In this document: in pieces, positions 1 to 39,960 of the stretch
Numbering within the stretch: position 1 is the first letter of the stretch
Layout of the letters: each line of letters starts with the position of its first letter
Origin: Clostridia bacterium
GTDB lineage: Bacteria > Bacillota > Clostridia > Lachnospirales > Lachnospiraceae
Length of the DNA stretch: 39,960 bases
Assembly: GCA_026000755.1 (NCBI GenBank)
Contig: BNZC01000010.1
Span: 1 to 39,960, forward strand
Reading direction: 5' to 3'
The notes under the pieces: model-generated
Database searches by the model: none
Told to the model about the DNA's origin: nothing
What the model saw: the letters and a program-made list of their open reading frames with translations, nothing else
Made by a program: the position numbers and the translations under genes

Positions 1-2
1 AA

Positions 3-542
3 TATTTTCATATACAGCCGGTGGTGGTAGAACCCGGCATTTCAACAGGGATTCGCATTGCCACGGAAAATCCAAAGCAGATAGGGGCGGATCGTCTTGT
101 AGATGCGGCGGCGGCCTATGAATTGTACGGCGGGCCCGTGTTGGTGATTGACTTTGGAACGGCAACCACCTATGATTTGGTGGATGAAACCGGGGCGTTT
201 ATTTCGGGAGTGACAGCACCCGGTATTCGAAGTTCTGCAAAGTCTCTGTGGCAGGATACGGCAAAGCTGCCTGAAATAGAGATTAGAAAGCCCAAAAGCA
301 TTTTGGCAAAGGAAACCATATCCAGTATGCAGGCAGGTCTGGTGTATGGGCAAATCGGGCAAACCGAATATATTATACGGCGTACACAGGAAGAGTCCGG
401 ATTTTCCAATCTTCGGGTGGTGGCAACGGGAGGGCTTGGTAGGATTATTGCCAGCGAAACGGATTTGATTGATATTTATGACCCGAATCTTACCCTTTAC
501 GGAATGCGGATTATTCACCATAAGCAGAAAACAAAATCATGA
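3..542 (+). CDS. coaX: Type III pantothenate kinase, 5'-truncated by window edge
   Basis: Phosphorylates pantothenate, the first step of coenzyme A synthesis, in the cytoplasm. The reading frame is open to the first bases of the window, and the residues before the first GTG still match the family (YFHIQP then [10 protein letters not shown]), so the real start lies upstream. Visible CoaX motifs are [21 protein letters not shown], the phosphate-binding strand [14 protein letters not shown] and the glycine-rich GVTAPGI. The C-terminal ATGGLGRII is also typical. About 180 residues are present of the usual 255 or so. Its TGA overlaps the ATG of dusB (ATGA), implying translational coupling and one operon. 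The family call is secure; only the N-terminus is missing. Confidence 0.95.
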
Positions 543-1618
543 AATCATTAAAAATTGGGCAAGTGGTCTTAAAAAACCCATTAATTTTAGCTCCCATGGC
601 AGGTGTGTGTGATTTACCCTTTCGCCTGTTGTGTAAGGAGCAAGGTGCGGGTTTGTTGTGTATGGAGATGGTAAGTGCAAAAGCCATCTATTATGGCAGC
701 AACCGCACAGAAGAAATGCTTATCATTGATGACAGAGAACACCCCATTTCATTACAGTTATTCGGCTCTGACCCTGCAATCATCAGTGAAATTGCCAAGC
801 AAATAGAGGATCGACCCTTTGATATTTTGGATTTTAATATGGGCTGTCCCGTGCCAAAGGTAGCGGGACATGGAGATGGCTCCGCTTTGATGAAAGAACC
901 AAAGCTTGTGCAGCAAATTTTAGAGCAGTTGGTGAAAGCGGTAGGCAAACCGGTTACGGTGAAAATCCGAAAGGGTTTTGATGCACAGTCCGTGAATGCT
1001 GTAGAAATTGCAAAAATCGCAGAACAATGCGGTGTGGCTGCCATTGCGGTACACGGCAGAACCAGAGAGCAGATGTACACAGGGCAGGCGGATCTTGATA
1101 TTATTCGCCAAGTCAAAGAGGCGATCTCCGTGCCTGTAATCGGAAATGGTGATATACGCTCCGGGGCAGATGTGGTGAGAATGCAGGAAGAAACCGGCTG
1201 TGATGGTTTTATGATTGGGCGAGGTGCACAAGGCAATCCATGGATATTTGCCCAAATCCTCCGTTACTTTGAATGGGGGGGGGTATCCGGAAAACTACCG
1301 TTTCAAAAAGAGAGGGACGAGAATGAACGGCCCTTATTTTCGAAGGATAAGCAGGAGAATGGTGAGAACGAGATCTTCTCTGCTTCGGAGGGAAGGCAGG
1401 ACGGTGAAAAACCCCCGTTTTCAGAAGTCGCACAGATGGTTTTACGCCATGCACGAATGCTGATTGAGTATAAGGGAGAATATATCGGAATGCGGGAAAT
1501 CCGCAAGCATGCAGCTTGGTATACGGCGGGCTATCCCCACTCTGCAAGCTTGCGGGGAAAATTAAATGAAATAGAATGCTATGAGGATCTCGTATCTGTT
1601 TTAGAGAGAGGCATTTGA
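539..1618 (+). CDS. dusB: tRNA-dihydrouridine synthase (DusB-like)
   Basis: FMN-dependent, NADPH-using enzyme that reduces specific uridines of tRNA to dihydrouridine. Seen: TIM-barrel start [12 protein letters not shown] (about residues 18-29), the NMGCPVPKV motif with the probable catalytic Cys103, [15 protein letters not shown], the [12 protein letters not shown] motif, PVIGNGDI and the flavin-phosphate loop [12 protein letters not shown]. The C-terminal helical RNA-binding part includes [13 protein letters not shown]. Between GNPWIF and that part (about residues 245-295) sits a charged low-complexity stretch absent from typical DusB proteins, which makes this 359-residue protein longer than the usual 320-330. 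A run of nine G (1275-1283) lies at the start of that insert; the frame is intact. The start is fixed by the ATGA overlap with coaX. Confidence 0.95.
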
Positions 1619-1648
1619 TACGGCGAAAGTGAATAATCATAAAATTGC

Positions 1649-1670
1649 GTGTATACAAAACGATATACAC
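1649..1670 (+). other. Short inverted repeat in the dusB-greA gap
   Basis: GTGTATA (1649-1655) and TATACAC (1664-1670) form a perfect 7-bp dyad around an 8-nt loop in the 77-nt gap before greA. It is AT-rich, lacks a T-tract and is not an obvious terminator. It could be an operator or a weak RNA hairpin. Nothing else in the gap stands out apart from the greA ribosome binding site AGGAAGG. Confidence 0.25.
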
Positions 1671-1695
1671 CACAACATAAAGGAAGGTAATTCAA

Positions 1696-2175
1696 ATGGA
1701 AAAGAAAAACATTTTAACTTATGAAGGTTTACAGGAACTGGAAACAGAACTACAGGATTTGAAAGTAGTAAAGCGTAAAGAGGTTTCCCAGAAAATTAAG
1801 GAAGCCAGAGAGCAGGGGGATTTGTCGGAGAATGCGGAGTATGATGCCGCAAAAGACGAGCAGAGGGATATTGAAACTCGTATCGAAGAAATCGAGAAAA
1901 TCCTAAAAAATGCCGAGGTGGTAGACGAGGACGAGATTGATTTGGATAAGGTCAGTATCGGCTGCCGCGTGCGTTTATACGACTGCGAATTTGAAGAAGA
2001 ATTAAGCTATAAAATCGTAGGTTCTACCGAAGCCAGCAGTTTACACGGAAAGATTTCCAATGAATCCCCGGTAGGAAAGGCTTTGATTGGGGCAAAAGAG
2101 GGAGATACGGTAAGCGTGGAAACACAGGAGGGTATATTGGAATACAAGGTGTTGGAGATTCAGCGGTCAAACTAA
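1696..2175 (+). CDS. greA: Transcription elongation factor GreA
   Basis: Rescues backtracked RNA polymerase by stimulating cleavage of the transcript's 3' end through the secondary channel. The 159-residue length is normal. The N-terminal coiled coil carries the diagnostic tip GDLSENAEYDAAKDEQ, including the acidic residues D42 and E45 that act at the polymerase active site. The C-terminal FKBP-like domain shows GKISNESPVGKALIGAKEGD. The start ATG has AGGAAGG about 8 nt upstream. It sits between dusB and lysS, an order common in Clostridia. No oddities. Confidence 0.98.
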   Translation: MEKKNILTYEGLQELETELQDLKVVKRKEVSQKIKEAREQGDLSENAEYDAAKDEQRDIETRIEEIEKILKNAEVVDEDEIDLDKVSIGCRVRLYDCEFEEELSYKIVGSTEASSLHGKISNESPVGKALIGAKEGDTVSVETQEGILEYKVLEIQRSN

Positions 2176-2288
2176 ATTAGTGAGCTATCGCATAGTTTGC
2201 AAGGTGTGAACATGAATATCAGCGATTCTTGCACAATCATAGAATCGTAAAATTATAGAATCGTAAGGAACCAGGGAGAATAAACAGA

Positions 2289-3782
2289 ATGCAGGAAAAC
2301 AACAAGCAGACAACAGAACCGGATATTAACCAACTTTTGAAGGTGCGGCGGGAAAAACTTCACGAATTGCAAGAAAACGGCAAAGACCCATTTGCCCTTA
2401 CAAAATATGAAGTTACTCATCACAGCACAGAAATCAAAGAAGATTTTGACAATTTGGAGGGAAAAACCGTTTCCGTTGCAGGCAGAATCATGAGCAAGCG
2501 TATTATGGGAAAGGCTTCTTTTTGTCATATCAGGGATTTGAAAGGAGATATTCAGTCCTATGTGGCAAGGGACAGCATAGGAGAAGAGGAGTACAAAGAC
2601 TTCAAAAAGCTAGACGTGGGCGACCTTGTGGGTTTAGAGGGCGAGGTGTTTAAGACCAAGACGGGGGAAACCTCGATTCATGCCGCAAAGCTGACCTTGC
2701 TGTCTAAGAGTCTTCAAATTCTGCCGGAAAAATTTCACGGCTTAACCAACACGGACTTGCGTTATCGTCAGCGGTATGTGGACTTGATTACAAATCCCGA
2801 AGTAAAGGATACCTTTATCAAGCGTTCGCAAATTATCAGCAGTATGCGCCGTTTTCTGGATAGGCAGGGATTTATCGAAGTGGAAACCCCCATGTTGGTA
2901 CCCAATGCGGGAGGGGCGGCGGCAAGACCATTTGAAACCCATTTTAATGCCTTGGATGAAGATGTGAAGCTGCGTATTTCACTGGAACTTTATTTGAAAC
3001 GCCTGATTGTAGGCGGATTAGAGCGAGTATATGAGATCGGTCGGGTGTTTCGAAACGAAGGCTTAGACACAAGACACAATCCGGAATTTACCCTGATGGA
3101 GCTGTATCAGGCCTACACGGATTATCACGGCATGATGGATTTGACGGAGCAAATGTTTCGGCACGTGGCAAAAGAAGTCTGCGGCGAGGCGGTGGTACCC
3201 TATGGGGAGGCGATGATTGATTTAGACAGCCCCTTTGAGCGAATCAGCATGGTAGATGCCGTGAAAAAGTACGCCAAGGTAGATTTTACGGAAATAAAGA
3301 CCGATGAGGAAGCCAAAGCCTTGGCGGATAAGTTAGAAGTGCATTACGAAAAACGGCATAAAAAGGGCGATATTTTAAGCTTGATTTTTGAGGAATTTGT
3401 GGAAGAGCATTTGATTCAACCCACCTTTGTCTTAGATCACCCGGTGGAGATTTCCCCTCTTACCAAGAGAAAGCCCGAAAATTCGGACTATGTGGAACGT
3501 TTTGAATTATTTATTTACGGCAGGGAGATGGCGAATGCCTATTCCGAGTTAAACGATCCCATTGATCAGAGGAAACGTTTTGAAGCCCAGGAAGCCTTGA
3601 TTGCCCAAGGAGATGAAGAGGCCAATCATTTGGATGAAGATTTCCTAAATGCCCTTAGTATCGGAATGCCACCTACCGGGGGAATCGGCTATGGAATCGA
3701 CCGCTTGGTTATGCTGTTGACCAATTCGGCGGCGATTCGGGATGTGCTGTTATTTCCGACAATGAAGAGTTTGGAGAAGTGA
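2289..3782 (+). CDS. lysS: Lysyl-tRNA synthetase, class II
   Basis: Charges tRNA-Lys with lysine. At 497 residues it has the usual length. An N-terminal OB-fold anticodon-binding domain (about residues 55-150, [19 protein letters not shown]) precedes the class II catalytic core. Motif 1 is around EVETPML, motif 2 is [15 protein letters not shown] (from about residue 254) and motif 3 is [13 protein letters not shown] near residue 465. The ATG is preceded by AGGGAG. The 113-nt leader contains a direct repeat (ATAGAATCGTAA, near 2239 and 2254) and a weak promoter-like pair (TTGCAC near 2229, TTATAG near 2253). No T-box features are visible in so short a leader. Confidence 0.98.
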
Positions 3783-3799
3783 AACTTGTAATTTTTCAC

Positions 3800-3828
3800 T
3801 AGACAACAAAAAAGAAGTATGCTACAAT
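3800..3828 (+). promoter_or_regulatory. SigA-type promoter of the Pel-like operon
   Basis: TAGACA (3800-3805), a 17-nt spacer and TACAAT (3823-3828) with an extended -10 TG at 3820-3821. It lies just after the lysS stop and gives a leader of about 65 nt to the first operon gene at 3901. It is the only good promoter I see before the run of closely packed plus-strand genes that ends at 23626. The leader is too short for, and lacks the conserved core of, a c-di-GMP riboswitch. Confidence 0.65.
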
Positions 3829-3900
3829 TAGACAGAATGACGAAGTAAGGCGATACAAACGAGCAAATTTATACAATCAATCCGTATTGGAGTAGCAAAC

Positions 3901-4170
3901 ATGAGCGGAACATATCAAGTAAGACAAGCGGCAGGTCTGCATTATATCTTGCGAATGGATCAAAAAGGTCCTGCCTACCAAAAGCCTCTTGCAGTCAACC
4001 AAATGGGCGCACTCATCTGGCAGATGTTACAAGAGGGCAAGGAGAAGGACGTCATCATAGAGAAGCTGATGTCTATCTATGATGTAGAGCGTTTCGTGCT
4101 GCAAGAAGATATGGAAGTATTCTTGGAACAACTTAGAAGTACAAATTTTATAGACAAAGATAAGGAGTAA
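3901..4170 (+). CDS. PqqD-family small protein (RRE-like)
   Basis: An 89-residue protein resembling the PqqD/RiPP-recognition-element fold, a winged helix that binds leader peptides in RiPP pathways. Seen: a beta-rich N-terminus (YQVRQAAGLHYILRMD), then the family pattern NQMGALIWQML-EGK with IIEKLMSIYDV and DMEVFLEQLRSTNFID. No radical-SAM enzyme, precursor peptide or maturase is nearby, so a RiPP role is not supported. It is the first gene of the Pel-like operon, 7 nt before the PelD-like gene, and ATG 3901 has GGAG upstream. Its job here is unknown; a recognition or adaptor role for another operon protein is inference. The family call rests on motif pattern alone. Confidence 0.75.
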   Translation: MSGTYQVRQAAGLHYILRMDQKGPAYQKPLAVNQMGALIWQMLQEGKEKDVIIEKLMSIYDVERFVLQEDMEVFLEQLRSTNFIDKDKE

Positions 4171-4177
4171 AATACGC

Positions 4178-6361
4178 ATGAATATTTTACTTGTTGGCGG
4201 AAGTAACAACTTCATGAACGCCATCATTGACAAACTGAACAAAGAGGGGCATAGAACTTATGTGCTGACAGGCGACACCTCCAAGAAACAGACCTATCGG
4301 AAGGTGTTTGAAGAGTATAATTTTGCCTATGACAATAACAATTTGAACGAGATTTTCGATAGTGTAAATCCCGACATTGTCTTGTTTATGGGTGCCTTTG
4401 ACTCGAATTTTGAGTGGTCAGTTAAAAAGAGGGATTCTGTGGAGTATTCGTCGGGAATCTTAAATATGCTGATGGCTTTTTCTATGTTAGAGGGGAATCA
4501 CCGCTTTGTGTACCTGTCGTCAAGTGAGGTGTTCCAGAAATCCTATGCCGTAGACATCAAAGAGGATGAATTGCCCACGCCTAAGGATGTGCGAGGAATG
4601 GCAGTTGCTTTAGGCGAGCAGATGTGCCGCAATTACAGAGAGGCCACAGGCAAGGATATTATAACCTTGCGCCTTGATAATGTCTATGAGATTCCGGAGG
4701 ACAGAGAGGGCGTGACCGATGCTTGTTCTAAGCTGTGTCTTCAGGCTATGCGTGATGGCAGAATTATAGCAGATGACAACAAGCAGTTTTCTTTGTTGTA
4801 TATTTCGGATGCAGTTGAGTTTGTATATAAACTTATCATTTGCAGGGAACATGAAAGACAGGTATATAATATTTCTGCCATGACGGAGATTTCGGAAAAA
4901 GATCTTGCCCTCATGGTGCAGCGTGCAATGGGAGAGGGTGTTACCATAATCGACAACACCAGTGATGCAGTGGATCGTGTTATCTTGTCGGCGAATGCCT
5001 ATGACGAGGAATTTCGGATTCATATTTTCCATACCCCGCAAAAGGTTGTGCCGAAGATGGCAACCTATATGAAGAAGAATAGTGATAAGTTCTTGGAGAA
5101 AGAGGAAGCACCGGCAGGATTTTGGACGGCGCTCTATCGCCGAAGTAAGGTGATTGTGGATGCGGCGATTCCCTATTTGGAGAACCTGATCGGATTTATC
5201 CCTTTCTTTATCTTAAATAATCAGGCGGCAGACAGTCGGTTTTTTGCGAACGTGGACTTCTTCTTGTTGTATGTGTTGTTGTTCGCTATTGTTTACGGAC
5301 AGCAGCAGGCGACTTTCGCGGCTATTTTAGCGGTTGTGGGATATTGTTACCGTCAGATGTACGCCAGGTCCGGTCTTGAAGTTATGATGGATTATAATAC
5401 CTATGTGTGGATTGCCCAATTGTTTATTGTTGGTCTGGTAGTCGGGTATATGCGGGATCAGATTAACCTTGTTCGAGAAGAAGATAAGAAGCAGTTGGAT
5501 TATGTAGATGCCCAGTTAGGTGATATTAAGGAAGTAAATACCTCTAACGTGCGTACAAAGAACATATTAGAAGTAGAAGTAATAAACCAGAACAAGAGTT
5601 TGGGTAAGATTTACGACATTACCTCAAGCTTGGAGCAGTACGAACCGCAGGAGGTACTCTTCTATGCGGCGGAGGTTTTGGGTCGATTGATGGATAGTCC
5701 AAGCGTTGCCATTTATTCGGTTGCCAACCGCTCCTTTGCTCGCTTGTTTTCTTCCACTTCAAGTGATGCCCGTGTTTTGGGCAACTCCGTGAATTATACT
5801 GCCTTGACGGATATGTACGAGGAAATCAAAGAAAACCGTGTTTACATCAATAAGAACATGGATGAGAAGTATCCCTTAATGGCAAGTGCCATCTATGGGG
5901 AAGAAGATATGCAGTTGATTATGATGGTTTGGGGCATTCCTTGGGAGCGGATGACATTAGGTCAGGCCAATATGCTACGTGTAATTGGTTATCTGATTCA
6001 AAATGCCGTAGTACGAGCAAACCGTTACATGGATGCTTTACAGAATGATCGTTATATAGAGGGAACCCATATTTTAGAAACGGAAGCGTTCCGTTCTCTG
6101 GTAAATGCGTATATGAATGCGTTTAATAAGAACCTGACCGAGTGTACCATGCTTGTGATTAATGTGGATGAGCAGGGTCAGACAGCAGCAGCAGTTAAGT
6201 TACAAGAAAAATTGCGCCAGAGCGATTCGCTTGGTAAGTTAGAGGACGGAAGACTCTACGCCCTCTTGTCTAATACGCCTCACAAGGATGCAGCTTTTGT
6301 AATCAAGCGTTTTGCGGAAGTGGGCTATGAGAGCAGTATTTGGGAGGAAGCGGTGGCATGA
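4178..6361 (+). CDS. pelD: PelD-like c-di-GMP receptor with N-terminal SDR domain
   Basis: Inner-membrane receptor expected to activate Pel polymer synthesis when it binds c-di-GMP. Domains in order: an NAD-epimerase-like SDR domain (about 1-290); four membrane helices (about 330-425); a coiled coil (about 428-485); a GAF domain (about 490-625); and a degenerate GGDEF domain (about 640-727). The GGDEF signature is replaced by LEDGRL, so no cyclase activity is expected. The inhibitory-site RxxD is kept as R680-Q-S-D683, which is how Pseudomonas PelD binds c-di-GMP. The SDR domain looks inactive: the glycine motif is G7xxN10xxM13 and the YxxxK pair reads R139xxxV143. The TM-GAF-degenerate GGDEF order is the PelD hallmark; the SDR fusion is the unusual part. 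The stop overlaps the next ATG (ATGA). Confidence 0.85.
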   Translation: MNILLVGGSNNFMNAIIDKLNKEGHRTYVLTGDTSKKQTYRKVFEEYNFAYDNNNLNEIFDSVNPDIVLFMGAFDSNFEWSVKKRDSVEYSSGILNMLMAFSMLEGNHRFVYLSSSEVFQKSYAVDIKEDELPTPKDVRGMAVALGEQMCRNYREATGKDIITLRLDNVYEIPEDREGVTDACSKLCLQAMRDGRIIADDNKQFSLLYISDAVEFVYKLIICREHERQVYNISAMTEISEKDLALMVQRAMGEGVTIIDNTSDAVDRVILSANAYDEEFRIHIFHTPQKVVPKMATYMKKNSDKFLEKEEAPAGFWTALYRRSKVIVDAAIPYLENLIGFIPFFILNNQAADSRFFANVDFFLLYVLLFAIVYGQQQATFAAILAVVGYCYRQMYARSGLEVMMDYNTYVWIAQLFIVGLVVGYMRDQINLVREEDKKQLDYVDAQLGDIKEVNTSNVRTKNILEVEVINQNKSLGKIYDITSSLEQYEPQEVLFYAAEVLGRLMDSPSVAIYSVANRSFARLFSSTSSDARVLGNSVNYTALTDMYEEIKENRVYINKNMDEKYPLMASAIYGEEDMQLIMMVWGIPWERMTLGQANMLRVIGYLIQNAVVRANRYMDALQNDRYIEGTHILETEAFRSLVNAYMNAFNKNLTECTMLVINVDEQGQTAAAVKLQEKLRQSDSLGKLEDGRLYALLSNTPHKDAAFVIKRFAEVGYESSIWEEAVA

Positions 6362-7287
6362 TAGCCTTTATTGTAATTTTGGTTTTGAATACCTTGCTTT
6401 CCGTAGCCTATGTGGTGTGGGGATATTTCTTTTACCCTATCGTCTGGAAAAAGGGCGTGGACGATGGCACGTATAACCGTTTTGCCTATATGATGCGGGG
6501 CATTGTCATGTTTTTGTGTCCTATCGTAGGTCCCTTATTCTTTGGTATCGGTTTGCTCTGGAGAAAGATCTTTTTTCACGGCGATGTGGATTTGGATGAA
6601 ATCATCTTCAGCAAAGAGAGGGTGGAAACCTTTACTAAGGCAGATGTCGATCAAGGTCGTAATCTGGTTCCCTTAGAAGAGGCCATGTTAGTGTCTGATC
6701 AGACAGCACTTCGTAACCTTATGTTGAATGTCGTAAAGGGAGATGTGGAGAAATCGTTATCCGCTATTGCCTTGGCGTTAAACAGCGAAGATTCGGAAAC
6801 GGCTCATTATGCAGCATCCATTCTGCGTGATTACTTGAATGATTTTCGTACTACCGTGCAGACGGGTTACGAGGAGATGCAAAAGGATCCCGAGAATATC
6901 GAAGAATATGCGACTACCCTCATTCCCTACATGAATGGTATTTTAAGGCAACATGTCTTTGCAGACATTGAGCAAAAGGGTTTTGTTTATACTCTGGATC
7001 AGATTGGCGAACTGTTCTTCTCTCATGATAAGGACAAGATGGAAAGCATGCATTTTGAAAGAATTTGCGAGCGTCTGTTGGATGAAAAAGAGTATGATCT
7101 CATGGCGAAATGGTGCGAACGTTTGGTGCGGGAGTATCCCGATACCTTGTTGGCTTATACCTGTCGTCTGAAATTGTACTTTAGCACGGGACAGAAAGAT
7201 AGGTTCTTTACTATATTAAAAGAACTAAAGGCCTCAAATATTATTCTGGATGCGGAAACCATTGAGATGATTCGTGTATTCCAATAA
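6358..7287 (+). CDS. pelE: PelE-like membrane protein with TPR-type helical domain
   Basis: Probable scaffold of the Pel synthase complex. ATG 6358 is preferred over an upstream TTG because it forms an ATGA overlap with the PelD stop and has GGGAGGA about 10 nt upstream. The 309-residue product has two N-terminal membrane helices (about 2-22 and 46-68) and then a soluble alpha-helical domain. That domain carries repeat-like helices such as TALRNLMLNVVKGDVEKSL, SETAHYAASILRDYL and EYDLMAKWCERLVREYPD, as in TPR folds. Two TM helices plus TPR directly after pelD is the PelE layout. Sequence identity to the Pseudomonas protein cannot be judged here, so the name rests on architecture and position. 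Confidence 0.7.
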   Translation: MIAFIVILVLNTLLSVAYVVWGYFFYPIVWKKGVDDGTYNRFAYMMRGIVMFLCPIVGPLFFGIGLLWRKIFFHGDVDLDEIIFSKERVETFTKADVDQGRNLVPLEEAMLVSDQTALRNLMLNVVKGDVEKSLSAIALALNSEDSETAHYAASILRDYLNDFRTTVQTGYEEMQKDPENIEEYATTLIPYMNGILRQHVFADIEQKGFVYTLDQIGELFFSHDKDKMESMHFERICERLLDEKEYDLMAKWCERLVREYPDTLLAYTCRLKLYFSTGQKDRFFTILKELKASNIILDAETIEMIRVFQ

Positions 7288-7308
7288 CCATTGGGGGAGG
7301 TAGCGACT

Positions 7309-9843
7309 ATGTCCATGAAACTGCTGATTATGCGGCAGTTTGCAGAAGTATTTGGTGCCTATGCTGTTTTGGTACTATTGCTTCCCTGTCTTGTCTTTTA
7401 CCGAAATGTAAGAAAAGAATCCCTTGAAACCAGACTTATGGTGTATATGGCCATTGGAAATTGTTATATGATGGCAGTCGTTTTTATTATGGGTCTGTTC
7501 TATTTGGCTTTGAGTAAGCTTCATATTCCTGTGTTGGGTACCGGTGTGATTGAAAACACCGCCCGGTGGGATGTTATAAACAGAAGAATCCTCTGGATTG
7601 TTTTAATTGCCAGTCTCCTTTTGACCAAGTTTCGCTTAAAGCGAGTGAAGCGTTCTTATATCGTACAGGTAACACGAGAATATACCATAAAGATTGTCAA
7701 AGGAACTGTTGGCATAAAATCTTTCTTTTTGATGGTGGGTTTTTGGGCAAAAAAGCAAGTGTGGTTTGCCGGGATTCATACTGTAAAGCTCATTCGAAAG
7801 AATATAATTGATGCTGTTTTGTTTCTGGGTCTGGTGTTTCTCCTACTCCTTGTATATGGTAGGGGTATGTTTCAAGTATATGGTTACACCGCCTCCGATA
7901 TGTTGGTGCATACGAATTGGGTCAACGATTTAAGCCAAAACCATATTTTTAGCGGGGGGGTATATCCCTTTGGCTTTCACTGTATTGTATATTATTTGCA
8001 TACCGTATTTCATTTGGACACCTTTGTGGTATTTCGGGTCTTTTCTTTTGTACAGACCTTATTTATACATTTAAGCCTCTTGCTGTTTTTGAAGAACTTT
8101 TGCAAATCAAGATACCTGCCCTATGGTGCTATGGCACTTTATATTGGCGGAAAATTCTTTTATTTTTACACCTATAGCAGGTTTTACAGTACCTTGCCTC
8201 AAGAATTTGGCATGATTTTTATTTTGCCTGCTGTGTATTTTTTAATCGGCTACTTTCGAATTCGAAAGCAAGAGCTTGCGAGAGTAGGTAAGCCCGAGGA
8301 AGAGCTTGCGAGGGTAAGTAGCCCTGAGAAAGAGAAAAAAGAGGGAGACAGAGGAGAGGGAAAGGAAACGGAACAAGCAGGTAAGTCACCTAGTGATTTT
8401 GTTCAAAAATGGCGTTCCTCTTATCGAAACAGCCAATCTCTCTGGTATATGGTGTGGTTTGCCTTAAGTGTCAGCCTGACCTTATCCGCTCACTTTTATG
8501 ATACTATCATTGCGGCACTCTTTTGTATTGCTGTTGTGGTTTCTTATGGTCTTAGGTTTGTAAGACTTGCTTATTTGAAACGCTTACTTCTGGGAGGAGG
8601 CCTTGGAATCCTCCTTGCTCTTTTGCCCATGCTGATCGCTTTCGCTCTTGGCACACCATTGCAGGGTTCTTTGGCATGGGGGATGAAAGTTGCCGGTGGC
8701 TCGATAGAAACCGGCAGTACAGATTTACCGGGTTCTAAGGAAGCCCCCTCCGGCAAGAAAAAGGGAGCAGGGGCGAAAACGCCGGATGCTACGGCACCGC
8801 CCAAAACAGAGCTAGAGAAAGTAGAACATGCCTTGCTTGCTCTTCCTCAAAAGATTGGTGCAAAAACAGCGGATCTCTTGAATAAACCCATGCAGAGCTT
8901 AACCGTACAGAATATAGAGTTTGCTGTACAGACCTATGTGTTTCCAAGTGCGCCGAAAGTTGTCTTGAACCTTATCCTATATGCAGTACCTTTCCTGTTG
9001 TTGGAGGGACTGGTGTTCTTTCTCTTAAAGAAAAGGGATGAGGCGGCACTGTTGGCATCAGCGGGGATTTTTTTGATATTTATGCTTCTGTTACAGGCGG
9101 CGAAGCTTTTGGGACTGCCTCCTTTGTTAGATGCCAATCGTTGTCGGATTTATCTTAGTTATATGTTGCCTGTGTTTGCCTGTTTTGCCTTAGATGGCAT
9201 ACTGATACTCATTTTTGGGAGGTTTAAGCGTAAGTGGATTTTGCCTCTATGTTCCTTGCCCTTTGTATTGCTTGTGACCTTGTTCCTAGTGCGACCGGGA
9301 GAACTGAGAGAGACCTATACCTCAAGCGCAGAAGAAACGAATACGGCAATTGTTTGTTTGAGCAATATCCTAAAACAGGAGACGAAAGGGACTTGGACGA
9401 TTGTTTCCGCTTTTGACGAAGCCAGGTTGGCGCAGGATTACGGCTATCATTATGAGCTTATGACTTTTCTGCAAGAAATGGAGTCCCCCTCACAGAGAAA
9501 GAGCATTACCATTCCTACCCCGAAAGTATATTTCTTTATTGAAAAGATACCCCTTGCCTACGATTATTCCTTGGCTTATGCGGGAGCCGGCAGTAAAGTG
9601 TCTCAGTCAGTGGCGCAAAAGCCTATGCCGAACTCGGTGGCTGCACTGGATTTTACCTCCTATATCGGAGAGAGTCGTTTGATTCTCATGTCGAAAATGT
9701 ATTATTGGGCAAAGAAGTTTTCTGCAATTCGTCCCAATGAAATGCAGGTATATCTGGAAACAGATGAGTTTATTTGTTATGTTGTAGAGCAAAACACCGA
9801 TCGTCTGCTGGATTTTTCCATAGATTATGGGTATAATGACTAA
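7309..9843 (+). CDS. Polytopic GT-C-like membrane protein, copy 1
   Basis: 844 residues with about 14 hydrophobic helices and a soluble C-terminal domain of about 180 residues. ATG 7309 has GGGGGAGG 8 nt upstream and aligns with the start of its paralog at 11842. After the fourth helix comes ASDMLVH (D197, H201) followed by GGVYPFGFH, an acidic first-loop pattern reminiscent of GT-C glycosyltransferases that use lipid-linked sugars. Conserved between the paralogs are GTPLQGSL.W.M, WTIVSAF, KVYFF.EK, LMSKMY.WA and VEQNT....FSIDYG. A charged loop (about 320-375) interrupts the helices and contains a 30-nt tandem duplication. Not part of the minimal Pel set. Catalytic function is inference; a non-enzymatic assembly platform is possible. 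Confidence 0.6.
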   Translation: MSMKLLIMRQFAEVFGAYAVLVLLLPCLVFYRNVRKESLETRLMVYMAIGNCYMMAVVFIMGLFYLALSKLHIPVLGTGVIENTARWDVINRRILWIVLIASLLLTKFRLKRVKRSYIVQVTREYTIKIVKGTVGIKSFFLMVGFWAKKQVWFAGIHTVKLIRKNIIDAVLFLGLVFLLLLVYGRGMFQVYGYTASDMLVHTNWVNDLSQNHIFSGGVYPFGFHCIVYYLHTVFHLDTFVVFRVFSFVQTLFIHLSLLLFLKNFCKSRYLPYGAMALYIGGKFFYFYTYSRFYSTLPQEFGMIFILPAVYFLIGYFRIRKQELARVGKPEEELARVSSPEKEKKEGDRGEGKETEQAGKSPSDFVQKWRSSYRNSQSLWYMVWFALSVSLTLSAHFYDTIIAALFCIAVVVSYGLRFVRLAYLKRLLLGGGLGILLALLPMLIAFALGTPLQGSLAWGMKVAGGSIETGSTDLPGSKEAPSGKKKGAGAKTPDATAPPKTELEKVEHALLALPQKIGAKTADLLNKPMQSLTVQNIEFAVQTYVFPSAPKVVLNLILYAVPFLLLEGLVFFLLKKRDEAALLASAGIFLIFMLLLQAAKLLGLPPLLDANRCRIYLSYMLPVFACFALDGILILIFGRFKRKWILPLCSLPFVLLVTLFLVRPGELRETYTSSAEETNTAIVCLSNILKQETKGTWTIVSAFDEARLAQDYGYHYELMTFLQEMESPSQRKSITIPTPKVYFFIEKIPLAYDYSLAYAGAGSKVSQSVAQKPMPNSVAALDFTSYIGESRLILMSKMYYWAKKFSAIRPNEMQVYLETDEFICYVVEQNTDRLLDFSIDYGYND
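8271..8330 (+). repeat. 30-nt tandem duplication inside GT-C-like copy 1
   Basis: Two adjacent 30-nt units (8271-8300 and 8301-8330) share their first 13 bases and differ at a few later positions. They encode ELARVGKPEE and ELARVSSPEK in the charged cytoplasmic-type loop. The unit is a multiple of three, so copy number could change without a frameshift. Confidence 0.85.
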
Positions 9844-9901
9844 GCCCCGCTCTTTGGGGTGATACTTATCGGTAAGATTCCTTACAAGGAGGACTAGGCC
9901 T

Positions 9902-11725
9902 ATGATGCTGACATACAGAATTTTTATCACGCTTACCAGTATATTGCTTGTGATCTTTTTTCTGTTTGTCGCCGCAAACATCATGCAAACAGTCTGGAAT
10001 GATTATCAGACAAACCCCTATGCGGGTTCCTTGGTTCCGATTTCGGAAGATAATCAGACCTTGATTGCCCAGACCGATTCCTATCTCCCCATGGGAATCG
10101 CACATTATGTGGCATATGTGGGCAATACCGAAGATCAATCGGTGGGTGCCATGATAGAGGAATGGTGTGTTTACAAGAAATGTGCCTTGCTAAAGAGTTC
10201 TTCTGTATCAAACAGTCTTTGGCACAAGCCGAATCCGCCGGATATGGTGTTACTTGATAGTAACTATCTTACCCTGCCGGAGGATATAAGCATCATACAA
10301 GACTGGGCAAACCAAGGAATCGGTATTGTATTTTTGAATTTGCCGAAAGAAAGTGTGTTGGCGGATTCTAAGGAATTGCAAGATTTACTGGGAATTTCCT
10401 CCATCAAAGCGGCAAACCAATCCTTGACCGGGGTGGAGATTTATGAAGGTTTTCTGTTGGGGGGGCATCAGATTTATGATTCTACCGATCCAAATAACAA
10501 AGATAGATCAGATTTAGACTTAAACGTACCTTGGTATCTTTTATCAGGGGGAACGAAGGCCTATATGGTTGGTCTACTTTCCGATAAGACCGTAAAAAAT
10601 GAGGAACTTCCCGCATTGGTATGGGATCATCCTGTGGCAAATACAAGGGTGTTTGCGGTAAACGGGGATTATATGAATGATGTGACAGGTTTTGGCTTTT
10701 TGGATGGCATGATGACAGAAATGCAAAGCTACAGTATCTATCCTGTAGTAAATGCCCAGAGTCTGGTTTTTGCCAACTGTCCCGTCCTTGCTGACGAAAA
10801 TGATACCTATATGCAGGCCACGTATGGTCAGTCCGCTCGGACTATGTTTCGAGACGTAATCTGGCCAAGCATGATTGCCCTTTCACAGAAAAGTGCCATG
10901 AAAATCACCTGTTTGCTGACACCGAAACTGGATTACACCGATAAAACTGTGCCGGTGGGTGCAGATCTTTCCTCTTATATCAGCCTGTTTAATAAATATC
11001 AAGCAGGTACAGGACTTTCCGGTATGCGAGATTCAGGAACCAGTCTGAAACAAAAAATTGACCAAGATAGTCTTTTCTTAAAACAATATATGCCGGAATA
11101 TGATTATTTTGCCATGTATTTGGAAGATCCAAAGGAATGGAGTGGGGTGGCGGATGAAAATTTACTAAAGTCAATCCGTACAATAGCCGATAACTATAGT
11201 GGTGAGTCTAAGCTGCTGTCCTATTTGACAGAGAATGTGACCTTACAGCAGGGAATTGACACCGGTTTTACCCATAGCTTTAAAGACGATCTTAGGCTGC
11301 GAAGTGTGGAAAGTTCCTTGGCTTACAGCCATATCTTGGTTGATATGAAACCTTTGGTATTTCCTGCTAGTGCAGAGGATAGATGGGAGAAACTCTCCCC
11401 TGCCTTAGCTGCAAATATTGTCACCTATTGGAAACCTTTTTCCCAATTTGGACAAACGGATCTTTCAGAAAGCGACAATCGCATTCGGGAGTTTTTGGCA
11501 TTGAATTACTCTCAGTATCGCAATCAGAATACTATTCATCTGGGAATTACAGGGAAATTTGCGGGAGAGGCGTACTTTATCTTAAGAACGCATGAAGAAG
11601 AGATTGCATCAATTACGGGAGCTACCTATCTTCCTATAGAGGAAGACGCATATCTTATGCAGGCGACCGAGGAAAATGTAACGATTACACTGGAACCAAA
11701 ACAAGTACTGTACTATGTTGAGTAA
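9902..11725 (+). CDS. Membrane-anchored DUF2194-type protein, copy 1
   Basis: 607 residues: an uncleaved signal anchor (about 8-27), then a large domain expected outside the membrane. The first part looks like a Rossmann/GATase-like fold (YVAYVGNTED, PDMVLLDSNYL, GIGIVFLNLP). The rest resembles the DUF2194 family, often found beside PelF-type genes and taking the place of the deacetylase part of PelA in Gram-positive Pel loci. Segments shared with the copy at 14830 include GFLLGG, YMVGL, RVFAVNGDY, YPVVNAQSL, TPKLDYT, LSYLTENVTLQ and FILRTHEE. ATG 9902 has AAGGAGG at 9886-9892. The gap before it holds a CCCC/GGGG mini-hairpin (9845-9859). Deacetylase activity is inference; I could not assign metal ligands. 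Confidence 0.65.
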   Translation: MMLTYRIFITLTSILLVIFFLFVAANIMQTVWNDYQTNPYAGSLVPISEDNQTLIAQTDSYLPMGIAHYVAYVGNTEDQSVGAMIEEWCVYKKCALLKSSSVSNSLWHKPNPPDMVLLDSNYLTLPEDISIIQDWANQGIGIVFLNLPKESVLADSKELQDLLGISSIKAANQSLTGVEIYEGFLLGGHQIYDSTDPNNKDRSDLDLNVPWYLLSGGTKAYMVGLLSDKTVKNEELPALVWDHPVANTRVFAVNGDYMNDVTGFGFLDGMMTEMQSYSIYPVVNAQSLVFANCPVLADENDTYMQATYGQSARTMFRDVIWPSMIALSQKSAMKITCLLTPKLDYTDKTVPVGADLSSYISLFNKYQAGTGLSGMRDSGTSLKQKIDQDSLFLKQYMPEYDYFAMYLEDPKEWSGVADENLLKSIRTIADNYSGESKLLSYLTENVTLQQGIDTGFTHSFKDDLRLRSVESSLAYSHILVDMKPLVFPASAEDRWEKLSPALAANIVTYWKPFSQFGQTDLSESDNRIREFLALNYSQYRNQNTIHLGITGKFAGEAYFILRTHEEEIASITGATYLPIEEDAYLMQATEENVTITLEPKQVLYYVE

Positions 11726-11787
11726 GATATGCTTATCGAAACGCAGTTTCGGTAAGATATGCTTATCGAAACGCAGTTTCGGTAAGA
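11722..11787 (+). repeat. Two tandem 30-nt hairpin repeats between operon genes
   Basis: Two exact 30-nt units (11722-11751 and 11752-11781) plus six bases of a third. Each unit, with the start of the next, folds into an 11-bp stem. Arms in the first copy are CTTATCGAAAC (11732-11742) and GTTTCGGTAAG (11746-11756) around loop GCA, with one U-G pair on the coding strand; the second hairpin spans 11762-11786. No T-tract follows. They sit between the first DUF2194 gene and the second GT-C-like gene and could act as an RNA stabiliser or processing site. Related elements lie at 9865-9876 and 29309-29338. Confidence 0.85.
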
Positions 11788-11841
11788 GAGCTGAAAACTC
11801 GTCAATATGACTATACCAAAAGAGGGGAGGTGAAAGAAGCC

Positions 11842-14799
11842 GTGCACATGCAGCTTGTAACAATTATGCAATTTATCCATGTATTAGCTGTGTATCTGGT
11901 GATGTCACTTGTCTTACCGGCGATTCTGTTCTATAGAAAATTAAAAAAAGAACGTCTGCCGGTAAGAATTATGATGTATATCTCTATCGGTAACATCTAT
12001 ATGGTAAGCTTAGTGATGTTGGTGTCTCTTGTGTATATCCTTTTAGCAAGAATTGGATTGCCTGTGACGGCACCACAGGGAGACATTCCCAAAATACAGT
12101 TGACCACTACAATAAATCGCATCGTGTATACCGCTCTTTTGGTTCTAACGTGCATTACCGTGAAGCTTTACCAGAACACCATCCCCTTTCGAGGGGCGGT
12201 CTCCCATGTGTTTGACTACCTATGGAAAATAACTACTCGAACCATAGGCTTAAAAAGCACATTGGTTCATGTTGTGCTATGGCTTTGGCGTTCCCTAAAA
12301 CACGTATTTTCTCATATTAAAAAACTGCTCTTGGCACATCCGATAGAACTCTTTTTTCTGACAGGTGTCTGTGTTCTTTTAGCACTTGTCTATGGAAGAG
12401 ACATGATAGAGATTCTGGGCTACCGTGCATCGGATATTTCGGTACACCAGTATTGGACAAACTCCATAGATCGGAACCTGCCTTTGGTAGACGGGGTATA
12501 CCCCTTTGGTGCTCATGCTGCAATGTTTTACCTGCACATTATATTTAATATTGATACCGCTATTCTCTTTCGCGTGTTCGCTTATGTACAGACGGCAACT
12601 TTCTTTTTAATATTAGTTCTATTCGTGCGTTGCTTGTGTAAGTCGAAATTTATTGTCTATGCAGGTCTGTTTGCGGTTTTGGCAGGCAGAGGTTTCAGTG
12701 GTGGTGCAGGTGTGGATATGCGTTATTTTGCTACTTTGCCGCAGGAATATGGTATGATTTTCCTTTTGCCGTCGGTTTACTTTTTGATGCGCTTTTTCTA
12801 TCTGCGCAGGCAGGAGGTGGGAACCGGAACACTTCAGCTTGAGAAGATACTAAAGGTCTCAAAGGAATTAGTGGAGCGTAGGGTAAAAAAACCAAAGAAA
12901 GAGAAACCTTTAGAAGACAGGGAACAATCCGAAAATAAAAAAAACGTAAAACCAAAAGCCTTGGTTACCTCATTCAACCCAAGTAAACCCTTTGGCTTGT
13001 TTAAACGCAAGAAAAAAAAGAGTGATTATGAAGCTTTGATGGAAGAGTTGACCGTGGAGGCGGAGGAAAACTACACACAGGAAGTTTCGTATGAGGAGGA
13101 TATTACCGATACAAAGGAGCTGCTTGGTGAAGTATCGTCCTATGAAGAGGAAGTCATCCATGAAGAACCGGAGTTTGATGAATGGGAAGAGTTAGACAAA
13201 CGGATAAAAACAAGGGAAGAGCGGCGTTCCAGAAGGACAGAAGCCAGACGATATCGTAAGGAACGGCGCATTTTTCTGATGAGTCAGCAGAGCTTTTTGT
13301 ACTTGGTGCTGTTTGCGGTTGATTTTAGCCTTACAATTTCCGCACATTTTTATACAGGAATCATTGCGGCTGTGTTCTTTGTGGGTGTTGCCCTCTCCTA
13401 TATCCTTCGGGTGTTTGACAAGGCTTATTTTGGACGCTTGGTTGCAGGGGGGATTGGTGGTCTTGCAATCGCAGCTGTGCCTCTTGTTGTAGCGTTTATG
13501 TTGGGAACACCTTTACAGGGTTCCTTGACTTGGGCCATGGGGGTTATGGGCGTAGACAGTAAACCCGCAGTAAGCGCACCCTCAGAAGGAGGAAACAAGG
13601 GAAAAAATATTGTTATTGATATGAGTAAAGTTGTTGATACCACAGGGGACTCGGATTCGGGAGTAGCGGCTCCTGCGAAAAACTCCTCGGTCGTTACGAA
13701 AGTAACGAAAGGGGTCGTTAATGCAGGGAAAAAGGTGATAGGCGGGATCGTTGGTACCGGAAAGGGTTTTGTAAACTTTTTCGCCCACCCCTTGGACCAG
13801 GAAGTGATTGTGAAGCTTAAGAACTGTTTAAGAGGGGGTATGAACACCGCATTGCAAACGGATAAGTTTGGCAATCTGATATTTTTGTCTATCTATGGTC
13901 TGTTGGTATTTGGCTTGGTGTTTCGACTGTTGGGCGATATGGAGTACGGTGCCGCAATGGTTGCTACCGGAGTGTTCCTACTTCTTTTGACTTTTGACTT
14001 AGATCCGAATGCGACACATATGCCGAGGGTGATGGAACTATCGCGTATTTGCAGTTATTATTACTATGTTTTGGCAATTCCTTTCGCATTTTGTGCGGAT
14101 GCAATTTTATCCCTGCTGCTGCTTCCCTTTAAAAAACGCAGATGGAAGAAATGGATCTTACATACGGCATCTGCCATTTGTGTGTTGATTACGATAATTT
14201 ATATGAGCAACACGGGACATGTTAAGGATTTTTCAAAACCGGCCAGGGAAGTTGCTTTTGTGAGTGTGTCAAACGGTGAAATTGCATGTGTTGCAAAGAT
14301 CCGAAAAGAAGAGACATCCTATAACTGGACGATTGTTTCCGCTTTTGAAGCAATGCGTTTGTTGGATGGTTATGGTTACCATCATGAGCTTGTGGATTTT
14401 CTGGGGGAAATGGAGGGAAGCAGAAGCGATAGCAGCCTGTATATTCCCACCAAGAAAGTATATTTTTTTATGGAAAAGAGACCCATTATATATGAATATA
14501 CCAATAATCCTGATAGAAGTAGAATTTCGGAAGAAGAAGCCAGCAAAAGTTTTCCTGGTATGGGTTTTGCTTCCTATAAATATAAAAATCGAGTCATTTT
14601 AATGTCTAAGATGTATTTTTGGGCACAGCAATTTCGCACCATGTATCCGGATGCGTTGCAGGTCTATTATGAAGATGATGAGTTTGTCTGTTATGTAATT
14701 GAACAAAACACTTCTAATTTGTACAATTTTTCTATTGATTACGGATTCAATGGAAAAAGCAGCAGCACAAGTCAGATTGATGAAATCTTTGTGAGGTAA
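11842..14799 (+). CDS. Polytopic GT-C-like membrane protein, copy 2
   Basis: 985 residues, a clear paralog of the protein at 7309 along its length. GTG 11842 is chosen because its N-terminus aligns residue for residue with copy 1 and AGGGGAGG ends 11 nt upstream. The same marks recur: ASDISVH (D198, H202), DGVYPFGAH, SAHFYTGIIAAVFFVG, GTPLQGSLTWAM, NWTIVSAFEAMR, KVYFFMEKRP and FSIDYGFNG. The hydrophilic loop after the eighth helix is much longer than in copy 1, about 160 residues (roughly 335-480): lysine-rich, then a Glu/Asp-rich stretch, then Arg-rich. A second hydrophilic loop (about 575-640) is Ser/Gly/Lys-rich. The size difference between the copies is almost all in these loops. Role as for copy 1, unproven. 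Confidence 0.6.
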   Translation: MHMQLVTIMQFIHVLAVYLVMSLVLPAILFYRKLKKERLPVRIMMYISIGNIYMVSLVMLVSLVYILLARIGLPVTAPQGDIPKIQLTTTINRIVYTALLVLTCITVKLYQNTIPFRGAVSHVFDYLWKITTRTIGLKSTLVHVVLWLWRSLKHVFSHIKKLLLAHPIELFFLTGVCVLLALVYGRDMIEILGYRASDISVHQYWTNSIDRNLPLVDGVYPFGAHAAMFYLHIIFNIDTAILFRVFAYVQTATFFLILVLFVRCLCKSKFIVYAGLFAVLAGRGFSGGAGVDMRYFATLPQEYGMIFLLPSVYFLMRFFYLRRQEVGTGTLQLEKILKVSKELVERRVKKPKKEKPLEDREQSENKKNVKPKALVTSFNPSKPFGLFKRKKKKSDYEALMEELTVEAEENYTQEVSYEEDITDTKELLGEVSSYEEEVIHEEPEFDEWEELDKRIKTREERRSRRTEARRYRKERRIFLMSQQSFLYLVLFAVDFSLTISAHFYTGIIAAVFFVGVALSYILRVFDKAYFGRLVAGGIGGLAIAAVPLVVAFMLGTPLQGSLTWAMGVMGVDSKPAVSAPSEGGNKGKNIVIDMSKVVDTTGDSDSGVAAPAKNSSVVTKVTKGVVNAGKKVIGGIVGTGKGFVNFFAHPLDQEVIVKLKNCLRGGMNTALQTDKFGNLIFLSIYGLLVFGLVFRLLGDMEYGAAMVATGVFLLLLTFDLDPNATHMPRVMELSRICSYYYYVLAIPFAFCADAILSLLLLPFKKRRWKKWILHTASAICVLITIIYMSNTGHVKDFSKPAREVAFVSVSNGEIACVAKIRKEETSYNWTIVSAFEAMRLLDGYGYHHELVDFLGEMEGSRSDSSLYIPTKKVYFFMEKRPIIYEYTNNPDRSRISEEEASKSFPGMGFASYKYKNRVILMSKMYFWAQQFRTMYPDALQVYYEDDEFVCYVIEQNTSNLYNFSIDYGFNGKSSSTSQIDEIFVR

Positions 14800-14829
14800 G
14801 AACCTTATTTGCTGAAATGGAGGAGGAAT

Positions 14830-16638
14830 ATGCTAAACCTAGATCGCAGAACATTTTTTACTGTTACATCCATTATGATTGTGATTTTTTTCATGTTTCA
14901 GATTGCAGATGTGCTGCGTTTTTTCTGGAATGATTATCATGCCAATCAATATTATGAGGATGCTGCAAGTGATTCTTTGACGGGAAAGGATGTGTATCGT
15001 ATAGCTGAGGAGAATGCTCAGGCAGACAGCAACAAATCATATGTTATCTACGTGGGAGATCCCAAAAGTGAGGGAAAGGGTCACATTGTTTCCCAGTGGG
15101 CAACTTATACCAAACGAAATCTCGTAAGTGTGACCTCGGTGGATGCCTGTACTTGGGCACAGGAAAATCCTCCGGAAATAATACTGCTTGATGGTGACTA
15201 CCTAAATCCCAAATCGGATGGAGAAAAAATCAGACAATGGACAGGGGCAGGCATGGATGTCATCTTTTGTTCCTTACCTTCTCCAACTGCTCTTGTGAGT
15301 TCGCAGGATTTGATGGATATTTTGGGAATTGCCCGTGTTACCAGAGAAAATGTAGATTTGGTAGGTAAGCGCATTTTTGAGGGTTTTCTCTTGGGTGGTG
15401 ATGGTTATTATGAACCGAAAAACGAAGAAGAGAGCGCAATGCGTCAGGATCTGGTACTAAATGCTCCTTGGTATGAATTAACAGGTGGGAGTAAGACCTA
15501 TATGATAGGCTTAATTGAGGACAAGTCTGTTCGAAACGAAAAACTTCCGCCCCTCATGTGGCGGTATGATACCAGTGGCGGAACGGTATTTGCAGTCAAT
15601 GACGACTATATTGCAGATTATATGGGAATTGGTATATTGGATGCCATAATGGCGGAGGCTCATGATTATGAAATCTACCCTGTGGTGAATGCGCAAAATC
15701 TGGCATTTACAGATTTTCCGTCTTTTACCGATGAAAATATGGATCAGATGCGGGAATATTACGGCACACCTTTGCGGGCTGTCTATCGGGATATTGTCTG
15801 GCCGGATATTGCCTCCATTATGATGGATACCGGTTTTAAGTATACTGCCATGGTGACACCGAAATTAGATTATACCGCAGAGGAAGAGCCTGTTGGTGGG
15901 GATTTCAGTAATTATGTCAGATTGCTTCACCAGTATGGAGCAGAAGTGGGATTGTCAGGCACAGCCTTTCCCGGTGTTGATTTAAATGACAAAATAAAAG
16001 CGGATGCTGTGGTCTTGAATAAAAATATGCCGAATTTTTATTATCTGTCCTTGTTTTTGCAGGATCCGAACCAGTGGAATGAAGTGAAAGACGAAGAACT
16101 CCTCTTTGCGACACGAACCATTGCCGCACCCATTGATCGAAGTAAGCCGGTGTTATCTTATCTCACAGAGAATGTGACTTTGCAGAACTTTACAGATAAT
16201 GGGTTTTCCCATACCTATACGGAGGATTTGCGCCTAAGGGGCTTAGAAACCGCCTTGGCTTATACCAATGTTTCGGTGGATATGAGCAAGGTTCCCTACC
16301 CGAAAGAAGCAGGCGACCGTTGGGAGAATCTGTTCTTGGATGTATCGAAGAATTTGGCGACTTTCTGGAAACCCTTTCATAAATTTGACAAAACAACCCT
16401 TGCTCAAAGTGATCAGAAAATACGACGTTTTTTGGCAATGGATTATACAAAGAACCGTGAAAAAGATGTCATAACCGTGGATATTCAGAATTTTCGTGAG
16501 GAAGCCGACTTTATTTTACGCACCCACGGAGAAAGGGTATGGAAAGTGTCAGGGGGTACTTTTGCAGAAATAGAAAGAGGTGCATATATCATTAAGGCGG
16601 AAAAAGAGCAGATTACAATTAGCCTAAAACAGGAGTAA
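14830..16638 (+). CDS. Membrane-anchored DUF2194-type protein, copy 2
   Basis: 602 residues, paralogous to the protein at 9902. ATG 14830 follows GGAGGAGG (14819-14826), whereas the longer TTG-started frame begins before that site. Layout: signal anchor (about 9-29), Rossmann/GATase-like part (YVIYVGDPKSEGKGHIVSQW, PEIILLDGDYL, GMDVIFCSLP), then the DUF2194-like region with YMIGLIEDKSVRNEKLPPL, VFAVNDDYIADYMG, YPVVNAQNL, MVTPKLDYT, LSYLTENVTLQNF and DFILRTHGE. It follows its GT-C-like partner by 30 nt, exactly as in the first module, so the two genes were duplicated as a pair. The pelF gene follows by 7 nt. Confidence 0.65.
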   Translation: MLNLDRRTFFTVTSIMIVIFFMFQIADVLRFFWNDYHANQYYEDAASDSLTGKDVYRIAEENAQADSNKSYVIYVGDPKSEGKGHIVSQWATYTKRNLVSVTSVDACTWAQENPPEIILLDGDYLNPKSDGEKIRQWTGAGMDVIFCSLPSPTALVSSQDLMDILGIARVTRENVDLVGKRIFEGFLLGGDGYYEPKNEEESAMRQDLVLNAPWYELTGGSKTYMIGLIEDKSVRNEKLPPLMWRYDTSGGTVFAVNDDYIADYMGIGILDAIMAEAHDYEIYPVVNAQNLAFTDFPSFTDENMDQMREYYGTPLRAVYRDIVWPDIASIMMDTGFKYTAMVTPKLDYTAEEEPVGGDFSNYVRLLHQYGAEVGLSGTAFPGVDLNDKIKADAVVLNKNMPNFYYLSLFLQDPNQWNEVKDEELLFATRTIAAPIDRSKPVLSYLTENVTLQNFTDNGFSHTYTEDLRLRGLETALAYTNVSVDMSKVPYPKEAGDRWENLFLDVSKNLATFWKPFHKFDKTTLAQSDQKIRRFLAMDYTKNREKDVITVDIQNFREEADFILRTHGERVWKVSGGTFAEIERGAYIIKAEKEQITISLKQE

Positions 16639-16645
16639 GAAGATT

Positions 16646-18250
16646 ATGGCAAAGAAAAAAAAGAATCCAAATGATCACATGCGAGTGGCAATTGTAGCGG
16701 AGGGGTGTTACCCTTATGTGGTAGGTGGTGTATCCTCTTGGGTACACAGCGTGATACAAAGTTTTCCGAATGTAGAGTTTGTGGTGGTGGCGATTGTTGC
16801 AAACCGTTCCCTAAGGGGAAAGTTTGTCTATGACATGTTGCCAAATGTGACGGAGGTACGGGAGCTTTATCTGGAGGATTATGATTGGTATCTGAAAAAA
16901 CCGTCCACAAAGCGTTTTAAGGTGAACAAAGAGGTGTACGGGGCATTGGAGAGTCTTGTGCTGAATAAGGATGTACAATGGGATCCGCTGTTTCATTTCT
17001 TTTCAGAGGAGGATTTTTCCTTAAACGATTTGTTGATGGGAGAGGATTTCTTAAACGTAGCGAAAGATGCCTATTATCTTCAATACAACCAGTGTACCTT
17101 TGCGGATTTTTTGTGGACGATTCGGTCGATTTATCTGCCTTTATTTTTAACCATGAAACTACAGCTTCCGGAAGCCGACCTCTATCATTGCGTGGCGACG
17201 GGATATGCAGGCGTGATTGGTAGCATGGCAAAGGTCATTTATGACAGCGGACTGTTGGTTTCCGAGCATGGAATCTACAGCCGTGAGCGTGAAGAAGAAT
17301 TAATCAAAGCCAAATGGGTGAAAGGAATTTATAAAAATATTTGGATTGATCAGTTTAAGAAGATGAGTATCGTTGCTTACAACAAAGCAGATAAGGTCAC
17401 AAGCTTGTATGAATATGCCCGTGAGCTTCAGATTGAGCTAGGCTGTCCCGAGGTTAAGACAGAGGTAACGCCCAATGGAATCAACACGCAAAACTTTGCG
17501 GATTTACCCGGAAAAACGGCGGAGGATGGGGATTTTATCAACATCGGAGCAGTCCTTCGTATAACCCCCATTAAGGATGTAAAGACCATGATTCGTGCCT
17601 TTGCTTTTGCAAAGGAGAAACAGCCGAAATTAAAATTATGGTTGATGGGACCGGATGATGAGGATCCCGAATACGCCAAAGAGTGTTTTGATATGGTAGA
17701 AAACCTAAAAATTCCCGATGTGGTATTTACAGGTAGGATTAACGTAAGAGAATACTTGGGACGTATGGATGCCACAATATTAACCAGTATCAGTGAGGGT
17801 CAGCCCCTAACTATCTTAGAGGGTTATGCGGCTCATAAACCCACCATTGCCACAGATGTAGGAAACTGCCGAGGGCTGATTTATGGGGAAGGATCGGATA
17901 AATTTGGTCCTGCCGGTATCTTAACCCATATCATGAATGTAGAAGAGGTTGCTCAAGCCATGATTGACATAGCGAACAAGCCGGAACAGCGTTATGCGAT
18001 GGGAGAAGCGGGTTATCAACGTGTTATGGCCCGCTATCGTATTGAGCATATGAAAGCCACCTACCGAGAAATCTATGAGAATTTTGCGGCAAAAAAGATG
18101 GTTATGTGGACAGAAGAAGTGTTTGATGTGAGGAACACGTCGGAGGGTCAAAAAGCATTGGAAGAAGGTAAGAAAGCTGCCTTGCGGGAAAAAAAGACCA
18201 CCGAGAGAAAAGGAAAAAACCAAATCAAGCAGAAAGCGGGAAGGGGGTAA
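16646..18250 (+). CDS. pelF: Pel polysaccharide glycosyltransferase PelF (GT4)
   Basis: Cytoplasmic GT-B enzyme that polymerises the Pel chain from UDP-sugar. 534 residues, slightly longer than the Pseudomonas protein because of a basic tail (KKTTERKGKNQIKQKAG). The N-terminus MRVAIVAEGCYPYVVGGVSSWV is highly typical of PelF, with the GGVS glycine loop. Also seen: DLYHCVATGYAG, SEHGIYSREREEEL, TPNGI, IGAVLRITPIKDVKTMI, and the GT4 EX7E pair E384/E392 in SEGQPLTILE. AGGAG lies before ATG 16646; pelG follows after 3 nt. This is the strongest single piece of evidence that the operon is of the Pel type. Confidence 0.93.
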   Translation: MAKKKKNPNDHMRVAIVAEGCYPYVVGGVSSWVHSVIQSFPNVEFVVVAIVANRSLRGKFVYDMLPNVTEVRELYLEDYDWYLKKPSTKRFKVNKEVYGALESLVLNKDVQWDPLFHFFSEEDFSLNDLLMGEDFLNVAKDAYYLQYNQCTFADFLWTIRSIYLPLFLTMKLQLPEADLYHCVATGYAGVIGSMAKVIYDSGLLVSEHGIYSREREEELIKAKWVKGIYKNIWIDQFKKMSIVAYNKADKVTSLYEYARELQIELGCPEVKTEVTPNGINTQNFADLPGKTAEDGDFINIGAVLRITPIKDVKTMIRAFAFAKEKQPKLKLWLMGPDDEDPEYAKECFDMVENLKIPDVVFTGRINVREYLGRMDATILTSISEGQPLTILEGYAAHKPTIATDVGNCRGLIYGEGSDKFGPAGILTHIMNVEEVAQAMIDIANKPEQRYAMGEAGYQRVMARYRIEHMKATYREIYENFAAKKMVMWTEEVFDVRNTSEGQKALEEGKKAALREKKTTERKGKNQIKQKAGRG

Positions 18251-18253
18251 GAT

Positions 18254-19741
18254 ATGTCAGGAATTGGTGTTACTCTTAAGAAATTCTTTAATCGACACAA
18301 TGTGGCATCGAATATCATTGGTATGGGATACAGTGCCATGGTTACCGTTGCACCCATGTTTGTGGTTATCGGATGTATTTTGTTGATGCAGGCTGTCTTA
18401 GGTTATGAGGCGGTGGGCTATGCCCAACGGAATCTCTTTGCCTGTACGGTATTGTATATCTTTATTTTTTCCCTGCTTACGGCATCGCCCTTTAATGCCG
18501 TTTTATCCCGTTATATGTCGGACGTTATCTATGAGGAACGGCCGGAGGATATTTTGCCCTGTTATTATGTGGGATTGTTGCTTAATATCATCCTAAGTAC
18601 TATGGTTGCCATTCCTTTTTGTATCTGGGAGCATGTGGTTGGAGAGGTGCCCATCCATTTTGTCTTTACCGGTTACTGCGGTTATGTCTGTCTTGTTATG
18701 GTGTTTTACTCCATGCTGTATCTGTCCATTGCAAAGGATTACAAAGAGATTTCGTTCTTTTTCCTCTTGGGCATGGTTGTAGCATTTTTGTTTTCTTGGA
18801 TCTTTGTAAAGGGTCTGCATATGGAGATTACCTATTCCATGTTGCTTGGTTTAGCCATTGGCTTCTTTTTGACTGCCACCATGGAGATGGCAAGTGTAAT
18901 CTATTATTTTAAGGAAAACAGCGGGCGTTATAAGCCGGTGCTTTCGTATTTTCGTATTTACTGGCAACTTATTGTCATTAACTTTATGTATACGGCGGGT
19001 CTTTATGTGCATAATTTCGTATTCTGGACAACGGATTTGCGTATTGTGGTAGCCAAGAGCTTTATCTCGGCACCCAGTTATGACATGGCGACTTGTATTG
19101 CCATGTTTACCAATATTTCTATGACGGTTATCTTTATTTCTCAAGTGGAAATGCACTTCCGTGACCGTTATAAGGCCTATTCGGAGTCCGTTATCGGCGG
19201 GCGGGGTATGGATGTAGAGAAAAACAAGAAAATGATGTTCTCCACCTTAGCGGATCAGGTCATGAGCTTGGTGCGTATCCAGTTTATCATTTCGGTTGTT
19301 ATCTATCTGGTTTGTGTGGTGGTACTGCCTCGCATGGGCTTTGCAGGTACTGTAATGGAGATTTATCCTTGCCTTGCCGCCGGTTACTTTATTTTGTTTA
19401 TCATGTATTCCCTGATTATCTTCCATTATTATTTCAATGATTTAACGGGGGGGGTACTTACTGCAACTGCGTTTTTTGCAGCTACGATTCTGGGCGCTAT
19501 CTTCTCCAGTCATCTTGCCATGAACTGGTATGGTCTGGGACTTGTAATCGGAACCATAGTTGGATGGACTTCTGCTTTCATGCGTCTTCGTTGGACGGAG
19601 CGGAATATGGATGCCCACATCTTCTGTAGGGGCGATTTGTATCCAAGGAGAAAAGGGGTGCGGCCATCGGATACGGTGTACAGTGCTTATGATGTACTTC
19701 GCAGCCCCAAGAAACTTGCTACTGCTGATGTGGAGGATTAA
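18254..19741 (+). CDS. pelG: Pel polysaccharide flippase/transporter PelG
   Basis: Polytopic membrane protein of the MOP/flippase superfamily, thought to move the growing Pel chain across the membrane in complex with PelD and PelE. 495 residues with about 12 hydrophobic helices. The N-terminus (GIGVTLKKF) precedes the first helix region GYSAMVTVAPMFVVIGCILLMQ; further typical pieces are SRYMSDVIYEERPEDILPCYY and YFNDLTGGVLTA. A run of eight G (19447-19454) encodes the Gly-Gly of the latter; the frame is intact. The ribosome binding site AAGGGGG precedes ATG 18254. Immediate linkage to pelF matches known Pel loci. Confidence 0.92.
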   Translation: MSGIGVTLKKFFNRHNVASNIIGMGYSAMVTVAPMFVVIGCILLMQAVLGYEAVGYAQRNLFACTVLYIFIFSLLTASPFNAVLSRYMSDVIYEERPEDILPCYYVGLLLNIILSTMVAIPFCIWEHVVGEVPIHFVFTGYCGYVCLVMVFYSMLYLSIAKDYKEISFFFLLGMVVAFLFSWIFVKGLHMEITYSMLLGLAIGFFLTATMEMASVIYYFKENSGRYKPVLSYFRIYWQLIVINFMYTAGLYVHNFVFWTTDLRIVVAKSFISAPSYDMATCIAMFTNISMTVIFISQVEMHFRDRYKAYSESVIGGRGMDVEKNKKMMFSTLADQVMSLVRIQFIISVVIYLVCVVVLPRMGFAGTVMEIYPCLAAGYFILFIMYSLIIFHYYFNDLTGGVLTATAFFAATILGAIFSSHLAMNWYGLGLVIGTIVGWTSAFMRLRWTERNMDAHIFCRGDLYPRRKGVRPSDTVYSAYDVLRSPKKLATADVED

Positions 19742-19746
19742 GAGTT

Positions 19747-20208
19747 ATGGCTCTGTTGACGGATTTAAGACTTGTTTTAATTATCGTAGGGGTTCTCATG
19801 CTCTTTTTGACCTTTGTGGAATATGCCAGAAAAGATCTGACGGAAACCATGAGTTCCATTTGGGGTATTTTTAACATAGCCCTGATTGTGGTGGCATTAT
19901 TCAATCCCATATGGTGGTGGGCAAATCGGGGGGGAACTCGTATTTATCTCTTGATTTTCCTTGTATTTCTGGTGTTGATTGGGGCGGTATTCGCTCTAAG
20001 TATAACCCTTTCCCATCAGATGATGAAAGATCGAGAGATTGCGATTCAAGTTTCTCTGTTGATTCAGGAAAATGAACAATTTCGGACACAGCTGCGAGCA
20101 TTAGAGCAGCGGGTGCAGCTATCGGCGGAGCAAGAGAATGAGGAGCATTTGCAAGCAGAACAGGCAGCAGATAAAACTTCTCTTTTCCCTACAAAGGAGG
20201 GAGCATGA
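19747..20208 (+). CDS. DUF2304-like small membrane protein
   Basis: 153 residues: three membrane helices (about 8-24, 38-58 and 66-88) followed by a hydrophilic coiled-coil tail (IQENEQFRTQLRALEQRVQLSAEQENEEHLQAEQ split over about 105-140). This resembles DUF2304 proteins, which are usually encoded beside family 2 glycosyltransferases that make polyprenyl-phosphate sugars; such a GT2 lies two genes downstream. The tail is longer than in typical DUF2304 proteins of about 115 residues. Its stop overlaps the next gene's ATG (ATGA). A G7 run lies at 19928-19934. Function unknown; a membrane partner of the GT2 is inference. Confidence 0.6.
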   Translation: MALLTDLRLVLIIVGVLMLFLTFVEYARKDLTETMSSIWGIFNIALIVVALFNPIWWWANRGGTRIYLLIFLVFLVLIGAVFALSITLSHQMMKDREIAIQVSLLIQENEQFRTQLRALEQRVQLSAEQENEEHLQAEQAADKTSLFPTKEGA

Positions 20209-21455
20209 GACAGGAGAAAAAAACAATCCTAGTTGTTATCAATACTCTGGGACATGCAGGTGCAGAGGTGGCTCTCCTGGAGATGCTTCGTCATATTACG
20301 CCTGACCGTTATAGAGTGGATCTTTATATACTCATGGGGCAGGGCGAAATGGTTCATCTGCTTCCCCCTCATGTACGGGTTTTGAACAAGACGTATAAGG
20401 ACGTAAGTGTTTTGGCAAAAGAGGGCAGGGGTCATCTCTATCGCACGGTGCTTTCTGCGGCGTTTCGCAGAGGAACCATTATTCGCCGCATTCCCTATCT
20501 GCTGAAAAATCTTATCGCTATGATGAAAGATAAAAAAATCTGGGGAGAAAAACTGCTCTGGAGGATACTTGCAGACGGAGGAATGCGTTTAAAAGAAGAA
20601 TATGATCTTGCGGTTTCCTATCTGGAGGGTGGATCAGCTTATTATGTGACGGATTATGTCAAAGCAAAAAAGAAAGCAACTTGGGTGCATGTGGATTACG
20701 GCAGGGCGGGTTATACCAGAGCCTTAGATCTTGACTGCTACCTCTCCTTTGACCGTATTTTCCCTGTTTCGGATGAGGTAAAGGATAGTTTTCTTAAGGT
20801 CTATCCGGAATGTGCAGATAAGACGATGGTATTTCGAAACTTTATCAATCAAGAGGCAATTAGAGAACGAGCAAAGGAAAAGGGCGGTTTTTCAGAACTT
20901 GAACCGGAGGGCAATCACACGATTCGACTGCTTACGATTGGGCGGCTGACCTATCAGAAAGCCTTTGATATTTCCATAGAGGCGATGAAACTGATAAAAG
21001 ATGCAGGTTTTTCGGCGTGTTGGTATGTTTTGGGAGATGGAAACCAAAGGCAAAGCTTGGAAAAGCTGATACAAGATTTGGGTTTACAAGAAGACTTTAA
21101 GCTCTTGGGTGCGGTGAATAATCCCTATCCCTATCTTGCCCAGACCACGATTTACGTACATGCCAGTCGTTTTGAAGGAAAGAGCATTGCGATTCAAGAA
21201 GCGCAGACCTTGGGCTGTTCCATTATTGCATCGGATTGCAGCGGCAATCGGGAGCAGATTGTTCCGGGTGTGGATGGTCTGTTATGCGATTTGACACCGG
21301 AAAGCATTAAGGAGGCAGTCGTACGACTGATTCAAAACGAAGAAGAGCGGAAACGCTTTGGGGAAGCGGCTAAGAATAAAAAAATCGTGCATTTAGAGGA
21401 TTTGGACATGTTATTATCTTTAGTAGAAGATGAGGACGAAAAGAATGGAAACTAA
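20205..21455 (+). CDS. Family 4 glycosyltransferase
   Basis: 416-residue GT-B enzyme. The N-terminal half starts ILVVINTLGHAGAEVALLEML, typical of GT4 enzymes acting on exopolysaccharide. The C-terminal half has LLTIGRLTYQKAFDISIEAM, YVLGDGNQRQSLEKLI and the EX7E motif EGKSIAIQE (E324, E332), then SDCSGNREQI. No signal peptide or membrane helix. AAGGAGGG precedes the ATG, which overlaps the DUF2304 stop. Sugar and acceptor cannot be told from sequence. Position after pelG suggests a later step, such as branching or primer synthesis, for the same polymer. Confidence 0.88.
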   Translation: MRQEKKTILVVINTLGHAGAEVALLEMLRHITPDRYRVDLYILMGQGEMVHLLPPHVRVLNKTYKDVSVLAKEGRGHLYRTVLSAAFRRGTIIRRIPYLLKNLIAMMKDKKIWGEKLLWRILADGGMRLKEEYDLAVSYLEGGSAYYVTDYVKAKKKATWVHVDYGRAGYTRALDLDCYLSFDRIFPVSDEVKDSFLKVYPECADKTMVFRNFINQEAIRERAKEKGGFSELEPEGNHTIRLLTIGRLTYQKAFDISIEAMKLIKDAGFSACWYVLGDGNQRQSLEKLIQDLGLQEDFKLLGAVNNPYPYLAQTTIYVHASRFEGKSIAIQEAQTLGCSIIASDCSGNREQIVPGVDGLLCDLTPESIKEAVVRLIQNEEERKRFGEAAKNKKIVHLEDLDMLLSLVEDEDEKNGN

Positions 21456-22245
21456 TGCCAAAACAAACCAAAAAGAAGTGCTGATTATTATGCCGGCCTA
21501 CAATGAGGAGTATAACATTGGGCAAGTTTTAGAGAGCATTGACAATAGTGATTGGGCGGATCTTGCGGATGTTTTGGTTATGAATGATGCCTCTACGGAT
21601 CACACGGCGCAGATTGTCAGAAAAGATCACCATATGGTTGTGACCCATATCTTTAATCTGGGCTACGGAAACGGTTTACAGTTAGGCTATAAGTATGCTG
21701 CGCGAAAGGGGTATCGCTATCTGATTCAGATGGATGCGGACGGGCAGCACGATATTTGCAATGTGCCGCTTATCTATGAAAAGCTAAAAGAAACGGATGA
21801 TGAGGGTCATACCCCTGATTTTGTGTTGGGAGCACGTTTTATGGAAGGGAGCGCACCCTTTAAGACTTCGGTATTTAAGAAGATTGCCTATGCCTTTTTT
21901 CGTAGAATAATCAAGGGTATCACAGGGAAGAGAATCGCAGATCCTACTACGGGCTTACAGGGTTTAAGCCGTCGTGCCTTTGTGTTTTGCTCAAAGTACA
22001 ACCAATTTGAGGACAAGTATCCGGATGCAAATGTTATTATTCAGATGTCTTTACTGGGTTTTCGTGTAGAGGAGATTCCGGCTGTTATGCATATTAGGGA
22101 GAGCGGGGTTAGTATGCATTCGGGTATTATCGGGCCTTGTCGTTATATGATACGCATGTTTATTTCTATATTGGCAGTATTCTATCGGATTAAGATACTG
22201 AAATGGTATCAAAAACCCATTGTCGATGATGCGGCTGATTTTTAG
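21445..22245 (+). CDS. Family 2 glycosyltransferase (DPM/GtrB-like)
   Basis: GT-A enzyme of about 266 residues, similar to polyprenyl-phosphate sugar synthases. Seen: LIIMPAYNEEYNIGQVLESI, VMNDASTDHTAQIV, GNGLQLGYKYAARKGY, the metal-binding D97-A-D99 in QMDADGQHD, and ADPTTGLQGLSRRA. The C-terminus has one hydrophobic stretch (MFISILAVFY) and no large membrane domain. ATG 21445 (GAGG 9 nt upstream) is preferred to ATG 21430, giving an 11-nt overlap with the GT4 gene. With the DUF2304 protein it may make a lipid-linked sugar that the GT-C-like proteins could use; that link is inference. Confidence 0.88.
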   Translation: METNAKTNQKEVLIIMPAYNEEYNIGQVLESIDNSDWADLADVLVMNDASTDHTAQIVRKDHHMVVTHIFNLGYGNGLQLGYKYAARKGYRYLIQMDADGQHDICNVPLIYEKLKETDDEGHTPDFVLGARFMEGSAPFKTSVFKKIAYAFFRRIIKGITGKRIADPTTGLQGLSRRAFVFCSKYNQFEDKYPDANVIIQMSLLGFRVEEIPAVMHIRESGVSMHSGIIGPCRYMIRMFISILAVFYRIKILKWYQKPIVDDAADF

Positions 22246-23626
22246 GAAAAAGGAAGCCCCGTTTTTTTCCAAAGAGTTACCGCAAGAGGGCAGAAATCTT
22301 TTGAAAAATCCCGGTGGGGGTTGGTATCGGATTTATACCCTGCTTGCAGATACCGATATTGTAGACAAAGAATTGATTTGGAGTCTCCATGAAGAAGATG
22401 TCCTTGTCTTTCTCTTAATAGACATTGGTATGTACCAAAAAGAAAAGATTTCCCAAGAGGGATTACGTATCATCCGCCATATCCTAAGTTTTTTTGAAGA
22501 ACATGGAAAGGAAATGATTCTGCGTTTCGTTTATGACAGGGAAGGGCGGGGGATGTTAAAGGAACCGCCCTATTTTGACTTAGTACGGGAACATATGCGG
22601 CAAATCGGAGAAATTGTGGCGGAATACGCAAGTTCTATTTATACCATGCAGGGGATTTTTGTCGGGAACTGGGGCGAAATGCACGGTTCTAAGTTTTTGG
22701 CGAAAGAGCAGGTTAAACTATTGACGGAAACCCTTTGGGAGTCCTGCGGCAAATCCATACCTATGGCAGTGCGAAAGCCTGCCCATTGGCGTATGATTTT
22801 CCCCGAGAAAGAGGGAGAACATATCTTGCAAGTTGCGAAAGACCCTCGGGCAAGCGATAGGGCGGCTATGCGGGTGGGTCTGTATGATGATGCCATCCTC
22901 TCCTCGGATGATGATATGGGTACCTTTGGCATAAAGCCACGGCGAGAGTCTGCTTGGACAGATAGTTGGCTGCCGGAGGACGAATTGCGGTTTCTCATGG
23001 GTCTGGGCGGACATTTTCCCATAGGTGGTGAAACAGCCAAGACAGCTTCCGGGGTGAAAGAGCGTTCCTTTGATGAGATTATAGCAGTATTACGCCGTAT
23101 GAGGATTAGTTACTTAAATTGCGTACATGATGCCAGCGTACTCACAAAGTGGAAAAAGATTTTTTGTGAGCAGGAGGGTGTGTGGCTTGGCATAAGTCTG
23201 TACGACTATGTTGGTGTACATTTAGCTTACCGTTTTGTAATAAGGGAAGCAGAGATCAAAAAGCAGAAGAAAAAAGGGAAAGTGCGGTATGTGCTTTGCT
23301 TGACCATTGAAAATACGGGATTTTCCAGGTGCTTTGAAAAAGGGGTTCTGTCCTTACTTTTGAAAGAAGACAGAGCAAAACAAAGCAACATAAAAGCTTG
23401 TAACACAGAAATAGTAAGACATATCGACATACGAAATTGGGAGAGCGGACAGCTCACAAAAATCACCCATGAAATTCAAGAAATTAGCGGCGAAGGTATC
23501 TTATATCTATGCCTTCGCCGCAAAAAGGATAACAGGACCATTTACTTTGCCAACCAAGGGAACCAAGGAAACCAAGCGGAAATAATCTTGGGGAGGTTTT
23601 CTACAGAAACATCGCCCAGTTCATAG
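22226..23626 (+). CDS. DUF4874/DUF4832 TIM-barrel-like protein, plus-strand copy
   Basis: About 466 residues and the last gene of the operon. N-terminal DUF4874-like part: NPGGGWYRIYTL, FLLIDIGMYQKEKIS, ILRFVYDREGRG and GIFVGNWGEMHGSKFL, where the Glu of WGEMH is a plausible glycosidase-type acid. C-terminal DUF4832-like part: RVGLYDDAI, GGETAKT, RISYLNCVHD and a beta-sandwich tail with LTIENTGF. No signal peptide. The start is uncertain: ATG 22226 and 22229 both lie inside the GT2 gene and neither has a good ribosome binding site. The 3' end overlaps the convergent paralog by 85 nt. Carbohydrate processing is inferred from fold family and context. Confidence 0.7.
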   Translation: MMRLIFRKKEAPFFSKELPQEGRNLLKNPGGGWYRIYTLLADTDIVDKELIWSLHEEDVLVFLLIDIGMYQKEKISQEGLRIIRHILSFFEEHGKEMILRFVYDREGRGMLKEPPYFDLVREHMRQIGEIVAEYASSIYTMQGIFVGNWGEMHGSKFLAKEQVKLLTETLWESCGKSIPMAVRKPAHWRMIFPEKEGEHILQVAKDPRASDRAAMRVGLYDDAILSSDDDMGTFGIKPRRESAWTDSWLPEDELRFLMGLGGHFPIGGETAKTASGVKERSFDEIIAVLRRMRISYLNCVHDASVLTKWKKIFCEQEGVWLGISLYDYVGVHLAYRFVIREAEIKKQKKKGKVRYVLCLTIENTGFSRCFEKGVLSLLLKEDRAKQSNIKACNTEIVRHIDIRNWESGQLTKITHEIQEISGEGILYLCLRRKKDNRTIYFANQGNQGNQAEIILGRFSTETSPSS

Positions 23627-24867
23627 CCCTTGTCCGTAAGGGGCAGGGTATTGGCCAACTTGATTTGTTCTCCCGTAGCTATGTCCGTTATGTTTAGCCA
23701 AATTTTGTGTTCGCCCTCCCCCAGTTCCTCAGGTTTGAAAGAAATCGTGTAGGTAGCAGAGGTGGCATTGTCAAGGAAACGCAAATCTCCCGGCACGGGA
23801 AGAGCGGTCAACAGTCTCGGATGCTTGCCGTGGTCAAGGGATATGACCATCTGCATAGGTCGTATGGCGTTGGCAAAGCCAACGTTCTCCAAGGTAAAAC
23901 TAAGGCTTGCTGTTTCTTCCTCAAAAAGCTTAAAGCCGTAATCTAAGGCGGAGGAACGCAATACATAACGATAGCCTAAGTGGTTCTTGATATAGTCGTT
24001 CCCATTCATTCCATGGAATACACCATCTCCATTGTAGGTGATGTTTTTCCATTTACCCGGTGACGTTGGATCGTACAGGGCATTTACGTAAGAAACGTGC
24101 ATGAGAGAAAGGTCTGCAAGAGCTTGCTCAAAATTATTCAAGAGGTTTTCCGGTATCAGTTCTCCGCCGTTTGGAACATAGTGGCAGAGTTTGTCTTGGA
24201 AATCCAGTTCGAAGGCACGACCTTCTGCGCCATAGGTTCCATAGTCCAACTCTCCGCCAAACATACCATCGTTAAATAGCCCTAAGCGGGCGGCGGGAGT
24301 TCCGCTAAAGGCATCTCCTTTGGGAAGGGGTTCTAGCCGTTCTGCAATGTCACGTAGCTGAGAAGGAGTACGCACGGATAGAAAGATGGAGGGATCGCTG
24401 ACAGAGGCAAGGTGTGCAAACAAAGCACGTGTGTTTTCTATTGCCATATAATTGGAGTGGTGCATTTCTCCCCAACTTCCAAGAAAAAGACCCTGTAAGA
24501 TATAGACGTGATCCTTGTGACTATTTACTACTTTACAAACTTGACTCATATGTGTTAAAATAGTGTTGATGTCGCCGGGTTCGCTTGATTGTCCCTCACC
24601 ATCCCAGTCATAGATAAAGCGTAGAATAATGCCCTTGTTCGCATCGCCCCATGTAGATAAGATCATGTCAAGCATGGATAAACCCTGATCTGAAATGGAA
24701 CCGTTTCGATAATTCTTTAGGTTAATCATGAGAAAGACGGTGCGGCGTGCAGATTTCTCTGCGGTTTCTAATACCGTAGACTTTAGAGCATCATAATTAT
24801 CATCCGACAATTGGTAGGATGATATATCATAAAAGCCTTCGTAGGGATCCTTTTTCTTGCAAGACAT
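23542..24867 (-). CDS. DUF4874/DUF4832 TIM-barrel-like protein, minus-strand copy
   Basis: 441 residues, paralogous to the product at 22226. Matching pieces: DPYEGFYDIS against NPGGGWYRIY, VFLMINLKNYRNGSIS, ILRFIYDWDGEG, GLFLGSWGEMHHSNY, LSVRTPSQL against MAVRKPAHW, RLGLFNDGMFGGELDYGTYG, GGELIPEN, HVSYVNALYD and SFTLENVGF. ATG 24867 is the only start in the open frame; no signal peptide and no clear ribosome binding site are present, and the protein begins about 25 residues later than its paralog. It has its own promoter (24893-24922), so it is regulated apart from the operon it faces. Role in the same polysaccharide pathway is inferred from homology and position. Confidence 0.72.
   Translation of the reverse strand: MSCKKKDPYEGFYDISSYQLSDDNYDALKSTVLETAEKSARRTVFLMINLKNYRNGSISDQGLSMLDMILSTWGDANKGIILRFIYDWDGEGQSSEPGDINTILTHMSQVCKVVNSHKDHVYILQGLFLGSWGEMHHSNYMAIENTRALFAHLASVSDPSIFLSVRTPSQLRDIAERLEPLPKGDAFSGTPAARLGLFNDGMFGGELDYGTYGAEGRAFELDFQDKLCHYVPNGGELIPENLLNNFEQALADLSLMHVSYVNALYDPTSPGKWKNITYNGDGVFHGMNGNDYIKNHLGYRYVLRSSALDYGFKLFEEETASLSFTLENVGFANAIRPMQMVISLDHGKHPRLLTALPVPGDLRFLDNATSATYTISFKPEELGEGEHKIWLNITDIATGEQIKLANTLPLTDKGYELGDVSVENLPKIISAWFPWFPWLAK
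23552..23578 (+). repeat. Three 9-nt repeats read in both overlapping genes
   Basis: AACCAAGGG, AACCAAGGA and AACCAAGCG in tandem, inside the 85-nt overlap of the two DUF4832 genes. On the plus strand they encode NQG-NQG-NQA; on the minus strand they give the tryptophan-rich tail WFPWFPWL. Both readings are at C-termini. Confidence 0.85.
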
Positions 24868-24892
24868 TGCTGTCTTAATTTTATTGGTGGAT

Positions 24893-24922
24893 AGTGTAGT
24901 TGTTACAAAGGTTGAATGTCAA
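24893..24922 (-). promoter_or_regulatory. Promoter of the minus-strand DUF4832 gene
   Basis: On the minus strand TTGACA (24922-24917), an 18-nt spacer and TACACT (24898-24893). Transcription would begin about 20 nt before ATG 24867, leaving a short leader without an evident Shine-Dalgarno site. The -35 box is a perfect consensus. Confidence 0.6.
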
Positions 24923-24965
24923 GATAACTCCCACTTTTTCAGAGCAATGTCCATCCTTGTGTGAG

Positions 24966-25133
24966 TCAGCCTTTCTCAAATTCAGGTATATTTAACATTG
25001 CTCTCAAGGGAATATAAGCAGGAACATTCTGCGAATCTTCAAGTTGACTATAGGGATTTACCCAATCTTGAGAAAGAAACTTCTAAAACCAGTAGAACTT
25101 ACTTTGGGAATTTACTGCGTTTTTTGTCACACT
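24966..25133 (-). pseudogene. Coding-like remnant, unidentified
   Basis: A minus-strand frame that reads naturally for 38 residues (QDWVNPYSQLEDSQNV, then PAYIPLRAMLNIPEFEKG) up to TGA at 24968-24966, but is cut by an in-frame TAG at 25085-25083. The same frame continues upstream for about 15 residues (NSQSKFYWF). No start codon with a ribosome binding site was found. It looks like the decayed tail of a gene, possibly mobile-element cargo; I do not recognise the family. A chance open frame is possible. Confidence 0.3.
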
Positions 25134-25208
25134 ACCTTCTCATTTGTAATATTTTAATATATTTTTTCAGCCCCCTTGACAACATCTCTCGGAGTGCGTG
25201 GCACGAAC

Positions 25209-25353
25209 TTAGTTGAGGGAACCTCCTTTAGGGGAGTCTTCTCTCCCTAGTCGCTCCAATGCTTTTTCTATATGATAGGCGAAGTGACTCTCTGCTTCTA
25301 TATTTCTCCCAAACTTCCCCAATTTTGCTTTAGACCATAGAACGAATTGCAAC
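25209..25353 (-). pseudogene. Second coding-like remnant in the same gap
   Basis: A minus-strand frame just after the germination gene, encoding WSKAKLGKFGRN, then EAESHFAYHIEKALERLG, ending EDSPKGGSLN and TAA at 25211-25209. The composition looks protein-like (amphipathic helix HFAYHIEKALERL) but there is no ATG or ribosome binding site; only TTG codons could start it. It is either a degraded gene end or a small ORF. The rest of 24923-25363 holds AT-rich sequence with a promoter-like TTGTCA/TATTAA pair near 25185-25155 on the minus strand. Confidence 0.3.
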
Positions 25354-25363
25354 AAAACCGATG

Positions 25364-27670
25364 TTAGTGACTTTGCACAAGTTTCACATTTGCCGTAAAT
25401 CGAAACACCAACCCCTGCTTATAGCCCGAATAATCTTCTTTGTATTTTTCATATAAATTCCGATCATATCTGCCCAAAAAGTGATAGCTGTTTGTTATGT
25501 CAATATCTTTATCTAGTAACAAACGGTTTGCAGTTTCTGTGAGAGTTTCTGCTATCTGTGCATTCAAATGCTCTTCCATCTGCCGAAAAGAGTTACCCTC
25601 TATTTGGCTTGCTACTGTGTCAACCATTGCTCCCTCTGTCTGACTTGCTGCACTTTGTTCCGTCTTTCCCGTGATTTTAATCCACACCACCGGGTGACCT
25701 CCTTCTTCACGGATTTCACGGCTCACCTTGATGCCTTTTATTTGAATGCTCTCTTCAGATTCCAAGCTTGGGTATAGTTCCTTTAACATCCCTCCCAAAA
25801 GCTGCGCCGCTCTTCCCTCTTCCATGTTTATCTTGCTTTGGTAGGACATCCCATCTAGGACGGCATAGTCTGAAATGACAGGATACCCCCCCTCATTTTT
25901 CAGGAAAGGGATGAGCAACAGCCCACTCCCATTGTGCCAATTCTGAAACAAATCCCCCAAAGTTGCAAAGGTATTCGCTTTCTGCTGAGTTTGTCTTTGA
26001 TCCATTTCCTCTAAATAGCTGCCTATAGAATTTTCATCTCCTTTATCCAAGATAACTATGCCGGCTCCTTTTTCGGCAGAAAATAAGCAGGTATTGCTTG
26101 CAAAGAGATTGTCTTTTTCCGCCCACTCCAAAAATTCCAATAAAGCCGCCTCATTACCCAGTAAGTCCTCGCTGATCACAAGAGCTTTTACATGATTGTA
26201 GTCCAGGTTTTTATTTGCACTTGCTGCATAATTTTCTTGTGCCTTCTTATAGTTGCCCGCTTCCACGGAAAATCCCGGTGGTTTTTGCACCTCCGTTTCT
26301 GTGTCTTTCGCTTTCCCCTTTGACACCTGGGCAAGATCAGGGAAATCAAAAGACAAGACTGTTTTATCTTCTTGCCGATCTAGGGCAATGGCTAGGGGGA
26401 AATTTAGGCTCTCTAATTCCTTGCCTCCGCAAGCACTTAGGAATAGAAGAGATAACACAAATACGAACACAGTTGTTAGGCTTAGGGCAAGCTTTTGCCT
26501 TCTCCCCTTGCCATGATTCTTCCCCTTCATGCCCTCAGACATATCTTTGCTTTCCACCAAATCCCATCGCTCCCTATGCCACTTGCCAAACAATTTCTCC
26601 AATATATATTTCCCATAAAAGACCCCGGTGTTCATTAGGCAAAACAGAGCAAAGAACCAGACCGCCGAGAGAAATACATCCACCCCTGTTAGCATTCCTC
26701 CGGGCAAGCGTATCATTCCCATCAAAGAAATTACCGGATAGGGCAAAAGTGCCAAGCTTTTTTCTCCATAACTGCCCAGTAAAATCATATACAAAACCGC
26801 ATTTACCACCGTAACAAGCAGGACAGTCTGTTTCATGGAAGCAGCCAAACCCTCCGGCTCTGCACAAAAACTTTGTTCCAAGAGACAAAAGGTCAATGGC
26901 AGGAAAAAGACAAAGACCAGAAGTACGCCCTTGAAAAAATCAAGTATTCCATGAGAAAAGATTGGAAAGAAAGCGGTCACGTCTACCCCCGGAATTGCAA
27001 ATAAGAGCATAATCAAAAACGGAACAAGCAGTACCGGAAATAAAATCTCATACACCCTAGCCCGTCCTTCCGCTCCCTGCAAGATGACATAGACTGCAAA
27101 CAGAAGTAAAAGAATCAGAATCCACAGCTGATTTGCATCGGGAAGAAGGCTGATTTGTATCAACCGTTCAAGCTGATACAAGATATAGGCGGCAAGGGTG
27201 CAACAGAAAATCAGACAAAAAACCAGGCAAAGAATCCGGAAAACAGCCTTTACAAAATGATTCTTTTTTTCATTTTCATGGAACAGATACTCGTTGCTAT
27301 CTAAAGAGATTTGTTGATCGAATTTTGATTTTTTTTCAGCTTTTTGCATATACTCGTTTCTGTCTAACACAATTTTCTTATCGGATTTTGATTCCTTTTC
27401 GTCTTTCCCCACACACTCGCTGCTATCTAACACAATTTGCTTATTGAATTTTAATTCCTTTTTACTTTTCTGCACGCACAGACATTTCTCTAAAATACAC
27501 ACATAAAAAAATGCAAGTACCCCCCCCAACAAAATACAGAAAATCCCGTCACTCCCTACTTGTTTTGCAAGCATATTCGGCAATAAGAGGGAACTAATCC
27601 CAAAAAGATTTAAGAGTAACATACGCTTACTCTGACGTATCGAGATTTTTCGATTCTTGGAAAAGTACAT
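25364..27670 (-). CDS. GerAB-GerAC fusion, germinant receptor B and C subunits
   Basis: 768 residues joining two proteins that are normally separate. Residues 1 to about 380 form a GerAB-like amino-acid-permease-type membrane domain (start ISIRQSKRMLLLNLFGISSLLLPNML; about 10 helices). Residues from about 395 form a GerAC-like lipoprotein, with an internal basic-plus-hydrophobic segment ending LSAC (Cys414) that looks like an intact lipobox, then the GerAC fold ending YSGYKQGLVFRFTANVKLV. The first cytoplasmic loop has three 21-residue repeats. ATG 27670 has GGGAGGA upstream. A second ATG with a GGTGG upstream, near the junction (MSEGMKG), could allow a separate C subunit. It follows the GerAA gene by 91 nt. 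Confidence 0.8.
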   Translation of the reverse strand: MYFSKNRKISIRQSKRMLLLNLFGISSLLLPNMLAKQVGSDGIFCILLGGVLAFFYVCILEKCLCVQKSKKELKFNKQIVLDSSECVGKDEKESKSDKKIVLDRNEYMQKAEKKSKFDQQISLDSNEYLFHENEKKNHFVKAVFRILCLVFCLIFCCTLAAYILYQLERLIQISLLPDANQLWILILLLLFAVYVILQGAEGRARVYEILFPVLLVPFLIMLLFAIPGVDVTAFFPIFSHGILDFFKGVLLVFVFFLPLTFCLLEQSFCAEPEGLAASMKQTVLLVTVVNAVLYMILLGSYGEKSLALLPYPVISLMGMIRLPGGMLTGVDVFLSAVWFFALFCLMNTGVFYGKYILEKLFGKWHRERWDLVESKDMSEGMKGKNHGKGRRQKLALSLTTVFVFVLSLLFLSACGGKELESLNFPLAIALDRQEDKTVLSFDFPDLAQVSKGKAKDTETEVQKPPGFSVEAGNYKKAQENYAASANKNLDYNHVKALVISEDLLGNEAALLEFLEWAEKDNLFASNTCLFSAEKGAGIVILDKGDENSIGSYLEEMDQRQTQQKANTFATLGDLFQNWHNGSGLLLIPFLKNEGGYPVISDYAVLDGMSYQSKINMEEGRAAQLLGGMLKELYPSLESEESIQIKGIKVSREIREEGGHPVVWIKITGKTEQSAASQTEGAMVDTVASQIEGNSFRQMEEHLNAQIAETLTETANRLLLDKDIDITNSYHFLGRYDRNLYEKYKEDYSGYKQGLVFRFTANVKLVQSH
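27289..27477 (-). repeat. Three 63-nt tandem repeats in the GerAB part
   Basis: Units at 27289-27351, 27352-27414 and 27415-27477, imperfect but clear, each beginning ACTCG on the plus strand. They encode three versions of a 21-residue lysine-rich block with the core KKIVLDRNEY, QQISLDSNEY or KQIVLDSSEC. All are in frame and lie between the second and third membrane helices. Confidence 0.88.
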
Positions 27671-27761
27671 GATTTTCCTCCCATTGGTTTACTGTTTTGT
27701 TACTATTCGTCCCATGATTCGTAATCGTGCCGGGCATTTTGCATAGGGCATTGTTCCTATT

Positions 27762-29240
27762 CTACTCTTTCCACTTTAATTTTTTGCGGGCATCCTTTTT
27801 GGCAAAGACGGGGCGTTTGGTAATCTTTCGTAAACTTAATCGCAACAAGGCATCCTTTTCATCTTCTTTGGGATTTGGTCCGATGTAGGGAGCCAAATAG
27901 GGAATGCCAAAGCTGTACAGTCCTGCCAGATGAATAAGAACGGCAAAAGATGCCAACAAAAATCCGAAAAATCCCAGGCTTGCACACATGAGAATCAGGA
28001 AAAATTTCAAAATGCGAAAGGCTGCGGCAAATTCTTCATTGGGTACGGCAAAGGAACAGAGGGCAGTAAGTGCCACAACAATTACCACAATGGGACTGAC
28101 CAGATTTGCTTCTACGGCGGCCTGCCCCACAATCAGCCCGCCAACGATACCGATTGTATTTCCCATAGTCCCCGGAAGCCGTACCCCTGCTTCCCGAAGT
28201 AGTTCAAATGCCAGTTCCATAAACAACACCTCAACCACAGAGGGAAAGGGTACGCCGCTTCTTGCCGCCGCAAAAGATAAAAGCAGATCCGTGGGTAAAA
28301 TCCTTGTATGGAAATTAATGAGTGCCAGATAAAGTCCGGGGAGTGCCATGGCAAAAAAGGATGCCGCATAGCGTAACAGGCGACTCATGCTTGCAATTTG
28401 AGAGCGACTATAATAATCGTCACTGGTTTGGATAAAGGAATGATAATTGACCGGCAAAATAAGTGCCACCGGCGAGTTATCCGTCAACAGAACAACCCGC
28501 CCCTCTAAGATGGCCATGGCAGCCCGATCGGGTCTTTGGGTGGTTTGAAATTGCGGAAAGGGCGAACGCCAGTTCTCTTCTGTCAACTGCTCTATGATTC
28601 CGCTGTCTAACACGCCATCAATTTCAAAACGTTTCAGCCGATTTTCAATTTCCATAAGCAGCTCCGGTTGAATCAAATCCTCCATGTAAACCAAATCCAC
28701 GTTGGTGTGAGAGCGAGTACCTGCGAAAGATTCCCTTACTTTCACTTTGGGTGTACGCAAACGTTTCCGAATGAGGGCGGTATTGATTTTGATGGATTCC
28801 GCAAAGCCCTCATTGGACCCCCTGACCACTTTCTCTGTTTCCGTCTGGGTGACCCCCATATTGGGATACCCCTTGTCCTTGATTTTAATGGCTCTGTCAT
28901 AGCCCTCAAAGAAAAACAGGGCATCCCCCGTCAGCATTCCCTGTGCCGCCTCTTCCATTGTGGCAAATTCCGTGGTATCGGAAATCCCCAGAGCATTTTC
29001 CCGCAAGAAAGATAAAATCTTATCTTCCGGCATTTCCCACAGGGTATTTAGGAGTTTCCCTATAACAGAATCTTCCAGGAGAATATTCCCTAACGCCACC
29101 TCCACATAAGCAATAAAACAGCCCACAGAGGAATCCTGCCCCAGTTTCATGCTGCGCTGTTTGATGTCGGCACAGTCCGAAAAGGTGCGATTGAAGTTGT
29201 CGATATTTTCTTGTAAATTGGTGCTGATAGGCGTAGGCAT
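27762..29240 (-). CDS. gerAA: Spore germination protein, GerA/SpoVAF family (A subunit)
   Basis: 492 residues. The N-terminal soluble domain (about 1-270) contains the family hallmark RGSNEGFAESIKINTALIRK beginning at R140, with NVDLVYMEDLIQPELLMEIE and the DGVLDSGIIEQL segment. A C-terminal membrane domain (about 285-440) follows, with NFHTRILPTDLLLSFAAARS, PFPSVVEVLFMELAFELLRE and IGIVGGLIVGQAAVEANLVS, and a basic cytoplasmic tail. In GerA receptors this subunit sits in the inner spore membrane and forms the ion channel. GGAGGG precedes ATG 29240. It is the first gene of a two-gene locus with the fused B/C gene, so receptor composition is complete, which suggests the organism can form spores. 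Confidence 0.92.
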   Translation of the reverse strand: MPTPISTNLQENIDNFNRTFSDCADIKQRSMKLGQDSSVGCFIAYVEVALGNILLEDSVIGKLLNTLWEMPEDKILSFLRENALGISDTTEFATMEEAAQGMLTGDALFFFEGYDRAIKIKDKGYPNMGVTQTETEKVVRGSNEGFAESIKINTALIRKRLRTPKVKVRESFAGTRSHTNVDLVYMEDLIQPELLMEIENRLKRFEIDGVLDSGIIEQLTEENWRSPFPQFQTTQRPDRAAMAILEGRVVLLTDNSPVALILPVNYHSFIQTSDDYYSRSQIASMSRLLRYAASFFAMALPGLYLALINFHTRILPTDLLLSFAAARSGVPFPSVVEVLFMELAFELLREAGVRLPGTMGNTIGIVGGLIVGQAAVEANLVSPIVVIVVALTALCSFAVPNEEFAAAFRILKFFLILMCASLGFFGFLLASFAVLIHLAGLYSFGIPYLAPYIGPNPKEDEKDALLRLSLRKITKRPVFAKKDARKKLKWKE

Positions 29241-29259
29241 AGGCCCTCCAGATATTACA

Positions 29260-29278
29260 GGAAGTAAAGTACACTTCC
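29260..29278 (-). other. Hairpin in the gerAA leader
   Basis: GGAAGT (29260-29265) and ACTTCC (29273-29278) form a perfect 6-bp dyad around a 7-nt loop, about 20 nt upstream of the gerAA start. It is short, without a T-tract; it may affect translation or be chance. Confidence 0.35.
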
Positions 29279-29293
29279 TATAATCAGATTTAC

Positions 29294-29310
29294 GAGCCTT
29301 CGGCTCTTTT
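29294..29310 (+). terminator. Small intrinsic terminator-like hairpin
   Basis: GAGCC (29294-29298), loop TTC, GGCTC (29302-29306), then TTTT. Reads as a minimal intrinsic terminator on the plus strand, but no plus-strand gene precedes it; it might end antisense transcription into the ftsX region. Confidence 0.4.
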
Positions 29311-29338
29311 ATCGAAAGTTCGTGCGAACTTCCGATAA
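29309..29338 (-). repeat. Palindrome of the CTTATCG family
   Basis: Arms TTATCGAAAGTTCG (29309-29322) and CGAACTTCCGATAA (29325-29338) around a 2-nt loop. The single mismatch is a G-U pair when read on the minus strand, the direction of the flanking genes. Its ends (GCTTATCGRAA ... TTTCGRTAA) match the tandem repeats at 11722-11787. Confidence 0.6.
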
Positions 29339-29351
29339 GCTATATTATGTC

Positions 29352-29413
29352 TCAAAATAAAAAGCCGTTGCAAAATGGACTTTGGTGGTTTAGAACCCCA
29401 ATTTGCAACAGCC
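29352..29413 (-). terminator. Rho-independent terminator of the two-component/ABC operon
   Basis: Minus-strand stem GTTGCAAA / TTTGCAAC (plus positions 29402-29409 and 29367-29374), extended outward by C-G and G-C pairs with wobbles, followed by TTTTTATTTT. The enclosed 27 nt form a second small stem (TTGG/CCAA, GGTT/AACC). It lies about 60 nt after the permease stop and ends the minus-strand operon that begins at 34575. Confidence 0.75.
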
Positions 29414-29473
29414 CTTGCCTTATTATCTTTTCTTTTCTTTGTGGAAATTATTCCTGATTTTTCATAAACTACC

Positions 29474-32116
29474 TCACACCGCTTCCTCCCGCAGTGCGTC
29501 AATGACATTCGCTTTTTTCACCTTACTCACCGCATACAGCATGGTTACAAATACCACGAAAAACACACTAAACACACTGATTAATATACTGCCCCACGGT
29601 AATTGAAACGATACATCCACGCCGACCATCATGGATTTATAAATCAGCCAAGTAATACCTGTGGCGACCGGAAGCCCGTACAACAGTGCCTTTAATCCAT
29701 AAAAAATACATTCGAAGGTCATCATCTTGTCGAATCCGCAATTGCTCAAACCAATCGACCGAAGCATTGCAAACTCACGTCTGCGTAAATGGATACTCGT
29801 GGAAACGGTATTAAACACATTTGCAATCGTAATCAAGGAAATCAGAATCACAAAGCCATAGGTAAAAATATTGATTACGAGAAGGATGTTGCGTTCCTCA
29901 ACGAGTGCTGCCGCCGCATTAAACAGATTATAGCCAACGCTTATGCCCGCTTCTTTTATCATGATTTCCATCTCAGCTGCGGATTTCATAGGGGCATGGG
30001 AAGAAAAGACCATGCTCATCCCATTTGCGGCCTCTTGCAATACTGCCCCGTGAACCATATCACTATAGGGCGCAAAGACAGCAAGACCGCTAACTTGCGA
30101 TTGCGAAAACCCCTCCGGCATCGTGTCGGAAATCGTAAAAGCCAGATTCTGTGCGGACAAATCCCTTTGCTCCGGGTTTATTCTCGCTCTTGTATAAAAC
30201 GTTGTGTTTGGCTCAAGCGTTATGTTTCGCTCATTAAACACATTCATCGCAATGGTACGCTGCTGCTCATTATCATACCTGACCACCTTTGCCACGGCAG
30301 GCAACTTTCCCTGCGTTAGTCCATAATCCGTGGGTGAAAGCCCCAAGGTTTCAAGGTATTGGCGATACGTGCCATCATCAATGAAATAAATGCTAAAACC
30401 ATAATCTACATCATTTGATGTGCTGTCCATTTCACTGTAATAGGCAAGAAAACGTTCGGTAAATTCGCTCTTTTGAATAGTCGTGGAGCAATTTACATAA
30501 TTGTAATATGCGCTCTTGTAAATGCCATCCGCATCCTTCATTTGACTGTACAAGCGTAAAAGCTGTTCGTCCTCTAGGTGCCAAGAGCCTTGCGTGGCGT
30601 TAAACGAGAGGTCATAGCCAAAATCCTGCACCGTCAGATCGGTTCCCTGTTTCAAATACATTCCAAACGCACCGGCGGCAACAAACAGCACCACGCTGAC
30701 AAACAAGGATATGACGGTACTGCGGTAACGCTTCTTGTTTCTCTTAAAGTTTTTAAGTGCCAACATACCCTCTAATCCAAATAACAAGCTTATGACCTTA
30801 GAGGTTTTGACCGCTTTGGGGTTTATTTTAACCGTATCCGTCTGGCGGATGATTTCTATGGGTGATTTTTTTACAGCCACCCTTGCCGGAATATAAGCGG
30901 AAATCAAAATCGTGATAACGCCCATCACAGCCGCAATAATAAGCGCAGGCAAGGAGATATGCAGCGACAGGGCCGTATCTGAAAACAGGGATTTTGCAAT
31001 GTCGCTAATCAAGCGGAGGGTGATACCAATGCCGCCCACGCCCGCAATAAGCCCAAGGGGTATTCCAATCGCACCAATGCAAATCCCCTCAAACAGCACC
31101 GATTTTTGGAGCTGCCTTTTCGTTGCGCCCACAGAGGAAAGTATGCCAAATTGCCGGGCACGTTCGCTGACGGAAATGGCAAAGGAATTGTAAATCAGCA
31201 AAATTCCGCCGATCATAATGAGGGCAATTAACATCCCGCCGATTGAATATAACACCGTGTTGAAGTTATCGTTCGTTGAAACCCCGTAAAAACGCAGCAG
31301 CCCTCGGTTAAATTCATACGAGAGATTTCCTGCTGTTTTTTCGGCATACTCGTAAACTTTCGCAGGAGATTTCAGCGTGATCAGCACATCATAGTTTCCG
31401 GATTCACCTAATTCACCTAATTCACCTATTTCACCTGATTCATCAATAAATGGTATATCTGTTTTTGTGATTACGGTATATCCCGGTGCGGAATACTGTT
31501 CAAAACTAGGACGCGCACAAATCCCCACAACGGTATAGGTTGTTGTATCTTTGGGCAAAAGGGTTTCTCCTTGGCCCTCTTCCGGCTCGCCGATTTGAAA
31601 CGAAACATTCTGTCCCAGCACTTTGTCATCGAACATACGTTCTCCATTTGACAGCATTAAAGTGTCGCCGATTTGATAGGCAACGCCGCCATTTGTCAGG
31701 ATATGCTCCGGAATAAGAATTTCATTGCCGTTCCCCGGCAATCTTCCCGCAAGCAGCTCAATGTGCAGTGCATCATATGCGCTATCGTTTAATCCCGCCA
31801 CAAACAGGTAGGGTTTATCCGGATTTTGACCGCCGACAAGTGTCGAATAACCAAAATTTTGTATCACAGTAGCGGTCTTCACCGCACTATCCGACCTCGC
31901 TTTTTCCACAAATGCAGCATCGCCGCCGAAAAACTTCACTTCCCAATCGCCGTTTTGTTCGATTTCCCTTTGAATCAGATCATTTTGCAAAGAGGCAATA
32001 AAGGTAGTAACTGCCGCAATCATGGCGACGGAAAGAATCACGCCGATTATCGTTACAAGTGTCCTGGTACGGTTTTTCTTTAATCCTTGTAAGGTGATTT
32101 TGTTAAATACATGCAT
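29474..32116 (-). CDS. FtsX-type ABC transporter permease
   Basis: 880 residues with two FtsX-like units. Each begins with a membrane helix preceded by a basic segment (LKKNRTRTLVTIIGVILSVAM at the N-terminus; FKRNKKRYRSTVISLFVSVVL mid-protein). Each continues with a large outside domain and three helices (IALIMIGGILLIYNSFAISV with RARQFGILSSVGATKRQL; the second with RRREFAMLRSIGLSN). This is the type VII layout used for mechanotransmission or extrusion rather than classical transport, not the BceB layout. ATG 32116 lies 6 nt after the ATPase stop. The first outside domain carries a run of GE(I/L) repeats. Together with the sensor kinase and regulator it looks like a peptide or envelope-stress response module. 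Confidence 0.9.
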   Translation of the reverse strand: MHVFNKITLQGLKKNRTRTLVTIIGVILSVAMIAAVTTFIASLQNDLIQREIEQNGDWEVKFFGGDAAFVEKARSDSAVKTATVIQNFGYSTLVGGQNPDKPYLFVAGLNDSAYDALHIELLAGRLPGNGNEILIPEHILTNGGVAYQIGDTLMLSNGERMFDDKVLGQNVSFQIGEPEEGQGETLLPKDTTTYTVVGICARPSFEQYSAPGYTVITKTDIPFIDESGEIGELGELGESGNYDVLITLKSPAKVYEYAEKTAGNLSYEFNRGLLRFYGVSTNDNFNTVLYSIGGMLIALIMIGGILLIYNSFAISVSERARQFGILSSVGATKRQLQKSVLFEGICIGAIGIPLGLIAGVGGIGITLRLISDIAKSLFSDTALSLHISLPALIIAAVMGVITILISAYIPARVAVKKSPIEIIRQTDTVKINPKAVKTSKVISLLFGLEGMLALKNFKRNKKRYRSTVISLFVSVVLFVAAGAFGMYLKQGTDLTVQDFGYDLSFNATQGSWHLEDEQLLRLYSQMKDADGIYKSAYYNYVNCSTTIQKSEFTERFLAYYSEMDSTSNDVDYGFSIYFIDDGTYRQYLETLGLSPTDYGLTQGKLPAVAKVVRYDNEQQRTIAMNVFNERNITLEPNTTFYTRARINPEQRDLSAQNLAFTISDTMPEGFSQSQVSGLAVFAPYSDMVHGAVLQEAANGMSMVFSSHAPMKSAAEMEIMIKEAGISVGYNLFNAAAALVEERNILLVINIFTYGFVILISLITIANVFNTVSTSIHLRRREFAMLRSIGLSNCGFDKMMTFECIFYGLKALLYGLPVATGITWLIYKSMMVGVDVSFQLPWGSILISVFSVFFVVFVTMLYAVSKVKKANVIDALREEAV
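31402..31437 (-). repeat. 9-nt repeats encoding GE(L/I) in the permease
   Basis: Plus-strand unit ATTCACCTA three times, then TTTCACCTG. On the minus strand it encodes GEIGELGELGES in the first extracytoplasmic domain. The unit is a multiple of three, so length change would keep the frame. Confidence 0.85.
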
Positions 32117-32122
32117 CGCAAT

Positions 32123-32803
32123 CTACCTCACTCTCTCATTTCGGGAAATCTTACCATCCGAAATGCCGATAATGCGGTCTGCCTGTAAGGCGATATTTTC
32201 ATCATGGGTCACGACAATCAGCGTCTGTCCGTATTTTTTGTTGCTTTCTTTCATCAGCTTGATAATCTCTTGCCCGTTTTGACTGTCTAAATTCCCGGTA
32301 GGTTCGTCCGCCAACATAACCGCCGGGGCATTCATCAGTGCACGGCCAATCGACACACGCTGTTGCTGACCACCCGAAAGCTGATTGGGCAAGTGGTTAC
32401 GGCGGTTTGAGAGTCCAAGCATTTCTAAAAGTTCCTCCAAGCGTTCCTTGTTGACCTCCCGCTTATCCATCAACACAGGCAGCGTAATGTTTTCCACCAC
32501 ATTTAAGGTGGGGATCAGATTATAAAACTGATAAATCAGCCCTACCTGCCGTCTGCGAAAAATTGCAAGTTTTTCGTTTTTTTGTGCGTAGACGTCCTGC
32601 CCGTCTAAATAAACTTTCCCGCTTGTCGGCACATCCACGCCGCCGACAATGTGTAAGAGCGTGGATTTGCCCGAACCGCTTGATCCGATAATTGCTACAA
32701 ATTCGCCTTTTTCCACCGAAAGCGTTACATCATCCAGTGCCATCACTTGACTTTCACCTTTGCCGTAAGTCTTGCATAAATTTTCAATTTTTAATAGTTC
32801 CAT
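32123..32803 (-). CDS. ABC transporter ATP-binding protein (MacB/LolD type)
   Basis: 226 residues starting MELLKIENLCKTYGKGES. The first 22 codons of the longer open frame overlap the promoter and are rejected; AAGGGGTGG lies before ATG 32803. Seen: Walker A GSSGSGKST, Q-loop FYNLIPTLNVVENI, signature LSGGQQQRVSIGRAL, Walker B VMLADEPTGNLD, and the H-loop VVTHD. The composition is typical of ATPases paired with FtsX-type permeases. It is preceded by a probable response-regulator operator, so the ABC genes can be induced apart from the regulator genes. Confidence 0.95.
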   Translation of the reverse strand: MELLKIENLCKTYGKGESQVMALDDVTLSVEKGEFVAIIGSSGSGKSTLLHIVGGVDVPTSGKVYLDGQDVYAQKNEKLAIFRRRQVGLIYQFYNLIPTLNVVENITLPVLMDKREVNKERLEELLEMLGLSNRRNHLPNQLSGGQQQRVSIGRALMNAPAVMLADEPTGNLDSQNGQEIIKLMKESNKKYGQTLIVVTHDENIALQADRIIGISDGKISRNERVR

Positions 32804-32848
32804 AAAATTGCCACCCCTTCGCATTTGGTATTTTTCACATTTGCTATG

Positions 32849-32907
32849 TTTATAGGATAACACTTTCAAATGACATCTCGGTGACTTTCAGGTGACACTT
32901 TTGTCAC
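32849..32907 (-). promoter_or_regulatory. Response-regulator operator and promoter of the ABC genes
   Basis: On the minus strand four successive 11-nt units start with GT: GTGACAAAAGT, GTCACCTGAAA, GTCACCGAGAT and GTCATTTGAAA (plus positions 32907-32864). A -10-like TATAAA (32854-32849) follows; the -35 position would fall within the repeats. Direct repeats spaced by 11 bp next to a promoter are the usual binding pattern of OmpR-family regulators, and one is encoded directly upstream. The first repeat overlaps the kinase stop codon. Confidence 0.6.
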
Positions 32908-33902
32908 TTTGAGGTTACCGGAAAACGTATCGAAAATACTGCCCCGCCCTGTGGGTGATTTTTCGCCGTGACGAAGCCGCCTTGCCTAACAAGAATCATT
33001 TTGCTAAGAGCAAGACCAATGCCGTAACCACCGGCATTGGCACTTTTCCCGCGATAAAAGCGGTCAAACAAACGGTTTACATCTTCTTCTAAAAACCCTG
33101 CGCCGCTGTCGTGGATTACAATCTCGGTATACAAAACAGTTTCGTTGCAGGCAACTTTAATGCTTCCGTTTTCATTTACACTTTCCATGCAATTTTTAAG
33201 GATATTTTGTATCGCCTCCGAAAGCCACCCGAAATCGCCGCATAGGAAACAGGCTTCGCCTACAGCAAGGGAGACTGTAATACCGTGCAGTTCCATCGGA
33301 ATGGCCAATGGACGAAGTGCGGATTCTATCAGCATTTTTACGCCTACCGGCTCGCTTTGAAACTCCACCACGCCCGCATCCAAACGAGAAATCTTGAGCA
33401 GGGAGGTGATCAGCCAATCCATCCGTTTCGTTGCGCCCGTAAGTTCACGGAGGAAGGCTTGCCGCTCATCTTCCTTTGGATTCTTGGATAAAAAAGAAAG
33501 TATCAAATTTGCAGAGGTGAGCGGGGTACGCAACTGGTGGGCAATATCCGCCAAGGAATCCGCAAGGTATTGTTTGTCCTTTTTGAGTGTGTCATTCTGC
33601 TCTCTGATACGCAAAGTCATTTTGCTGATCTCGCTGTGCAATATGGACAGTTCGCCTTCGCAAAAATCGTCGAGTTCTAAACGGTCTGCATTGTGGAGTA
33701 TACGGTCAATCTGTTTTGACATCTGTGCAATCTTACGGTAACGGGATTTTGTAAACACAAAAAAAGCCGTTCCGAAAACGACAGATGAAACAAGGGCAAG
33801 GACTCCCGCCGCCGGACTTATCGCAAAGCCGATTAAGATAAAACCGACGGAGAGTGCAAGAAACAACAGGGCAAATAAACGAAACTCTTTATTCCGAAAC
33901 AT
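32904..33902 (-). CDS. Sensor histidine kinase, short-loop membrane type
   Basis: 332 residues from ATG 33902 (GGGAGGG upstream); the longer frame starts inside the regulator gene. Two membrane helices (about 8-28 and 32-50) are separated by only a few residues (SPAAG), so there is no extracellular sensor domain, as in intramembrane-sensing kinases that read the state of a partner ABC transporter. A HAMP-like linker leads to the H-box SLADIAHQLRTPLTS with H122. The ATPase domain shows N-box NILKNCMES, G1 DSGAGF, F-box LFDRFYRG and G2 GYGIGLALSKMI. It overlaps the regulator gene by 14 nt, indicating coupled translation. Confidence 0.95.
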   Translation of the reverse strand: MFRNKEFRLFALLFLALSVGFILIGFAISPAAGVLALVSSVVFGTAFFVFTKSRYRKIAQMSKQIDRILHNADRLELDDFCEGELSILHSEISKMTLRIREQNDTLKKDKQYLADSLADIAHQLRTPLTSANLILSFLSKNPKEDERQAFLRELTGATKRMDWLITSLLKISRLDAGVVEFQSEPVGVKMLIESALRPLAIPMELHGITVSLAVGEACFLCGDFGWLSEAIQNILKNCMESVNENGSIKVACNETVLYTEIVIHDSGAGFLEEDVNRLFDRFYRGKSANAGGYGIGLALSKMILVRQGGFVTAKNHPQGGAVFSIRFPVTSK

Positions 33903-34575
33903 TTTGCCCTCCCAATTTATATCCCATACCACGAACGGTCAAAATGATTTGCGGATTTGTGTAATCGTCCTCAATCTTTTCCCGCAGACGTTTGATGTAC
34001 ACGGTTAGGGTGTTGTCATTGACAAATTCGCCCGCCGCATCCCACAATTCCTCCAGTAATTTATTCCGGGTCACAATCGCTCCTTGATTATTCAAAAACA
34101 CAAGCAACAGACGGTATTCAAGGGCAGACAAAAACAGTTCTTTTCCATTTTTATGAACGTTTCCGCTTGCCGTATCAATGCGCAGACCGAGGATCTCAAA
34201 GACCTGTGGCATATGCCCGCTCTTTCGCAGAACGGCATTAATCCGTGCAATCAATTCCATTGGACGAAAAGGTTTTGTGATGTAGTCGTCCGCTCCCATA
34301 TTAAGCCCTGTCACAACACTCGCCTCATCGCCTGAGGCCGTAAGGAATATAACCGGAAGATTCCCTTGGGCTTTGATTGCCGTGCAAACAGAAAAACCAT
34401 TTCCGTCGGGTAGGGAAACATCAATTAACGCCAAGTCAAATTTACTCTCATTCAGAACAAAGAGTGCTTCTTTTTGCGTGAGCGCATGGGTGACGATAAA
34501 TCCCTCTAAGCGGAGTAAAAGCATTAAATTTTTGGCGATTGCCTTATCGTCTTCAACTAAAAAGATGTGTAGCAT
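33889..34575 (-). CDS. OmpR/PhoB-family response regulator
   Basis: 228 residues. The receiver domain has the acidic pair E8-D9-D10, phosphoacceptor D52 in LALIDVSLPDGNG, the switch residue T in FLTASG, and the K of DDYITKPF. The C-terminal winged helix shows SALEYRLLLVFLNNQGAIVTRNKLLEELW, DNTLTVYIKRLREKI and ILTVRGMGYKLG. ATG 34575 has GGGAGA 9 nt upstream. It is the first gene of the RR-HK-ATPase-permease set. The probable target is the 11-bp repeat array at 32864-32907. Confidence 0.96.
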   Translation of the reverse strand: MLHIFLVEDDKAIAKNLMLLLRLEGFIVTHALTQKEALFVLNESKFDLALIDVSLPDGNGFSVCTAIKAQGNLPVIFLTASGDEASVVTGLNMGADDYITKPFRPMELIARINAVLRKSGHMPQVFEILGLRIDTASGNVHKNGKELFLSALEYRLLLVFLNNQGAIVTRNKLLEELWDAAGEFVNDNTLTVYIKRLREKIEDDYTNPQIILTVRGMGYKLGGQNVSE

Positions 34576-34667
34576 TTGTCATTTCTCCCAAAATTCACGA
34601 CCATATTAGCGAAGCAAGAACATTCGGTAAGTAGCATCCTAAAAAGCAGGATTGAAGTTTCTTTCGG

Positions 34668-36311
34668 TCACCCTATATCCCGTTTCTTCACCCCAATCAA
34701 TCCCGCCACGACAAGCAGCAACCCCAAGCCGCTAAGCACCAACAAGGGCATAGCATGAAACGGTTCTACCGGAATCTGTGGCACATAACCAAAGGGGCTT
34801 AGTTTATCCATAAATTTCGGCATATTCGGAATCAGCCGTCCAAAATAAATAACGAAAAAGGAGTAGCCCAAAGGAAGCCAAATCAATTTCGTCAATTTGG
34901 GCAAACATCCTACAAGCAGTACGGCAAGACCCACAAAAAACAAGTTGGCAGGTGCATAGACAATCGCTGTTTCAATACAAGTTTTTAGGCTTACACTCTT
35001 TGTCGCCACACTGTACAGACCCAGACCATAAAACAGGGGCAGTACAAGTGCCTGCAACAGTGCAATAAAGGCAAAGCTCCCTAACAGACCAACACGGGAG
35101 GTCGCAAGGGAAAAGACTGCTTCAAGCCGCCCATGACTTTCCTCTGTGCGGAAGCGATTTACACTCATGATCAGCGGTATCGCCGTTATCATAGCCATCA
35201 TGACAGAAATCATAACGAGGAAGGCATTTTCCATGGAACTGCTGCTCCCCGATGCCTCAAGCATTTTTTGTATCATCTCATTTCCTTGCACAAAGGTGCT
35301 TACATTCGAAAGGACGGAGCCATAGGACATACCAAGTAAGAGCAAGCCAATGCCCCATCCAATAAAGCTCCCCCGCAAAAGCCGAAAGGCAAATCCCAAG
35401 GGGTTTCTCAGAAAAATCCCGCCATGTGTTCGTCCTGCCTTTGCAGGCACAAGCCCCGCCCCAATGTCACGCCTCGCATTCAGTACAAGGGCAATCCCCG
35501 CAAATACAAGGGCCTCCAGAAACAAGATCAGCACGGGCCACCAAAAATTCTTATAAAATGCCTCTACCTTTAGCCCCAATCCCAAGGGTGAGAGAAAAGA
35601 CAGGGGATCTGTCATCTTGTAATCTGCCATGATAAAGCCTGTAGCGGAAACTTTTACAGCATTTGAGGCATCCATCATATCTCCTGCACCCCGTAAAATA
35701 TAGGAAAGCCCCAAGACGGCAAAAGGTGTGCCTATAGCGGCGGAGGCAGTAGAAAAAATCTGGGCGAAAAACAAAGTAATGCCTGCAAACACAAAGCCTT
35801 GCATTCCAATTGACAACCCAAAGACAAAGGCTCCCTGTACGCTTAGCCCTTCTATGCCCGTAAGTAAGATGAGGAAAGCACTTAAAACTGCGATCAGCAC
35901 ATTTAAGGCAAATGCCAACACGATCGCCGCCACGCCCCCTGTCAGTCTGCCTACCGGAAGGGAGGCTATGATTTCATTTCGCCCCAGTTCTTCATCTGCT
36001 CTGCTCACACGCACAACGAGAAAAATGTTCATGATTGCCGCCGCCAGAGCAACCCACATCAAACATTGTTGGGCAAATAAGATGGCAAAGTTGATATGTG
36101 CCAAGCCGTACAAGGGTCCCATCATGGCAACCATAGGGGGGGTACCTAAAGTGGCAAGCATTCCGCTGATCGCCTCTTGATCGGGAAACAGGACAGGATA
36201 TGCCGCCGCAATCCCCCCACTAAATAAAACAATGCCCAGAATCCAGAATAGGGATGTGATACGTTCTCTTTTTATCAGAAACCGAAAATAATTTGAGAAA
36301 TTCGCTGTCAT
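34668..36311 (-). CDS. ABC-2 exporter permease (polyketide-antibiotic exporter type)
   Basis: 547 residues with about 12 hydrophobic helices in two similar halves, as in the TnrB3-like exporter permeases annotated for antibiotic export. Seen: the start NYFRFLIKRERITSLFWILGIVLFSGG, the loop VRVSRADEELGRNEIIASLPVGR, its second-half counterpart NRFRTEESHGRLEAVFSLATSRV, and PLSFLSPLGLG / KLSPFGYVPQIPVEP before the last helices. ATG 36311 overlaps the stop of a 27-codon mini-ORF (ATGA). A weak hairpin follows the stop. Substrate unknown; self-protection against an antimicrobial is the usual guess for this family. Confidence 0.88.
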   Translation of the reverse strand: MTANFSNYFRFLIKRERITSLFWILGIVLFSGGIAAAYPVLFPDQEAISGMLATLGTPPMVAMMGPLYGLAHINFAILFAQQCLMWVALAAAIMNIFLVVRVSRADEELGRNEIIASLPVGRLTGGVAAIVLAFALNVLIAVLSAFLILLTGIEGLSVQGAFVFGLSIGMQGFVFAGITLFFAQIFSTASAAIGTPFAVLGLSYILRGAGDMMDASNAVKVSATGFIMADYKMTDPLSFLSPLGLGLKVEAFYKNFWWPVLILFLEALVFAGIALVLNARRDIGAGLVPAKAGRTHGGIFLRNPLGFAFRLLRGSFIGWGIGLLLLGMSYGSVLSNVSTFVQGNEMIQKMLEASGSSSSMENAFLVMISVMMAMITAIPLIMSVNRFRTEESHGRLEAVFSLATSRVGLLGSFAFIALLQALVLPLFYGLGLYSVATKSVSLKTCIETAIVYAPANLFFVGLAVLLVGCLPKLTKLIWLPLGYSFFVIYFGRLIPNMPKFMDKLSPFGYVPQIPVEPFHAMPLLVLSGLGLLLVVAGLIGVKKRDIG

Positions 36312-36330
36312 GCTTCGCCGCTCCCCTCAT
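36302..36330 (-). repeat. 29-nt direct repeat, copy 1 (permease start)
   Basis: Identical to 36382-36410, 80 nt away. On the minus strand it contains GAGGGGAG, codons for EGSGEA, and the ATGA that joins an upstream stop to the permease start. Confidence 0.9.
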
Positions 36331-36391
36331 GCAATGTACGATGTTTTTCTTTCCTACGAAAGCGGGTGTCCTGTAATACAGTCGCTGTCAT
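36308..36391 (-). CDS. 27-codon mini-ORF made by tandem duplication
   Basis: Starts at ATG 36391, which overlaps the ATPase stop (ATGA), and ends at TGA 36310-36308, which overlaps the permease ATG (ATGA). The peptide starts MTATVLQDTRFRRKEKHR and ends TLHEGSGEA. Its first three codons copy the permease start and its last six copy the ATPase end, because an 80-nt segment was duplicated at an older ATPase-permease junction. Both copies keep GAGGGGAG about 9 nt before the ATG. It is probably only a translational bridge; a function for the basic peptide is not supported. Confidence 0.45.
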   Translation of the reverse strand: MTATVLQDTRFRRKEKHRTLHEGSGEA

Positions 36392-36410
36392 GCTTCGCCG
36401 CTCCCCTCAT
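36382..36410 (-). repeat. 29-nt direct repeat, copy 2 (ATPase end)
   Basis: Second copy of the 36302-36330 element. Here it encodes the last residues of the ATPase (EGSGEA), its TGA and the ATG of the mini-ORF. Confidence 0.9.
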
Positions 36411-37104
36411 ACTCCGAAAGGAACAGTTCCTCTAAGGTGGTTCCTTTTTTAGCAATATCTTTCATACTGCCATTTAAGATGATTTTACCTTCTTTGATAA
36501 TGCTGACAGAATCCGCTAATTTTTCCACTTCGCTCATGATATGACTGGATAGGAATACACTCTTATTCTTTGCCGCTAACTCCTTTACGCTATCCTGAAA
36601 CACCTTTTCTAAAAGAGGATCCAAACCGCTGGTGGGTTCATCAAAGAGAAACAAATCTGCATTGGAGGCAAAAGCCGCAACCAGTGCTACTTTCTGGCGA
36701 TTGCCCTTGGAATAAGTGCGGCATTTTTTGGAAGGATCTAATTCAAATTTTTGTAAATATTCCTCTCTGGCTTTCTCATCCGGCACGCCGCCACGCAAAG
36801 ACAAGAAGAGATCAATAACCTCCCCCCCTGTTAAATTATTCCAGAGATTAACATCCCCCGGCACATAGGCCAATCGTTTATGTAGTTCTACTGCATTCGA
36901 AAAAGCATTTTGCCCAAAAAGGGATACCTCGCCGCCGCTTGCCTTTAATATTCCTAAGATACAGCGGATGGTGGTGCTTTTTCCTGCCCCGTTTGGCCCT
37001 AAAAAGGCACGTACCTCCCCCTCTTTAACGGATAAATCCACACCGTTTAGGGCTTTGTATTTGCCGAAGCTTTTTTCCAGATTTTTGATTTCGATTACTG
37101 CCAT
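36388..37104 (-). CDS. ABC-2 exporter ATP-binding protein
   Basis: 238 residues starting MAVIEIKNLEKSFGKYKALNGV, with GGGAGAA 8 nt upstream; the longer frame's 17 extra codons are unlikely. Seen: Walker A GPNGAGKST, YVPGDVNLWNNLTGGEV (Q-loop region altered as in drug-exporter ATPases), signature YSKGNRQKVALVAAF, Walker B LFLFDEPTSGLDPL, and H-loop SSHIMSEVEKL. It pairs with the ABC-2 permease downstream. A C7 run lies at 36822-36828 within the LTGGE codons. Signature SKGNRQK in place of SGGQ is normal for this exporter group. Confidence 0.94.
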   Translation of the reverse strand: MAVIEIKNLEKSFGKYKALNGVDLSVKEGEVRAFLGPNGAGKSTTIRCILGILKASGGEVSLFGQNAFSNAVELHKRLAYVPGDVNLWNNLTGGEVIDLFLSLRGGVPDEKAREEYLQKFELDPSKKCRTYSKGNRQKVALVAAFASNADLFLFDEPTSGLDPLLEKVFQDSVKELAAKNKSVFLSSHIMSEVEKLADSVSIIKEGKIILNGSMKDIAKKGTTLEELFLSEYEGSGEA

Positions 37105-37206
37105 AGGTGTTCTCCCATATAGTATATTTATTGACCGAATTTCTATCCGATACAAACATCCTTACACTCATTCTATTTATTTTCACAAAAACCGATGTTC
37201 TAAATT

Positions 37207-37716
37207 CTAATCTCGCAGTCCCGCAAGCAAACGCAGCGTAATTGTCTTATTTTTCAAATCAATGCTCTGCACACAATCCTTAATCGCCGGCACAAGCAGT
37301 TCTTTTCCGCTTTCCCCTGCAATCACATAGACATCATTAGCCCCTGTCTGCAACACATCTTTGATTTGCCCTAATGCCTCTCCCTCTTCCGTAACAGCAG
37401 AAATACCGATGAGATCCGCAATAAAATATTCGTCCTCTTCACAAGGTACGGCTTGCTCCCTTGTAACAAATAAGGACTTGCCCTTAAATCCCTCTATTTC
37501 ATTAATATGATTGTACTGCTTAAATTTTAGGATGACCATCTGCTTGCTAAATTTCACCGAAGTGATGGTAAGGGGAATCTGTTCTTTCCCGGTGTCCAAC
37601 AGCACTTTCTTCAAATCCAAAAACCGCTTGGGGTCGTCGGTGGTGGGAAATACCTTGACCTCGCCTTTTAGTCCGTGAGGGCTTGTAATGGCTCCCACTT
37701 GTAACAAATCTTCCAC
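37207..37716 (-). CDS. rimM: 16S rRNA processing protein RimM
   Basis: Assembly factor for the head of the 30S ribosomal subunit; it binds protein S19 and helps 16S rRNA maturation. 169 residues, normal length. The N-terminal barrel shows VGAITSPHGLKGEVKVFPTTDDPKRF, the hallmark of the family. The PRC-barrel part includes EDEYFIADLIG, DVLQTGANDVYVI and ELLVPAIKDCVQSID. The start is GTG 37716 with GAGGG upstream. Usually it lies between rpsP and trmD; here neither is present, and a tRNA gene on the other strand lies upstream. The following ABC ATPase is 102 nt away, so cotranscription is possible. Confidence 0.95.
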   Translation of the reverse strand: MEDLLQVGAITSPHGLKGEVKVFPTTDDPKRFLDLKKVLLDTGKEQIPLTITSVKFSKQMVILKFKQYNHINEIEGFKGKSLFVTREQAVPCEEDEYFIADLIGISAVTEEGEALGQIKDVLQTGANDVYVIAGESGKELLVPAIKDCVQSIDLKNKTITLRLLAGLRD

Positions 37717-37797
37717 TTTGTTTCCCTCGCTTTCTTAATAAAATTATACTATTTTGGCAAGGTTTTGGCAAGGTTTTAATTTTTATGAAAAAAGTCC

Positions 37798-37826
37798 TTG
37801 ATTTTTTCGTTCGGATTCGGTATAAT
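37798..37826 (+). promoter_or_regulatory. Promoter of the tRNA-Ser gene
   Basis: TTGATT (37798-37803), a 17-nt spacer and a perfect TATAAT (37821-37826), ending 18 nt before the tRNA. Just upstream (about 37754-37779) is a 13-nt direct repeat, TTGGCAAGGTTTT, twice in tandem. Confidence 0.8.
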
Positions 37827-37844
37827 AGTTTTTGTTAGGCTTTT

Positions 37845-37934
37845 GGAGAAGTACCCAAGCTGGCCGAAGGGGCTCCCCTGGAAAGGGAGTAGGTCGTTAA
37901 TAGCGGCGCGAGGGTTCAAATCCCTCCTTCTCCG
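37845..37934 (+). tRNA. tRNA-Ser, anticodon GGA
   Basis: 90 nt. Acceptor stem GGAGAAG pairs with CTTCTCC, discriminator G. Anticodon stem CTCCC/GGGAG encloses the loop CTGGAAA, giving anticodon GGA, which reads UCC and UCU. A long variable arm, typical of class II tRNAs, follows, then the T-arm GAGGG-TTCAAAT-CCCTC. CCA is not encoded; TTTCTG follows. Confidence 0.95.
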
Positions 37935-38003
37935 TTTCTGTTTGAAACAACAGTAGATTATTCTTCTAAGGAAGCTGTTGGGGATGTAATAAAGCAAATT
38001 GCA

Positions 38004-38048
38004 AAAACCTCATTGTATTTTGTACCTAATACAATGAGGTTTTATTTG
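38004..38048 (+). terminator. Strong bidirectional intrinsic terminator
   Basis: A perfect 16-bp dyad, AAAACCTCATTGTATT (38004-38019) and AATACAATGAGGTTTT (38028-38043), with an 8-nt loop. T-rich tails follow on both strands (TTTTATTT on plus, TTTTTGC on minus). It can end the tRNA transcript and the minus-strand gene at 38093. Confidence 0.88.
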
Positions 38049-38092
38049 TGCCAATGTCTAAAATCAAGGCTTGTGGCTCAATCCATGATTTG

Positions 38093-38332
38093 TTATCTCA
38101 TTCCAAGTGCTTCATACATTTCCTGCGAGGAAACAAATTCCTTACAATCCGGGTCAGTCTCTATTTCTTTGAGCATTTGTAAATCAATATCATCCGGTTC
38201 TTCCGCTTCAATGTTGTCCCACTTCCGTCTTTGTGTGGTATACATACCTTTTATCATATCCCATATCGCTTCTGCATCACTTTCAGTCATCAAATCCACA
38301 ACACCAATAATTCTTTCTTTTACTGCATTCAC
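38093..38332 (-). CDS. Small acidic hypothetical protein, antitoxin-like
   Basis: 79 residues from GTG 38332, which sits 8 nt after AGGAGG; the longer frame begins inside that site. The sequence has a helical N-terminal half (VKERIIGVVDLMTESDAEAIW) and an acidic C-terminal half (WDNIEAEEPDDIDLQMLKEI, then DPDCKEFVSSQEMYEALG). This resembles small Firmicutes proteins annotated as antitoxin-like, but no toxin gene is adjacent. TTGACA occurs at about 38399-38394 on the minus strand, with no convincing -10. I do not recognise a defined family. Confidence 0.55.
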   Translation of the reverse strand: MNAVKERIIGVVDLMTESDAEAIWDMIKGMYTTQRRKWDNIEAEEPDDIDLQMLKEIETDPDCKEFVSSQEMYEALGMR

Positions 38333-38488
38333 AAACAACACCTCCTATCTATACACTTGACCTCGGTTATCAATTTTTTTAACTGTCTTGTCTTGTCAAG
38401 AACTTTCTATTTCCACTTGTAAAAGGAATGTTCAAGTGTAGAATGAAAACGGCTGCCCGCTCTGCCTAAAAAAGAAACTTCGAGCGAA

Positions 38489-38598
38489 ATGGAGGGAAGA
38501 CCCTCCTTGCAGGAAGCCTATGCTGACTGCAAGGCGTATTTGAAGGGGCTTGCCCGAAATGTTTTAAGCGAGGGAGATTTTTTAGACAGAGTGGACAA
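38489..38598 (+). pseudogene. Coding-like fragment, unidentified
   Basis: A plus-strand frame from ATG 38489 reads MEGRPSLQEAYADCKAYLKG, then LARNVLSEGDFLDRVDNRF, before running into the 23-nt repeats and then across the protease gene as nonsense. The first 38 residues look protein-like. It may be the tail or start of a lost gene, perhaps from a mobile element. No clear ribosome binding site. The stretch 38342-38488 before it holds only AT-rich sequence and the presumed promoter region of the minus-strand gene. Confidence 0.25.
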
Positions 38599-38667
38599 TC
38601 GTTTTCAATTACACAGAACTGTCGTTTTCAATTACACAGAGTTGTCATTTTCAATTCATCATGAACA
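38599..38667 (+). repeat. Three 23-nt tandem repeats, possible IS21-type end
   Basis: Units 38599-38621, 38622-38644 and 38645-38667 share TCRTTTTCAATT; the first two are nearly identical (TTTTCAATTACACAGA). Tandem copies of a motif near TGTC are reminiscent of the multiple terminal repeats of IS21-family elements. No transposase gene is in the window, so this is at most a remnant. Confidence 0.6.
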
Positions 38668-38738
38668 GCAACTACGCATAGCACTATTGCCTATTTTATC
38701 ATTTTCCCGACCTCATGAAAATGATCGGAAGCCTCTAC

Positions 38739-39960
38739 CTACTCCCCCTCCAGCTCTTTGCCCAAGACCTCCAAGGCCTTATTCACCTGATTATCATGCA
38801 GTGGATCATATGCCTCCCCTTCCGCTCCGGAATATTCTTCCTCCAACTCAATATCGGGGGCAATCCCCTGTTTATGGATATAATTCCCTGCGGGGGTATA
38901 GTATTTTGCAATGGTAAGCTTTACCGCACTGCCGTCATTTAGGGGAATGATTTGCTGCACAATGCCTTTCCCGAAGGTGGTGGTGCCGATTAAGGTACCG
39001 TGTTTATAATCCTTGACTGCTCCTGCAAAAATTTCTGCCGCACTTGCACTATGGGCATTGACCAAAACCGCTAAGGGCAATCCCAATTCTGTCGTTGTTT
39101 TTGCATTATAATCTTGCCTATTGCCGTATTTATCCTCGGTATAAACAAGCAAGCCCGTAGGCAAAATATCATCTAAAATATCGGTTACGGAACTGACAAG
39201 ACCGCCCGGATTATCCCTTAAATCCACAATCAAAGCTTTCATGCCTTGTTTTTTCAAATCATCTACGGCACTTCGAAACTGTCCTGCCGCAACATCGGAA
39301 AACTCGCTTAAGCTAATCATGCCCACATTCCCCGGCAACATCCGTGATTCCACACAGGGAATGTCCACCTTTCTGCGGGTAACCGTAAATAACTGCTCAC
39401 TTTCTTCTCCCTCGCGGGTAATCGTAAGTTGTACCGTACTTCCTTCTTTTCCCTTGATATTACGTACCAGTTCGCTTAGTTCCATGCTGTTTGCTTCAAT
39501 ATCATCCACTTTGAGGATTTGATCTTTTGCCTTTAAGCCCGTTTCTGCCGCCGGACTTCCGGCATAAACACGGACAATGGTAACCCCCATAGTCTTTGGA
39601 TCTTGACTTAATACTGCGCCGATTCCATAATAGGTTCCACTGGTCTGCTCGCTTAAGGCCTTAAAATCCTCCTTCGTATAGTAAACGGAGTAGGGATCCT
39701 TTAAGCTCTCCACAAGACCGCTGTACAAACCATTTTGCACAGCATCTGCATCCACCTGCTCATAATAATCTTTGTGGATCAAGTCATTGATACGATTGAT
39801 CTTATTCTCTACCGATGCCGGCAAGAGGGAATCGCTCTGCGACTGTGCCGCTCGAAAAAAGGTCAAGGCAAGAACAGCAACAAGCAACATAAGACCCACA
39901 CCTGCTAAAAATCCCTTGAAAATGTCACCTGTTTTCTTTTTATTGTTAGGGGGGGGGGAC
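38739..39960 (-). CDS. S41 C-terminal processing peptidase (CtpA-like), 5'-truncated
   Basis: Membrane-anchored serine protease acting outside the membrane. Seen: a membrane helix (GLMLLVAVLALTFF), the helical DYYEQVDADAVQNGLYSGLV segment, a PDZ domain (GIGAVLSQ ... GSPAAETGLKAKDQILKVDD), and the catalytic domain with DLRDNPGGLVSSV, catalytic Ser in NAHSASAAEIFAGA and the general-base Lys in TTFGKGIVQ. The GTG at 39899 is not the true start: the frame stays open to the window edge and encodes a normal cytoplasmic lead-in (NNKKKTGDIFKGFLAG). The true start lies beyond 39960, and a C10 run on the coding strand is inside the gene. Confidence 0.95.
   Translation of the reverse strand, partial: SPPPNNKKKTGDIFKGFLAGVGLMLLVAVLALTFFRAAQSQSDSLLPASVENKINRINDLIHKDYYEQVDADAVQNGLYSGLVESLKDPYSVYYTKEDFKALSEQTSGTYYGIGAVLSQDPKTMGVTIVRVYAGSPAAETGLKAKDQILKVDDIEANSMELSELVRNIKGKEGSTVQLTITREGEESEQLFTVTRRKVDIPCVESRMLPGNVGMISLSEFSDVAAGQFRSAVDDLKKQGMKALIVDLRDNPGGLVSSVTDILDDILPTGLLVYTEDKYGNRQDYNAKTTTELGLPLAVLVNAHSASAAEIFAGAVKDYKHGTLIGTTTFGKGIVQQIIPLNDGSAVKLTIAKYYTPAGNYIHKQGIAPDIELEEEYSGAEGEAYDPLHDNQVNKALEVLGKELEGE

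What the first reader, a model, noticed from the sequence alone, without database searches (positions are those of the whole stretch)
3901..23626. Expanded Gram-positive Pel-like locus with a duplicated GT-C-like/DUF2194 module
PelD-, PelE-, PelF- and PelG-like genes are present in one operon, but between PelE and PelF lie two paralogous pairs of a large polytopic protein and a membrane-anchored DUF2194-type protein, in the order A1-B1-A2-B2. Each pair keeps its own conserved motifs, so both look functional. Minimal Gram-positive Pel operons have a single deacetylase-type gene and no such 14-helix protein. The DUF2304/GT4/GT2 genes downstream could make a lipid-linked sugar that the GT-C-like proteins use. 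Together this could be a distinct, decorated Pel-family polymer system.
Basis: partly seen in the sequence, partly recalled or inferred. Interest (0 to 1): 0.88.

Follow-up and report, generated by a model that had tools for sequence, protein, structure and literature searches.

The report
Pel biofilm operon with built-in sugar-decorator
This gut-bacterial operon belongs to a widespread branch of the Pel biofilm-sugar machinery in which the usual deacetylase has lost its active-site residues and a membrane protein with a sugar-transferase fold, here in two diverged copies, stands beside it, which suggests that these bacteria decorate the polymer rather than deacetylate it.

Summary
The genes are as described: PqqD-like, PelD, PelE, A1-B1-A2-B2, PelF, PelG, DUF2304, GT4, GT2, DUF4874/DUF4832. 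The reading needs correcting. (1) A has a predicted GT-C fold. (2) B is the PelADA homologue of Gram-positive Pel loci, not an extra protein, and its deacetylase motifs are gone: DDFP and HxxNH in 0 of 88 B proteins of A-bearing genomes, all four motifs in 19 of 24 B of loci without A. (3) A single A-B pair is routine: A occurs in 31 of 299 family genomes, 29 of them with PelF over cut-off; PelF splits into A-type (86) and canonical (23). A DPM-synthase-like GT2 and a GacJ-like DUF2304 occur in 72 of 75 A-type loci, 0 of 17 others. (4) Only the A-B-A-B tandem is particular to this window (1 of 84 A-type loci); it is an old duplication. Best explanation: a Pel variant in which a multicomponent transmembrane glycosylation system decorates the exported polymer and PelADA survives as a non-catalytic subunit. 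Predicted fold, motif loss and co-occurrence are shown; acceptor, sugar, flippase and the role of B are inferred. New variant of a known kind.

The parts
3901..4170 (+). PqqD-like small protein (89 aa) at the head of the operon
   Evidence: PF05402 46.5 bits, cut-off 23.4; present in 36 of 45 A-type loci with at least 3.5 kb after PelG and 0.6 kb before PelD
4178..6361 (+). PelD-like: SDR/epimerase domain, transmembrane part, C-terminal degenerate GGDEF with RxxD
   Evidence: PF01370 63.5 bits; DUF4118 only below cut-off; RxxD in 91 of 94 A-type and 18 of 18 canonical PelD
6340..7287 (+). PelE-like
   Evidence: no Pfam match; place and a profile with 49 hits in the survey
7291..9843 (+). A1: polytopic protein with predicted GT-C glycosyltransferase fold
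   Evidence: AlphaFold2 model, pLDDT 82.7, pTM 0.85; GT-C matches; extracytoplasmic-loop Asp and His conserved
9902..11725 (+). B1: DUF2194, PelADA homologue without catalytic motifs
   Evidence: PF09960 67.0 bits; motifs lost
11830..14799 (+). A2: diverged paralogue of A1
   Evidence: BLASTP 37% and 36% in two segments; sister of A1, support 0.994
14809..16638 (+). B2: diverged paralogue of B1, deacetylase-like fold without catalytic motifs
   Evidence: PF09960 81.7 bits; model pLDDT 93.2; fold matches; sister of B1, support 0.988
16646..18250 (+). PelF, GT4 polymerase
   Evidence: NF038011 363.5 bits; E384-x7-E392 invariant in 109 of 109
18254..19741 (+). PelG, exporter
   Evidence: PF16933 476.5 bits
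19747..20208 (+). DUF2304, GacJ-like partner of a polyprenyl-phosphate sugar synthase
   Evidence: PF10066 27.3 bits, cut-off 25.5; DUF2304 is typical of GacJ-like proteins (PMC8327497, passage)
20205..21455 (+). GT4 glycosyltransferase
   Evidence: PF00534 107.5 bits
21430..22245 (+). GT2, dolichol-phosphate-mannose-synthase-like
   Evidence: PF00535 61.8 bits; only PDB sequence match at 1e-5 is DPM synthase 5mlz, 8.8e-7; best NCBIfam PpgS, 73.6 bits, below cut-off 370
22220..23626 (+). DUF4874/DUF4832 glycoside-hydrolase-like protein
   Evidence: 145.5 and 133.2 bits; DUF4832 is also in the Pel-dispersing hydrolase SIR_1591 (PMC12345266, passages)
23542..24867 (-). Convergent paralogue, DUF4874/DUF4832
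   Evidence: 157.0 and 156.8 bits; 31% identity to its neighbour; a convergent copy recurs in many A-type loci

Best explanation
The operon is a member of a Lachnospiraceae branch of the Pel system ('A-type'). Model: PelF polymerises and PelG exports a Pel-like amino-sugar chain under control of PelD (SDR domain, RxxD site). The GT2 with its DUF2304 partner charges a polyprenyl phosphate with a sugar, probably an N-acetylhexosamine; GT4 may lengthen it; a flippase, not identified in the operon, turns it outward; the GT-C protein A transfers it to the emerging chain. B keeps the PelADA fold as a non-catalytic subunit at the exit (polymer holder or structural part). In this lineage the A-B unit was duplicated long ago and both copies were kept, which fits two different decorations or a heteromeric transferase. 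Shown here: gene set, predicted GT-C fold, loss of deacetylase motifs, co-occurrence, old duplication. Inferred: that the acceptor is the Pel chain, the sugar, the flippase, the role of B and the difference between the copies.
Against: No flippase other than PelG in the operon; GtrA not found in this genome (68% complete) nor in the near-complete A-type genome G035. Three A-type loci lack DUF2304/GT2 beside PelG: L040 (the pair stands about 11 kb further on), L042, L063. Distance covariation does not single out A with B: partial r 0.03, p 0.32; B follows PelD (0.48) and PelG (0.30), A follows PelF (0.24) and PelD (0.23) (66 loci, window not among them). Two A-type loci lack B (L074, L075). In G001, G019 and G025 the A found is on another contig than PelF (G001 is fragmented). 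Other polysaccharide deacetylases exist in the genome (3 matches), so the polymer may still be deacetylated. No chemistry was done.
Confidence: 0.58

Rival explanations
1. PelF/PelG of this branch make a different backbone, so that the lack of a working PelADA reflects a polymer without N-acetyl groups to remove, and A adds a side sugar to that polymer.
For: PelF forms a separate clade; PelADA motifs are lost in all 88 B proteins of A-bearing genomes (DDFP, HxxNH); the paper on Gram-positive loci itself leaves open whether the Roseburia clusters make Pel (PMC7112168, passages).
Against: PelF keeps its E-x7-E pair and is well over the PelF cut-off; DUF4832 next to it is also found in a hydrolase that disperses Pel aggregates.
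Confidence: 0.17
2. A with GT2/DUF2304 glycosylates another acceptor (secondary wall polymer, teichoic acid or protein) and shares the operon only for common regulation.
For: GT-C enzymes of this kind act on wall polymers (PMC8035078, passages); in G019 and G025 the A found is not beside PelF; the top fold matches are protein-glycosylating enzymes, though that does not tell the acceptor.
Against: 29 of 31 A genomes have PelF over cut-off; in one more (G027) a cut-short PelF follows PelD-PelE-A-B; 70 of 84 A-type loci hold exactly A-B between PelE and PelF.
Confidence: 0.13
3. A ends the chain or ties the Pel polymer to a membrane lipid or wall anchor rather than decorating it along its length.
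For: GT-C enzymes such as WpsJ join polymer to polymer (PMC10821137, passages).
Against: No lipid-linked Pel chain is known to me (recalled); no anchor gene shows in the Pfam scans of the operon.
Confidence: 0.08
4. B is still a deacetylase that uses other residues.
For: The fold is kept at high confidence.
Against: The HxxxH segment, the MT1 Asp pair, the VPPS segment and the MT5 His are replaced or missing at the aligned positions; DDFP and HxxNH in 0 of 88.
Confidence: 0.03

Closest known systems
Gram-positive pelDEADAFG system (Bacillus cereus ATCC 10987; streptococcal and clostridial loci with degenerate SDR-PelD)
   Same: PelD with N-terminal SDR, PelE, a gene in PelADA position, PelF, PelG, a DUF4832 gene nearby (PMC7112168, passages)
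   Different: PelADA catalytic motifs lost; GT-C gene A, GT2, DUF2304 and GT4 added; no CotH, VTC or DUF4956 in the window's operon, which the canonical locus L061 carries
Roseburia pel loci in a larger cluster with GT1, GT2, DUF, PTase (S7 Fig of PMC7112168)
   Same: Perhaps the same branch; I saw only a text passage and the figure legend, not the figure
   Different: The passages seen do not mention a GT-C protein or an inactive deacetylase
Multicomponent transmembrane glycosylation systems, GacI/GacJ/GacK/GacL kind
   Same: GT-A synthase plus DUF2304 small membrane partner plus GT-C transferase
   Different: Placed inside a synthase-dependent exopolysaccharide operon; flippase not identified; acceptor untested
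PelADA (CE26; PDB chain 9zau, taken by me to be it) and Agd3 (CE18)
   Same: Canonical B of the family matches 9zau at 1.7e-111; window B2 has an Agd3/PelA-like fold
   Different: Window-type B matches 9zau only at 0.0015 and lacks the catalytic residues

Membership tests
Gram-positive Pel system (pelDEADAFG) | PelF polymerase | tested here: met
   NF038011 363.5 bits, cut-off 100; E-x7-E kept
Gram-positive Pel system (pelDEADAFG) | PelG exporter | tested here: met
   PF16933 476.5 bits
Gram-positive Pel system (pelDEADAFG) | PelD with c-di-GMP site (RxxD) | tested here: inconclusive
   RxxD present by alignment; GAF and GGDEF domains not reported by Pfam; binding not tested
Gram-positive Pel system (pelDEADAFG) | PelE | tested here: inconclusive
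   Place and within-survey profile only
Gram-positive Pel system (pelDEADAFG) | PelADA with deacetylase motifs | tested here: not met
   Homologue present, motifs absent in B1 and B2. Filed as a variant, not as a canonical member
PelADA deacetylase (CE26) | Overall fold and family relation | tested here: met
   hhalign 99.9% over 461 columns to canonical PelADA of the family; deacetylase fold matches
PelADA deacetylase (CE26) | Asp pair, HxxxH, Arg, His of the active site | tested here: not met
   0 of 88 for DDFP and HxxNH; aligned positions
GT-C glycosyltransferases | GT-C fold | tested here: met
GT-C glycosyltransferases | Acidic residue in the first extracytoplasmic loop | tested here: met
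   Asp in 105 of 105 ungapped; that this place is catalytic is recalled from other GT-C enzymes
GT-C glycosyltransferases | Transfer from a lipid-linked sugar | not testable with these tools
   needs biochemistry
Multicomponent transmembrane glycosylation system (GacI/J/K/L kind) | GT-A polyprenyl-phosphate sugar synthase | tested here: inconclusive
   DPM-synthase-like; PpgS below cut-off
Multicomponent transmembrane glycosylation system (GacI/J/K/L kind) | GacJ-like DUF2304 protein | tested here: met
   PF10066 27.3 bits, cut-off 25.5; 72 of 75 A-type loci
Multicomponent transmembrane glycosylation system (GacI/J/K/L kind) | Flippase | tested here: inconclusive
   None but PelG in the operon; GtrA not found in this incomplete genome; PF01943 matches elsewhere in it
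Multicomponent transmembrane glycosylation system (GacI/J/K/L kind) | Extracellular polymer as acceptor | not testable with these tools
   needs polymer chemistry

The most novel reading that the evidence does not exclude
A whole branch of Pel systems in gut Lachnospiraceae has replaced enzymatic de-N-acetylation by extracytoplasmic glycosylation: its PelADA is a pseudoenzyme, and a GT-C enzyme with its own lipid-sugar supply sets the chemistry of the polymer. This would join a synthase-dependent exopolysaccharide with a transmembrane glycosylation system, and in this lineage a duplicated A-B pair would write two different decorations.
Probability: 0.45. Interest if true: 0.82.

Novelty: new variant of a known kind. 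Interest (0 to 1): 0.66.

Why it matters
A working deacetylase is needed for detectable Pel in Pseudomonas aeruginosa and Bacillus cereus (PMC13254593, passages), so a branch that has lost the active site but kept the fold asks directly how such polymer is made, held or charged. The branch is found in cultured bacteria (Anaerobutyricum hallii DSM 3353, Blautia luti, Roseburia porci, Lacrimispora saccharolytica; record titles), so it can be tested. It also gives a likely function to two unnamed families: A, which some sources call an amino acid ABC transporter permease, and the DUF2194 branch without deacetylase motifs.

Tried and rejected
Considered and rejected: (a) that the A/B pair is unique to this genome: rejected. 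(b) That some DUF2304/GT4/GT2 loci lack A: the six without A between PelE and PelF (L019, L027, L028, L031, L045, L046) have A just downstream of the DUF4832 gene. (c) That B is a dedicated partner of A: the partial Mantel test gave no support; I keep only the weaker claim that B is part of the Pel complex. (d) Recent duplication or assembly artefact: against it stand 39% identity and long branches. (e) A second genome with A-B-A-B: none in the other 83 A-type loci with a PelE-PelF span; the genus holds only this genome in the collection; 71 of 151 relatives in the genome collection were not returned, so others may exist. (f) A first count of DUF2304/GT2 in 45 of 45 A-type loci owed its perfection to a flank limit of 3.5 kb; with 3 kb it is 72 of 75, and I use that.

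Led nowhere: sequence search of PDB with A1 and with the A profile and with B2 alone; with PelD only SDR proteins; promoter and terminator patterns at the level of chance (39 found, 42.3 expected; 16 found, 17.4 expected); Rfam only the tRNA. 9zau was not among the fold matches listed for B2; the fold library ends in April 2026, so this says nothing. PF09960 was not found in G346 and G603. Rows left out of counts: B proteins under 500 aa and sequence duplicates; 7 duplicates of 133 loci, then loci without a PelE-PelF span (126 to 107); loci with short flank after PelG. Ten loci were put by hand, in the class 'A elsewhere in the genome'; one search counted only six of them so, and there L042 and L063 fall among the 23 without A although their B lacks the motifs. 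L051 and L122 have B split into pieces and were counted as they stand. The GT2 and GT4 profiles are general and were counted anywhere in the locus. Supplementary figures could not be opened.

Full report
Observation. The window is contig C10 of a 1.55 Mb genome in 129 contigs, rated 68% complete. On the + strand from 3901 to 23626 stand thirteen genes with gaps of about 105 bases at most or short overlaps: PqqD-like, PelD-like, PelE-like, A1, B1, A2, B2, PelF, PelG, DUF2304, GT4, GT2 and a DUF4874/DUF4832 protein; a paralogue of the last follows on the other strand. PelF and PelG are far above their curated cut-offs. A1 and A2 match at 37% and 36% identity in two main segments, B1 and B2 at 42%.

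Survey. Of 299 genomes of the family, 52 have PelF over the cut-off, at 53 places; 52 loci were fetched besides the window. A occurs in 31 of the 299; 29 of these have PelF over cut-off; G027 has a PelF cut short to 144 aa behind PelD-PelE-A-B; G274 has only a fragment of A (intersection by hand). The other 23 PelF genomes have no A. A scan of one genome for each of 84,980 species gave 151 relatives of A, of which 80 loci were returned. After removal of 7 duplicates from 133 loci, 107 hold the PelE-PelF span; of the 84 A-type ones 70 read A-B, 10 B, 2 nothing, 1 A-B-B (B split) and 1 A-B-A-B, the window. The usual layout is PqqD, PelD, PelE, A, B, PelF, PelG, DUF2304, GT4, GT2, DUF4832, often with a convergent DUF4832 gene behind. 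With 3 kb or more after PelG, DUF2304 and GT2 each occur in 72 of 75 A-type loci, DUF4832 in 69, GT4 in 68, and none of these in 17 loci without A; the exceptions are L040, L042 and L063, and for L040 a GT2-DUF2304 pair stands about 11 kb further on in the same direction. PqqD heads 36 of 45 loci that could be judged. The loci without A drawn have other genes after PelG; in L061, the one scanned, these are CotH, VTC and DUF4956, as in the published streptococcal and clostridial loci (PMC7112168, passages). A PelF tree of 109 splits 86 A-type from 23 canonical with support 0.999 and none misplaced; the E-x7-E pair is invariant; RxxD of PelD is kept in 91 of 94 and 18 of 18. Across the class, 6 of 391 genomes have A, 3 of them outside the family: G478 has DUF2304-PelD-PelE-A-GT2-B-PelF-PelG with a B without motifs, while G346 and G603 have PelF-like genes with A-like genes, GT2, DUF2304 and a MurJ-like gene and no DUF2194.

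The sugar supply. GT2 has one PDB match at 1e-5, dolichol monophosphate mannose synthase, and its best NCBIfam match is a polyprenyl-phospho-N-acetylgalactosaminyl synthase, far below cut-off. DUF2304 is typical of GacJ-like proteins that stand beside the Und-P-GlcNAc synthase GacI (PMC8327497, passage), whose product the GT-C enzyme GacL uses (PMC10821137, PMC8035078, passages). In loci of another layout (L022, L023, L026, L056, L156) DUF2304 stands before PelD, and GT2 beside A, without GT4. A flippase was not identified: none but PelG in the operon; GtrA in 10 of 12 chosen genomes (10 A-type, 2 canonical) but not in this one or G035; PF01943 in 10 of 10 A-type genomes, here outside the window's contig.

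The duplication. A1/A2 (support 0.994) and B1/B2 (0.988) are sister pairs with long branches, so the A-B unit was most simply duplicated once in this lineage, and both copies have stayed intact. No relative with the same tandem was found in the loci examined.

Against my reading. Distance matrices of 66 loci give no special tie of A to B (partial r 0.03, p 0.32); B goes with PelD and PelG, A with PelF and PelD. This favours B as a part of the Pel complex rather than a helper of A. L074 and L075 do without B. In G001, G019 and G025 A is on another contig than PelF. The genome holds other polysaccharide deacetylase matches (3).

Known or new. Papers describe SDR-PelD, variable accessory genes and a Roseburia Pel cluster with GT and DUF genes (PMC7112168, passages), the hydrolase SIR_1591 (PMC12345266, passages) and PelADA (PMC13254593, passages); no paper was read whole. 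I found none that describes a GT-C protein or an inactive PelADA in a Pel locus, in searches of an open-access library; supplementary figures were not readable. I rate it a new variant of a known kind.

Noticed in passing
window 23542-23626: The + strand DUF4874/DUF4832 gene and its convergent paralogue overlap by 85 bases at their 3' ends; a convergent copy recurs in many A-type loci.
   Followed up: partly
window 25364-27670 (-): One ORF of 768 aa joins a GerB-type spore permease to a GerAC protein, next to a GerA gene.
   Followed up: no
L039, L047, L053: Pel loci without A but with two tandem PelADA genes, the one next to PelF without catalytic motifs, and a PelG ORF of about 1090 aa.
   Followed up: partly
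L074, L075: A-type loci without a B gene and with PelF of 858 and 808 aa ending in an Ala/Asn-rich tail.
   Followed up: partly
L154, L155: Outside the family: PelF-like gene, A-like GT-C genes (two in L154, flanking GT2-DUF2304), ATP-grasp and MurJ-like genes; L154 also has a PF01522 deacetylase gene.
   Followed up: partly
L168 9127-19200 (same locus type as L104): An A-type operon in which PelF is cut to 144 aa and followed by ORFs of 441 and about 2650 aa in place of PelG and the rest.
   Followed up: no
window 3901-4170: A PqqD-like protein heads most A-type Pel operons (36 of 45 judged) and none of the loci without A drawn; its role is unexplained.
   Followed up: no
L157 499-3079 (-): Downstream of one A-type locus a PF01943 flippase-like gene and a protein that looks like a Stealth phosphotransferase (recalled from its N-terminal motif) follow in the same direction.
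   Followed up: no
window 29474-37155 (-): FtsX/MacB-type ABC transporter, histidine kinase and response regulator, a 547-aa ORF without Pfam match and a further ABC ATPase in a row.
   Followed up: no
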